64,000 nucleotides of DNA from Metallyticus violacea (Eukaryota; Arthropoda; Insecta; Mantodea; Metallyticidae), in contig CM060846.1 of NCBI GenBank assembly GCA_030762175.1, positions 240,757,012-240,821,011 of the forward strand. Reading direction: 5' to 3'. Made by a program: the position numbers and the translations under genes. How positions within the stretch are numbered: position 1 is the first letter of the stretch; every line of letters starts with the position of its first letter. Positions 1 through 64,000 of the stretch are shown in pieces. The notes under the pieces were generated by a model. The model was not told where the DNA came from. It ran no database searches and was given only the letters and a program-made list of their open reading frames with translations.

Positions 1-1194
1 TTTTAATGAAGAAACTAGAACTTGTGAATTTGGAAGATAGTCAAGTGATGGGCTATGTAAGGCTGAACACACACTTACAAACCAATAGAGAGATCAAGAA
101 GCATATTTTTTTTATACTAGCTAGAGGGGCCAATGCAGCAACTAAAATTACTATGTTAGAATTGAAAATTCTTGGAAACTTGCAACAATGGTAGAAAATA
201 ACTGACAAAAGCAATGGCTTCTTCAGATCACTTAATGAATTTTGTATCACACAGACCCAAAAATCAGGTTTTCTTTGTTCGGAAAACAATTTCACCTTAT
301 TAATTTTTATTAAGTTACTTGCTTGAGAATTGCTTCTAAGGAAATATGAAATATCCTTTGTAACACCCAGACTATTTTTTTTTACCAACATAGCTGACAG
401 AGAATCACCAAGTACTAAATTTAATCAACAGAATGCATAGTAAATACACAATGCCTTGGGCAGAACTGCTTCGACCCTTGTTTAACCTATTTATCTGACT
501 ACTCATATTTATAGCACTATCATAAACCTTCCAACTAGTTTAGCCATATTAATCTAAATATTTCCCATATTTCAAGGATGTTTCAACAGAACTGCAGAAT
601 ACATGTCACTGAATAATGAGAAACTAATTCTGTTTTCAAAACTTGATTACCCCCATTAGTATTAACATGTATGATGCACAGTAAGAATTGTTCTTGTTCT
701 AAAATATCAAATTTTTCACCCAGGAAAACATTTTGTATTGCTATCTGCAATTACAAGTTTTTTGGCATGAAATATTCTTAAACACCTATCAGAATGAATA
801 TTGTGGCTTATATAAGAGTGTGATTCATTAACAGTTAATTAATGTGGTGTCAGTAATGCTGTTGTACACTCATTTCTGAGTGTTTATAATACTCATAATT
901 TTAATCTTTTTATGCTAACCTGATTTGGATACAAAATAGGACATATTCTATGGCTAGGAAATAAAGGGGGCAACATTTTTCATTTATCATTCATTTATAA
1001 GTAATATTTCAAGAAAACCTTGCAAACATCTGTAATTATGTTCTAGAATGAAATTTCCATATGCATCAAGTTAAACATACGAATGTATTAGTATTTTTAA
1101 GTCTTCTTAAGGAATTAATAACATAGAAAAGAACAAATATTTTGGTGTAAACAACATCACAAAAAATGGGATACTACAAAGTTGCTTTAGCAAC
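1..1194. other. AT-rich stretch without a recognised gene
   Basis: No frame here shows a recognisable domain. Two overlapping short frames at 6-391 have no similarity that I can name. The stretch probably belongs to the terminal intron or 3' flank of the Reps gene, or to eroded repeats. Confidence 0.4.
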
Positions 1195-1477
1195 AAAATT
1201 TGCAAACTGATGAGCAGCACACTACATGGATATTGCTTTTATGCATATAGTACACATGAGAGGTCTTCCTTTTCTTGCTTATTGGGCTATTCTGCATGTT
1301 TTTCTGTTGTTATGGCCTACAACTACATCCAATGCTTCTTCTGGTGGAACATCAGGTCCTGCTAAGCTAAATGTTGTCAGTTGCAATTCCTGTGGAAGTT
1401 TTCGATCCTGAGCTCTTCTTTACATGTGTTTCAGCACAAGAGAGCCAGCAAGCTCTTTCAAAAATGTACCTCTGTCA
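1195..1477 (-). pseudogene. piggyBac-type transposase, C-terminal fragment
   Basis: On the minus strand the frame reads RGTFLKELAGSLVLKHM, then a stop, then RKLPQELQL, and later a Cys-containing tail (CTICMK). The R-x-x-FLKEL-x-x-SL-x-x-x-HM...LP-x-EL pattern is the typical end of piggyBac (DDE_Tnp_1_7) transposases, just before the Cys-rich tail. The catalytic part of the same kind of protein lies on the same strand at 4600-5411. A LINE occupies the space between, so this looks like one transposase cut in two by a later insertion. At least two stops interrupt it. No terminal repeats were identified. Confidence 0.55.
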
Positions 1478-1482
1478 CCAAG

Positions 1483-1522
1483 ATGATGACGATGATGATG
1501 ATGATGATGATGATGATGATAA
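1483..1522. repeat. (GAT)n microsatellite, 3' tail of the LINE
   Basis: About 13 GAT units, one of them GAC. Seen from the minus strand this is (ATC)n, placed exactly at the 3' end of the jockey/CR1-like LINE. It is best read as that element's terminal microsatellite tail. Confidence 0.85.
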
Positions 1523-4500
1523 AATTTTATTCACCATTTGGATCATTTACATAACATGGGCTTCATCCAGAATATAATATAAGCAATATACAAGTTTAGT
1601 AATTATACTACATTTACAATATGCCTTATTTAAAGTTCATATATTCACTTACTGAATAAAAGGTATGTTGTAGTAGAACGGCTTTGACTTCTTTATTAAA
1701 TTGTTTTATATTGGTTATTTCTTTAATATTTATTGGTAGTTTGCTATACATTGTAGTGCTTACATTTGAGAGATTATTTTTTAAAATATTTGTACTACAT
1801 ATCTGAACATGGAGGTCATTTTTCCTTCTTGTATTATAAGAATGAATATCTATAATTGCACATAATTCTCCCTGATGCCTCTTAATATGGTTTACGACCT
1901 CTATTATAAAGAGGCAGGCTAATGGTAGTATATTATGTTTCCTAAAATGGGGTCTACAGGATGTTATACTATCTATTCCACTTATAATTCTTATTGCTCT
2001 CATATGGATTTTAAATACTCTCTCACATTTTTCTCCCCAATAGTTATTCCATATTTTAATCGACTATGAAAATGAGCAAAATATACATTTTTCAATCCTA
2101 ATAAATTCAGTGTTCTTGTTAGACTTTTAAGCATATGACAAACAGAACTAAGTTTAGTTGCTAAATGATAAGTGAGAGTATCCCATTTAAAGTTTTCATT
2201 CACATGTATACCTAAGAATTTTCTTTCTCCCTTGTACTCAATATTGTTTCCATCATATATAATTTGACATTTAATACTGTTTTTATATCTATGAAATGTC
2301 ATTGCAATAGTTTTTTCACTGTTTACGATTAGTTCATTTATTTTAAACCAGTTATTGAGGCTATTCATGATCGGGTGTACTTTATTTTGCAATACAGTAT
2401 CATCATCTCCTTTTACAAGAACGTATCATCACCAAAAAGAACCATATCAGCCTTTTGAATATTATTAGGCAAGTCATTTATATACACTAAAAACAACAGG
2501 GACCCTAGTACTGAACCTTGAGGAACACCTCTCATAATTTCTTTTGTATTTGATCAATAATTACTTATTCTCAGTTGTTTTTCATATTGTAGATCACTAC
2601 TTGTTTCCTATTGTTGAGATAGGATTCAATTCACCTATTATGTTTCCTCTAATTCCATATTTGTACAACTTAGATATTAGGATTTTGTGGTCTAATACAT
2701 CATATGCTTTAGTAAGGTCTAAAAAATTCCTATTGTCGGTATATTTTTGTCCACTGCATGCTGAATTTGATTCAGTGATTTAGCTATGGCTGTTTCTATA
2801 GACCTGTTTTTTTTTTCCTGAAACCAAATTGAACATCAGAAAGGATGGTATATTTTTCCAAGAACAATATTAATCTATTGTACAGTAATTTTTCAAACAT
2901 TTTTGAAAACACTGATAGTACACTTATTGGTCTATAGTTTTCTTTTTTTGTCTTTTCTCCTTTCTTGTGTAGTGGGATAATTTTTGCGATTTTAAGCTTA
3001 TCAAGGAAGATTCCTGAGTCAAGCAAAGAGATATATATGTTAACCAAAGGGACTTTCACCTGTTCTATACATTGTTTAATCACATAGTCTGGTATTTCAT
3101 CTATTACAGATGAATATTTGCCTTTCATTGACTAACTTTTGTATTTCACTTTCTGTAATTGGATTTATAAAAATAGAATTATTACAATTTTTTATCTCTA
3201 TTATGGTTTTACAGCGAAAATGTTGGGAGTGATTTGAACCAAGGAGTTTGTGTGCGATTTCTGAGAAATATGTATTGAAAGACTCTGCTATATGCTGAGG
3301 ACTTCTAATTTTGTTACCATCATTAATTAGTTCTGTTACACACTATTTAGAGCTCTTCTTCCCATTTTCCTGGTTCATTATTTTCCATAGTGCCTTTGTT
3401 TTATTATTTGCATTTAATATGATTCTTTCATTTTCTTGTCTTTTTGCTTCCAGAATTACTTTGCAATGGATACTTTTATATTTTTGTACATAACCCTTAA
3501 AATCATTGTTTATATAACCCTGTGTCTTTAGTCTATACAGCAGCTTCAGCTTATTACTTGAGATTTTTATTCCTTTTGTTATCTACCCATTTTGGGTTTG
3601 ACTATTTATATATACACTTTTTTGAGGGAAGGCAATGTTAATCCAGTAGAGAAATATGTTTATGAAGGTGTTAAATTTTACATTTATATTGCTTTCCTGA
3701 AGGATCTTCTCCCATGTTTCCCCTTTTAATAAGAAGTTAAATAAATTTATACTTTCTGGATTGAACGTCCTGACTTCTAATATTTGTCCACAATGATCAG
3801 ACAGGGCCATATCCTGAACTAATGATTGTTTTTGAACTTTAGATTTGGTGATCATTACATCCAATAATGATTTTTGTATGTTATTCTTGTTGGTACCGCT
3901 AACGTATTAACTAAATTGTATACAGAGAGCAAATCTTTTGTTTTGTTTACCTTATTATCCTCCTCCAAAAAATCTACATTCCAATCTCCACAAATTATGA
4001 TATTCTTATATTTTCTAGTTAGGTGGAATAGAACTACATCTAATTTAGTTAAAAATTTATCGATTTTTGTATTTGGTGCCCTATAAATGCACATGATAAC
4101 TGCACTCCTATCATTAATCTCTATCAACAATAGCTCAAAGTTCCCATCTCCCTTCAGATCCTCACACAGGTCTACATTTCTAGTGTTTATATCCAATCTA
4201 ACATATATACACGATCCCCCATGTTCATAGGCTTTCCTACAAAAGGAATCTACTAGCCTAAACTGTTTGAGGTTAGTAGTTACAAACTGCTCTAACTTTA
4301 GCCAATGTTCAGTTATGCATAGATCATCAACATGTAACAAATCTACATTTAATAATACATCTTGTTGGTTTATTTTATTTGTTATACTCTGTACATTTAG
4401 ATGTAGTATGCATAATTCATTAACTCTTGTTTCCTTTCCACTATATATACCTTTGATTCTATATTTTGTTGTTCATTGTCTTCTCCATCCACCTTGATTT
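1523..4500 (-). pseudogene. Jockey/CR1-like non-LTR retrotransposon, ORF2 broken by frameshifts
   Basis: The endonuclease lies at 3583-4340 in two overlapping frames (LHVDDLCITEHWLKLEQF, then IIICGDWNVDF), an APE-type nuclease. The reverse transcriptase runs about 2400-3170: fingers with IAKIIPLHKKGEKTKKENYR PIS and QFGFRKK, motif A FLDLTKAYDVLDHK near 2700, PQGSVLG near 2520, and motif C FGDD near 2440 in place of the usual FADD. A thumb and C-terminal part follow (2000-2392 and 1626-2003, ending HTFYSVSEY). Together these give the order EN-RT expected of jockey/CR1 LINEs that lack RNase H. Several frameshifts make it non-functional. It ends in an (ATC)n tail and sits inside a piggyBac relic of the same orientation. 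Confidence 0.85.
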
Positions 4501-4599
4501 TAGCTAGTTTCTCTTTAACTGCGATTGAATAACTTCACACAGCAATCTGCCAAATTTGAGTGATCCTCTGCAGTTGAGGTGCACATGAGGTTAAGGTTT

Positions 4600-5411
4600 C
4601 ATCTGATGCACTTTGCATAAGTACAGAGATATTTATCGTGATCATGCCCAATAAACAGTAAAACAAGCACATTGGCCACAGTTAAATTCATTGACTGCAG
4701 CAGCATATGGAATATATTTGTCCAGCTCATCTAATCCTCCTTTAGTGGAATTATACTAGGATATCATTTCTGGTTTTTCATTGAAGGAATCTTCTACTGG
4801 GCTGTGATGCATTGATGATATAAGAAAATCCTTGTTTACTTTTGGCACATGGGATAAAAGAGTAATGAGTTTTCTAAAGTCATATAAGCATGATACTACA
4901 GGCATGTGTATTTCTGAATGGAATGCATATGGAATCTCTCTCTTATTTTTTCTTTACAGTTCCAACAAACATCAGTTCTCTCTTTTTCAGTTTCTCTATA
5001 ATGTGGATCAAACTGAACTAGTTATCTGCAGTTATGTTACCATTAATGTCATATATTTGTTGACAAAGTTGCAAGGTAGACGGAGTATGAATTGAGAATT
5101 TCTTTTCCTCATTAGATAAGGCTTCTCCATCTGAAAAGTCCCTTTCCAGTATATAAATAGTCATTGTAGAAATAGCTCATTTTTGCATCACATATAGACA
5201 TTATTTCCAAACCATATTTATGAGGCTTTTTAGGCATATAAACCACAAATGAATATTTTCCACAGAAAGGTACTAGCTGTTCATCCACAGCAGTGCATAT
5301 GTCTATATTGTAAAATTTCTGAGAATTTTCCACAATTTTCCTGAACACACAAGAAATTGCAGCCATTTTATCATCTTTGAGTATTTGTGTATTTGAAATG
5401 TCATTCTGCAA
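4600..5411 (-). pseudogene. piggyBac-type transposase, central domain relic
   Basis: The frame at 5112-5411 reads DEQLVPFCGKYSFVVYMPKK then PHKYGLEIMSICDAKMSYF. This is the piggyBac catalytic region (x-DEQL-x-x-F-x-G...Y-x-P-x-KP-x-KYG-x-K...CDA). Further down the strand, with stops and shifts, come ITADN-x-FSSIHIIEKLKKRELMFVGTVKK and, near 4650, WPMCLFYCLLGMI, both in piggyBac order. The relic is interrupted by the LINE at 1523-4500, and its C-terminus reappears at 1195-1477. The region 5412-5911 may hold the N-terminal part but shows no clear motif. Confidence 0.75.
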
Positions 5412-7330
5412 AGAGCATGAAAAACCGGGCAGGTTTAATTTTGGTCAAAAATAAGTTTTTGGCATTCAGCAATTTTCTGTGTTGAGTTTCACATATTGAA
5501 AAATTGGGTAAGCATGAAATGCATTTGACTTATAGGTTGTAGCATGTTATCGCAAGCCTTTACACATAGTGGATTGGTATCTCAGTAGTGAGCAATTTGT
5601 CATTATGTTTTGGTTTTCTACAGTGATGGGGCCACTGTCACTGCCTCCTCAGGGTGGTATCATGTTTTCCCTACAGAATATAATGGTTTGTATTACTGGT
5701 TTCAGAACAGCCTATTTTGTTTTCAATTTTGGTTTCTTCCTTTTTTCCAACTTTATGGCCATATCATGAATGTATGTACCATTTATCTGCTGCAATTACT
5801 GCTGGTTTGCAATAGTTGAATTCTGCACTAATTTCAACATTTCTGTACTACCTTTCTAATTTCTTAATGTAATTTATTTGTCTTCTGGTAGGCATCCTTC
5901 CCTATATACTCTGAAGAGAGAGAAAAAAAAAAGCACCAATATTTGCAGTATTCCCCATTTTTTTCTCGGGAATAAGCAAGCTTTATCAGGTACAAAAACA
6001 CACTTTTAACTCTTCTGAGTATGGGATTGGTTCTGCTTATTGAATAAGCCTTAGATAGGGGTGTTTGAAAATGTTTTCATTTTATTGAACATTTCCTGAA
6101 TTCAAATGCTAAATGTGTTTTGTGTTTTTATTCAAATGAAACCACTGTATGTACCTTTGCATTTGCCGCTGTGAGCCATATCCTATCATTCACTACTAGA
6201 CTGTACTCAGAAAAAAACCTGAGTCTGCATTTGAACAAGGAAACCAAATGCATCTAACACAGCTGCTGCATGTTCCTTGTGAGAGAGTTTCAGAGTCACC
6301 ATTGTGAGATTTTAAGAATTGTCATTGTACCTTCTTTAGAAGTGCCACATTCTTCTGTATGATAACCTCCACCACTGCAGGATTGTTTTTCAAAGCATTG
6401 CATGATTTTAACAATACTTCTACAGATTCCACAATGTTCTTGGCTGGATCCAGGATTTTAAATGTTGTAGTTTTATCAAAAATAATTGTGAAGCATTTGT
6501 AAACTTTCTCTGTATTGATGTCTTCAGTTGTAGTGGGAGCTATTGTAGTTCCTTAAGAATATTTGTACTGGAAATTTCATCACTTAACACAGTTTCTTTC
6601 AGTCCAATGCCTTTTAGTTTTCCTGCAAGAAAGTGAATCGTTGGTTATGATGATCCTTCTAAGAATGTAATCAAATCCATTATAAGGGGCAAATTTCAGC
6701 AACAAACACTGCTTCCAATTTAATTGTCCGAATTTCTGTGATGGATGTGCTTATGAACAACATAACTCCTGTATTGTAATAGACTGACTTGAAAAATGTA
6801 TTCCACCTTGTGGATAATTTGTTATGTATGAGGGGTTCTAAAAGATCTCAGCCTAACTCAGGGATATAGTCAAGATGGCCAAATTACTATGACAGTTGTT
6901 AAGTATCATTCTTTAGATGGTGCACTATAAAGTTTCAGACACATAATTGTAATAATATGTTTGTGATGATCATGTAAACAAACTAGTGTTAACATTTTGT
7001 ACAAAATGGATAAAACTGAAATATGGGCTGTGATAAAGTAGTTCGTTTTGAAGGGTTTAATCCCAAAAGAAATATAAAAGAAGTTGGATTTCATATTAAG
7101 GGATTCTTCCCCTTCATTTTCGATGGTTAAAAAGTGGACTGCTGAATTTAACTGTGATCATATATCCATTCAAAATGATGAGGGCTTAGATACCACTCTG
7201 AGGAGGCATTGACAGTGGCAGACAGTGACAGAGGGACCCAATCGCCTTCAGGAAGGTAACAGTTCCTTTACCAGGGAATATGTTCCTGTCCTACATTATT
7301 ACCCAGTCACCTTTTACCGTATCAAACACA
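5412..7330 (-). other. Unrecognised decayed coding relics
   Basis: A minus-strand frame at about 6330-6545 is open for about 70 codons without an ATG start (it includes YKCFTIIFDKTTTFKILDPA and later VVEVIIQKNVALLKK). Related-looking frames lie at 6560-6700 and 5760-5880 (RRQINYIKKLERYRN). These could be another DNA transposon or the N-terminal part of the neighbouring piggyBac relic. I recognise no family, and the rest of this stretch holds nothing that I can name. Confidence 0.3.
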
Positions 7331-8228
7331 GGTGCATGCATCAGACTAAGAACAGCGAGGTTAGAAGAATAAAAATAAAATGTTGGCAAAATTAAAATGG
7401 TAAAACACACTTAATGTGGGCTGGGGGGAGCAGCTAGTGCCTTTGGGTAACTATGCCCATACTCAATAAGTGGACTCCTGAGGGGAGATGAGAGGAGAAG
7501 TAAATTCAACCTAGTGTTCACAGAAGTGAAAGTGAGAAGAGGTACATATTTGGTCAGTAGATGAAGCAATAGAAATTTTAAAAGAAAAGATACAAATTTA
7601 TTTGAAAAATTTAGAGATTGTGGAGGTAAACAGTGTAGGAAGAAAAAGTGGAAAAAAATCAATTATTGTACAGCTTTTAACATCCCAGTTAACTTATGAA
7701 ATCTTAAGAACAATAAAGTTGTTAAAGGGCATCAATAAATCTATTAACTTGGACCTGACCTAACCTAACCTAGAGGGATCTGAAAAGAAATTTAATTCAT
7801 TGGGTGATGGAAAGGAGATCAACAGGCAATCAAGCATATGTTAGAAATGTACAATTTTGAAGTAAAGAAGGGCAAGAACGGCACATGGAGACAAGAATCA
7901 CAATGAGAGAAAACAAGTCAGTTTTATAGCTTTGATCAATAGGAAATGCAAATATCAGTGGTAAACAAAGAAGTACAAAATTTGATATTGAGATGAGTAT
8001 TGATGAGATGACAGATCCAGGACAAAGGAAAAAATTATAAAAATCAAATAAGTGAAGTAACGTTACAAACTTCTTGTGACTCAAGGCTTGATGACAGAAG
8101 CTGAACTGTGGGAGAAGAGAGATTATGGAAACTGTGATGTCAGGAAAAATGCAGCCGTCTATAGCTAAGAAGGTTTTGTCAATGTTTAGAGAGAAAAGAG
8201 AAGCAGTTTGTGTTTCAGCAGAGAATGG

Positions 8229-8478
8229 AGAGTTTTTTTTTAATAGTATTTAACGCCCGTTTTTACTAGTGAGGCACCACAGGCGGTGGACACTGATGAT
8301 ACATGGGATAAAGTAATATATATTGGGAAAGGATTTTTTTTTTTAAAGGAAGGAAATGTTCTAGGCCTAAGTTTAGGGTACCTCCCTGGCATTTGCCAGT
8401 TATGAGGACTGAGGAAAACCTGGAAAAAACCTCCCACTCACGAGTCTGCACCTTAACAATCTTGGCCACCCATGGCGA
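8229..8478 (-). mobile_element. SINE-I copy (tRNA-derived), internally deleted head
   Basis: The sequence matches the complete plus-strand copy at 33397-33669. It has an A/T-rich tail on the left, the body block with TTTAACGCCCG and GATGATACATG, and the head on the right. The B-box part of the tRNA-like head is deleted, leaving only the A-box side near 8460. Confidence 0.8.
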
Positions 8479-8899
8479 TTGGAAGGAGGTTGCTGACGAT
8501 CTAGAGGAGTAAGCAGTGAGGAAGAGGAAGAACAGTCAAGAAATAATGGTGGGAGAGGAAGAAGGAAGCATTGTGTTGTCTAAACATGACAGCATTCTTG
8601 TGCTACAAGAAAACAAACAAAACACAAGTGAGGGTATTCAGCTGAGAAGTGGCGAGGGTAAGGAGAGAGAGTGGTAAAAAAAATATATAAAGTTTAGGTC
8701 CTATAGGAATAGAATGAGATCACAATAGCATAGATGGAAGGTAGGCAGATTAGAGATTGGAATTTAAAGAATTAAAAAATAAAATCCATACTGGAACTGT
8801 ACAGATTTATTGGGGAAAGTGATTCCTGGTAGTTGTGGAAACATGGTTAAGAGAAGATGATATTGTGTTAAAGGACTTCAATTACATAGGGAGAAAGGG

Positions 8900-9012
8900 A
8901 GGGGAAGGATAGCAAAGAAAGGGAGAGTATCAGGGGACAGGGGAAGGGGAAGGATAGCAAAAAAAGGGAGAATATCAGGGGAAGGATAGCAAAAAAAGGG
9001 AGAGTATCAGGA
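8900..9012. repeat. Short purine-rich tandem duplication
   Basis: The block AGGATAGCAAAGAAAGGGAG with its following GGGGAAGG unit is repeated about three times with small changes between 8900 and 9012, inside the LINE endonuclease region. Confidence 0.7.
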
Positions 9013-9894
9013 GGACTAGAAATTTTTGTTGAGAAGCAAAACAATAAAAGAAGCATGATCTAAATATGAGGAAGTATTATTGCCAATAATTGAAGATAAA
9101 AAATTGGAATATGCATAGGAATAGTGTACAATACCCCTACTACCTCACAGTTCCATAATCCATAATTATACTACCTTTTGGATAAAGGTATAGAGTGGTT
9201 AAGAGATAATTATTTGAACACACAGAGTATAACAATGAGTGATTTTAATGTTGGAATAGGAGAAAATTATACGGCTTTGAATTATGGTTGCAACACTATG
9301 AAATAATGATTACAATTGTTAATCTCTGACACAGTAAAGAGAAAGTGATAAATGCATTTACTTTTGCAAAGTGAGTGTATTTGATGTATTAAATTGAAAT
9401 TATGAGAAGATAAATATGTGTAATTTACCTTCATTAATAAAAATGGGCAAAGCATAATAGATTATATAATGTGGTCAAATAATATTACCTATTTTGTAAA
9501 TAACTTCAACTTTGTAAATCTTTGTTCTAGTAGTAGCCATTTCCCATTAATAATAAATGTTAAAGTTAAACCTGAACTTCCAACAACAACTGGGAGAAGG
9601 GAGCAGATTGGAAGGAAGGATGATACAAAACAAAATTTGGATAGATTTGACTTCTGACATAGACTGACATCTGTCAGTATGCTATAACAAACATGTCAAA
9701 AGAACATTCATTAAAAATGTAATTAATATTTTAAATTTCATTATATGTTGGGCAGGTGAGAAGATAAAAGTGAAAATATGGGGCAATACAAAAGGTGAAG
9801 ACTGGTTTGATAAAGAATGTAAAATAAATAAGGGGATTGTTAAGACAATATTAGTAAAATGGAGGGAATTAGGGGATGTAAAATCAAAAGAAGA

Positions 9895-10345
9895 TTACCA
9901 TTATTTACCCATTTTATGGATACACCCCAATTTTTCACATTAAAATTAGAAAGAAAAACAATAAAAAAATTTTCCCCAGTGAACAAATTCAGCCTAAATA
10001 ATCTTCTCTACTCCAGTGTTAATGATAATATACCTGATTAGAAAAAGCCAGGAATCTATAAAATCAAATGCCGGGAATGCAACAAAGCATATATTGGTAA
10101 AACAGAAAGCAGCATTGGAATTAAGCTAAAGGAACACTGGAGAAATATTAGGTACAATCAGATAGATAAATCAGTGTTTGCACATCACTTTTGGAGAGAT
10201 AAACATGATATAAAAGTGGAAGTCAAACTACTGAAATTCGTAGATAACAGTAGATCGATTATATTATACTATCATCTTTATCTAAATTCTAATATAATTA
10301 AACAAGGTACAGAACTTCCACCTTGATTGCATCAGTCCCCAGTCC
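9895..10345 (+). pseudogene. Penelope-like element, GIY-YIG endonuclease fragment
   Basis: The plus strand reads APVNKFSLNN-type linker sequence (9978-10040), a stop, then PGIYKIKCRECNKAYIGKTE at about 10050-10110. KEHWRNIRYNQIDKSVFAHHFWRDKHDIK follows in two blocks to 10220. GIY and YIG, the Cys pair C-x2-C and the His pairs (KEH, HH-x10-KH) form the GIY-YIG endonuclease with the CCHH motif typical of Penelope-like retroelements. The catalytic reverse transcriptase that should precede it is absent, so this is a 5'-truncated copy. No hammerhead motif was found after it. It adjoins the plus-strand LINE relic. Confidence 0.8.
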
Positions 10346-10899
10346 CAGGTTCATTAGCAGCAGCCTACTGGAATTCCACGGGATCAGGCTCTGACCCAAC
10401 CCAAGTTCCTAATATAAAAACTTTTTAATTACTCTATCTGTGCCATTATTTTTTTGCTAGCTATAGTCTCTACAAACAACTAATTCCTTTATTTTTCAAA
10501 TACCTCTATGATGCTACATTTATTCACCTTTTAACACAATTTCGAATCATAAGCTGAATAATTTAGGCCATATTTAATATATTTCCACTCCTGGCCATTC
10601 CCAGGTCGATGACATTTTTCGAATATGAATCATTCTCTTCTCAAGACTTATTTATTAATTATTTATATTAATCTACACAAGATAGTATGGTTAAAAAATT
10701 GAATTTAAGCTCTTTGCTTGCCATGAGCATAACCTAAAATTTCCTTACTATCTAAACATTCAGCTAATAACTACCAAAAATTATTGATTTACTTCCCTTC
10801 TTAGAACTCAATTCCATTTATTTTTACCTTTATTCAGGAACTCTCCTACATTCTGCTATCTTTACTGAACATTTTCATTAAAGCCATTTTTCTATCTAA

Positions 10900-13800
10900 T
10901 TTAAACAATTTTTCGTTTATAATCTTTTCTCCAGAGTCCCGTCCCTTTGCACTCAAACACTATATGTACCATATTTTCCTTTCCCCCACATATTGGACAC
11001 TGATTCAGAGGAAATTCTTTCCTTATTCCTTTTGATTTCCACATTCCTGTTCTTACCTATGTAATGCTCTCTCTTTGTTGTTTATTTGATTTATCAATAT
11101 ACCTTTCTCTTTCCCATTTATTTTCATCAGAATATAAAACACTAAGAATTTTTACCTGCTATCTTGCTAAAAGCTTTTGAATTTCTATATCTTCCAATTT
11201 CCTTCTTGCAGCTTTCCGAAAAACAAAAAATTCCAAGCATTTTCTTAACATATTTATTAAATTTAAATTAAAAATTACAAAACAATACTTAAGAGTTCTC
11301 TCCATAATCACACCTTTCTCTGCTACTATCCCCATTTCAATTTCCTTTTCTGTTGCAATTAGCAGTGCTAAAATTTCCCTACAAAACATCCTATGCACAG
11401 CATCCACATTTTTCCATCTTTCTTTAAGTCTCCATATTTTAAAACCATACAACATTTTTGCCTCAACAGCAATATTATATATTTTTTCTAGTCATTTAAC
11501 ATTATCTGTATTCTATATTTAGAGACTCTAACTGCTGCCATGACTCCTTTCCCTTTTGCCAAGGCTAATTTTTTCTGCTTCTCCCATTTGCCACCTCTAT
11601 CAATTTTAACTCTAAAGAGATGCAATTACTATCTTCTTTATCTCCTTTCCTCCACTTCTCATATTTACTCAGTTTTGCCTCTTTCTTGAATACTACTATT
11701 TGGGTCTTCTCCTGATTTACCTTCAAGCTGCATTCATTACAATATTTATCTATTTGCTGCAAAGAATGCCTTAAGCCAATTATTGAGATGGCTTCTACAA
11801 CTTAGTCATCTGCAAATAATAACCCCAGAATTGTAACATAATAATGGGCAATGAATTGTTACTCTTTCCTATCACTGTAATGTCATCAATGAACAAATTA
11901 AGTAACACTGGGCTTAATTTACACCCTTAGTGTAGCCCCTTCTCTTGATTTATTCTCCTGTTAGCATTCCTTCACCTTCTTTCACACAGAAGATATTTCT
12001 CTTGTATAATGCTTTAAAAATATTCACCAGATAACTTACTTCCTTATTCAGTAATGCATCCCATAACAATTTCAACTCTATGCAATCATATGCTTTCTCT
12101 AAGTCAACGAATATGATGTACAGTTTTCCTCTCCTGTCTTTTAAGTATTTATCCACTAATATTTTTATAATGAATATATTACCCACTGTGCATTTCCCTC
12201 TACGAATTCCCATTTGAAATTCCAAGAGATTTTATATTCCTCCACCCAAATTTGCACCCAATTTGTCAAAATGCCTGCATAAACTTGTCCAATTTTCAAT
12301 AATAATGCAATACCTCTATAATTTTTTGGCATATCTACAGTTTTCTGACCTTTATATATTCGGTAAATGATTGCTTTCCTCCAATTTTCTGGTATATTTT
12401 CTTTGCCATAATTAAATTAAATAGCCCTGTGAGTAACTTAACTCCGTTTACATCACAACACCATTCTTTTATAAATTCTGGTGGGGTATCATCTATTCCT
12501 GTTCCTTTATTCTTTTTCATTAATTTCACTTGTTTAATTAATTCTTCATCCCTCATTTCACTATCTACTATTTCTACATAGCTCATTCCTACTTCTAACA
12601 TTGGTGATGCTTTAAAACCACTATGCTCACATAAAGGTGTTCAAAAACAACCTATCCACTTTTCTGGATTGATGTTGGGTTTAGTCACACATTTTTTAAA
12701 TGTTACTTTTAACATTTTCCATATCCTACTATCATTTCCTTCACTTAATATCCTGATTAAATTTTTCTCATATTTCCTCCTCCACTCATGTATCTTGCTC
12801 TTTATCAGCAAATTTTAAAATATTTTCCCATCTAAATATTCTTTCTTTGACTCATCATCTCCTGCATTTTATCTGCATTTGTTTCAACACTTTTTTTGCC
12901 TACTTTACATTCTTCATCTTACCACTCTTTGCCCCTTTCCATAACTCCAATCCCTTTTTCATCCCATCTCCAGCTCTTTGCATTTATGTATTTATATTAG
13001 TTGTCTTCTAAATTTCATTATTCTGTAACATATATCTCATTCCATGTAGGCATATTTGGTCATACTTTGATTCCAGAGTCTGTTTAAATGTATTTCTCTG
13101 TTCCTCCTTCTATTTAAATGTAATATTTTGCCTAGTAACATTTAACCTTCCCCTAACTTATCCACTACCAGTGGAAAATGACCACTACTTGAGTTAAAAT
13201 AAGTATCTTAAAATTACTCAAAATATACCCCATGTTGACTGGTCATAATATGTAGTCAATAACACTCTGGCCATTTTTATTAACAAAGGTAAAGTCCCCC
13301 AATATATCTTCACCATATTTACCATTCAAAACGTCTAGTGCATTTACTTCACAAAATTTAATTAACTTTTTGCTATCTCTATCAATGAACTTAACTTTGC
13401 TATGCCTGACTACATCCTTTTTAATGACCATTTCATTATCCCATAACGTATCAGTCCCAAATTACACGTCATCCTCATCTACTCTGGTGTTAAAAATCTC
13501 CCTTTATTATCTCTGCTATTCAGATACTTCTTGCTGAAATTCTCTATATCACTTTCCAATTGTTTAAGCAGATCAATTTTTTTTTTGAATGGTATTTAAT
13601 GCCCATTTTTACCACTGAGGCACTACAGGCGGTGACCACTGATGATATATGAAGTGAAATGATATATTGGGAAAAGATTTTTTTTAAGGAAGGAAGCATT
13701 CCAGGCCTAAGTTTACCTCCCCGGCATTTACTATTTATGAGAATTGAGGAAAACCTGAAAAAAAACCTCAATCAGGAAGGATGGTCATAGCAGGATTTGA

Positions 13801-15416
13801 ACCCCAGACTTCCTGCTCACTAGGATGTGCCTTAGCAAACTCAACCACCCATGGTGGTAAAGCAGATCAAGGTTATAGTACTGCGAAGATCCCAGTGGAT
13901 TATACGCAACTTCTAGATAAAAATTTTCATCCATTAGTTTACCATTCATTATAACCCACAAAGTATTTTTTGTCCTTGCCCATGTTACTCTTATTTGTTT
14001 TCTCAACAATTTCCTCACAAAAAAAACCAAGTTTCCAGAGGATCTTCCCTTCTTTGCCACCATTTCTCTTTTTATTTTAACATATGTGAAATCATCCATC
14101 TCTACATTCTCTTCCATTAACCAGTTTCTATAACCCCCAAATTCCTAATAGTGTTTCAGTTTCTCTGTATACATTTTATTTTTTAAACCCTCAACAGTTC
14201 CAGAACCCTATCTTCTTTATTTTCTCCATACCCTATTGCAATCCCTTTCTGTTTCTGAATTTCTTTAGCACTTTCTTACTCCATAGCTTCATTCCTCTCT
14301 TGAAGGTTCCACTTGTCTTTATTAACATGAGTATGCTGCCATTTGGAGTCAACATGATGCTGTTTTTCTCTGCACCCCCATTGCTGCTCTCTGACCATGC
14401 ATTTTTCCCTCTCTAAGTCAGTATATGTGCTAGTTATATTTCCTCCCTTCTTGGTGATACCACTTTCCTTGATTCTGTCTCTATTACATCATTCCTTCGT
14501 GATGTACCAGCTACATCATCTCCCAAAATCTTGTCTGATGTAATCTTCTGTTCACTTTCTTCCTCTCACATGCCTTTCCTAAACTCGATGGCCCATCCTT
14601 TCCAGCTGGCTGAATTGATTTTTTACTGCCCTTTGAACTTTCTGTCAGAATTGTTTCTGGCCTCATGGCAATTAGTGCATCAAGCTGATTAATTTCCTTT
14701 TGACATGGTCTTATGTCGCTTATTTCACTTTCCTCCACAGCCACCATCTGCCCATCAATCCACAAACGTATATTATGAATAAAATCTCATTTTCCCTTTG
14801 ATCTTGCTATCTTCATTTGTTGAATTATCTTCTTAATGGTTCATTGTTTCACTAATAAATCCCTGTTGATAAAAATATTGGTTCCTTTAATTTGCTTAGC
14901 TTTCCTCAGGACTTCATACAGAACTGCACAGATGTAAATCTCATACAACTATCATTCTTTTTCCTCTTGATCTTCACACTCTGTAAGATGCACCAATCTC
15001 CCATCCCTGATCTTCCTTCCAAAATCTTTCTAACTACTTGTATAAACCACACTCCACTTTTTCCCTTGACTTCCGTAATATCTAGATTAAATCTGCAATA
15101 TCTCTCTTCAATGCCCTATACTATTTTTCTGATATCTGCACCTCTGCCCTCACATCCTGCACTTTGTGTCTTATTTCATCCTTAATTTCCATTAATTAAT
15201 TTTCTACCTATTCAGTTTGTTTCCTTTTCTCTTATCAACCTTTACTACCTTTACTCTAGACAAAACCCTTTCCATGACGGCTTGGTTCCCATTAGGTCCA
15301 GGGCTGATTTCCACTCCACCAATTACCAATAATATACCAATAGCACTTAGTAAAAGAAGCATTCTCACTGCCTCTTCTTCTCTTTGTCCTCTTTTAACTA
15401 CAATCCACTTTATCAT
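10900..15416 (-). pseudogene. LINE with APE endonuclease, RT and C-terminal zinc motif
   Basis: Order on the minus strand: an N-terminal region with a 2A-like motif (15204-15416) and an ORF1-like part (14511-14765). The endonuclease follows in pieces (13785-14117; 13243-13431, ending FVNKNGQSVIDYIL). Next come RT fingers (12335-12601), RT motif A FVDLEKAYDCIELK (11950-12225), a segment NECSLKVNQEKTQIVVF (11565-11762), and the C-terminus with KGVIMERTLKYC (11159-11455). The strand ends near 10960-11030 with CPICGGKENMVHIVFEC, a zf-RVT-like zinc motif. Frameshifts separate the parts. A SINE-I with a clean 11-bp duplication sits in the endonuclease at 13577-13859. The clade is uncertain; related copies lie at 7340, 22150, 35600 and 51780. 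Confidence 0.82.
13577..13859 (-). mobile_element. SINE-I copy with 11-bp target-site duplication
   Basis: A full SINE-I in minus orientation, tail at the left. It is flanked by AAGCAGATCAA at 13566-13576 and 13860-13870. The tRNA-like head at the right keeps the B-box region (GGATTTGAACCC near 13793) and part of the A box. Removing it restores the host LINE. Confidence 0.9.
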
Positions 15417-15419
15417 ATA

Positions 15420-17030
15420 AAAATTCCAATTCTTCCTCCGTTTACTTCAATATCATTTCCTATTGTTTCTTATTACGTTTTTTCTTTAACTCCAGGAGAT
15501 AGCTTTACATACATCCTCTCTCTTCCACTGCTTCTTAGCACTCCATAGAACATAATATTATTTGAATGTAAAGAAACAGAGCTACTGAAAAAAGAAATTT
15601 TAAGTAAAAAATGGTTTATTATGGACAGAAAAGTGGCCTTAAATCAAAACTTTGGAAAAAGTAAGCACATAGGGCAGTGCTTGTTCAAAGTAAAAAAATA
15701 AATGGAAATAGACAATTAGAAAAGGGGACAAACAATAACATATGTGTATTGTGTGCGTGCAAATTAAAATAGAAATAGAATTAATGTATATTGCATGGAA
15801 TTCAAAATCTTGGTTGTAATGAATGTCTATCTGAATGAGTGACCTAAACCAAATTCAGTGGGCAAGGCTAATTGTTGCATTTCCTTGGTACTTCAATTAA
15901 TCAAATCAACTACAAGCTCACCTGTAGCAAATGCAAACAAAAACAATCTTTAGCATTTTTCTCCCAATGAACTTGTGGATGGATGTACACTACTCTTTTA
16001 ATGAAATATGCATTATATAGAGAGGAATAATTATATATTTTTTTTTTTTTCATTATTGAAGTTAAGAATTTACGCCTTGAGATAAAATATTACCGCCAAC
16101 ATTAAATTGATAACTTACACTGAAATATCTTAAATAAAATGAATAATTCATGTTCAAATTATTTACTAAATGAAAATGAAGCATATGAATTGACAACTCT
16201 GAATTCTAAACTAAGTGAGAAAAATTAAAATTTTGTTGTAAAAATTTGCCCATTATTACAGCAGATACTCAAAATGTTTATAATTGGCAGTATTAACACC
16301 ATTAGAGAAAATTCACATAGATTAATTATTCTTATTATAAGATAGATGGTAGTATTTCTTAGCTGTATTTTTGATTTCTAATAAAAATTTGTTAACAAGT
16401 TAACTACATATTAAAATGAGTATAGTTTCTGACAATGCTTGATGCTTGTAATGCAAGTTGATAATAGTTTAATTGAAAACAGACTTAGCTCATTGCTTCA
16501 TGTTTCCAATGGCTTTATGAGCAGCAACTTCAAACTTCCAGCTCCTCTATCCTTCAGATGCATATTGTACAGATTGTAGTTTATGTGGGTTTCTGGTATT
16601 CCTTCAATGTTAATATGGTGGTTCAATGGGTCACTCCTACCAATGCTGCTGTGACCAGTCAACTACTACTCATTGATAAGTTGTACACATGCTCCTTTGT
16701 AGGAAGGTAAACCAACATTTGCATTGTTTTCTGTGTCAGCTAATCTCTGTATGGTGGCTGAAATTGTATGTTAATTTTGGAGCTTTTGTTTGCAGAAATC
16801 ATTCTGCTTATACCCAAGCAGCTTCCCAAAAACTCTACCAAACTACTTGTAAATTTGCCAAATTTCTCTGTAAATTAATGTCTGAATATTTCCTCACTGT
16901 GAATTATTCCATGGACATAAGGACAATATTACGCTAATTTGTAAAAAGTGACAGGCAACTCAGCATAGCAAGGTCAGATTATGTCACTGTGGCATTACAA
17001 GAAGTTTATCACCAGACCGCCAGGACTGAC
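15420..17030. other. AT-rich stretch without a recognised gene
   Basis: No domain or repeat that I recognise. It contains an 11-base T run near 16040. The frame at 16689-16937 has no similarity that I can name. Probably intronic or flanking DNA downstream of Reps exon E. Confidence 0.4.
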
Positions 17031-17039
17031 TTAAAATTT

Positions 17040-17500
17040 CAGGAAAATAATTTGAATTCATAGAGTAGATTGGTGAGATTTAGAGAACAACTATTGAAGA
17101 TAAGGGGGTTAAGTGAGAAGAGAGTGTAAACAAGAAAAAGAGATTATCGAAGGGTTATTAGGCATAAGAGAATATAAATAAACTGAAGATGTGGGGGTTA
17201 ATGAGGAAAAAGCTTATTATTTTATCTAATATTAAATATCTAAAGATATTGGAAAGAGGTATTTGTAATAATTCAGAGAGGGAGAGGTTTCTTGATTATG
17301 TCTTGAGAATAAAGGTTTTAAGAGGATAGTGGAACAAACACCTGTCCCATATGTGAAAAGGCAGAGGATGAAATCCACATACTGTTTGTCAGGAAATGGA
17401 AGAGTGAACAGAGGAATTAATATTACTAAAATCAATGAAAGTTTTATGTCATAAGGTCATAGTAATAAAAACAATCTTTAAAAATAATTTCAAAGTAGAA
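17040..17500 (+). pseudogene. LINE 3' fragment with zinc motif
   Basis: The plus strand reads NNSERERFLDYVLRIKVL, then after a shift CPICEKAEDEIHILF-V-RKW. This is the zf-RVT-like C-terminus seen at 10960 and 52030. The rest of the element is missing upstream, as usual for 5'-truncated LINE insertions. Confidence 0.6.
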
Positions 17501-17933
17501 AATTAATTTAACTCCTGTTTAAAGTAAAGAAGAAATGAATTTGGATTACAAAGAAGGAAGAATTGTATACTTCAGGATACCCATGATGAGGCTAAAAGAT
17601 AAATATATGATTAACAAGGTAATGATTTAAAGGAGTTACTTGGTTTAAGTATTTGGAAATTATTTGATATTTTATAGGTTACCTGATAATGAATGCTGTT
17701 ATAAATAGCTATAATGTAAGTAATTGTTTGTATTTATTACTACTCATTATTTTTAACAAGTTCTCATCAGAGAATACTATTCTAATTTGTCAGTTGCTGC
17801 ATTAAGCTAAGTCAACAACAGCAACATAGAATTTACAAAGCAAAATATAGCGCATAAAATTAGAAGATGGAACACATCTGTCTTTCTTATGAAGCTTCCA
17901 TCATATTCCAAGTTTGTAACACAGGAAACTTAC

Positions 17934-18030
17934 CTTAGAGCAGCTGATACTGTTGTTGAGACAGAAAGTTCATCAGGTGTGGTAAGTGTTCCAGGCTGGG
18001 GTGGTGGAGGAATTGCTCCTGGACCAGGAG
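17934..18030 (-). CDS. Reps: Reps exon E: proline-rich segment
   Basis: A 97-bp exon with acceptor TTTGCATCACAG and donor CTCTAAG|GTAAGT, a perfect 5' splice consensus. The two leading bases complete the Ala codon from exon D. The exon then encodes APGPGAIPPPPQPG, followed by a Thr/Ser-rich run ending SAALR. The poly-Pro run could bind SH3 or WW domains, in keeping with an endocytic adaptor; that is inference. The exon ends two bases into a codon, so at least one further exon is required downstream (below 17934). I did not find a convincing one before position 1. Confidence 0.82.
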
Positions 18031-18373
18031 CTGTGATGCAAACAAAACAAAACATACTTCTCTTAAAACAATGATGTCTTTAACAACAAAATGTCCATTC
18101 ATCATAAATTATGAACATTAGTTCCACGGATAATTTGGATTTGGTACAAAACTTGTAAATCACCTAAGACACAAGTGAGTTTCCATTAGGAAATGGTCGG
18201 GATAATATATGGCACAGTTTACATGGACAACTACCAAACACACTAAAAGTTACCCATGGCTGAGGTGGGGCTCAAATCTGCAATTCTTCAATAATAAACT
18301 ATTCAGAATGGGAAACTGGTCATCAGGGTTAGCTAATATCTCAAATGAACCACAAAAATAAATAAAAAATGAA

Positions 18374-18645
18374 TGAATGGTGTTTAATGCCCATTTTTGT
18401 TACAGAGGCACCACAGGCATGGACACTGATGATACATGAGATGAAAAGATATACTGGGAAAGGATTTATTTTTAAGGAAGGAATTGTTCCAGGCCTAAGT
18501 TTAGGGTACTTTCCCAGCATTTGCCATTTATGAGGACTAAGGAAAACTTGGAAAAAACCTCAGTCAGGGAGGATGGTCCTGGCAGGATTCAAACCACCAG
18601 CTTACGAGTCTGCACCTTAATGACCTCGGTCACCTGTGGCGGTGA
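18374..18645 (-). mobile_element. SINE-I copy
   Basis: Minus-orientation SINE-I with tail, body and tRNA-like head (B-box complement GGATTCAAACC near 18585). AAAATAAAT on both sides (about 18356 and 18645) may be the target duplication. It lies in the Reps intron between exons D and E. Confidence 0.85.
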
Positions 18646-19044
18646 AAATAAATCAGGTAATATATTATGACAAGAGATGGGTTGATATTACATTTTCTTG
18701 ATACTCAACAACTACGGTTTAGACTCAATATTCAATATTTTCATAATTTTTTTATCACATAAAATAACATACTTTTCATTTTATTACTCTGAGAGAATAA
18801 GCATATCAAAAAAATAGATATGGATTTCCTTACTCACAAAGTGTTATTTTTTATTAAGAGATATTCAACAACTTTACAATTGAAAATAGTTTCAAACTTC
18901 ACTCATACTCTCTAAAAAAGGTAGACAACAAAATATACAATTCTCTAATTGATAATATTCTACGATTTAGTTCATTATTATTGTATGGTAACATTTTAAT
19001 TTTAAATACAATTTTCAAAAACGGAATAATGTTAAGCCCCAAAG

Positions 19045-19575
19045 AACAGATACAACATCAAGAATTTATTGGGTTGCACAGTAAAAGACTCCACACCAAC
19101 AGAACAGAAATCAGGAATTTATGAAATAAAATGTGCAGATTGTGAGCAGAGCTACATAGGCAAAACAAAGAGAAATTTGGAAATCAAGAGGAAAGAACAT
19201 TTTAGAAATATTTGGTTTAAGCAAGTGCATAAATCAGCAGTAGCAGCTCACTTTTGGACCAAAAATCATGAAATAAAACCGGAAATTAAACTGCTGAAAC
19301 ATCTTCAAAACCCATTGGAGTTATCCAATTTTGGAAAAAATTTTCATATTAAAAAACAGAGAAAACCTAATGAATTTCGAGTTTCCTCCTATGGATTAAC
19401 TCAGCAATTTTCTACTTCAACCAACAAAGGCCACCACAGGAACATCCGGGTGTCTAGCCATCGTTTCGAGTAATGGCAGTTCAGTGAGCAACTGAAGATG
19501 GGAGAGATTCTCCCGAAACATGTCTTACTTTTATGTAAATAATGCAGTTTAGTGTAAAAAGTGAATGCCTAAGTT
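19045..19575 (+). pseudogene. Penelope-like GIY-YIG endonuclease copy with hammerhead 3' region
   Basis: The 134-residue frame (19069-19473) holds SGIYEIKCADCEQSYIGKTK at residues 15-34, KEHFRNI, and KSAVAAHFWTKNHEIK, followed by LLKHLQNPLELSN. GIY and YIG, the C-x2-C pair and the spaced His residues give the Penelope-type GIY-YIG endonuclease. The frame is intact here but lacks the reverse transcriptase, so this is a 5'-truncated copy; the first Met is incidental. The stop at 19473 is followed within 20 bp by a hammerhead ribozyme motif. The 3' end CCTAAGTTTAG (about 19568) matches the end of the copy at 37121. Confidence 0.85.
19480..19535 (+). ncRNA. Hammerhead ribozyme motif (Penelope-associated, compact)
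   Basis: CTGAAGA at 19492-19498, an extra T, stem II GGGAGA (19500-19505) pairing with TCTCCC (19509-19514) across a 3-base loop, GAAAC at 19515-19519, then ATGTC ending at the expected cleavage point 19524. Stem I pairs AGTGAGCAA with TTACTTTT in part. Stem III is only the self-complementary ACATGT, so folding as a dimer is likely. Confidence 0.72.
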
Positions 19576-19999
19576 TAGGATTGTTGTTGCTGTTTCCATC
19601 GTTTTAGATGAAGCTTTCTTGCTTCAAAAAGTGAAAATGAGGAAAGAAAATTAATTTGACAGTTCACCAGCTGCAATCATACAAACAGTTAAACATGCAA
19701 CATTACATTAACTTTCAATTGATATGTTGCTTGTGCAGCTAGAGTTGTGGAAAAATTGAATTGTGATACTGTGGATTGTAAGAAAGGAAAATGCTTTCTA
19801 TGAATCAATTGTTAATATTAGAAAAAATGTAAATTCATTAAATGTTGTGCCTCCTATAAATATTCGGAATAGCAGTTGTATTTATTCATCATTTCCAGAG
19901 AACGAAAGTTAATTATATTGTTATAAAATACAAAACACACCTTTATAAAACCTAAAACATGCACGGAAGACAAGCGACATAAAGATTAGCTTTTGTTGC

Positions 20000-20560
20000 C
20001 TGGACACCATTAACTAATCGTGCATTTTCATAAGAGTAATGAATAAAAGTAATTTACAACTTACAACCACAGTATGAATTACCTAGAAAGAACAGAAACA
20101 AAAATAAGCAACTCAGCCCTATTATCTTTAGAGTGCAGAAAATATGAGAGATAAGAACATGGCAACAAGTAGAGAAAATATTTAGAAAAGTTAGAGCTCC
20201 AACTACAACGTTTGGAAATTGCAGATTATTTCCAAATTAGAAGAAAAGGTTGAAAAACAAGAGCAATATTGGTGCAATTCACAACTAAGAAATCTAAATG
20301 GATGGTCTTATTGAATACTAGGAACCGCAAAGACATGAGGATATTTATATTTATTCATATAGATTAAGGGGAAAAAAGAGAGAACTAACAGCCAGTTTAT
20401 TAAAAGAAATTTAAAAAAAGCAAGAAAACTATATAACAGAGATTTATATATATATATGCATGGATAGCAAGAAACATGACATGACTCAGCATTTAGAGGT
20501 TTTAAGAAAACAGAAAGAAAAAAAAAAAACTCAGTTAGGGAGGATGGCCTTAGTGGAAAT
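20000..20560 (+). other. Possible LINE ORF1 remnant with a SINE-I scrap
   Basis: Degenerate Lys/Glu-rich coding-like sequence (for example RLRGKKRELTASLLKEI around 20365-20410) resembles LINE ORF1 coiled-coil regions. At 20530-20575 a short piece resembles the SINE-I head. Both readings are weak. Confidence 0.3.
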
Positions 20561-20776
20561 CGACCCCCAAATTGCATATATTTTACATTTAACTTTATGT
20601 CTCTGTGTTGTGTATTTTCCAAGGTGAATCAAATAAAACCTTTATCTACAAATTTTGTTTGTGTTTTGTGTTAACTAAGGCTAATTAAATAAAACAATTA
20701 TGTACATATTTCGTTTAATGTGTTATTTATTTTCTAATAACATAATTCTTTATGTAATTTAATATTTCATCATAAT

Positions 20777-20990
20777 GATATTATTGTATGATTTAGTTGA
20801 TCTACACACTCTTAATACTTCACTTATTTGTCATAATATATATATATATATATAGAACCAAATGTTCTCGAAACTGGTTCAATATATATTATGACAAGTA
20901 AGTAAAGCATTAAGAGTGTGTAGTTCAACTAAATCATACAATAATATCAATATATGATTGGTTTCACTGTGCAAGTTCCAATTTACATTT
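20777..20990 (+). mobile_element. Palindromic hammerhead-related element 1
   Basis: Arms of about 70 bp (20777-20858 and 20879-20948) are inverted copies with several mismatches. The centre contains TGTTCTCGAAACTGGTTC, the 3' half of the hammerhead core. The unpaired 3' tail has TTTCACTGTGCAAGTTCCAA, shared with the element at 35352. An (AT)n run expands the left arm at 20836-20854. No clear target duplication. Confidence 0.8.
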
Positions 20991-21036
20991 TAATTTTGTC
21001 ATATTATTTAATATATTGTTATGAAATAATTTCATT

Positions 21037-21088
21037 TACAATTTACAAAATAAATATTTTCAAAATTTACAAAATAAATATTTTCAGT
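21037..21088. repeat. Small tandem duplication
   Basis: The unit ATTTACAAAATAAATATTTTCA is present twice in tandem. Confidence 0.8.
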
Positions 21089-21399
21089 GTTAAAAGAAGA
21101 AAGTTGAAGTATGAAACCTGAGCAATTTTCCAAAATATTTATAAAATAAATTCAACACAAATCTTGAATACAATATGACCAATTTTCTACCACCAGTGGA
21201 AACCTTTCATAATACTGATTGAAATAAACAATACATTTTTAAAACTCAAATTAGGCTTGAATACTGTTACTGCATATTTTGTGTTATCTCTCTTGTTGAC
21301 AATTTCACTACTGATCCTGTTTCTTCTTTCACACTTCACAAGTATATATACAGGAAGAAAAAGAGAAATGTGGACAGAATTTTGAGAAATAGTCAAATG

Positions 21400-21720
21400 T
21401 CAGTTGGAAGATATGCATAGAGAGAGCTTATGAGCAATGATGGAAAGAAGAAATGTTTCAAATTATATAAGGATTTTGGAATGAATGATGAAAACAGATG
21501 CATATCGAGAAATGTAATAAAGATGAAAGAAAGAGTATTGCATGTTTAAATTGGAAATATTCAGATTGAAAGGTAGATGCGCTATATGCCAGGAAAAGGA
21601 TGCAATCCATGAAAGCAAGGGTACTGATATCTGGAGGAAAGAATTAATCCAAAATAAATGGGTGATAGTGGCAAATAATAACAATCGAAAAAATATTTTA
21701 TCAACAATTTAAGATTAACA
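21400..21720 (+). pseudogene. LINE 3' fragment
   Basis: The plus strand reads FRLKGRCAICQEKDAIHESK and then IWRKELIQNKW. This is a zf-RVT-like C-terminus with an altered Cys pattern, as in the other LINE copies here. 5' truncated. Confidence 0.5.
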
Positions 21721-22149
21721 GTTCAGGAGAGTATTCATTTAGCATAAAAAATGCATTTGGTATCCATGAATCAATCAGTAAATGTTCATGTATGATAAAT
21801 TATTTTATATAATAAATCAAAATTATATTATATAGCAGAAATTAAATTTTAACAGGGAGTTAAAAGAGATAAGAGATTAATTTATTATTTATTTATGTGT
21901 CTTGGGAAGAGCTAGGTTAGCTCCATGCCTATGAACATTGTATTCAGTTTATTGCAAATAAATAAATATACAAGAACAAACTCAACCATCAATACACATC
22001 ATATTGCATGAAATGGAAATATAGGTAACTGTTTGCCCAGCTCATCTAACTACAAAATCGATGCTTTTTTAGTAAGGCCCTTTCAGATATACAGTGAACT
22101 TTAGTTCAAGCATATACAAACACAAGGTGAATATCCAGATCCTGCATTT

Positions 22150-23708
22150 TGAATTAGAATTTATTACACAATTAACTTTACAATTTGTTACATCAATATA
22201 CTCTCAATTTACAATAACAACTATATATTTACATACATTATTAACCTACTTTTTTTACTCTAGATCTTAGTAGCATCCTCCAAAATACAAGTTCCTATCT
22301 TGTTAATCATATCTGACTGTAAGAAAAACTTTTTTCCTATTTCATTTCCACTTCTTCTTAACTTTACCCAAAAATTCTCGCATTTTCTGGCTGTTTTTTA
22401 TACTCTTGTTACTTAACATTTTATTTAACATTAAATTCTTCTGTAAATCGTACATTTACTGTCCCAATTTTTTTTCTGCTACCATTTGACTTTCTTGCAT
22501 TCAAATAAATAATGGGACACACTGACTATCCCCCCCCCATATGCCTATCATTATCATCTCCTATTACTCCTGTACGCATCCACACTCAATCCATCCCTCC
22601 CATTCCATAAAAAATTTCAATATATTTCTCGTGTCCCCAATTCTGTTTGATTCTTTTATATATGACCAAAGAACTTTTATCATCTAAACTAGTCCAAATC
22701 TCTTGCTTTTCAATATATTCTATCCTCTGTCTCACTATCTTCCAAAATCCATTAACATTCCTTACACCCAAACCTATCTCTTCTAGATACCTTCCCTACC
22801 TCCCCATACCAACTCTTCCTTCCCAAATTCTCTTTTTGATATTTCAAACATTTCTTGAATATATTTGAGCTGTCTAATTTGAGGATATGATACCAATATT
22901 TCATGACTCTCTCTATAATTAGTCCTTTCCTTCCCATCCTTCCTATTCAATCAAACTAACACCCTTCTGAGAACATTTGGGTAATCTCAACACTTCCCAA
23001 CAAAACATTCTGTGTGCCACATTCACCTTCCTCCACCCCTCTTCAACTTCCCAAACCTTGACTACATACAACATCCTTGCTTGTACCACTACCTCATATT
23101 CTCTGTCCAATCATTTCACAGGTAATGTTGCACTCCTATATAAACTTATTCTGATAGTTCTCTCATCACCTGTTTGCCTTTAACTTGCACACATTTTACC
23201 TGTGCTTTCCATCTTCCATTACTTGCAAATCTCATCCCAAAGTAACCAAACTACTTCAACTGTTTCACCTTGTATATATCATTTCCCATCTTTCCTTAAC
23301 ATTATACCTTTTTTTAAATACCATTATCTTTGATTTTTTCCTATTTACCCTTAACCCCCATCCAGCACAATATCTACTAATCTCATTAATAGCTCCCTAT
23401 GTCCTATCACCATTATTGCTCCTATTCTAAGATCATCCACTAACAATGTCTATTTCTATCTCTGATCCTTTCAATAATATCATCTATAAATAAATTAAAG
23501 AGTAGTGGGCTTAATCTGCACCCTTGCCTCAATCTAATATTTTGGGTTGTATAATCTGTGATCCTATTTCTTAAACAACTATCACAAAATCAATTACATC
23601 ATATAATCTTTGTAACCCCAGCAAGAACTCATTACTCACTCCTTTTCTTCTAAACCAAGGTGTTCCTATTTATTGCATTATATACTTCCTCAAAATCTGC
23701 AAACATCA
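22150..23708 (-). pseudogene. LINE relic, RT to C-terminus
   Basis: RT motif A appears as MFADFEEVYNAINRN at 23660-23708. Further down come a region like DLRIGAIMVI near 23420, KGLIIERVMKYWYHILKL (22880-22937) and GVRNVNGFWKIVRQRIEY (22710-22771). The KG-x-I-x-ER-x-x-KY block matches the LINE at 10900-15416. The upstream part is missing, cut where a Penelope-like copy on the opposite strand starts at about 23709. Confidence 0.65.
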
Positions 23709-24290
23709 TTTTGGCTCCAGTAAACAAATGTAGTTTAAAAAACCTCCTAAAAACGAACACAAAAGACAAAATTCCTCCAGAAAAACAATCAGGCATTTAT
23801 GAAATTGCTTGCAAAGATTGCAATATGAAATATATAGGCAAAACAAAAAGAAATATCTCCATACGGTTTAAGGAACACATGAGACATGTAAAATATAAAC
23901 ACATGGAAAAATCAGCAGTGGCAGACCATTTCTGGCAAAAGAACCACGAATTCCAAAAGGTACCAAAACTCTTAAAAGCTCTTCAAAAACCAATAGAATT
24001 GACAGTGTGGGAAAATATATTCATAAATAAAAACAAAGAAAAATTGGTTAATTTTGATCTCCCAAACAATAGCAACCTTATCACAAAGTTCATAAAATCT
24101 ACGGAGCAACATCTGAATACCACGCGGGGAAGCAGACATTGGGATCATGCTGACGATGAAGGCAACCGCCTTTGAAACATGTCCAAGTAAGTGGAACTAA
24201 ATTAGTGAAATTTGAGTGATTTCCTCAATTATAATTTGTTATGTTATACTATATTTCAATGTGAAAATTCCCGCAATTAAAAAAAAAAAA
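23709..24290 (+). pseudogene. Penelope-like GIY-YIG endonuclease, long open copy
   Basis: The open frame 23660-24175 (171 codons) begins in antisense LINE sequence; the element's own sequence starts near residue 17 (LAPVNKCSLKNLLK). SGIYEIACKDCNMKYIGKTK lies at about residues 44-63, then RFKEHMRHVKY, KSAVADHFWQKNHEF and WENIFINKNKEKLVNF. This keeps the GIY-YIG and CCHH residues and is the best-preserved endonuclease in the window. The RT portion is absent. The stop codon lies inside the hammerhead motif at 24150-24183. The apparent start codon belongs to the chimeric junction and is not the element's own. Confidence 0.85.
24135..24200 (+). ncRNA. Hammerhead ribozyme motif overlapping the endonuclease stop
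   Basis: CTGACGA at 24150-24156, extra T, stem II GAAGGC (24158-24163) with GCCTTT (24168-24173) across AACC, GAAAC at 24174-24178, then ATGTC ending 24183. Stem I is weak. The stop at 24173-24175 falls within the motif. Confidence 0.65.
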
Positions 24291-24529
24291 AAAATCAAAA
24301 TTATATGTTTTGTCCATCTGAAAAATCTACCACATTTAAAAATGTAGTGGTATGATTTAAAAATGTATTAAGTTGTGTTCAATATGAAACGCCTTGATTG
24401 TTCCGGCTCTGATTCTTTTGCTTAATTATATATTTTTGTTTTAACATTAATAGTAATTCTATAAACAATGACAAAGCTGACAGGGTTTTAAATAAAGTAT
24501 TTATGGTGTTTCTGCCCTTAAATTTTGAT

Positions 24530-24730
24530 TTATTATTATTTAAATGGCATTTAATGTCCATTTTTACCAATGTGGCATCACAGGTAGTAGACACTGAGGA
24601 TATATCAGATCTGTGTAAACTTTGGAACATGGCCTTTGATGATAACTGAGAAAAAAACTGGAAAAATTCTCAGACAGGAAGATGAACCTGGCAGGATTTG
24701 AACCTCAGGCCTCCTGTTTACAACTGCATT
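24530..24730 (-). mobile_element. SINE-I copy, internally deleted
   Basis: Tail and body at the left (GGCATTTAATGTCC), head at the right with GGATTTGAACCTC near 24695. Part of the body is missing. Confidence 0.75.
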
Positions 24731-25119
24731 CAGGATTTGATGGTCTATTATTTACTATTGGACACTGTTTCAGCAGAATACATAATATCCTAAGAACCTA
24801 TCCTCATTGGAAATGAAAACTTGACTGAAACTAAAAACTTAAGTACTGCAAAAATAACATAAAAACAAACAAATAAATAAACTTTCTAAGAATAAGATTC
24901 TTTATTATTTTGCATTGATACGGGCATATTATGTAAATTTTTATATGAAATATTTTCTAGTTTTACTTGATGCTTATAGCAGAATAGAACATAGTGCATC
25001 CTTTATTGTAACCCATAACCATTTCTGAAGGCAAAACCATATCTGAAAGGTCAATAGTACATTAAAATAAGAAATGATAATTAAGTAAAAGCAAAAGAAG
25101 ATCAATCCTAGACATTTAC

Positions 25120-25372
25120 CTGTATGCTTTTTGGGTTGTGGCCGCTGAATTGGTCTGATTTCTGAAGCTGCTGGAACACTGTTTTCTGCTACACTTGTAG
25201 CAGGTGCACTTCCTTTCTTTGGACTTCCTCCCTCAGTACTCAACTGCTCATATGGTATTTGCTGTGCTTCTGTTAATTTCCGCGGAGATCTGCAAGTTTC
25301 CTCCTCAGCAGGAGGCAAACTCTGAGATTCTGGTGTCAAACGCAATGGCACAGGATGCAAGATTTTTGGATC
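25120..25372 (-). CDS. Reps: Reps exon D: DPKILHPVPLRLTP segment
   Basis: A 253-bp exon with acceptor TTCTTATTAG and donor ATACAG|GTAAAT. It encodes DPKILHPVPLRLTPESQSLP, an acidic and basic middle part (ETCRSPRKLTEAQQIPYEQL), then SEIRPIQRPQPKKHT. The I-R-P-I-Q-R-P-Q-P-K-K string strongly recalls the corresponding part of REPS1 and is probably a proline-rich binding segment. It ends after one base of an Ala codon (G|CT) that exon E completes. No stop or frameshift is present. The bases read past the donor have no coding role. Confidence 0.88.
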
Positions 25373-25454
25373 CTAATAAGAATTCAATTTTTATAATCTA
25401 TACAAATTTATAAGCATACTGATGTTACAAACTCAACTTAACATATGCACATAC

Positions 25455-25547
25455 CTGTTCAACTGCTGACTTGTGAAAATCAAAATTTACAGGCTTAGGA
25501 CCCGGAGATGACATAGAACTAGTGGGCGAATCAACAAATTTTGTCCA
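25455..25547 (-). CDS. Reps: Reps exon C: WTKFVDSP segment
   Basis: A 93-bp, 31-codon exon in phase 0 at both ends. The acceptor is CTTTTTCAG and the donor is GAACAG|GTATGT. It encodes WTKFVDSPTSSMSSPGPKPV and continues to SAVEQ. A W-T-K-F-x-D-S-P-T-S segment after a Ser/Pro linker is also found in vertebrate REPS proteins, which supports the family call independently of the EH domain. Only 82 bp separate it from exon D, against 17.8 kb of repeat-filled intron upstream. Confidence 0.88.
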
Positions 25548-26007
25548 CTGAAAAAGAAGTAACTGTATTAGCAAAAGTTATGCCACTAATCACCCATATA
25601 TGTTTTATTCTCTATCCTCCATTTGATTGACTCATGGAGATTGTCTGAGCTGCTCTATCTTTTGCACCTCCTACTGCCACACAATGCTGATATAACTTTC
25701 TTTATCTGTATAGATTATCAGGACATAAATATTGCATCCTAGTCATTCACATTAACTTTGAGTAATACTTCTCTCACCCATATATTATTTATGCTCTAGC
25801 CTCCATTTAATTTCACATTTAACTCTTAAGTAGTCTCATGGGAGTCACAACAATCCACCAGTTTATATAGTTAATGATATTTCTTTGATGAAGGTGAAAA
25901 TGATCTATCTCACAATACCTTCCTAGAATTTGTAACCCGGCCATGGTTACTGATGATTGAGCAGATGTTTTTACTTGCTATTTTGTTTGTCTTTGGGTCA
26001 GCTTGAC

Positions 26008-26022
26008 CCCCCCCCCCCCCCA
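26008..26022. repeat. Poly-C tract followed by short (CA)n
   Basis: Fourteen or so C residues followed by CACACACA, in the Reps intron between exons B and C. Confidence 0.9.
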
Positions 26023-26169
26023 CACACACAAATAGTAGCATAATTCTGTGTGGATTGCCACTTATTCAGTGTGAAGACAATTTATTAATTTATAAGATGA
26101 CACTTGACATCAATGAGCTTTCTCAATTATTTTTAAAATTGCAAATGTTATTTTAGTTTAAAGTATACT

Positions 26170-27450
26170 TAATATTTCATATTATTTACTTTTAACAGGA
26201 GTAAGACATATGTAACTTGATTTTGGCAGCTTATCATGTCTGTGGACAAGAGACAAAACATCTTTTAAAACTTTTTGAAGAAGTGGAAAGTGAAAATTTC
26301 TGGTAGTGATAATGGGCTGAAAACTTGGATATTTCAGATGAAATTCTCAAAATGAACAGAGTGATACATTAGATGACAAAGACAGTGAAAGGAATAGTGA
26401 GTTCTTCATGGGGAGGAATAAAACCACTAAGGAATGAAAAATACACCTTTGAGAACAAAGAGAACTTGTCCAGAGAACATTATGATTCATCATCCAGGGT
26501 CAATTGGAAGTGCCAAAACTGTTAAATCTCCTTTCAATTCTATTTTATAAATTATATAATGTTGAGGCATATAGTGAACAGCACTAATTTATGCATTCTT
26601 AAGATATCTAGAAATTTTGAGAGGGAGCATAATGCAAATGTAACTAATGAAATGGAATTAAGAGCATATATAGGACTATTGGTGATAGCTGGTGTTCTAC
26701 AATTGGGTAATACAAATTTACAAGATCTATGAGAACAACAATACCTATGGACTTAGACATGACATTTTCTCCTCTACAATGAATCTTCAATGTTTTCCTT
26801 TTTTATCATGTACAAACATTTAATGTCAACAACCATGAAGAAAGAAGAGCAATTGATAAATTAGCTGCCTTCCAGTAACTTTTTGATATATTTGCCACTA
26901 ACTGTGAGCCATATTACACCACAGGAGAAATTACTACTATAGAAGAGCAGCTGGCTCCATTTAGGGGCAAATGCCATTTCTTCAATACCTGCCAAATATG
27001 GGATTAAAATTTTCACTGGAACTGATTCCAAATTTTCTTCACAAGCCCAATAGAAGTGTACCTTGGCAAGAAACCTGAGGGGCTCCCATTCTAACTCCAA
27101 ACAGGATGTCCTTTTGCACCTCATGAGACCTACTCATGAAACAGACAGAAACACGATTACCGATAATTCTCTCTTTTCTAGCACACTCCTGTGCAAAGAA
27201 CTATTAAAATTAAAAAATCCTTATTTTGGAAATGTGAAAAAGAATAGGAGAAATACCTCCAGAACCATCAGATATAAAGAGCAGAGAAGCAAACAGTTCT
27301 ATATTTGCATTTCAAGGAGAGATGACCTTGATCTTGTATGTTTCCAGAAAGAAATAAATGTTTTGGCTGTATAAATCATACATCATGAAGAAGAATTTCA
27401 TCAATCAACAGCCCAGCTTAAAAAGCCTACTTTTTACCTGCTTTAATTGC
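26170..27450 (+). pseudogene. piggyBac-type transposase relic
   Basis: Read across frames the plus strand gives MELRAYIGLLVIAGVLQLGN at 26650-26705, then a DEQL-like site decayed to EEQLAPF-G near 26935, AKYGIKIFTGTDSKF near 26990 and a C-terminal region with NPYFGNVKKNRRN at 27220-27250. The ELRAYIGLL-x-x-AGV start and the KYGIKI block are piggyBac hallmarks. Many stops are present. No terminal TTAA repeats were identified. It is diverged from the relics at 4600 and 32440. Confidence 0.75.
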
Positions 27451-27744
27451 TCTCTAAGAGTGGTGTTGGTTATTTATCAAATGTATGAATCAAATTCAGC
27501 AGTGAAGTGATGCAGAAGATGGCCACTGGCATTGTTCTTTAGAATAATTAACATTGCAGTTATAAAGTTCAGGTTATTTTCACATATAATAACCCTCAAA
27601 CCACAATGAAAAGGAGATATTTCTTGAGAGAGATTGAATGTGAACTTGTAAAAATAGCAATAACAAAGAGAGCTAAAGACATTCATATTCCAAGGTTTAT
27701 TTGAGCTAGAGTGCTTAAATAGCAAGGAATAATAACTGATGGTA

Positions 27745-28075
27745 ACACCTCAGTCTTATGGTGGATAGCATTGCTGACTGCTGGCTGGGAGGTCCACGTT
27801 CAGCTCCTTTTACCTGTTTAGGAATTTTCTAAGTTAGGGATATCTGAAACGGGATCCACTGAGCCTCTTGAGGATAATTGGGAAGCTGGCTGATGAAGAT
27901 ATGGTGTTTTTCTATCTAGGAGCTCCATGAAAGGCGTGTATCAGGTGCCAATATGCTCATCATATGCCCCCTGCAATACTGCTTTCTATCAATGAAGTCA
28001 TAAGATGGCAGTAGAGGAAGCAGAGGTTGTTGCTGCAGCCTAAGGCTCACCCCGGGCTGTGACACCAATTAAAAG
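27745..28075 (+). mobile_element. SINE-II copy
   Basis: tRNA-like head GGATAGCATTGCTGACTGCT with a B-box-like CCACGTTCAGCTCC near 27795. The body and a 3' end ATTAAAAGAAGAAG follow at 28070. A reverse copy lies at 50650-50970 and shares GGTGAGCC/GGCTCACC, the CAGACC/GATCC block and the head. Confidence 0.75.
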
Positions 28076-28079
28076 AAGA

Positions 28080-29066
28080 AGAATCCCACACAAGTTAGAT
28101 GCAGTGTTTGTCCAAGAAATAAAGTCAATAAAAGCAGTAATTTTGTGTTGCATACATAAAAGTAATGTGTAGATCACATTTGAAAACCATTTGTGTAGAA
28201 TGCCTTGAGGACATGCAAAACAATTAATAATTAACAATTAATATGAAGCATCATGATTCAGATGTAAAACTTCATTATTATATGGAGTTCATGTCATAAA
28301 CACATTATATGACATTTAATTTAGAAGTAGTATATGTTTTCATTAAGCTGCATATCATTAATAGTAATTTTGAGATATATTTTGTTTTCTGTGCTATATA
28401 TATGTATATCATTCAGATTAAATAATACTTCCTGTTTTTCATTTGATATTTGTGTATTATGTAAGACATGGTAAACCAATGAATAAAGAACAGACAACAA
28501 ATAATGCATTTTAATCATTAAATGGAGTAATAATTACATGATTATGTCAAAAACAGTTATGCAACTCCTTAAGTATTAACCTAATATATGCATATGATAT
28601 GATATTTATATCTCCATATTGGTTGTTCAGATAAGAGATGTGAGCAAAACTTTAGTATACATTACTACCTGAAATTTTCAATTCAGTTTGTGTTTATTGT
28701 CACAACTCTCACAAAAATAAAGATTTATTTGGTGAAATCTGGAAAATAATTCAATGGCTTGCCCTAACGATTTCTATAACATACATATTCCTTGAAAATA
28801 AGACAGAAGCAAAAAATTATTGTAACCAACAACACCTTGAGATATTTTTGCCTTAAAACAGCTGCATTGGCAGCATTTCCAACTTTAAAGTAACAAATAA
28901 GTGCAATAGCAGTAAAACAGTGTTATGTTATTTTGCTCACATTTAGGTTTTGGCTAAATTACTAGCTTAGTATACTGGTAGAGCGTGAAGTAAACAGTAA
29001 CATTCTAGATCCATAATTTCCCATGTATTCTAATCATAAACTTTTATTAATTTATTGCATGTACAC
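28080..29066. other. AT-rich intron sequence without recognised content
   Basis: Nothing recognisable on either strand; short frames only. Confidence 0.4.
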
Positions 29067-29078
29067 AATCATAATTTT

Positions 29079-29295
29079 TTTAAAAATTATATATGGAACT
29101 AAACACAGTGAAGCTAATCAATTTGATTTAATTTTTTGTCATCAAAACACTCTTAATGCTTCACTTACTTGTCATAAAATGTGGTACATGTTTCGAAGAC
29201 CGAGGATGAAGACGAACGTCTTCGAAACATGTACCACATTTTATGACAAGTAAGTGAAGCATTAAGAGTGTTTTGATGACAAAAAATTAAATCAA
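29079..29295 (-). mobile_element. Palindromic hammerhead-related element 2 (perfect 79-bp arms)
   Basis: Arms 29122-29200 and 29218-29296 are identical inverted copies around a 17-base loop. The 12-bp duplication AATCATAATTTT flanks the element (29067-29078 and 29296-29307). The tail CTTCACTGTGTTT lies on the left, so the element points to the minus strand. The centre carries GGATGAAGACG...GTCTTCGAAACATGTACC, a hammerhead with a damaged CUGANGA box. Confidence 0.9.
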
Positions 29296-29654
29296 AATCA
29301 TAATTTTATTTCACTAACCTATTACAGTAGTTGCTCAAAGGGCTGTCCTTCGGCATTCACATATTCCCGTCATTTTTTATGAAATTTGTATTCACAAGTA
29401 AAAGTACTTCCTTTGTAGTCCTTCTAATTCTGCTCTTATATTGTCTTTCAGTTCATCTGCAGTGTGTGGGTTACTTCTATACATTCTATTTTTTAGGGTT
29501 GCGTATAAATAATCATCACATGTTGTAAGATCTGGGGAACTTGCAGGCCTTAACTCTTTGGAAATAATTCTGCTTTCAAAAACCTCCCTTATAGCCTCCA
29601 AAGAATCCAGAATCTTGTTGAAAATATGAATATTGTCTCTCATGATCAGTTAAT

Positions 29655-29955
29655 AGTTTAACTACCACCAATCCCAAGGATTTGGCAATATGGGAAAATA
29701 TTTCTATTTTAAAAAATAAACATAGAGTGATGAATTTTGACATTCCACCAATGGACTTCCTGTTCCGTTATCTAATGGAACCATCAGATGCCACTACGTC
29801 ACCTGTTAGAGTTAGTCAGTTTGCAGCTGAAGATGAGAGCAAATGCTCTTGAAACATGTTCTGAAGAATTAATCAGTTAGTGAAGTTTTAGTGTCACCTA
29901 ATATTGACTCATTTGTATATGTAACAACTTCACTGTTACTAACTTCTTTTAAGAT
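29655..29955 (+). mobile_element. 5'-truncated Penelope-like fragment with hammerhead
   Basis: The end of a Penelope endonuclease can be read (AIWENI-like, then VMNFDIPPMDFLF) and is followed by a hammerhead motif. A tail AACTTCACTGTTACTAAC resembles the 3' ends of the short elements. It interrupts the ITm transposase relic. Confidence 0.7.
29815..29880 (+). ncRNA. Hammerhead ribozyme motif
   Basis: CTGAAGA at 29827-29833, extra T, stem II GAGAGC (29835-29840) with GCTCTT (29845-29850) across AAAT, GAAAC at 29851-29855, ATGTT to 29860 (NUH = GUU). Stem I starts CAG/CTG next to the core, with more pairs beyond. Stem III is again ACATGT. Confidence 0.72.
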
Positions 29956-30449
29956 TACAAATGAAACCTTGCTTCATTAGAAAAAATGATAAATAATGCC
30001 AACATATGATAAATATTGTCAGGATCAACAATACCATCATAAAGGTTCTGTAAAGCCCAATTATAGAGATTTACTTGACTTTAGTTGTATTCCAGTCATA
30101 ATTGTTGGTCTAGAGTAACTCAGTACGGTTTCAATTTTAAAAGTTTGGTAGCTCTAAGGCTTGTGCTACACAATATAAAGATTTATTAGGAGAACGTTCA
30201 AGTGATGTTCCAATACCATCCTACTTTTTATCTGTTAGAACCCAATGTTTAGGCCTACAAACTTTAGAGTTCAGCAAATGCATTTCTTTAAATCTATTGA
30301 CAAGGTCCCTAACTGTACTTCTATGCCAGGGAATCTATCATCTACAAATTGCCTACACACTTGTCATCGTGAATTTGTTTTGATGTATCATACATAAATA
30401 TTCATTGTTGTAGAGCAAATTTTTCAGCCAGCATTTTAAATATCTAAAT

Positions 30450-31550
30450 TAACTAATTTAATGCACACACAGCACATGCACTTTAAATGTAATTTGAAAG
30501 AAGTATACAAGCCAACACTACCTTTAACACTTCAAACTGTACATAGCAACAACTGATAACATAGCACCTGTGCAAACATGTATTCTATTTCCAACACCTC
30601 AACTTGTACTAAGCAGTGACCTGAAAACATGGGCTATTACAGCAATGAAGGAAAATTATGCATCTAGAGTGCAGCTGTTTACTTTGAGCTTTATGGTTTC
30701 ATCTCACCTGCTTTCTTGGATCAAGCATAGCTCAAATTCTTCATAGTTTTCATACAAAAATTTTCCAACTACCATATATTTATTAAAAATTATCTTTTTT
30801 TAGACATAGTTTTTAAATCCCCTGTTTAAAGTTCATATTATGTTGATGATTATAATTTGTAAAACATAGTCATTAATTTAAGAGATTTTTGCACACATGA
30901 ACCTTTGGTAATGAAATATAAAATGATGATAACATTGCTAATTATAAAGACAAATATTTTTCAGATGTGTGCTCCAAGGAAAATGAGTATAGAAGTAAGA
31001 AATGAAATAACTTCACACTTAGAAGTAGCTTGATATCTGTCTTCTACGCCATTAGTACTATCACACAGACAGCACTCTTAAATCAAAGTAGTACAGTTTA
31101 CTTCTCACTTCCCCACACAACAATAGATGACATAATTAGCAAAATTTGAATGTTATAAATACAATCCAGCAAATTATCATTATGTTGAGGTTTTCTTGAT
31201 GAAATATCAAAATAATAAGAGCAATCAGCCATTGTTTTCTGTGGAAGGTTAGTCAAATAGAATATGTCCTATCAGATTTAATATCAACTTAAAATGTATT
31301 AAATTGCCAACAATAAAAACTAATGCATTTGCATTTTTTAAAAAAAGTGCAAAAACCGCAACAAAGAAAAAAAAAATAAAAAGTTACCTAAGTAACAAAG
31401 CATTAAAAGAATTAATGCATTTCAGAGCATATAGCCTAATAATGAATGTGTAAATTTATGTTAGTTGATTTATAAAATAATAAAATTAAATTGTTTTCAT
31501 CAAGATTAATAAAAAGTTACATGCCTTAAATAAAAATATCCTAATTATGT
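30450..31550. other. Intron sequence without recognised content
   Basis: AT-rich sequence in the Reps intron between exons B and C, with no domain, palindrome or known repeat that I can see. Confidence 0.4.
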
Positions 31551-32439
31551 ATCCTTTAACCCATAACCGATGGGCATTTACACCCCACACTGACTGTTCC
31601 CAGATACCCAATAAACAGATCTAGGTATTTAAATGGTCTTCAATTTAAATTTCTACACGAACAAACCTTTATATTTTGCTTATCTTTTTTTCATATTTTA
31701 ATGAAACAAAATCTGAATTAAAGGAAATTAAATGCAGTATGAGCCAACTACAACAAGTATTACTATATTTATTTTCAAAATGGGAAGAAAAAAAAAACTG
31801 AGTGTATATTGCAAGTTGGATTACAATTTGGAAACCTAAAACAGTTCTCTACTTTTTTGTCCCGAATGCTACTACCATTCAACACTCATATTTATAAGCA
31901 TTGCAAGCTCTTAGCTAATAAAAACCGAAATATTTGACATAACATGAAACAGCTGAGCACACACATAGAGAGTAAGTTTTTATATACAACACATGTGTGT
32001 GGCTGTAGACGAAGTGCTTGAATCATATGATTTCTTTTGCATGACACAATAAGCTTATGAGTAGTTGGAAGCTTTCACGGCCAGAGTCAGACTTATAACT
32101 AGAAGTTTCTTCCGGGCTTGGATGCTTAGGTTGAATGTTCAGGTCAGGTATACAATTTTTAGCTGCTGAGATAGATAAATTAGCAACCTGATACTGGAAT
32201 CTGTTCTTGGCACCACATGTTTTGGTTTGTTTATTCGGAATATTTTTGTTTCAGCTAAATTCTAATGAGACAAGGTTCACTTCACAATGAATTACAAAGT
32301 TACAAACTTGTTCAAACCATGGTTTCAATTAATGAGACAGGGTTATGGATTCCAAAAACCATTGCGGCATAAAAAGACATAATTTTTTAAGTACAACCTG
32401 TGGTGTACAACCTCATACACAGCTCACAATTAATAGTCA

Positions 32440-33232
32440 ACCATATGATTTTTTTACCAAGTTTTTGCTATAGATTTATTAGCTTTCATAATTACTGAAA
32501 CAAATGTATATGAGCATAAAGTGCACAAAGATCTGATTTCAAAAGGCAAATACATTCAAATCATATTGGATTGCCAAAATATAGGCTCTAAAGAGAGAGG
32601 AAGTGTAAGTGTGTCAGCTCCCACCTTTGATTTACATTGCTTGGCATAACAGAAGAGTAGTTACTGTTTTATCTAATTGCAGATCCAAAATTTCGATGCA
32701 TGGTACAGGAAAGCTAAGAGCAAAAATTAATACGACAATTTTCAAGCCTGATATTATACATGAATATAATATGCATATGGGTGGTGTTGATTTAGTGAAT
32801 CAGGTATTGCAGGCATATCCCTCCTTACGTAAAACTGTAAAATGGTACAAAAAACTATTTTTTTTACATGTTGGATATCATCATACACAATTGCTTGATA
32901 ATTTGGAGAGTCAAAACCCATAAAAAACAAGACATAAGTGGATTTTGCTTATCAATTTCTTGCAGCCTAATAGCAAGCTACCAAATTCAGAGGCCAATAC
33001 ACAAAGGGGGTAAAAATACCAAAACTCTTGCCACCCTCAAATTAATGGAAAAACATTTTCCCAAAAGGATACCATTTACAGAAAAAAGTTGCATCCATTT
33101 TGGAAATGTGTGGTATGCTGCAAAAGGGACACATGCAAGGAAACCAACATGATTTGTGGTGAATGCTGGGATGTGCCCTTATGTCACTACCCATGCTTCA
33201 AAGTGTATCATTTAAAATGTAACTTTTAAAGG
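32440..33232 (+). pseudogene. piggyBac-type transposase, deleted and frameshifted
   Basis: The N-terminal part is IITETNVYEHKVHKDLISKGK near 32490-32555. Most of the catalytic core is absent. The C-terminal part follows: WHNRRVVTVLS, then KPDIIHEYNMHMGGVDLVNQ and KTVKWYKKLFFLHVGYH (32650-32870). After a shift come KHFPKRIPFTEK and, in another frame, HPFWKCVVCCKRDTCKETNM and ICGECWDVPLCHYPCFKVYH. The Y-x-x-x-MGGVD box and the Cys/His-rich C-terminal finger are diagnostic of piggyBac transposases. The finger is almost intact (about 33075-33232), ending at TAA. Confidence 0.85.
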
Positions 33233-33396
33233 CAAGGTTAATCTATTTTATAGAATTTAATTCATTTTATTACTTAAAGAAATATTGAAATAATTTCGGG
33301 TTGAAAGTCATTCCTTTTGCAGTGCTTCCTGGATGTGTATACATGTCCATATTGCTCGGGCCCATTTTACTGTGAATGTCTATACACATCCATATC

Positions 33397-33669
33397 AACC
33401 GCCACGGGTGGCCGAGGTCGTTAAGGCACGGACTTGTGAGCGGGAGGTCTGCGGTTCGAATCCCGCCAGGACCGTCCTCCCTGACTGGGGTTTTTTCCAG
33501 GTTTTCCTCAGTCTTCATAACTGGCAAATGCCGGGGAGGTACCAAAAAAAAAATCCCTTTCCCAATTTATCATTTCATCTCATGTATCATCAGTGTTCAT
33601 CGCCTGTGGTGCCTCAGTAGTAAAAACGGGCGTTAAACACTAAAAAAAAAACACAAAAAAAAAAAACAA
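33397..33669 (+). mobile_element. SINE-I reference copy, full length, with tRNA-like Pol III promoter
   Basis: The head GGTGGCCGAGGTCGTTAAGG (A box) and GCGGTTCGAATCCCGCC (B box) resemble a tRNA of the Leu/Ser type. A conserved body follows, with a poly-A tail. The duplication ACATCCATATC flanks it at 33386-33396 and 33670-33680. It is inserted near the right end of a piggyBac element and is the least decayed SINE in the window. Confidence 0.93.
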
Positions 33670-33999
33670 ACATCCATATCTGGGAAGAGGTTAAACAAAA
33701 TACAAAAAGTGTAAAAATGGTAGAGCATATTTGGGTGGATGTGAGGGGATGTTCACGTAAGAGCTTTGAAATGATAAATGTTAGGTCTGCAATGTATCTA
33801 TAGTATTTAACTATTAAATGCAAATTTAAATGTGTGATGAACTATATTAACAAAATTTCATTTAAAAACGACAACTGATTATTATTAAGTGTTATCAAAA
33901 TCAGTCCCTGATGTTGAAAGTCAAGGATTGGAAACATGAAATTAGCTAAACAACACATAGCAACACCCAAGGTTCAGTTTAACTTCATTGCAGTTTGTT

Positions 34000-34050
34000 T
34001 GTTTATTTTTAATGGTGCTTAGTGACCATTTTTACTACTGAGGCACACAG
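34000..34050 (-). mobile_element. SINE-I 3' tail fragment
   Basis: Only the A/T tail and the first body block (AATGGTGCTTAGTGACCATTTTTACTACTGAGGC in part) remain. Confidence 0.6.
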
Positions 34051-34752
34051 ACAGTCTGCAGTTTGTTGATTGTGCATAAATGCCCTGGTGCAGTATGGAT
34101 ATGTGAGGATACAAGGACAAGCCATGACAAACAGGAATCTACATCTAATGGCACAATCCCTACATAATTTTCATCACTGAGGGATATAACATACCTCTGG
34201 GCACTTGTCTGAACACCCACATGAACAACCTTCACTTCCTCCAAATTATGTATACTCATTTTCCAGATGCCCTATATGCTAAATAATTATTTATTTTAAA
34301 ATTTGTTAAAATAAAAGCAAAGCTCACATTCAACATTTCACTTTTCAAAACAGCATAAAACAAATGCCAGAAATGCTCTAACTAATATTCCAAAACAGAA
34401 ATAGCAACCTGCTTTGATAAATACAGATAAAACTTTTCACTTTTCACAATGGCATATAGTTTACTAATGGAAAACATTAACATAAAACTCTACAATGATT
34501 CTCAATAATATTACAATTTGGAGAAGTGGCTCTCATTCCAGTTGGAATATGCAATATGCACCATTAACATTATTTCCAAAAAGTGGTCTTCAAGCATTAT
34601 ATTTCATACAGCCCATAAGTAACTGCAACTCTTGTTTTACTTTGGTACTCTACATCACCCAAGTCTTTCTCCAAATAGTGTACATTACAGTGTATGTGAT
34701 TAGCATGATTAGCAGTATGGATAACAGAGGAAAATGACTTCAGAATGACGTA

Positions 34753-35045
34753 ATTTTTTTTTTAAAAATAGCGTTTAATGCCCATTTTTACTACTGAGGC
34801 ACCATAGGTGGTGGACACTGGTGATACATGGAATGAAATGATATATTGGGAAAGATTTTTTTTTAAAGAAGGAAACATTCCAGGCCTAAGTTTATGGTAA
34901 CTCCCCATCATTTGCCAATTATCAGGACTGAGAAAAACTGAGAAAAACTTGGAAAAACCTCCGTCAGTCAGGATAGTCCTGGCAGGATTTGAACCCCAGA
35001 CCTCCCGCTCAGAGTCTGCATCCTTAACAGCCTAAGCCACCCTGG
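34753..35045 (-). mobile_element. SINE-I copy, full length
   Basis: Complete tail, body and head in minus orientation, with GGATTTGAACCCC as B-box complement near 34985. TCAGAATGAC at about 34740 and TCAGAATCAC at about 35046 look like a slightly mutated target duplication. Confidence 0.9.
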
Positions 35046-35351
35046 TCAGAATCACATAGAATAAGCTGTTTGGAATGTTTGCGTTAACAGGAATTCGAAC
35101 ATGGTGGCATCACCAACTGGAAGTATACTACTGATAAATGAAAAAAATAAGGGCAATAGAGAATAAGTGACAAGGAGGACCAGAAGTAAGATGAAGCTAT
35201 ATTGATTTGTATATGAGAGGAAATGTTACAGAACTGACAATCTTATTTGGTAGATGGAAGGTTTATTGCAGATAGAAGAAGAAATTGATGAGCATAGTGA
35301 ATCTCATATTATTGGAGATGTGCAGGCGGAAGCAGTTTATATTCCAGTTAA

Positions 35352-35562
35352 TATTAATTGATATCATTGTATGATTCAGTTGAACTACACACTCTTAAAG
35401 CTTCACTTACTTTTCATAAATGTATGGAACCGGTTTCGAGAACATTTCCATACATTTATGAAAAGTAAGCGAAGCTTTAAGAGTGTGTAGTTCAACTGAA
35501 TCATACAATGATATCAATTAATATGATTGACTTCACTGTGCAAGTTCCAATTTACATTTAAG
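35352..35562 (+). mobile_element. Palindromic hammerhead-related element 3 (79-bp arms, one mismatch)
   Basis: Arms 35351-35429 and 35446-35524 match at 78 of 79 positions, with a 16-base loop. The duplication TTCCAGTTAA lies at 35342-35351 and 35563-35572. The loop on the minus strand reads TGTTCTCGAAACCGG, the hammerhead 3' core with stem III ACCGGT. The tail GACTTCACTGTGCAAGTTCC lies to the right. Confidence 0.92.
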
Positions 35563-35599
35563 TTCCAGTTAAGTTCCAGAATGTTTGGAGTAAGAGCAA

Positions 35600-38480
35600 A
35601 CTGGATACTTTATATATCATTCTGATTTGCAATAGGTTGAGGAAAAAAGAGAGAAGGTTGTGAAACTTTGGTTTTGGAACTGCAAAGGAATGTACAGAGG
35701 GTTCAATGGGGGGGGGGGGGTCCTTTAAGGAAATGCTGACTAAGGTAAATATGTTAGCTTTAGGTGAAACATGGTTAGAGCGTAAAGAATGTATTATGGT
35801 TCAGAGTTTTGATTTTATACCCAAACATGGTGTTAGGAATAATACTAAAGGTAGAATTTCAAGAGGTATAGAATTGTTTTTGAGGAATGATTTGATAAGT
35901 AAAGTGAAGGAGAGGAAGTCTGAAATTAATGGGTTAATGTAGGTATATTTATTCAGGAGTGGGATTTGTGCATTGGTATAATTTACAATCTGCCTCCAAA
36001 TTCCAAATTTTACAACCCAGAACTCTAATGAAAAGTGGAAATTAAATTAGAAAATATAAAAATGGAATATTCTTTGATGTGGTTTATGTTAGTAGGGGAC
36101 TTGAATGCGAGAGTGGGCAAATTTACATTTACAATTGCTTGTGGGCAAATTATACTCTATTACTATTTATGGATGCTCTTTAACATCTCAGGTCATCAGT
36201 ATAGTTTATACTCTGTGTAGCAATTATATATTATGCAAAGTTTATGATTTCAAGGTAATTAATATTTTTGTTGCAAATTCACACCTTCCACTTATGGTTT
36301 CGTGGAAATGTGAGAACTTTAGAAGTGGTAAGATGATGCATGTGGTACCAAGGTAGATAGCTACAAGTGGGTTCCTAAGAAGTGTGAGGAATTTTATAAG
36401 ATGTTGGATTCAGTCATGGCTGAATTATGTGTGTATGAAATAGATTTAAAAACTTCTACAGGGGATGTAACTGTTGAGTTATATGAATTTACCCTAAAGG
36501 GATAACAGGTAAATATGATTATGAGAAATAGATGGAAAAATATAGTTAATGATAATTGGTTTGATGAAGTATGTACAGAGATGAGAGCTTTAGTACAGAA
36601 TGCAGTTATTAGATTGTTACTTGAGTATGAGAAACGAGTGGAGGAGAGTTAAAGCTTTAGAAATTGAACATCTAAATGGGGAACAGCAAGTTTGGAAAGT
36701 TATTAATCAGTGTGTTAATGTTACGAAAAGGAATGAATAAGTCTGAACGAATGACTTAGATATTTTCAGAATGTGTTTATTATGGAAATTAAGTGAGGCA
36801 CAGTTTGAATTTGCAATTATATAATAATTATGTAGAAGAGTTGAATAGACCATTTTCATGTGAAGTCTGGTTCTTAAATTCAAGAGGAATAAAGCAGGGA
36901 AATTTATGGTTTACCTAAGTTTAGGAATATATAATTAAAGAACAGAATAGGATTCCTGAAAAGTGGAAAAAGTAATCATTCATTCCATATATAATGGTAC
37001 GGGTATTGAAAAAATATAAACAATTATAGAGGAATTGTTCTATTTAATTTTGGAAATGTTTTTACAGGAATTTTATCTGACAGAATTCAGGATTGAGCTG
37101 AACAAAATAAAAAGATATCTCCTAAACTTAGGTATTCATTTTTTACACTAAACTCCACTTACATAAAAATAAGATACATTTTGGAAGAATCTCCCCCATC
37201 TTCAGTTACTCACTGAACTGCCATTAATCAAAGCGATGGCTAAACACCTGGATGTTCTTGTGACAGTTGGTATGTCTGTTGCTTGAAGTAGGAACTTGAG
37301 TTCATCCATAGGAGGAAACTGAAGTTCATTACGTTTTCTTTATTTTTTAATATGAAAATTTTTTCCCAAGTGGATAATTCCATTGGGTTGTGAAGATGTT
37401 TCAGCAGTTGAACTTCCAATTTTGCTTCATGATTTTTGGTCCAAAAGCGAGCTGCTACTGCTGATTTATCCACCTGCTTAAACCGAATATTCCCTAAAGT
37501 GTTCTTTCCTCCAAATTTCTAAATTTTTCTTTGTTTTGCCTATATAACTCTGCTCGCAATCTGCGCACTTTATTTCATAAATTCCTGATTTCTGTTCTGT
37601 TAGTATGCAATTTTAAGATGTAAAGACTTCATACCAACAGAACAGAACTCACGAATTTATGAAATAAAGTGTGCAGATCGTGAGCAGAGTTACATATGCA
37701 AAACAAAGAAAAATTTAGAAATTTGGAGGAAAGAACACTTTAGGAATACTCAATTTAAGCACGTGGATAAATCAGCAGTAGAAGCTCACTTTTGGACCAA
37801 AAATCATGAAATAAAACTGGAAGTTAAACTGCTGAAACATCTTCACAACCCAATGGAAATATCTAATTGGGAAAACATTTTCATATTAAAAAATAAAGAA
37901 AGACTAATGAGCTTTATAGAAAAGATATCTACTTATAAGACTGGCTTTTGAAAGAGAAAAAGGACAAGGGATATATATTTATAATTAAAAAGTGATAAAT
38001 GAATATTTATTAAAAAAGTGGGGCATATATGTTGCAATTATTGTTTTGGTAAAAGCATATGATAGGATGGTTAGAGAAATGCTTTGGTATAAATTAAATG
38101 AGAAAGACTCAAGTGTTGAATATGATTAAAATATTTCAGGAGATATATGATCAGAACTTATTTTGTGTTAAATGCAGTATTGAAGAGGTAACTGATGTAG
38201 CAAGGCAAGAGAGAGGTCTTAGATGAGGTTGTAAGTTGAGTCTAGTAATGTTCAACTTATTTATTGATGATATCTTGGATTATTTGAAAAAGATTAACAT
38301 TCTTATACCTGCAATTAAAAATGGGGATATTTCAGGGCTACTTTATGCTGATGATCTTGTGGTGTACTCAATATCAGTGATTGGTTTGAAGGGACCCGTA
38401 ATTTTAGTTTTAACCCAATTCACCTTCAGTCCCCATTCATCTTTAGCTTTATTATTGGGACATCCAATAATGTGAATAAG
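35600..38480 (+). pseudogene. LINE relic interrupted by a Penelope-like pair
   Basis: The endonuclease start is LNMLALGETWLERKE-like near 35730-35790 (KVNMLALGETWLERKECIMV), preceded by a 12-G run at 35709-35720. LVGDLNARVGKF lies near 36090-36120, NDNWFDEVCTEMRALV near 36550, and the RT start INNYRGIVLFNFGNVFTGIL near 37018-37078. The element resumes after the insertion: motif B region VMFNLFIDDILDYLKK (38245-38292) and motif C DISGLLYADDLVVYSIS (38325-38378). It belongs to the same family as the LINE at 10900-15416. Frameshifts and stops are frequent. The C-terminus is missing. Confidence 0.8.
37121..37919. mobile_element. Head-to-head pair of Penelope-like fragments with 11-bp duplication
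   Basis: AAAAGATATCT at 37110-37120 and 37920-37930 brackets this insertion in the LINE. The left part (37121-37600) is minus strand: DKSAVAARFWTKNHEAKLEV, an endonuclease tail, a decayed hammerhead near 37215-37175 and the 3' end CCTAAGTTTAGG. The right part (37601-37919) is plus strand: EIKCADREQSYICKTKKNLE-like and DKSAVEAHFWTKNHEIKLEV. The two fragments share the endonuclease region and point away from each other. Both are truncated within the element, and neither carries RT. Confidence 0.88.
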
Positions 38481-38554
38481 CTAAAGCTGGAGCTTTGGAA
38501 GAGTTAGGAAAAGTTAAGAGTAAGAGAGTTAATGATAGAAAAGGTATCAACAGC

Positions 38555-38725
38555 TTCTTTGTTCAGGCTTGAGGTTCTTTTATATGCCATTAATCCAGAA
38601 CACAGGACCCACAGTTTACTTACCTTCTGAAGGAAGCCCCCCATACTATGATTTTTATACCCAAAAATCCTTTGACCCTGTGGAATTAAACAATTTTGGG
38701 TCTATGCCAGCAAGACACATAAAAA
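38555..38725 (-). mobile_element. SINE-III fragment
   Basis: TTCAGGCTTGAGGTTCTTTT, GGACCCACAGTTTACTTACC and the AGGAAGCC block match the fuller copies at 44131 and 46702. The tRNA-like head is missing. A still shorter piece (CTCTTTAACATCTCAGGTCA) lies at 36176-36201. Confidence 0.75.
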
Positions 38726-38729
38726 TATG

Positions 38730-40140
38730 ACTAAAGTTTACAAAAATTACTGCACAGGCTTTCATTGGTGATTAGCAGATAAAAACAGGGTTATTTTCTA
38801 ATGTATCTGGAAGTAAGCCATTCACTGTTGTCAACGAACAATTCTGGAAAGCAAAATGTTATTTCACCTTTGAAGGTCAGACTAGCAGGATTCAAACAAT
38901 TAATACTAAGATCACTTTTAATTATTCAGTTTAAGCAAGAAAGCAGAGATTAAATTGCAGTACTCAGCAATACTATGGAACTGTACTTTTCTCCCTTTGC
39001 ACATACAGTACCAGAATTTTGTAACTGGTTGACAACACAAATCTGGGTCACATTAGTGGTGGCTTTATCATTTTTCCATAGCACTGCCTAAATGCATCTG
39101 GCACAAATCCCACATAGTCATCAATACACAGAAGACAAAATCACAAACAATCAATTTAGATATGGAGATTTTAATAAAAAAGAATACATAAATTTGTTCG
39201 TAAAAATATGAACCAGCAACAGGAATCCATTATTCACTAATATGCACTGTGATTAATGCGTCAAAAAAGTATATATTTGAGATCTGTGTGTTTACAGTAT
39301 AGGATGGTCCAGAAATACCTATCAGTGTTATGTGCAAGATTAGTGTTTACCTCAAAACCCTGTATTTTTTAAGTATATGAAGAATCGTCAAAGTCATTGT
39401 AGTTTCCAGGATTCACAGTACCTGATTCTGTAAATCAATCTTAAACAATATAAATATGTCATAGTTACAAAATAATCTGTGAAAAATGAACAAAAATGAT
39501 GAAACAGTCCATAAAAGTGGTACAACAGAATATCAAGCTTACAGAAACCTGAGCCATTCTTGCACTAATGAACGAAAGCTATATTCTTTATTTCAAATTC
39601 TTCTGACCTGGCCTGCTAACTTTACAAGAATGGTGACTGGTGTCTGAGTTAGATAACTTCCTTAAATTTATGCACAAGATAATAAAATCAGCCAAACTGA
39701 ATTCTGATTTGGATTTTTGCTTTGATATACTTGATTAAGGAACTCAAAGCTCTTGAAAGAAATAACAGACAGTACATCATCCATTACTACCTCCTTACTT
39801 ATATAAAGTTACACTTGCTATATTCAGCTCTGGTGCAATAATTGTTGGACTGGCCTCAAATCTTTCATGCTGCTGTTTCGTTTGGATCTGAATACTATTC
39901 TATTAATTGATGATACATGTTTTTAGATAACTTGTATTGAGATATTCCACAATATGATGATTATTTTTTTTATTCATACAAATCCTACAAATCACAAAAT
40001 AATCATCATTTGTATCTACTTTACAGTAACTTCACACTTCAATTATATAAGATGATTTACTCACTCTGGGCCCCTGAACTTGCCTTGTGAATTTGAAACT
40101 ATGGATGAGATTTAGTGACATTAGTGTATGGCAAGCATGA
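38730..40140. other. Intron sequence without recognised content
   Basis: No frame, palindrome or family repeat recognised in this part of the Reps intron between exons B and C. Confidence 0.4.
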
Positions 40141-40149
40141 TTTATCTGT

Positions 40150-40390
40150 AATGTTTACGGCCCATTTTAACTACTATAACTTCATAGGTAGTGAGTGCAC
40201 ACTGATATATGAGATGACATAATTTGAAAGACATTTTATGGTAAGAAAGCATTCCCTTGCATTTGCTAGTGATGAAACTGAGAAAAATTTGGAAAAACCA
40301 GTAAGGAACGATGGTCCTGGTGAGATTTGAACCGCAGACTTCCCATTCACGAGTTTATGCTTTAGCAACCATAGCCACTTGTGTCAGTGA
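40150..40390 (-). mobile_element. SINE-I copy, partly deleted
   Basis: The body (ATGTTTACGGCCCATTTT) and the head with GAGATTTGAACCGC near 40322 can be read. ATGATTT on both sides may be the target duplication. Confidence 0.75.
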
Positions 40391-40519
40391 GTAGTATGAT
40401 TTCATGTTAAGTATTGAAAATGGTGCATGCCTATGTATGTCCCTTCATGTTATGGAAGGTATTTACTAAACATTGGAATCACAAATTCAGTTTACCACTG
40501 TTTTCTTGTAGTTCTATCA

Positions 40520-41400
40520 GATGCTTGTTATGTATTTGGTGGCCAGTTTTTTTTAGGAATGGTAAGATTTTCTAAAAAGGGAATAATTTCAGCCCTGCTG
40601 CCTTTGGAGATGTGGTAGATCACAGTACTATATTAAAAGCAGCCAGTACAGTATTTCTTGTTATCCAGCTGATTCACAAACTCATAGAAGACTTTCATGT
40701 AGACTGTAGTATGCACTGTTGTGGAGCCAATAATTGGCACCACAACAAAGTACACACCACACCCTACATTTTATCATCATGAATATATGTCTGATTCATA
40801 GTGTGAGGATTGTCACTAGCCCAAAAAGGAGTATTCTGAGATTTGACATGACTACTAAAGTAGAACCATTTCTCATTAGAAAACCACAAGTAGTTCAGTA
40901 TTTTCAAATGTGTGTTGTCAAATTGCTTGACAGTACTTGAGCCTTTTCTGTTTATTTGGAGATTTTAATTTCTGCACAGCAATAATAACAGTTTTGAACA
41001 TCTTCTTTTGTGGATATTCAATATATTCCCATTGTTTCCAGTTTCTTTCGAAGATAATAATTGGAGGGTTTTGCCAGTAATTTACAAACCCAAATTGTGC
41101 AATAAATTGTCTTTGGCAATCATCTACACAACTTTCCAGTTTATGGGAACAAAATACTTGTACTTTTCCACTGTATAAGGTTAAATATTGCACAGCAAAT
41201 ATTGTATTTTTGTAAAACAAATACATGATAATTGTTGACAAGCCCATAACAACAGCATGGTAAAGTGCATTAAACTACAGCGAAGAACAGCAAACACACA
41301 ATCAATGTTCATGGGCATGTGCAACATACTGGCTAGAGAATATATGCATCCTTTTGGAAATGTGCTTGTCACACACAAGTGTCTGGTCAAATTTCAATGA
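40520..41400 (-). pseudogene. ITm (mariner-like) DDE transposase relic, second copy
   Basis: N to C on the minus strand: QFIAQFGFVNYWQNPP (helix-turn-helix domain, about 41060-41110), then a PQKKMFKTVIIAVQKLKSPN stretch near 40950-41010 and SNEKWFYFS-like with SQNTPFWASDNPHTMNQ-like sequence near 40790-40880. DDKVG-x-x-CxxxxVVPIIG follows near 40720-40750, and KGSRAEIIPFLENLTIPKKN WPP near 40540-40600. The S-QNT-x-x-W-x-x-x-NPH-x-x-x-x-x-x-x-HD-x-KVG block is typical of the insect mariner-like family also seen at 29380. Read only across several frame changes. Confidence 0.7.
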
Positions 41401-41934
41401 ATTATATCCATAGCTTGAAAGTTATAAGGGAAAATCAGTGGCCAGTAAGGAATGAAACATCCAATACTAGCAGAAACTAGAGCTCATGGAATAGCTGTTA
41501 ACTCAGTCACTTGAACACAAAACTTGCAGTTGGATTTTCAGAGCTTTAAGTGTTCAGAATTTAGACTTTAAAAATACAGTTTTTAATTGTTTGTGGCTCT
41601 GGATTACCTGTGTATAATAACACATTACTTCCAATTCTCATTATTCACATATTTAAGAATCAGGTGGTTAGCTCTATGGTTTTTCTGGAGAATATGAGAT
41701 CAATAGTTTTCATTAAATAACTGGGGTATATCCATAGGCCATACATCTCAAAGGACCCCATTATATGCAAACTGATAATACTAAGTCTATTATAACATAT
41801 CTATTTTCCTACATGGAAATTCTTTCGATACAACCCAGAAACTGTGGCTATTAAAATTATTTGGTTTGCTAGGGGTAAAAAATATTTTGCTATCATGAAG
41901 TATTTTTAAATATTTTATAATTGTTATACATGTA

Positions 41935-42310
41935 TATGAATGAATGAATTTATTAACAAACAACATTACAGTTTGTTATACATCTTTTACATTGACATCT
42001 ACACTGTGGATTCTAACAGTACCAATACAATCACTGATTTCTCCCATACTTTAATCACCTGGCTGTGAGTATGTAAGAAAACCACATTTTCATTCCTTAT
42101 TTTTAACGTATCTCTCTTTCTTCATACTTCTCTACCACTTCTCCCTGACTTTTCCTTGAAACTCTCCCACCATTTTGATTTTTTCCTCCCTCCTATTCAT
42201 TAGCATTTCTATTAGAGCTATATCTTTCTGCAATTATCCCATTTGTCATCCCATATACTATCTTGTCCCATAATTTGGATTTTTTCCTCCCTCCTATTCA
42301 CTAGCATTTC
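41935..42310 (-). pseudogene. LINE 3' fragment with (TTCA)n tail
   Basis: ATGAATGAATGAATTTATT at 41937 looks like the microsatellite tail of a minus-strand LINE. The sequence to 42300 resembles the C/T-rich antisense of the LINE family here (for example TTTTTCCTCCCTCCTATTCA, repeated at 42183 and 42281). No motif is decisive. Confidence 0.4.
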
Positions 42311-42315
42311 TATTG

Positions 42316-42375
42316 CACGCACGCACACACAGAGAGAGAGAGAGTGTGTGTGTCTATGTGTGCGTGTGTGTGGGA
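42316..42375. repeat. Compound dinucleotide repeat
   Basis: (CA)n, (GA)n and (TG)n runs follow each other. Confidence 0.9.
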
Positions 42376-43352
42376 GGGGTGCATTTTATAGACATCTGTC
42401 ATGTACAATAAAAAAGTAAGGAAAAACATCATATCAAAAAAATATCAAAAAACATTAAATCTTCTTTACGAAAATTGTTGACTGCTCTCAATACTCCCTA
42501 GTATCTAGGATGTCAAAGTACTGAAAGTACCAAAAACCTAACTCTGGTTTCGAACATGAATGGCAAAAGTTTGATCATAAGGAAAAAGGTAACTTTGAGA
42601 TTTTTGTTTCTTCAAAATTGCCTGATGATAATCAGTGCTAATGTGGTTAAGTAACTACATGAGAGCTGCATGGGAGCAGAGAGTGTTGAAAGGCAAGTTG
42701 TAACTCATATTTACCAAAACACTTATGAAAGTTAAATTATTCACCTACATGCATTATGATTGTGCTCTAATTATATAGAAATTACACTCTATATTTATTT
42801 ACAAAGTTTTAATAAAAACTTGTCAATTAAAAAGTTTTTAACAAGAATTATTAGTCTAATGTTCATGTAATCACTAACAGGAGCTCTTAAAATTTTCCTA
42901 TTGAAAGTTTTGTTTGCCACTAATATAGCTATAAGTTTTGCCCTCCATAAGGAAATAAGCATAACTGAAATTTGTTCTTGGTAACCAAAATTTCCCTCAA
43001 GGGAGACACTCATATTCTGGGATGGTACGAGTACTACAAACAGCAATTAATATGCTAATCACTAAAGTTGACTATACATTTAATTGGAGAACTACACCAT
43101 ATTTACCAATGAAACAATGCAGTAAGTCAGTAGCAGTGAGCACTACATGCATGTGTTTACTGAAATTTGAACAGATATAAGAAATGGAAGTTTAGTGATG
43201 GTGTTGCTCTGAACACATTCCAACATTTACCCCCCTATATGGGATCATTCTCAAGTAACATTAGAATTTGAATTTCATATTCATGAAATGTTTCTTTCTC
43301 TATTTTTCGAACTCATAAATGAGAGTTACTCATACTCTGAATATACACACAC

Positions 43353-43596
43353 CTCTTTACTTCTAGGAGGTGAGGAAGGCTCTCCAGTGGAAGGAGACAG
43401 GCTTGGAGGACTGCCCTCTCTGACTGAAGATTCTGCAGCTGCCACAGTAACTGGCAGACACTGATGTGGTGGAATAAGTGAAGGAGGTAGAGAATCTGGT
43501 AGATCAATATTGTTCCTTCTCAATACTACCAGGTGCATAGCTGTATTAAACTCATCCAATGATAATGCCCCATCTTTGGTTACATCTGCAAGTTGC
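43353..43596 (-). CDS. Reps: Reps exon B: EF-hand half of the EH domain and Ser/Pro linker
   Basis: This 244-bp exon follows a TTTGCACACAG acceptor and ends at AAAGAG before GTGTGTGTA. Its first base completes the split Trp codon, giving [17 protein letters not shown], a canonical EF-hand loop with Asp at 1, Asp at 5 and Glu at 12 of the loop. [20 protein letters not shown] then completes the EH domain and matches the F-x-x-A-x-HLVV...LP signature of Reps-family EH domains. The rest is Ser/Pro-rich ([19 protein letters not shown]), as expected of a disordered adaptor linker. The exon ends in phase 0, and the next exon starts with a whole TGG codon to give KE-WTKF. An alternative donor seven bases earlier (AGAA|GTAAAG) would break that frame. 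Confidence 0.9.
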
Positions 43597-44099
43597 CTGT
43601 GTGCAAAAATATTACCATTTAAATTAGATATGATCATTATAAAAAACATTTATTCTCCTAAAATAATAACTTCTGAAATAAGAATATTACCTAGTGCTTA
43701 AATGTTTTAAGCCTTAATGAAATTAGTAAGAGCATAATTAATGCAAAGATTTTATTTTTAGATCTGGCTTTCCTTCCTCATAATTTTTGGTTATCTTCAA
43801 ATAATAAAGTCTTTAGAGGAGCTAATGGAGAGAAAAGAGAAGGCTTCCTTTTTAATACCTGTTCCAATTTTACTAATGCGATGCCCATTGGCACTTTGAC
43901 ATGGTAAAACTTGTGTTAGGTTACTTCAGGCTTAGAATATGTGAAATAATAAAATACTTTCAGATCAAAACTTAATTCTAACAAACTCTGGTGTTCTTTT
44001 CTTGTTACATGAAGAGCTTAATGTATTTAATAAATTTCCTTTCATTACCCTATAAGAAGGTAATATATTAATAAAAAAAAAAACTATTGAAGAGTGCCT

Positions 44100-44128
44100 T
44101 TTCTTTCTTTCTTTCTTTCTTTTTTTTT
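44100..44128. repeat. (TTTC)n repeat at the tail of a SINE-III
   Basis: About five TTTC units and a T run directly left of the SINE-III tail. Confidence 0.85.
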
Positions 44129-44400
44129 GACACTCTTTAACATGTCAGGTCATCAGCATCCCATTCAAATCAGGGTATGAAACAGCCAACAAATTTTGCT
44201 CAGAGGCCTCTTTTTTTTCAGGTTTGAGGTTCTTTATTATGCCATAAATGTACGACTCTAGACCAGCGGTTTTCCTTCCCTTCCAGAGGAAGCCATATTT
44301 AGGATATTTACAGGCAAAAAAATCCATCAGTCCTAGCCGGGATCAAATTTGTGATCTTGGGTTTAGAAGGCTACCACTACACCACCAGGATGAACTCTAT
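44129..44400 (-). mobile_element. SINE-III copy
   Basis: Same order as the copy at 46702-47002. The tRNA-like head at the right end is on the minus strand, with a decayed B box near 44345 and the A-box region (complement CTACCACTACACCACCAGGA) at 44371-44390. Confidence 0.85.
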
Positions 44401-44502
44401 TGAGTGTGATGTTACCATGCACTATACAATAAACTCTAGCATAACTTGGATGTACATTAAAAATATTCAACTGATGAGTAAACTTTAACAACCAAAGTTA
44501 CT

Positions 44503-44701
44503 TGAGTTGTCAAGTTGGTTGAAGACGGACAGCATGTCTCTTTGAAACCGGTCCCACTGTATTTAAAAGTAAGTGAAGCATAAGAGTGTGTTTGACAACA
44601 GATTAAATAGAATTTACATTTAACAAGCTTTACTGTGTGAATGCCAACAGAATATTTTTTAAAAAATTTCTTATAATTTTTCAAAAGTTCTTAAATGAAT
44701 T
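44503..44701 (+). mobile_element. Short hammerhead-bearing element, non-palindromic copy
   Basis: The 12-bp duplication ACCAAAGTTACT lies at 44491-44502 and 44702-44713. The 199-bp element begins with a hammerhead-like motif (TTGAAGA at 44519-44525, hairpin GACA/TGTC, GAAACCGGTC at 44544-44553). It continues AAGTAAGTGAAGCATAAGAG, then CTTTACTGTGTGAATGCC and an A/T-rich end. Its 3' part is the sequence that forms the arms and tail of the palindromic elements. C3 of the core is T, and stem II is asymmetric. Confidence 0.85.
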
Positions 44702-45126
44702 ACCAAAGTTACTGCTCACTTTTCAATTTTAATAACCAAGCACTTAGTTTGGACTCAATGTTCTGCAGTGCATATAACTTATTCTGGCACATTATTTTGC
44801 CCCACCACACATCAAAGGGAGGATTCCCTTTGCCATTCACCTTCTCGTAGCCTGCAACTGTAAAATTTATATGCTGAAATCTGTAATTTCTAATGCTTAT
44901 GTACCTTTGCTTAGCATTGTAGATGACTAAAGCTAGGTTTAATGTTTAAATCTGCATGGATATATTATTAATGAAAGATTAAGAAACATATTAAACATGA
45001 AATTAATGGCATGCTACAATATCATGATAAACAAAAAAAAGTTATAACTATCACCAACTATGAAGTGCAGTAACATCTCATTAATCTGGTAATAACAGTC
45101 AATGTCATGAACAAAGTTATATTTCA

Positions 45127-45127
45127 A

Positions 45128-45173
<46 letters not shown>
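45127..45173. repeat. (ATT)n microsatellite
   Basis: About 15 uninterrupted ATT units in the Reps intron between exons A and B. Confidence 0.95.
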
Positions 45174-45174
<1 letters not shown>

Positions 45175-45699
45175 CTGTTAACATTAAAAACAAAATATAT
45201 TTTCTTTTCTTTACTTGGACTAAGAAAATGTCTATTTTATTTTGTGCTTTGTCATACATCTTCTTTACTGCTAGTTCATGTAAAAGGCTCATGTGGTTAT
45301 AATATGAAGAAATTTCTTTGTCACTTTGTTCAATAGTATCAATGGCACAGTTCAAATGTTACTTAACCTTACTTAACTTCATTTTTCAGATTAGTACATC
45401 ATCGTTTAGCTCAGCATTAGAGTTCATAATATGTGGTCTCACCATCTGCACTACACAATTTTTTAAATTCTGATTTTTTTTTGTGTGCATTGTTTTTTTT
45501 AATCTTCTTTATTTATTGCATGCTCCATTACTACAATAATTAGTAATACTTCATACATTCCTATCATTTCATCATTTCATTGTTACATGTTATCCTTAAT
45601 ACTACTTTTTAATACCGTTACATTCTTATTCTAACCTAATCATATTTTGAAGAGTGTAGGAATTGGTACTATATATGCCTTTACATTATTTACATTAAA

Positions 45700-47170
45700 A
45701 TTCTTAGTCACATTTTCTAGCCTATTAGTCAATGTGTGTTAATTTGCAAATTGTCAAATTTGGTACTGTTTGCAAATTTTTAAACTGTTTACTATATTTT
45801 AAAACAAGTTCACTATTGTCTATTGCCCATCGACTAGTTACTTTTGCTACATCTTTCCAGAATATTTCTTGCTCTTTCTTCAAGATTTTGCAATCCCATA
45901 AGATGTGTTCCACTGTTTATATACCCCCTGATATATACATGATGGGTTTTCTGCTATTTTGAAGCGATGAAAGTAGGCTTCAAATTTCCCATATCCGAGA
46001 GGATCACTGTAATATTGGGGCTTAGAAGGATGTTGGTTTTTAGCCTTATAGCTACAGTCGGAAAATATGATTTTGTAGTTGTTCCATTCGTTGTCATTTG
46101 CCACCCTGTTTCCCATAGTCACTGACTTTCTACTCTTATTTCATTCCTCACTTCACATTTTGGGATGAGTTGATAATCCACTGGCGGGTCCTTGCTTTTG
46201 GCTGCTTCTTTTGCGATTCAGTCTGCTATTTCATTTTCTTCATTGCCAATGTGTGTTTTAACCCAAGTATTTCTTGTTAACTTCTTCCTTATTCTTCCAC
46301 AGAGATTACAGTGTTTTGTGTGGTTGTTAATTAAATACCCTGTAATTCAACTATCCATATGGAATGCTAATGTTCATATGTTAAAGGTTAAATTGTCTAT
46401 ATTTCCAACTGTTTCAGGGCTCTCAATATAGTGAACTGCTTGGCTTGATTATTAGAGCATTTTTGGTGCAGCTTATACCGTAGTCAAAGAACTGGCATAT
46501 TGTTAATATACATTATTATTCCTGCCCCCACACATGCATCGCTTTTGCTGCCATCTGTGTATATCTTCAATGTATACTCTTTGTCATTTTGTTTCTCCTC
46601 TATTTTAGGTATATTAACAGGATGAGGCCATTCTCTATATGGTGTTTGACTGTCTACCGTTTGTCCTCCATTTATGATTGATCTTCTCTCGACTCCTCTT
46701 GAGAATTTTTTTTTTGTATGATTTATTTAAGGACACTCTCTAACAGCTCAGGTCATCAGCGTCCCATTCAACTCAGGGCATGAAACGGCCGACAAATTTT
46801 GCTCAGAGGCCTCTCTTTCAGGCTTGAGGTTCTTTTTCATGCCATAAATGTACGACACGGGACCCACGGCTTTACTTCCCTTCCGAAGGAAGCCATACTT
46901 AGGATTTTTATGCCCTGAAAAAATCCATCGGTCCTGGCCAGGTTCGAACCCATGATCTTGGGTTTAGGAGGTAAGTATGGTAACCTCTACACCACCAGGA
47001 CCGACTCCTCTTGTGAAGATATATAATTTTGCGATTTCTATAAGTGCTATCGTTACTGGAATTACACCTACAATAATGCAGAGAGCCTCATTTGATGTTG
47101 TCCTAAATATAATGGCTATGTTGATGTTTATAATTCTCTGTACTATTCTCAGTTTCCTTACATTGTGTGT
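45700..47170 (-). pseudogene. RNase H-bearing LINE (I/R1-type), 3' part, split by a SINE-III
   Basis: Minus strand, N to C: RKLRIVQRIININIAIIFRT then TSNEALCIIVGVIPVTIALI (47030-47160), the post-RT block of I/R1-type LINEs. After the SINE, GGQTVDSQTPYREWP leads to the RNase H domain LKIYTDGSKSDACVGAGII near 46520-46580 and WVKTHIGNEENEIAD-x-IAKEA near 46200-46270. The end carries HILWDCKILKKEQEIFWKDV at 45850-45910, a zf-RVT-like tail. Stops and shifts are present. The RT is not in the window. Confidence 0.82.
46702..47002 (-). mobile_element. SINE-III, complete, with 11-bp target-site duplication
   Basis: GACTCCTCTTG flanks it at 46691-46701 and 47003-47013. The minus-strand head reads GGTCCTGGTGGTGTAGAGGT (A box) and later ATGGGTTCGAACCTGGCCAG (B box), a well-preserved tRNA-like Pol III promoter. 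The tail is T-rich at the left on the plus strand. It is inserted in the RNase H LINE. Confidence 0.93.
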
Positions 47171-47214
47171 GTGCGTGTCTGCATTTGTATGTGTGTAAAA
47201 TCATTTAACATTCC

Positions 47215-47425
47215 ACCTACTACTCAAGTCTTTCACGACAATAAATGGAAGAAATGAAACAATGACAAATAAACCCTTAGCACCTAAAACTACTTGGTAT
47301 TCAACTCTTCAGGGTAAGGGGAAACTTCAGAAAAATATTATCCAGGCAATCAAACCTGGACTCACCAATTGACAAGCAGACAAGCTAGCATCTGAGCCAT
47401 GGCAATGGACAAAAGTCTGGTTGTG
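47215..47425 (-). mobile_element. SINE-IV copy
   Basis: The minus strand reads ATGGCTCAGATGCTAGCTTG, then a B-box-like GTCCAGGTTTGATTGCCTGG, TCTGAAGTTTCCCCTTACCC and GTTGAATACCAAGTAG. This follows the order of the plus-strand copies at 48655 and 58795. Confidence 0.65.
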
Positions 47426-47429
47426 TGGG

Positions 47430-48640
47430 TGCGTTATCCAGTAAAATAATTGTTTTTGCTTCATTTTGGAATTTAGTAACTTGATGTCTTAATGTTGGCA
47501 TAGCATGCTTTTAAAATGAGTCTAAGTTATGTTTGCAATAAACTAAGTACTTATTTGAGTTATACATAGTAATAAAAAGGTAACCTGTACATTACATTAT
47601 AAAGAGCATTTTGATGTTTACTCTTTCCATAATTTATGGCTTTAATGTACGGCTCACATCACCATTGGCACATAATAATGCTCAAACATGCTCTTTGCGG
47701 ACTTGTCACCCAGATGTGCTTTTCAAAAACTTTGAAGCTTGGGTATTATCAAGTAAGGCATGCCAAAACATACCTGTTTCTTTGTCATAAACATGAATAA
47801 AATTTAACCATTAATATATTAGCTTTATTTGGGTTTTTCCAGAAGGGCTCAACAGCAGATGAATCTGCACTCAGGCTCTCTCCATACACTTTCTGTTCAT
47901 AACGTTGCAGCATTTGCATACTCAAACCAGTCAGAACTAACCAAAAATCCCATTTATGCCTAGTTACTTTGCTAGACACTTAGCTGTTGCTTGAATTTCC
48001 ACACCTCTGACTGCTATTCAATTAGATCAAAATTGTTAATGCTTAGGAATGATGATTTTTTTTTAACAGAGATAAAACGCAAGATCTCTTTAAAAGGTTT
48101 GCATTTTCATATTTTCCAAAGCTTAAGCTTTGATACTGGTTCAACACTGTGCCATTTCTGCTAGGATGCCACTTTCATACCATCTACTGTCTTTGATACA
48201 TATCCTTGGGCGAGTCTAGGCAACCTATCCCATAGATGTGAATAAAGTTTAAAATGGGGCTACATGCAAGTCAATCCAGTTAATGTGATACACAGCATGC
48301 AGTAAGCAGATGAGCATTGTAATTCAAGAATATGAATTGATCTCTGGTTAAGTGAAACATAAGTGTATGACATGGTTGCCAAGAGTCTCAATGTAGCAGT
48401 GAGCACTGAAGTTACCATTTTTTATGAATATTAACCCATTTAAACCTCCATTAGATGCTGGCCCACACAATCACTGAGCTCGGAACAATGGGATATTGCC
48501 ACCATGCATTATCACTCTCCAATTATCTTCAGACTGTATGCCTACCATTTGGAGATTTCAGATAAACCTTTGCACTTAGAACAATGCATTGCTTCATTGC
48601 CACACAGTCCATTCAGCATGTGAACTGAAGAGGGGTAATG
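47430..48640. other. Intron sequence without recognised content
   Basis: No family or gene recognised; a diffuse resemblance between 48460-48560 and other unique sequence is not convincing. Confidence 0.35.
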
Positions 48641-48654
48641 TCTACCACAATGAC

Positions 48655-48850
48655 TCAAATGGTAATATATTTACTTCTCAATTGGTGGTCATGGGTTCAT
48701 TCCCAATTGGGATATATAGCCTGGGTAAGGACTTTACTGGTGTGAAAACTGGTGTGAAATGCTGAATACCAGGTAATATTAAATGCTAAAGACTCTGGGA
48801 CTCATTTGCATCAGCATTTCATCCATTCTATTTAATTTCTTGAAAGACCT
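48655..48850 (+). mobile_element. SINE-IV copy
   Basis: tRNA-like head with ATGGGTTCATTCCCAATTGG, then GCCTGGGTAAGGAC, GAATACCAGGTAATATTAAA, and the 3' part CTCTGGGACTCATTTGCATC ending in AAAGACCTTTGCA. The 3' part matches 58930-58990. Confidence 0.65.
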
Positions 48851-49004
48851 TTGCAACTGAAAGGATGTTTAGAACCTACAAGATGGGCGGTTCAGTACTG
48901 TTGGGGCAGTTCTGATCCAGAGGCATGTCTGCAATGATTGTAGGATAGTTTCTTGAAGATGTCAACAAACAATCCTTTCACTTTCCTTGACACCCAATAC
49001 ATGA

Positions 49005-49245
49005 TGCATTGAATCCAAATTTCAACTGCTGGCTAGGATTTTTGGGCATAAAAATGGTAAGTATGGCTTCCTTTGGAAGAGGATTAAGCCATGGTCCTGT
49101 GTTGTAGATTTTCAGCACATAAAAGAACCTCAAGCCTGAAAAAAGAGCCCTCTGAGCAAAATGTATATGCCAGTTCAAGCCCTGAATTGAATGAGATGCT
49201 GATGACCTGAGATGTTAAAGAGCGACCATAAATAAACCAAATCAA
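49005..49245 (+). mobile_element. SINE-III copy lacking its head, plus orientation
   Basis: Reverse complement of the body seen at 44131 and 46702 (GGATTTTTGGGCATAAAAAT, ACCTCAAGCCTGAAAA, GATGACCTGAGATGTTAAAG). 5' truncated. Confidence 0.8.
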
Positions 49246-49249
49246 CAAG

Positions 49250-50645
49250 CTTCAATTGTTGAAAAAGCAATCCCTTTGAATGACGCTGATGAGGAATCTA
49301 TCATCTTGAGACAAAATATTTTTCTGCCAGATTCCAGTCTTCTGAAGCAGCTTTGATTCTTTGAGAACTTTCTCACAACATCTTGCACTGTAATGTATTG
49401 TGTATTTATGGCAGCATCGCATAATGGAAGCTGTGACCATCAATCAGGATGATAGCCCTGATGACAACTTCTGGTTTCCGATGCATTATTCCTATTCAAT
49501 TCTGTTAAGACATAACCAGTATTTACCAACATATGTCATTCATTTATTACAGTCATAGCCATAAACCAATGTAAAGAATAAACATATTACATTTTTGATA
49601 ATGCTTAGTCCAAGTATTCCATGCAGGCTACACCTGTTTCATGAGAAGATCATTGTTATATTAGAATGTGAAGATTAGGATAGAACATGGATTATGTAAC
49701 TAGCTATTGAACCCAGGAAAACATCAAATTTACAATTCTAGTGATAAGCATGCATTGGTCTGATCAAAATTATTATTAAACTCAACTTTCAGTCAGGTAT
49801 ATGCTTCACATTTTGCATTATCTCTTACAGTACAGTATGTAAATTGTTTATTAATTTGGAAACATTGATTTTGAGGGTTCTATTAAATTATAATTATATT
49901 ACAATTTATTTAAAGTTTAGAAATTCTACCTACTGGTCTGAAAATCTTCAACAGTTTAATTAAAATTTAAAATATGGTTTATCTTTTAAATGTGACTTCA
50001 CATACATGTACGAACCTTCATATTTATTTATTCTTCCTATGAATTAATACTCGAGAAATCCCTAATTATTCCTAGTCAGTGTCTGTGATACAGTATGCAT
50101 CCATATCAGAAAAAGTTTCATCTGATAGCACTTCTAAATTTACGTGTATGTCCCAAGCTTTGCACATTTTGGTCAAATAATTAAAATCATAACGATAAAT
50201 GTGCCACAGCAAAATTATAACATTACTCTGCTTGAAATAGAAATAAGTCATTATATTTTAATGCTAGAAACTCATCATTACTGGTTTCATTGTCATCAGA
50301 TTCATCTATGTTAACATGCTATTTATGAGTCCTGATCAGAGTATTGTAAACTTGCAACAATTGGTTCTAAAATTTTGTCATATACTATTTTCTTTCATAA
50401 AGCAATCTTCTTGGAATTTTTTTCCGCATATTTTAAACAAGATTCCCTGCATGTATGTCATATTTTCTATTTCTTAATTAATGTGCATTTTCACATTTTT
50501 CAGTTCTAACAGCGTTATTGCAAAAGCTCAATTTTAGTTTCAGTTGCCAAAATTCTATAGTTTTATTGAAGCCATTCAAAAATTTCAAATTTTTTGCTCT
50601 ATGTGTTTGAAATTTTGTTTAAAATCATTCTTATTTTCCTTCTCA
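49250..50645. other. Intron sequence without recognised content
   Basis: AT-rich, with no domain or repeat family recognised. Confidence 0.4.
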
Positions 50646-50649
50646 TTTG

Positions 50650-50970
50650 GTGGTACAGCCCAGGGTGAGCCTTGGCCTGGTGGCCACGGCAACCTATCTT
50701 ATGACTTGATTGATAGAGAGGCAGATTGTAGGAGAGCATATTATCAGCATGCTGGCACCAGCCCGGTCACCTATAATGTGGCTTTCATGATCGAAGAATA
50801 AACCTCTCCATCAGGCAGTTTCCTAATTGTCCTCATGAGGCTGGATGGATTCTGTTTCAGACCTCCCTAACTTAGAAAAATTACTAAGCAAGTACCAGAA
50901 ATTGAACCTGGGCCTCCAATCCAGCAGTCAGCAATGCTAACCACTGGAACAAGAAGGTGATCTAAATGGA
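50650..50970 (-). mobile_element. SINE-II copy
   Basis: Reverse-oriented relative of 27745-28075. CCCAGGGTGAGCCTTGGCCT lies at the left (3' side). The head complement with GAAATTGAACCTGGGCCTCC near 50900-50920 and CAGCAGTCAGCAATGCTAAC near 50921-50940 lies at the right. Confidence 0.78.
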
Positions 50971-51784
50971 TTATTACAAATTATTGTTGTCATTGTTATT
51001 ATTACTATGCTTCCTTCTCCCACGTAAATTAGAAATTAATTAAAAAGCCAACCTAATGTAGCATTTACAGTTTATCATAACTGGATATTTTTCTCCATCT
51101 AATATCTGTTTGCTGCCTGGTATGAAGCCTATTTTCACAGACCATATATGGCAAGACAATCCGACAGCTACCTTGTCCTACCAACATCTTAAATCCTGTG
51201 CAGTTTAAACCAAATTGGCCTTAATGTGCTGCTTTATTTACAAGTCTAGTCTAAGTGTTGTGTCACCAAATGTCCTAATTTCCTGCATTGCACATAGGAA
51301 TTTTAACCTTGCTGACACAATGACATTTCTTTCCATAAAAAATATGTGTCCATTATTTATCTTTCTTTACCCAAAATCTAAATTTTGTAATATTCTGCAG
51401 GTAGAAGAATTAAGAGTCCTTTTATATATAAAAATTTCACCCTGGTCATAGAAAATAAAAAAAACAGTACTATATACATCCTTCAAAGTTACTTAAGATT
51501 GTATGCCTCTTTGGGCCTCTGATCTGCTTCCTTGGTAACAGATAAACTGGAGTGCTGCTGGTGAGCGACAATGTTGAAAATTTAAAATTTATAGAAAATA
51601 TATCCCAACAGACTTCATAATATACTACACTCAAATATACATACTTTATCAATTTATTACCAAATAAGATCTAAAAATAAGATAATACTAATGTTATCTC
51701 ATCTAGATATTTTCTTTCGGGAGCTGCTTGCTTACCTTCTGATCCCAATACAACTCCAGGTTATTAAGGTATTGGTGACCATCA

Positions 51785-53085
51785 TATTTATTGCTGTATT
51801 TTTCTATCCTTGTTTATACTTATCTGACCAATTGTACTTCTAAGGTTATGTTTCCCCCTAACTTTCTTTTAATCATTCTTATCCATTTCTCTTTGTTCAA
51901 ATTGTCCTCTATCATTTTTATATTCATCTTTCCTTTTAAAGTTAAAAACTTTCTAATCAATATTTCCCCATCTAAATTCTTCCATTTTGATTGGCAAGCC
52001 TATTCTCTCCATAACTTTGTTTGATTGCAGTATAATAAACAGCGAGAATCCGTATTGGTTTCTCCACACATTGGACATTTTCCTACATCTTTATCACATC
52101 TTAACTCTTTTAAATTCAAAACTCCATTTCTAGCCAATATAAATAATTCTGAATCTGCCTTATTACATTGTTCTATATATTTTTCCCTACCCCATACAAT
52201 TTTTGTTTCCCTATAAAGTTCTAATGAACTCTTTTCTCTCATGCTACCAAATATTCCTTGACATTCAATACCTTCCAATCTTAGGTTTATTTCTTCCCCG
52301 GATCCTCTGTTTTGATATTCCCTATTTATCCATACGTTTCCTATACCTATCTGTTGTAAACTTAAGGAGACACCATGATTCTTTCCACTTACATTTCTCT
52401 TAGATACTGAAACATTCTTTAATAATATCACTCTCTTCCAATGTGATAATTCTGTACATATATTTTATAATTCTTGTAATAATTTTTATCTTGTTGGAAT
52501 GCCTACCTAATTCTAGCTGTGCTACACCATTTGGCGATGCTATTGGTAAACCTAAGATATGTTTACAAAAACTTCCATTTATTTTATCAGCATCTTATCA
52601 TGCAGTCTCTACACCCCATATTTCTGCTCCATATAACATTTTTGCTTCTAACTGTGGTTGTATAAATTCTTTCAAGTCAATTTACTCTTATATCTGGAAT
52701 TCTTTTTAAACATCTTATAAATTCATTGCTGCTTTTCGTTTTGCTATTGCCATTTTTTTCTGTTCATTCCAACTTCCACTAGAATTTAACCTTGTCCCTA
52801 GATAATTGAATTTCTCTCCCATTTAACTGCCATTTCTCATTCTTTCTCAATTTATAACTTCTTTAAAAAAAAATCTTTCATTTCTTTTCATTTATTTTCA
52901 ATCCCCATTTGTTACAAAAAGTATTCACTACTTCAATTGCCCTCTTCATTCCTCCACTAGATTTAGATCCAATAACTAAATCATCTGCAAAAAGCAACCC
53001 TGGTATTTCTTAATTGTTTATTACAGGTAAACATATCTTTTCTCTTAGAATCACATCCAACATGTAGAGATTAAACAATATTGAA
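51785..53085 (-). pseudogene. LINE relic, RT palm to C-terminus
   Basis: RT sequence LLFADDLVIGSKSSGGMKRA, then IEVVNTFCNKWGLKI, lies near 52905-53000 (motif C FADD intact). FNLYMLDVILREKICL precedes it near 53035-53085. The open frame 52000-52431 has RLEGIECQGIFGSMREKSSL and ends with GKCPMCGETNTDSRCLLYCN, the zf-RVT-like motif. It is the same family as 10900-15416. It ends at the Penelope pair at its 5' side, so the upstream RT and endonuclease are lost. Confidence 0.8.
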
Positions 53086-53707
53086 CTTTCTTTTAATATT
53101 AATTCAATTTGGAATCGAACACAGTGAAACATCAATTAATAATCTCTTCTGAGTTGGATTTTCAGAATACTCTTAATAGTTTTACTTAAATGAGATTTAC
53201 TCAGGATATATTCTTCATGGAACTACTGTCCACATCATCAGCTGTTAAATGCCTGTTGGATCATTGTTAGGAGCTGGGTAGGTAGGTATCTGAGTTGGCT
53301 CTGGTGGACTAGTGATGAACTTAAATAAAGTACTGTCTGCTTCTAGGATGTTAAATTTCATAAGGTTATGCTCATGTTTTTTTTATATAAATCCTTTCCC
53401 ATATGCTTAGTTCTTTTGGTTATTAAACAGTTTTTAATAACTTTATACCTTTTTCTATTTCATGGTTTTCATTCCAAAAATGAAATGTTGCCAACGGTGA
53501 TTTATCTATTTGTTTGTAACGGATGTTTCTTCTAAGTTCCTTCAACCTAATGCCTATATTTCTCTTTGTCTTCCCTATGTTTATTTTTTCACAATCCTTA
53601 CAATTAATCTGGTAAATACCAGAGTTTTAGTTTTTTTCTTTGGGCCTGGAATCTGTTTTGTTTAATTTCAATACATTTTTTACACTGTATCGGATTTAAG
53701 GTGCTAA

Positions 53708-53708
<1 letters not shown>

Positions 53709-53771
<63 letters not shown>

Positions 53772-53773
53772 TA
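53709..53773. repeat. (GAT)n microsatellite, about 21 units
   Basis: A pure GAT tract inside the head-to-head Penelope pair, next to the start of the left arm. Confidence 0.95.
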
Positions 53774-54394
53774 CTGCTTGAATATTTTTTGAAATTTCTT
53801 ATTGTCTGATGGGTTGTAAGAACTTTTTAAATGTTTTCTCCCTCTGGTAAATCACTCAAAGTTGTTATTTGTTTAATTCTTTTTTGTTTCTGGAATTTTT
53901 AACTTTTTGGTTAATCATCTGTTTGTTGAACCCATTGGATTTGGCTGCTTCTATTATGTGTAGATATTCATTATTATATTCTTCTTTGCTTAGTCATATA
54001 TTTATTAGTCTGTATATCATGCTGTTGAATGCTGCTTCCTTATGTGATCTTGAACTGAAACTATGGCTTTGATATAGTTGTCTGTATGTGTGTCCTTTCT
54101 ATAGATGCCAAATAGATTGAAGAAACATGCATTACAAACAAATAGATAAATCATCAGTGGCAGCATTTCATTTGTGGAATGAAAACCATGAAATAGAAAA
54201 AGGTATAAAGTTATTAAAAACTGTTTAATAACCAAAAGAACTAAGCATATGGGAAAGGATTTATATAAAAAAAACATGAGCATAACCTTATGAAATTTAA
54301 CATCCTAGAAGCAGACAGTACTTTATTTAAGTTTATCACTAGTCCACCAGAGCCAACTCGGATACCTACCTACCCAGCTCCTAACAATGATCCA

Positions 54395-54460
54395 ACATTC
54401 ATTTAACAGCTGATGATGTGGACAACAGTTCCACGAAACATATGTCCTAGGTAAATCTCA
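54395..54460 (+). ncRNA. Hammerhead ribozyme motif with well-formed stem I
   Basis: CTGATGA at 54410-54416, extra T, stem II GTGGA (54418-54422) with TCCAC (54430-54434), GAAAC 54435-54439, ATATGTC ending 54446. Stem I: AG/CT next to the core, an internal loop, then ATTTA (54401-54405) with TAAAT (54452-54456). Stem III is the self-complementary ACATATGT. Confidence 0.78.
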
Positions 54461-54534
54461 TTTAAGTGAAACCATAAACATTGTTCTAAACATCCGATTC
54501 AGAAGAGATAAGTGTTGGACTTACAGAGTCATGT

Positions 54535-56495
54535 CTCACTCCTTTTTACTCTGCATACAATCCATTACTTTACTATCTGAAAATTTAGCACAAAAAAGGT
54601 TCTAATTGTAAAAAATTTGTAATAATTTTATAAACATATTGCTCACCCTTTACTCTTTAATTTTAAAAACAATGCTTCTCTATTTAAACAATCTTGTTAC
54701 AAGCTTTTGAGGTGAGAGACACTTTTATAAGTAATGTTTTTCTTGCTCTTCATTTATAGAGCACTTTTTGAAAAACTATAAACTCTGAAACCAATACTTA
54801 GGCCTGACATTGCAATGTTTTTCTTCCTTCCACCAGCATAGTACTGATTTACTTAAGGAGATATTGTAGGTCTAATGAAACACTCACATTAAACCTATAC
54901 ATTCACTGGTTGTGACAACTGACTACTAAATAGCAAACCAGTTCCTCTTGATGACCATTATTTTCTTAAGCTGAATCAGCCCTTGGGTTTATATCAATAG
55001 GCAATAGTGAGAGGCAGACAAAGTGCCAATGCAGAAAGTGTGAAGACAAAATATATAAATAAAGCTTTAGTAGTCCCATTATGTGGTGAGTTACAAAGTC
55101 TGTTACTGTAATCCTACTGCAAAGAAACATTTAAATGATTGTAGAATGATAATTACATGCTCAATATATATGGTTTTGATGTAGATATTCAGAAATGTGT
55201 TCTCTGTTTGGCTAATAGAGTAAGTGAAGTTATAATATTTTAAGGTAGTATACATTATTGTTTTAAATTAGTCTTCTGTGTGCAGAACGATAGTCCGGCT
55301 AAAGTCAAATATACTGCATATATCATGGACAAAATGCTTCCACTGTAGCCATCCTGCATCCATGAATGAGATGAATGACATTAAACTTGTATATTTATAC
55401 CATACATAACTTTCACTCTTCAACGTATGGACCCAGAAGTTATTGTCATATTTTTAAGCCTATTATTTGTATTTAACATTTTTAAGCTTGTTTAGCAATG
55501 TAATTCATATGATACACATTCAATTAAGGTTTTATGATATCAATTTAATATTTAGATGCTGATTTATGTGGTTTAAGATGCATGGAATTAAATCATATCA
55601 AAGTACATCAATATAGCTTGGAAGAAATCATCGCCTGAGGTGACAATAACAGCTGATTCAGTATAGGAAGTGGAAAATACAGCTCAATAGCATGGTATAA
55701 CACACTGGTTTCTGTAATACTGATGATTTGATAAATCAGTTGTAAAATACTAACAATGAACAAGAATTTGAGGAAATCCAGCATGTGAAAAAATTTCCCT
55801 ACTAAATTGAAGAATAAATAAAGCCTTCAAGATTGTTTTTGAGATGATGATAATGTAAAATGAGAACAAAGAAAGAAAATGTTCTGAAGATTGCTATATC
55901 CAAAAACAAAGCTGGTGCAAAGATCAACAAATATTTTGTTTATTACTCTATGTGGAAGATCGACAGCATTTTTCCAGAATTTTCTGATATGGGTGAGCCT
56001 GAAGCTTTGTTAATTTGGTTACTGTAATATATGTGCATATTTTTCATTGTGTTACATGCATATAAAAAGATAAGTTATTGAAACAATGCATAGTTTATTG
56101 GCTACATATCCACAAAAACTTTATAATCCTATTACTTTAAGATATATTCAAATAATAATGAATAAGAACGAAACTCTAACTTGTATTAGTAAAATGTACC
56201 CTAATTTATGCAAGTATATGGTGATCCTTTGCATGAATCTCCCATGTAGGGAGAAGCTGTAAATTTTTTGCTCTAACTAAGATCTGCAGTATATATAATT
56301 TCTTAGAACTCCCACCAATCATGTACAGCCCTAGATCAACTAATGATGATTAGCACTCTTAGCTTGCCAAATGCCGATGTCTTAAGTACCAGCTTTTGCA
56401 TCATATTTAAATATGAGAAAGATAAACATAAGACAGTGATTTGTGTTTATTCAAAATATGTTAAAATTATTTTATTTTTGTTACATAATGAAATA
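54535..56495. other. Intron between Reps exons A and B, without recognised content
   Basis: No gene, SINE or palindrome recognised; AT-rich. Confidence 0.4.
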
Positions 56496-56501
56496 CATTA
56501 C

Positions 56502-56739
56502 CATATCTTACGCAGCTCTTGTACAGGCAAACGGGATTTCTCAAAGAAAAGCCTTGCCACTGGACCAGCAATAAGGCCACTAGGATCTGGCTGGAGTGAT
56601 CGAAATTGAGCTGAATAGTATTCCCTCTGCTCCTCAGTAATAGTCCATACATCACCATCTGCTTCTCCTTCTTCGTCACTGCTATGGCGATCTGATGATT
56701 CTTCTTCTGTGCCTAACAATTGTCTCTGTTCTTCACAAA
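56502..56739 (-). CDS. Reps: Reps exon A: acidic linker and first half of the EH domain
   Basis: This 238-bp exon starts after an acceptor ending ATTACAG and stops at ATATG followed by GTAATG. Its reading frame begins with the last two bases of a codon and continues CEEQRQLLGTEEESSD, an acidic Ser/Glu linker. The EH domain follows: WTITEEQREYYSAQFRSLQP, then the hydrophobic helix ending ELRKIW. The WxITxEQRxYYxxQF pattern and the conserved Ile-Trp, whose Trp lines the NPF-peptide pocket in EH domains, are diagnostic for the Reps/Eps15 type. The Trp codon is split by the intron (TG|G). The next exon, nearly 13 kb away, supplies the G and continues the domain in frame. No break is visible. Confidence 0.9.
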
Positions 56740-56939
56740 CTGTAATGAGCCATTAATATTAAGATTAGTGTGCTATTCTATTCTATGAAACAAAATAGTT
56801 ATACTTAATTTTTCTTTAACAAGAAGAATTATGACTTTAAGGTATTTTCAAAAAAAGCGCTTTTGCACATTACATAGTATCATCACATGGTTTCTAAAGG
56901 CCATTAGGGAAATGGATAGACATTTTGAATTCAACTCAA

Positions 56940-57201
56940 TTGAGCAGCAACCCTTCTTGTATATAATCAGGCATCACTTCAGTTACCACTATGTTTAATG
57001 CTACCTTACCTTATAGCTCATTGTTTACTCTAAATTATATTTAATTAATGAGCGATTTCCTTATAAATTCTTGAGCAGCAACCCTTCTTGTATATAATCA
57101 GGCATCACTTCAGTTACCACTATGTTTAATGCTACCTTACCTTATAGCTCATTATTTACTCTAAATTATATTTAATTAATGAGTGATTTCCTTATAAATT
57201 C
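56940..57201. repeat. 131-bp tandem duplication, two copies
   Basis: Copy 1 at 56940-57070 and copy 2 at 57071-57201 differ at only two visible positions (GTTT/ATTT and GCG/GTG). It lies just upstream of Reps exon A, in intron or 5' sequence. Confidence 0.93.
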
Positions 57202-57204
57202 ATC

Positions 57205-58785
57205 ATTTACTACAATGGATTTCCACTTCATCCAGTGTAAACACAGTGAAACCACATTATCATTGACTGACCTACTAACTGTTTATTGTATGATAATCAC
57301 ATATATACTGGGCACTTCTATAATTCACATAATCAGAGTTTTAAGTAAACAATTAGGCAACAATGTTATTTTTCATTAATACATTACAGCACAATAAGAA
57401 TTTATCTTGTTCATCACTGTTTAAGTATTTGGGTTCGAAGGAAACACAGTGCCAATTGCAAAACTTTTTAATACCATTTTATTTGACAACATTTTTGACC
57501 TACAAAAATATTTCTGTTATGTTTCCCCTGCAGTAAAATATGTAGGAATTCATACATTCCAACTGTACAATGTACAGACAAACAGAGTCCTTTGCTAGTT
57601 TTTCATAACTCAAAGCACTTTGACATACATTCACCTAAAGAGTTGTTTGTGAATCATTTGGAATTGCAAAATAAGATTTGGTATCACTAAGCTTAATACC
57701 GTCAAAGCAATGATGTTAACATAATTTAAAAAGGTCAGTAGTAAGAGAGAGAGAATGACTTATTTGTTCCTCTGACTAAGCTCTAATACCTACTTAATTT
57801 ATGACAATGAGTTCCCTTCCATCCTCTATATTCTTGTTGGCTTCCACAGACTGGTGTTATTGCCTTGGCTATCAAGTTGATGTCACTGTCCTGTTCTTGA
57901 TACCAAAATTTACATGATAATTATCACCAACATTTACATACAGATTTCCACCACAATCCTGTCACAAAGAAGTGGATTATCAGGACTCTAAGCCAGTAGA
58001 GAGATGGAAGTCTGCAACACTTAAAGCTTTCAAGAGGAGAAAGAAAAATATATTCTGGAATAAACACTAGTCTAATGTCTGAAGAAAGACTACCATCAAC
58101 CAGACATTGACAATCAAGAAAAGAGAACCAACACAGCACTCCAAGGAGTAGGATAAATGGAAGATAGCCATACTGGCATACATCCATGAAATAATAGGAT
58201 AGAGTTTGCTACATCTGACTGGTGTACAAGGCACAAAAATGCTGTCCAATATGTTAGTGCACATCTTAGACCCATTATTCCCATTCCACATAGTAGATGT
58301 GTGTATAAAACACCACACAGTTGAGGACAAGCCACACAATAAAAGAACTTTTGAAGTAACACATACACCACTGTAAACAGAGTAACACTGACAAGTCAGG
58401 CTTAGCCTTATACATTGTTAAAAAAAACATTCAAACCTGTTCAATGAAGAAAGAGTACTTGTCAGAGAGAGCAGATGATGATTAAGAAAAATAATACAAA
58501 TCTTACAAATAGTTTCCCATCCCCAAAACCTTAAAGGAGATAATGGTGTACATAATGGCAGGGTCTGGAAGACCCACCATACTGGAAGCAACCACTACAA
58601 AAAAATTCTGCAGTGCAAAACATGTAGATGGCCAATGGCCAGTAGCATACTTTGCCCCATGAATAATGAGGCTGCATCAGCAGGACATGGAAATTTTTTG
58701 CCTTTCACTCCTCTCAGATGTTACTTCCATCTATTTCCTTGTTGTTTCTTCTAATCTTTATTTCAGTTTCTGAAAATAAAAAGCA
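57205..58785. other. Sequence without a recognised gene
   Basis: A plus-strand frame at 58000-58380 faintly recalls Penelope sequence upstream of the endonuclease (AYIHEIIG-like, IKHHTVEDKPH). It is too weak to call. Nothing else is recognised. Confidence 0.3.
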
Positions 58786-58794
58786 GACTACCTG

Positions 58795-58995
58795 GACGAT
58801 CTTGACCACCATGATGGCCTTCAGTCAGCGTGTCTGTCTGCAAATTCAGAGGTCACAAGTTTGAATTCTGTAAGGTCAGTTGTCTGGGTAAAGTATTTTT
58901 GAAGTCTTTCCTTAACCTGAAAAGGTGAATGCCAAATAACTAAAGTACTGTAGACTCTGGATTCATTTATGCACTCATTTAATTACTAATTCATT
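58795..58995 (+). mobile_element. SINE-IV copy
   Basis: Head with AGTCAGCGTGTCTGTCTGCA and the B-box-like CACAAGTTTGAATTCTG. Then GTCTGGGTAAAGTATTTTTG, GAATGCCAAATAACTAAAGT and the 3' part ACTCTGGATTCATTTATGCA ending AAAGACCTTTG. Confidence 0.7.
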
Positions 58996-59309
58996 CATCT
59001 CTTTAAAAGACCTTTGTAGTAATGATTGATATTATTCCTACTATAAACATACAAAAAAAAATTAACCTTCTTAGCAGACTATAAGGAACTGCTTCTACAA
59101 AGAACCAAGCCACCGAAGAAAGACCCTTTGGGTCACAATTATATAAGCATACAAGCCGCAGCACAAGGCACACTTCTACAGTGAAAACAATCACAGTAAC
59201 AGCTATTCAACTGATAGCTAAAGCAATATTCAAGTATTTGTTTATGAGCAAAACACAATATATAGAGTATGCATCCCCAAAGGAATACCAATTATTCAAT
59301 AGTGAATAG

Positions 59310-59375
59310 TTAGCTGTGAATGTGATGATCTGCGAAACATGTTCTAGACGTAAACAAGTGGAGCCAATAAGAGTG
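59310..59375 (+). ncRNA. Decayed hammerhead motif
   Basis: TGATGATCTGCGAAACATGTTC at 59322-59343 keeps UGAUGA, the extra U, GAAAC and the self-complementary ACATGT. Stem II is deleted to a few bases and C3 is lost. It probably marks the 3' end of an eroded Penelope-like copy. Confidence 0.5.
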
Positions 59376-59379
59376 AGCA

Positions 59380-60875
59380 GTTCAACTTAAATCACAAAAT
59401 TATCTTAAACATAAACAAATCTCATCAGAACTGTCCAAATTTTACATAGTATTTTCTATAAACTATTTATATTAAAATGCAAAAAAAAAAACATTAAAAT
59501 ATGCAATAAGTATTATATCAGAAATGTGCCAGCTAAATGTTCTAAAAACTTGTATTCATCCTTTATGAAACAAAATTCAGTTTAACATTACTATTAATAA
59601 AATACCTAAAAGAAAATATTGCATTTTTCTAAAAACCATTTTAGACATTAAGATAGTAGCTTAATCCTCAAACTGAAGTAATGGTCATAGAGACCAATAA
59701 GTTATTTGGTTTTATCTGTGTGGCAATACTATTCATCTTCCAGATTTAAATGACTTGAGTAGTTTCTTGTTTGTTCACTGTAAAGTGCTATTCATTAGTT
59801 CCACATGTGTTTAAGTTGCTGCTATCATAACAATTAGCACTTCCAAGAAAAACTGTCAATATATTGTAGGGTTTATGAGACAGATTAACTTTGCATACTG
59901 CATAATTGTTAGTGGTCAGTTCATAGTTATACTTCTAAGAATTGTAAAACGGTAATTATATCTTGCTAACTTTGGCAATAAGAATATATCTTACTAATCA
60001 CAGACTATAAGAGAAGATGATCCTCTATTTAAAGCTAAGTGTGACAATGTTTAGCAAAGTTGAGCGATGAAGATTACTTTGGCTGTGGCAGTGGTGATGA
60101 TGGTGGTGGTGCTGTATTTATTTCCAAAATACATTTTACAAATCTAACTCATCCATTTCGGATTGGTCCTGGGACTATACATGCTTACCCAATACACTTG
60201 AAAATGCACATACCAATATGTAACTCAGACAAACAATGTGTATAGTTAAATAAATAAACGGAAAAAGAAGTCATAAATAATAGAAAAACAAATTAAATAG
60301 CTACATAAAATAAACAGGAAAGAAAACAATATAATAAATGAAGATTTCTTAATTGATGATGTGCCATCAGAGCAAAATGAGATTTTTTTTTCTAGACAGT
60401 GCAAAGCTATTTCAGACAGTAAAACTTACAGTTTAACTTCAAGCACAACTACTGCTACAAACAATCTGGAGCATGAAAAGCCTGTAGATCTAAAATCCAG
60501 AGTTCAGATATTTATTTTGGAAAAAATAGATTTCAGTAAATAACCAAGCAAGTTACAAAGGATTTCTGCACACATTATTATTCAAAACATTACCAGGATT
60601 ACTAGGATCCACCAACTCTTCTGAGATACTCCAAGAATGGGTCTCATTCAATGATAAAATAATTAATAAAATTCAAAAATGATACTTGTATCTGGACAAG
60701 AGAAAGCAGAAAGTATTAAGAAATCAAACAATAGATCCAGAGAAAAAATTTAAATTTTTTAAAATGTTTTTCTGATAATTTCACTGAATAAAGTTCAGCA
60801 TTGCATACAGGTTCTCTCAATGTTTCAATAAATATAGGTGCTGTTTGTAAATAATGTGCTCCCTTTATTGTAGTA
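59380..60875. other. Sequence without a recognised gene
   Basis: No domain or repeat family recognised on either strand. Confidence 0.4.
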
Positions 60876-60879
60876 GTTT

Positions 60880-61190
60880 AATACTGAGGCATCACAGGTG
60901 GTGTTTAATAGTGCTTAGTATCCTTTTTAATACTTAGGCATCATGAAGATGGACACTGATGATGCACAAGATAAAATGATAAATCGGGGAAGGATTTTTT
61001 TAAAAAAAGGAAACGTTTCTGGTTTCAATTCAGGTCACCTCTCTGGCATTTGCCATTTATGAGAACTGAGGAAAACCTGGAAAAATCCTCAGTCTGGAAG
61101 AGCTATGCTGGTGGGAATCGGAATCAAACCACAGACCTCTCACTTATGAATCTGTCACTTAACATCCTTGGCCACCTGTGGCAGTCTCTT
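60880..61190 (-). mobile_element. SINE-I copy with partly duplicated tail
   Basis: The tail block GAGGCATCACAGGTGGTG is followed by a second tail block (TTAGTATCCTTTTTAATACT and GGCATCATGAAGATGGACAC). The body and a decayed head (GAATCAAACC near 61120) follow. Minus orientation. Confidence 0.75.
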
Positions 61191-61229
61191 TTTTGTAATA
61201 TTTATTTATTTATTAATGAAATGGCAGGA

Positions 61230-61615
61230 TTTGACAATAATGTAATTTTTCTTCTAGCTTCCCAGTACAAGCTGAATAAATCCTGTTTTGCTTGAGCCTC
61301 AGAGTTCAAATTTGGGTAATATAGCAAATGTTGTTGGTTCATTTCTTGTTGAAGGTCAGCAGAAAGTGGGTAGTTGCTGGATGTATACGTTTCCAAACTA
61401 CAGAGGTAATGTGGGAGAGTCATTTCCAGACATGTCAGAATTCTGTCATGGGTTTTTTACTGCTCTTAAGTTTAATGTGGTTTGTAAGTTCTTTAGTTTC
61501 ATTCTAGTTTCATTCCATTGCTTTCCTTTTGCTGCTTATGGTTTTCTACAGTATTTATAATGTCCCATGTATTCATTACTTTATCTTCCTTCTGAGGTGC
61601 TGTTCAGGACTTACT
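61230..61615 (-). pseudogene. RNase H LINE, 3' part, left of the mariner insertion
   Basis: The frame 61202-61423 includes LNSEAQAKQDLFSLYWEARR, the C-terminal tail that in RNase H LINEs follows the nuclease and carries the last zinc-like block (here decayed). It continues the element at 62369-63000; removing the mariner-derived insertion and one TA joins the two parts in the same orientation. Confidence 0.6.
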
Positions 61616-61616
61616 G

Positions 61617-62367
61617 GTACATCCAGAAAGTAAGTCCCAATCGCGCCTGGAGATGGAACCACTTGTCGGATAGGAATGCGCATGCGCAGGAGTAGAGAGG
61701 AAGTATATGGAAATAATGCAGTAAAATTTCAGCCTTGTGACGGGCGTGGTTACCGCCCTGTGCTAGGAGAAAATGGCTGCTCTGATATTGTTTCCCGCCA
61801 ACTGCGAGGTTCGTCCAGTCATCCGAGGTTTGCTCGCTCAAAAGCAAAGTCCAGCAGAGATCCATCGCCAATTGTGTCGAGTGTATGGACACGACATTAT
61901 GGTAAGACGGTGGTGCAGGCAGTTCACTGAAGGACGAACCAATATTCACGACGACCGTAGTGGCCGACCGTCCCTGGTGACGGCAGAAGTGTTGGAAAGT
62001 GTGCGGCAAGCAATTGAGCAGAACCGGCGCTTCACAATTTCAGAACTCTCTTGTCAATTCCCCAGATGTCTCGCTCCCTTGTGCACGAAATTGTCTCCCG
62101 GAAGCTTGACACAATTGGCGATGGATCTCTGCTGGACTTTGCTTTTGAGCGTGCAAACCTCGGATGACTGCACGAACTTCGCAGTTGGCGGGAGACAATA
62201 TCAGAGTACCCATTTTCTCCTAGCACAGCGCGGTAACCACGGCCGTCACAAGGCTGAAATTTTACTGCATTATTACCACATACTTCCTCTCTATTCCTGC
62301 GCATGCGCATTCCTATCCGACTAGCGGTGCCATCTCTAGGCACGATTGGGACTTACTTTCTGGATGC
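61617..62367 (+). mobile_element. Mariner-derived element with about 260-bp inverted ends
   Basis: Left end CATCCAGAAAGTAAGTCCCA after a TA; right end TGGGACTTACTTTCTGGATG, then CCG and TA. Inverted similarity runs about 61617-61878 against 62107-62367. The plus-strand frame 61773-62110 starts MAALILFPANCEVRPVIRGL and continues SPAEIHRQLCRVYGHDIMV, FTEGRTNIHDDRSGRPSLVT and RRFTISELS. This is the N-terminal helix-turn-helix region of a mariner transposase. The catalytic domain is gone; the right arm is an inverted copy of the element's own first 260 bp. Confidence 0.88.
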
Positions 62368-62368
62368 C

Positions 62369-63000
62369 GTAATATTTGAATCTGGATTCCAATGGTATCT
62401 GCCATTTCATTACCAACTATTCCAATGTGAGATATTTATTGGAAGCCTATCCATTTTTCTGATTTTGGAGAAATTATAGTAGTGTTCAGTATTCTCTTAC
62501 ATTCATTCTCTAACTTTAGGACTTTGTTTTGAGTGACAGCTTGAATGGTGGCTTTGAAGTGTACTAGAATTATTACTTTATGGAATTTAGGTAGGTTGTA
62601 TGATAGATTTCAGTTTTGATTTCTTCATTAAAATGGAACTGTTGTTGCCAAATGGTAAATAGTGACTGAGCAATTTGGCATATATACCACATCCTTTATT
62701 ATTGTTGCCTTTTATTTCTGATCTCTCTGTGTATATTATTAACCAACCATTCTGATTCTGGATGCTCTAGATTATTTCCCCTAAAGTGACGTGTTTTGCT
62801 TTGTGAGGTGAATTATCATGTTTCTTTTCAATATGATACATTGTGACAGATGTGTTGTATTGTTGATAGTCTAATGGATTTAAGTCTAGGGATAGTTGGC
62901 TGACCTTATCAGATAGGTTATATTTCCTAAAAATAGCTGTTTTGTGCATAAATATTGGGTGGCCAGTTTTTGTACTGCAGAGCTGGAAAGTTGTAGTGTT
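62369..63000 (-). pseudogene. RNase H LINE, nuclease part, right of the mariner insertion
   Basis: Minus strand: KNWPPNIYAQN, then LIIYTERSEIKGNNNKGCGI near 62650-62740 (RNase H start, with the DGS decayed to ERS). SDSQAAI-like and LKSKVRE-like sequence near 62520-62590 and a SHIGI-x-GNEMAD-like end near 62400-62440 follow. It is separate from the RNase H LINE at 45700-47170. Confidence 0.65.
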
Positions 63001-63845
63001 TTCTTTTCTAATTCTTTCTGGATTGGGTGTCCTTCTTTATAGTATTACATTATAATTGCTGTCATTATTATAATATGTGTTCATATTAATTTATATAATG
63101 TGTTATATTTCATTTATAGCCCCTGAGCTTCATAGGACAATTAAAAAGTATTCATATTTGAAAAATCTTAAGTTACTGTACTAAAATCAATTACTTGAGC
63201 AGGAAATAAATTTATTAATTAAATCTGTCATCTAACACTCTTCATGCTTCACTAACCTTAAAAATATTCGGTACCGGTTTCAAAGATCTTTAAAATAGGT
63301 ACCGAATATTTTTAAGGTTAGTGAAGCATGAAGAGTGTTAGACGACAGATTTAATTCATGTGAGCTTCACTGTGTTAGTTCTGTATGAAGAATTTTTTAA
63401 AGGTTTTACGATTTTTAAAAAAATTTAATTAAATAAATTCATTGTTTCAAGAACATATTACAGTAGTATATCTTGCAATAAAAATATTTTCCTAAATCAT
63501 TTACACATTAATTGTTATGTATGCAGAACTGTAAAGTTGCAGTGCTTTCTTTCTGGATTGCGGGACCCTTCTTTATAGCATTTCATTATAATTTTATATT
63601 ATTATTATCATCATATGCATTCATATTAATTTATATAATGGTGTTATATTCCATTTATAGCCCCGGAGCTTCATAGAAAAATTAAGTATTCACACTTAAA
63701 ATATCTTGGTTAATATAATCAAATCAATTACTTGAGTAAGAAATAAATTCCTTGTTTTAAGAACATATTACAGTAATATATCATGCATATAAATGTATTT
63801 CTCTAAATTACTTACCCATTAATATTAAGAAGGTTAAGTATGCAA
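62977..63845. repeat. Diverged tandem repeat, about 320-bp unit, two copies
   Basis: Copy 1 is 62977-63524 with a 218-bp palindromic element and its 9-bp duplication inside. Copy 2 is 63525-63845. Shared blocks include TTCATATTAATTTATATAAT, TTTATAGCCCC-GAGCTTCATAG, AATCAATTACTTGAG and AAGAACATATTACAGTA. Confidence 0.85.
63213..63430 (+). mobile_element. Palindromic hammerhead-related element 4, with empty site nearby
   Basis: Arms 63217-63275 and 63298-63356 (59 bp each, one mismatch) enclose a 22-base loop. AAATAAATT flanks the element at 63204-63212 and 63431-63439. The minus strand at the centre reads CTTTGAAACCGGTACC (stem III ACCGGT). The tail AGCTTCACTGTGTTAG lies to the right. The second tandem copy has the uninterrupted site (GAAATAAATTCCTTG), which fixes the element's ends. 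Confidence 0.93.
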
Positions 63846-64000
63846 CACCCTTACTTTGGTTTGAGGGTTAAACATAAGCCAAGTTTTGCATGGAAATATT
63901 TGTATTATAGAATTACCATAGCAATTACACTTCATTTCCTCAACCCGCAAATGATACAATGATTATACAATGAGTCATAAGATACTTCTCCATGTTCCTA
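63846..64000. other. Sequence to the window end, nothing recognised
   Basis: A third partial unit of the tandem repeat might begin near 63838 (TATGCAACACC), but it does not continue. Confidence 0.3.

What the first reader, a model, noticed from the sequence alone, without database searches (positions are those of the whole stretch)
20777..63430. A family of about 215-bp fold-back elements centred on the hammerhead
Elements at 20777-20990, 29079-29295, 35352-35562 and 63213-63430 are inverted repeats with 59-79-bp arms (one pair identical over 79 bp, another with 78 of 79). Three have 9-12-bp target duplications. The axis of symmetry always falls at or next to GAAAC-NN-GU, the 3' half of the hammerhead. 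Each has a single unpaired tail with TTCACTGTG. The non-palindromic copy at 44503-44701 has the same downstream sequence behind a hammerhead. The palindromes therefore look like downstream sequence copied back on itself at the ribozyme, as if cDNA synthesis reached the cleaved RNA end and folded back or switched template.
Basis: partly seen in the sequence, partly recalled or inferred. Interest (0 to 1): 0.88.

Follow-up and report, generated by a model that had tools for sequence, protein, structure and literature searches.

The report
Head-to-head Penelope retrotransposon ends
Four short mirror-image DNA elements in this stretch are end pieces, with part of a ribozyme, of jumping genes (Penelope-like retrotransposons) set head to head, and they likely arise anew at insertion when copying starts on both cut DNA strands and the copies fold together, often within the ribozyme sequence but not at its predicted self-cutting point.

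Summary
In detail: four ~215-bp palindromes (arms 72-84 bp, 93-99% complementary), each with one unpaired TTCACTGTG tail. They are not a separate fold-back family but head-to-head pairs of the 3' end (pseudo-LTR plus minimal hammerhead) of GIY-YIG Penelope-like elements (PLEs); in three of five families searched genome-wide, long copies carry the endonuclease ORF just upstream of the same end. In 43 mapped pairs from two young families the inverted arm ends at a fixed site B in 37 of 43, about 35-47 nt short of the tail-bearing end A. One target duplication usually flanks the composite (20 of 25; 19 of 22 against 7 of 231 in a swapped control). Both arms share private variants in 5 of 22 and 4 of 9 pairs of two families, pointing to one template and separate origins. 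Arm ends run from +25 to -329 nt, concentrate in the ribozyme's stem-loops, and avoid favouring the cleavage nucleotide (5 of 86 within 2 nt). The cleaved-RNA-end idea fails; fold-back or microhomology joining survives. Inverted pLTRs with a tail are known PLE anatomy; the junction map and same-template evidence are what is added.

The parts
20767..21005 (+). E1: head-to-head pLTR pair; arms 20772-20843 / 20882-20953, GAAAC loop upright, tail with TTCACTGTG at 20963
   Evidence: target duplication weak, so outer ends are approximate
29080..29296 (-). E2: head-to-head pLTR pair; arms 29117-29200 / 29218-29301, tail on minus strand; GAAAC on both arms; hammerhead-like motif CCGAGGA...GAAACATGTA at 29200-29233 (+)
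   Evidence: family copies
35352..35562 (+). E3: head-to-head pLTR pair; arms 35351-35429 / 35446-35524, GAAAC loop inverted relative to the tail; target duplication TTCCAGTTAA both sides
   Evidence: family copies
63217..63430 (+). E4: head-to-head pLTR pair; arms 63214-63286 / 63287-63359, axis in AAAGATCTTT (stem II by position), orientation ambiguous; 12-of-13 target duplication
   Evidence: family copies
44503..44701 (+). E5: single (non-palindromic) pLTR copy with hammerhead 44519-44553 (core TTGAAGA), downstream segment and tail; target duplication ACCAAAGTTACT
   Evidence: family copies
59309..59440 (+). N59: diverged single pLTR copy with hammerhead-like motif (GAAACATGTT)
19018..19524 (+). 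PLE remnant: GIY-YIG endonuclease (tblastn 19018-19441) followed by hammerhead 19492-19524
   Evidence: (PF01541, below cut-off)
23666..24300 (+). PLE remnant: GIY-YIG endonuclease (23666-24166), hammerhead 24150-24183, pLTR
   Evidence: (PF01541, above cut-off)
29661..29960 (+). PLE remnant: end of endonuclease 29661-29819, hammerhead 29827-29860, pLTR
37120..37921 (.). Head-to-head pair of 5'-truncated PLE copies with axis inside the endonuclease ORF (37607-37609), not at the hammerhead
   Evidence: (I2, I3)
53096..54512 (.). Head-to-head pair of PLE copies: tail-bearing copy on minus (53096-54116), tail-less copy on plus (from 54121, hammerhead at 54410); heads unequal

Best explanation
The four palindromes are head-to-head pairs of the pseudo-LTR end of GIY-YIG Penelope-like retrotransposons, each likely made anew at insertion by reverse transcription primed on both cut target strands and closed by fold-back or microhomology joining at the heads. 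Shown by sequence: in family copies one arm ends at site A (with tail) and the other at site B (35-47 nt short of A in the two families mapped), one target duplication flanks most composites, and in nine loci both arms carry the same private variants. Inferred: the endonuclease nicks both strands with a stagger of about 9-18 nt; one strand primes cDNA at A, the other at B, on the same template RNA; both cDNAs run into the pLTR, and in the pairs mapped here most end in or just 5' of the hammerhead; the 3' end of one cDNA then pairs with itself or with the other cDNA and is extended. The cDNA copy of the ribozyme's own helices would supply part of this pairing: stem II (16-nt GAAGAC-loop-GTCTTC hinges) and a 7-nt match between loop II and the segment after the cleavage site. 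Ribozyme cleavage is probably not needed. E1-E4 are thus strongly 5'-truncated PLE insertions, not a dedicated fold-back family.
For: PLE identity: endonuclease matches on the same strand 5' of the hammerhead-pLTR in the E5, E3 and E2 families (20 of 41 loci, one of them, L084, more than 1 kb away) and in the window. Fixed ends: inverted-arm end +58..+69 in 18 of 22 (E2) and +71..+81 in 19 of 21 (E3); +61..+72 in 13 of 15 E5-family loci with an inverted copy; query positions 63-69 in 13 of 13 E4-family loci with one; tail-bearing ends with flanks that differ right after. One insertion: at least 9 matching duplicated bases around the composite in 19 of 22 E2-family pairs (7 of 231 swapped control) and 20 of 25 E3-family loci (no control run). 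Same template: shared private variants 8, in 5 of 22 pairs, vs null mean 0.45, max 2 of 300 (E2); 4, in 4 of 9 pairs, vs 0.23, 0 of 500 (E5). Separate origin: 0 shared left/right differences between window elements against 7-26 sites that agree within and differ between. Joining: overlaps of at least 6 nt in 15 of 43 joins vs 0.8% of random joins; heads within 20 nt of each other in 26 of 43; either arm can be longer (19 tail-less, 17 tail-bearing, 7 equal). In vitro a Penelope protein cleaves and extends both strands, starts at two sites that bound the 'tail', and inserts with hammerhead mutants as well (PMC11167929, main-text section read).
Against: The pairs were filtered to inverted-arm ends between +25 and +82 (E2) or +95 (E3), so 'none at A' holds partly by construction. 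Looking back at all 55 loci with a partner (30 of 41, 25 of 30), one, L058, has an inverted copy reaching A (+112); it is only 83% alike, 149 nt away and without a flanking duplication, so I took it for a separate insertion. E3 family gives no same-template signal (1 shared rare variant vs 0.17; arms 0.982 alike, different loci 0.985), and E2 arms differ at 44 sites in total over 22 pairs. The correlation of the two heads (Spearman 0.55) is not significant among the 14 pairs with a head beyond -60 (0.34, p=0.23). Seven of 21 E3-family joins are identical and could be copies of one palindromic source. Near-equal heads far from the ribozyme (-313/-329, -270/-279, -237/-253) suit self-priming of one cDNA at least as well. 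Fillers of 2-57 nt sit in 14 of 43 joins. A 53-54-kb PLE pair shows a patch of arm homogenisation. Dual priming on one RNA is not shown anywhere. E1- and E4-family membership in PLEs rests on pLTR similarity (no upstream ORF checked).
Confidence: 0.68

Rival explanations
1. Self-priming alone: one target-primed cDNA reaches its end, snaps back and copies itself into an inverted arm (self-priming was proposed for rotifer PLEs, on an antisense template, in PMC3846280).
For: Small head offsets (median 18 nt; 26 of 43 at most 20), long overlaps at the join (15 of 43 at least 6 nt), perfect stem II hinges in L073, L079, L096; shared private variants.
Against: A copied arm should include the tail or run into the target; instead it stops at site B in 37 of 43 pairs, and the only inverted copy reaching A among 55 partner loci (L058) looks like a separate insertion. 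When the longer, loop-bearing arm is the tail-less one (19 of 43), the tail of the other arm has no template.
Confidence: 0.15
2. One reading: cDNA runs off the hammerhead-cleaved RNA and folds back or switches template there, so the axis marks the cleavage nucleotide.
For: Arm ends are concentrated around the ribozyme: 64 of 86 between -60 and +12; E3 (L032), L050 and L046 have one arm starting at -2 or -1.
Against: Only 5 of 86 ends lie within 2 nt of cleavage against 25 between -26 and -11; at least one arm crosses it in 42 of 43 and both in 32 of 43. E2-family cores read CCGAGGA (28 of 41 loci; the rest truncated, altered or not read) and all 23 E5-family cores read have T at the C3 position (19 TTGAAGA), yet 36 of 40 scored E2 copies match the query at 100%.
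Confidence: 0.04
3. One ancestral palindrome was copied as a unit, its arms kept alike by gene conversion and its loop occasionally flipped.
For: E1 and E3 share a loop sequence in opposite orientation; L032/L050 and the seven identical-join loci share joins; arm homogenisation is visible in the 53-54-kb pair.
Against: Many different hinges within each of two families whose scored copies are 94-100% alike; private variants shared by both arms of single loci; no consistent left/right differences among the seven identical-join loci.
Confidence: 0.04
4. Two independent cDNAs from two RNAs, joined by ordinary end joining.
For: Large unequal truncations in some pairs (L066, L100, L039, the 53-54-kb pair); no same-template signal in the E3 family; head correlation not significant among the 14 far pairs.
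Against: Heads within 30 nt in 35 of 43 and Spearman 0.55, p=0.0001 overall (partly due to clustering at the ribozyme); shared private variants.
Confidence: 0.11

Closest known systems
Penelope-like elements with inverted pLTR plus optional tail, e.g. Pen2a_Av in Adineta vaga (PMC3846280; passages and Discussion read)
   Same: Head-to-head pLTRs, palindromes at the inverted junction, a 31-bp tail on one copy only, 9- to 10-bp target duplications, GIY-YIG endonuclease, 5' truncation
   Different: Here many pairs hold only pLTR and part of a hammerhead with no ORF, hinges often fall inside the hammerhead, and dozens of near-identical copies allow base-level mapping of joins
Anolis Poseidon PAc (PMC11167929; main-text section read)
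   Same: Two RT start sites that bound the tail, both target strands cleaved and extended, hammerhead in the pLTR not needed for insertion
   Different: Studied in vitro; the section read does not connect two-strand extension with inverted pLTRs; its hammerhead keeps C3 and G8 and is protein-assisted
Animal (non-LTR) retrozymes (PMC7229834; passages read)
   Same: Short, ORF-less, low-GC, hammerhead-bearing retroelements with target duplications
   Different: Retrozymes are described with type I hammerheads and circular RNAs; these have a vestigial helix III (GAAAC-NN-GU), head-to-head arms and, in long copies, a PLE ORF upstream
LINE-1 twin priming (recalled; PMC2837659 seen in a search listing only)
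   Same: The second target strand primes an extra cDNA, giving an inversion within one target duplication
   Different: In L1 a different, more 5' segment is inverted; here both arms are the same segment and end at fixed sites

Membership tests
Penelope-like element (endonuclease-bearing) | GIY-YIG endonuclease encoded just 5' of the pLTR | tested here: met
   PF01541 at 23654-24175 above cut-off, at 19036-19473 below it; same-strand matches upstream in E5, E3 and E2 (20 of 41) families; not tested for the E1 and E4 families
Penelope-like element (endonuclease-bearing) | Telomerase-like reverse transcriptase in the same ORF | not tested
   Only the C-terminal part was compared; four of the homologues (P0005-P0008) also carry PF26215, which I did not look up
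Penelope-like element (endonuclease-bearing) | Minimal hammerhead in the pLTR (CUGANGA...GAAAC with vestigial helix III) | tested here: met
   6 matches at 5 places vs mean 0.05 in 40 Markov-shuffled windows; first two stem I pairs form in 6 of 6 hand-read copies, background 0.14; cores altered in E2 and E5 families; no Rfam hammerhead hit
Penelope-like element (endonuclease-bearing) | Optional tail bounded by two RT start sites, inverted pLTR, ~10-bp target duplication | tested here: met
   (ends and duplications; that the ends are RT start sites is inferred)
Animal retrozyme | No ORF of its own and a classical type I hammerhead | tested here: not met
   Long copies have the PLE ORF directly upstream; helix III is 2 bp at most
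Animal retrozyme | Circular RNA | not testable with these tools
   no RNA data
Fold-back / MITE DNA transposon | Constant terminal inverted repeats at both ends of a fixed element | tested here: not met
   One end has an unpaired tail, the axis varies between insertions of one family, single-arm copies exist

The most novel reading that the evidence does not exclude
The hammerhead of Penelope-like elements has a second job at the DNA level: the cDNA copy of its stem-loops is the hinge at which a two-strand-primed insertion closes into a palindrome, so the ribozyme sequence is kept as a self-priming and annealing device even in families whose catalytic core has decayed.
Probability: 0.25. Interest if true: 0.82.

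Novelty: new variant of a known kind. Interest (0 to 1): 0.62.

Why it matters
How Penelope elements integrate, why they sit head to head, and what their hammerhead is for are open questions. Young families with many near-identical copies in one genome give a base-level record of finished insertions. It points to two first-strand starts per insertion, one template for both arms, and a hinge that prefers ribozyme helices but not the cleavage site. Each point can be tested with a purified PLE protein.

Tried and rejected
Rejected: the cleaved-RNA run-off (head map); DNA-transposon fold-back (tail and variable axis); retrozyme membership; chance. A reading of mine that arm ends cluster at -46 to -54 because of a distal stem I helix is only partly backed: the complement is 10 nt in the E3 family (P 0.0025) but 6 nt in E2 and E5 (P about 0.19 each). 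I first thought loop orientation alone excluded snap-back; the E4 loop proved ambiguous and the genome sample shows both orientations, so the argument now rests on sites A and B. Rfam found no hammerhead; its miRNA-precursor matches, all below gathering scores, mostly cover the hairpins. Viral contigs gave nothing; the single genome-contig hit (a bacterial MAG) was taken as chance and not examined.

Limits of the counts. The genome search scores only its 40 best candidates, so copies are biased to the best-matching ones. Partners were sought only within about 400-450 nt of the tail-bearing head and heads mapped only to about -450 (E2) or -500 (E3); 11 of the 30 E2 copies run beyond that limit, so 'ends concentrate in the ribozyme' holds for the 43 short pairs, not for every copy. 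E2-family loci are 30 plus 11 picked by hand, mostly because a partner was listed; 12 of the 30 are clean pairs, so 22 of 41 is not a rate. Eight more E2 loci have an inverted PLE piece upstream whose matched end is not in the pLTR. In the E3 family 25 of 30 had a partner; L047, L048, L051 and L058 were dropped before (interrupted, or partner end outside the set range; L058 reaches A). For L038, L057, L060 and L061 I set the inverted-arm head by eye. The references were cut at the element's end, so the tail-bearing ends '+103' and '+114..+119' are partly by construction; that flanks differ right after is seen. E5-family L026-L028 were dropped as near-copies of L025. The profile was built from 13 of the 14 segments it found.

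After checking I lowered the best explanation from 0.72 to 0.68 (filter behind 'none at A', and the non-significant correlation of far heads).
Full report
WHAT IS THERE. The four palindromes are as described. Self-comparison shows them to be related to each other and to the single copy at 44503-44701. The window also holds endonuclease pieces of Penelope-like elements (PLEs): 9847-10356+, 19018-19441+, 23666-24166+, 29661-29819+, 37315-37606- facing 37610-37921+, and 53375-53707- with 53835-54116- facing 54121-54273+ (tblastn with P0001-P0020; PF01541). At the end of four of those ORFs come minimal hammerheads (19492, 24150, 29827, 54410), and at 53 kb and 29.8 kb the same downstream segment (AAGTRAARCATTAAGAGTGT-like) and a TTCACTGTG-like motif follow as in the palindromes. 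A profile built from 13 such segments finds 14 matches in the window with E below 1e-10, no further copy, and nothing better than E 1.4 in the reversed window. So the fold-back elements are PLE 3' ends (pseudo-LTRs).

THE HAMMERHEAD. The motif CUGANGA-like core, stem II of at least 4 bp, GAAAC-NN-GUH gives 6 matches at 5 places in the window against a mean of 0.05 in 40 Markov-shuffled windows. In six copies read by hand the first two pairs of stem I form in 6 of 6, with different bases, against 0.14 for random positions. The E3 family has an intact core (CTGAAGA in 13 of 30 loci; many of the others are truncated inside it); the E2 family reads CCGAGGA (28 of 41 loci) and the E5 family TTGAAGA in 19 of 23 read, with T at that first position in all 23. 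By the usual numbering (recalled) these are U4>C and C3>U. One E3-family locus, L054, has a compensatory change in stem II (GGCAAC/GTTGTC for GGGAAC/GTTCTC) on both arms.

GENOME COPIES. The assembly (2.32 Gb, 310 contigs, unnamed) was searched with each element; only the 40 best candidates are scored each time. First-look candidates: E5 3203, E3 1193, E2 1102 and 979 without the ribozyme part, E4 1327, E1 1380. These may overlap and are not copy numbers. In the E2 family 36 of 40 scored copies match at 100% over 119-121 nt: it moved very recently.

ENDS. The tail-bearing arm ends at one place per family (site A), with flanks that differ right after: E2 in 30 of 30 loci, E3, E5 at about +139 to +148. 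The inverted arm ends at a second fixed place (site B): +58..+69 in 18 of 22 (E2), +71..+81 in 19 of 21 (E3), +61..+72 in 13 of 15 (E5; of the other two one is interrupted and one runs off the locus edge), query positions 63-69 in 13 of 13 loci with a partner out of 40 (E4; one of them has a second inverted piece ending at 54). B lies 35-47 nt short of A in E2 and E3 and about 75-85 nt in E5. One search was filtered for ends below A; among all 55 partner loci only L058 has an inverted copy reaching A, and it is 83% alike, 149 nt away and without flanking duplication. In the published Anolis system the tail is the stretch between two RT start sites, and the protein cleaves and extends both strands (PMC11167929). 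In rotifers the typical Penelope insert has an inverted pLTR, a tail optionally on one copy, and a 9-bp duplication (PMC3846280, passages and Discussion). The match is close.

ONE EVENT, ONE TEMPLATE. Duplications flank the composite: at least 9 matching bases in 19 of 22 E2-family pairs against 7 of 231 with right flanks swapped, and in 20 of 25 E3-family loci; in the E5 family exact matches of 9-15 bp in L006, L008, L010, L014, L029, 8 bp in L012 and one mismatch in L004, L017, L030. Both arms share variants absent or rare in other copies: 8 in the E2 family, in L071, L092, L093, L094 and L096 (null mean 0.45, maximum 2 in 300 derangements), and 4 in the E5 family, in L012, L014, L017 and L030 (null 0.23, 0 of 500). 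Against this, E2 arms also differ at 44 sites in total over the 22 pairs, and in the E3 family the test shows nothing: 1 against 0.17, and arms are no more alike than different loci. Among the window's own elements no site shows the same left/right difference in two elements, while 7 to 26 sites agree within and differ between elements. Hence the palindromes most likely arose separately.

THE HINGE. Heads of both arms were placed relative to the predicted cleavage in 43 pairs of two families. They run from +25 to -329. Sixty-four of 86 lie between -60 and +12, 25 of them in stem II/loop II (-26 to -11), 5 within 2 nt of cleavage, none between -10 and -3. Heads beyond about -450 could not enter this set. 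At least one arm crosses the cleavage site in 42 pairs and both do in 32. In the E5 family symmetry starts 21 to 400 nt upstream in 14 loci and 45 nt downstream in one (L021), with spacers of 5 to 1275 nt. The two heads are usually close: within 20 nt in 26 of 43, within 30 in 35; Spearman 0.55 overall (p=0.0001) but 0.34 (p=0.23) among the 14 pairs with a head beyond -60. Overlaps of at least 6 nt occur in 15 of 43 joins (8 of 36 without seven identical ones) against 0.8% of random joins in the E2 reference. Examples: L073, L079 and L096 hinge exactly on stem II (GAAGAC-loop-GTCTTC), with the loop in either orientation; seven E3-family loci join loop II (TAAATGT) to its 7-base complement at +5 to +11. 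Fillers of 2-57 nt sit in 14 joins. The tail-less arm is the longer in 19, the tail-bearing one in 17, equal in 7.

MECHANISM. Two fixed and different ends, one duplication and shared variants are best explained by cDNA primed on both target strands from one RNA; small offsets and long overlaps by fold-back or cross-annealing at the heads. Pure self-priming does not give site B, and cannot supply a tail to the second arm when the tail-less arm is the template. Whether the concentration of heads in the ribozyme comes from RT stalling at the folded RNA, from template 5' ends at its border, or from helices that anneal well as DNA cannot be told here. Two PLE pairs in the window with axes in the endonuclease ORF, and pairs such as L069, L071, L072, L085, L089 (E2), L055 (E3), L012, L015 and L030 (E5), show that the hinge does not need the ribozyme.

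KNOWN OR NEW. Inverted pLTRs, tails, palindromes at the junction and self-priming are published for PLEs (PMC3846280); two-strand extension, internal starts and dispensability of the ribozyme for insertion are published in vitro (PMC11167929). Searches for PLEs with fold-back, twin priming, head-to-head or template switching (titles and abstract starts only, beyond the papers named) showed no paper that maps PLE hinges on the hammerhead or joins two-strand priming with inverted pLTRs; most subscription papers are not in that library, and Cervera and De la Pena 2014 was not held. I rate it a new variant of a known kind.

Noticed in passing
53375-54512: The facing PLE pair has arms nearly identical in the middle but clearly diverged at the head and in the pLTR (93% overall), as if a gene-conversion patch had homogenised the centre.
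   Followed up: partly
61611-62366: Inverted repeat with 262-nt arms (94%) containing mariner-like sequence (HTH_48/HTH_32 matches below cut-off).
   Followed up: no
8231, 13577, 18365, 34756, 60924: Dispersed ~80-280-bp repeat with a CACTGATGATACATGA-like motif (direct-repeat families D2-D4).
   Followed up: no
38561, 44216, 46816: Repeat with TTTCAGGCTTGAGGTTCTTTTTCATGCC...; the complementary sequence behind a tRNA-like head sits inside L047, so it is probably a tRNA-derived SINE.
   Followed up: no
56940-57201: Tandem duplication of 131 bp, 98% identical.
   Followed up: no
1626-4472 (minus): Remnants of a non-LTR retrotransposon (weak Exo_endo_phos match, RT-like ORFs by eye).
   Followed up: no
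L025-L028 (G000:C17:159473220-159640978): Four near-identical copies of one PLE locus about 53-57 kb apart, evidently a segmental tandem array.
   Followed up: no
L054:1309-1621: Compensatory double change in stem II of the hammerhead, present on both arms of a head-to-head pair.
   Followed up: partly
L076, L091, window 44503: Single-arm copies begin at -46 to -51, near the border of a possible distal stem I helix; a number of tail-bearing heads in the E3 and E5 families fall there too.
   Followed up: partly
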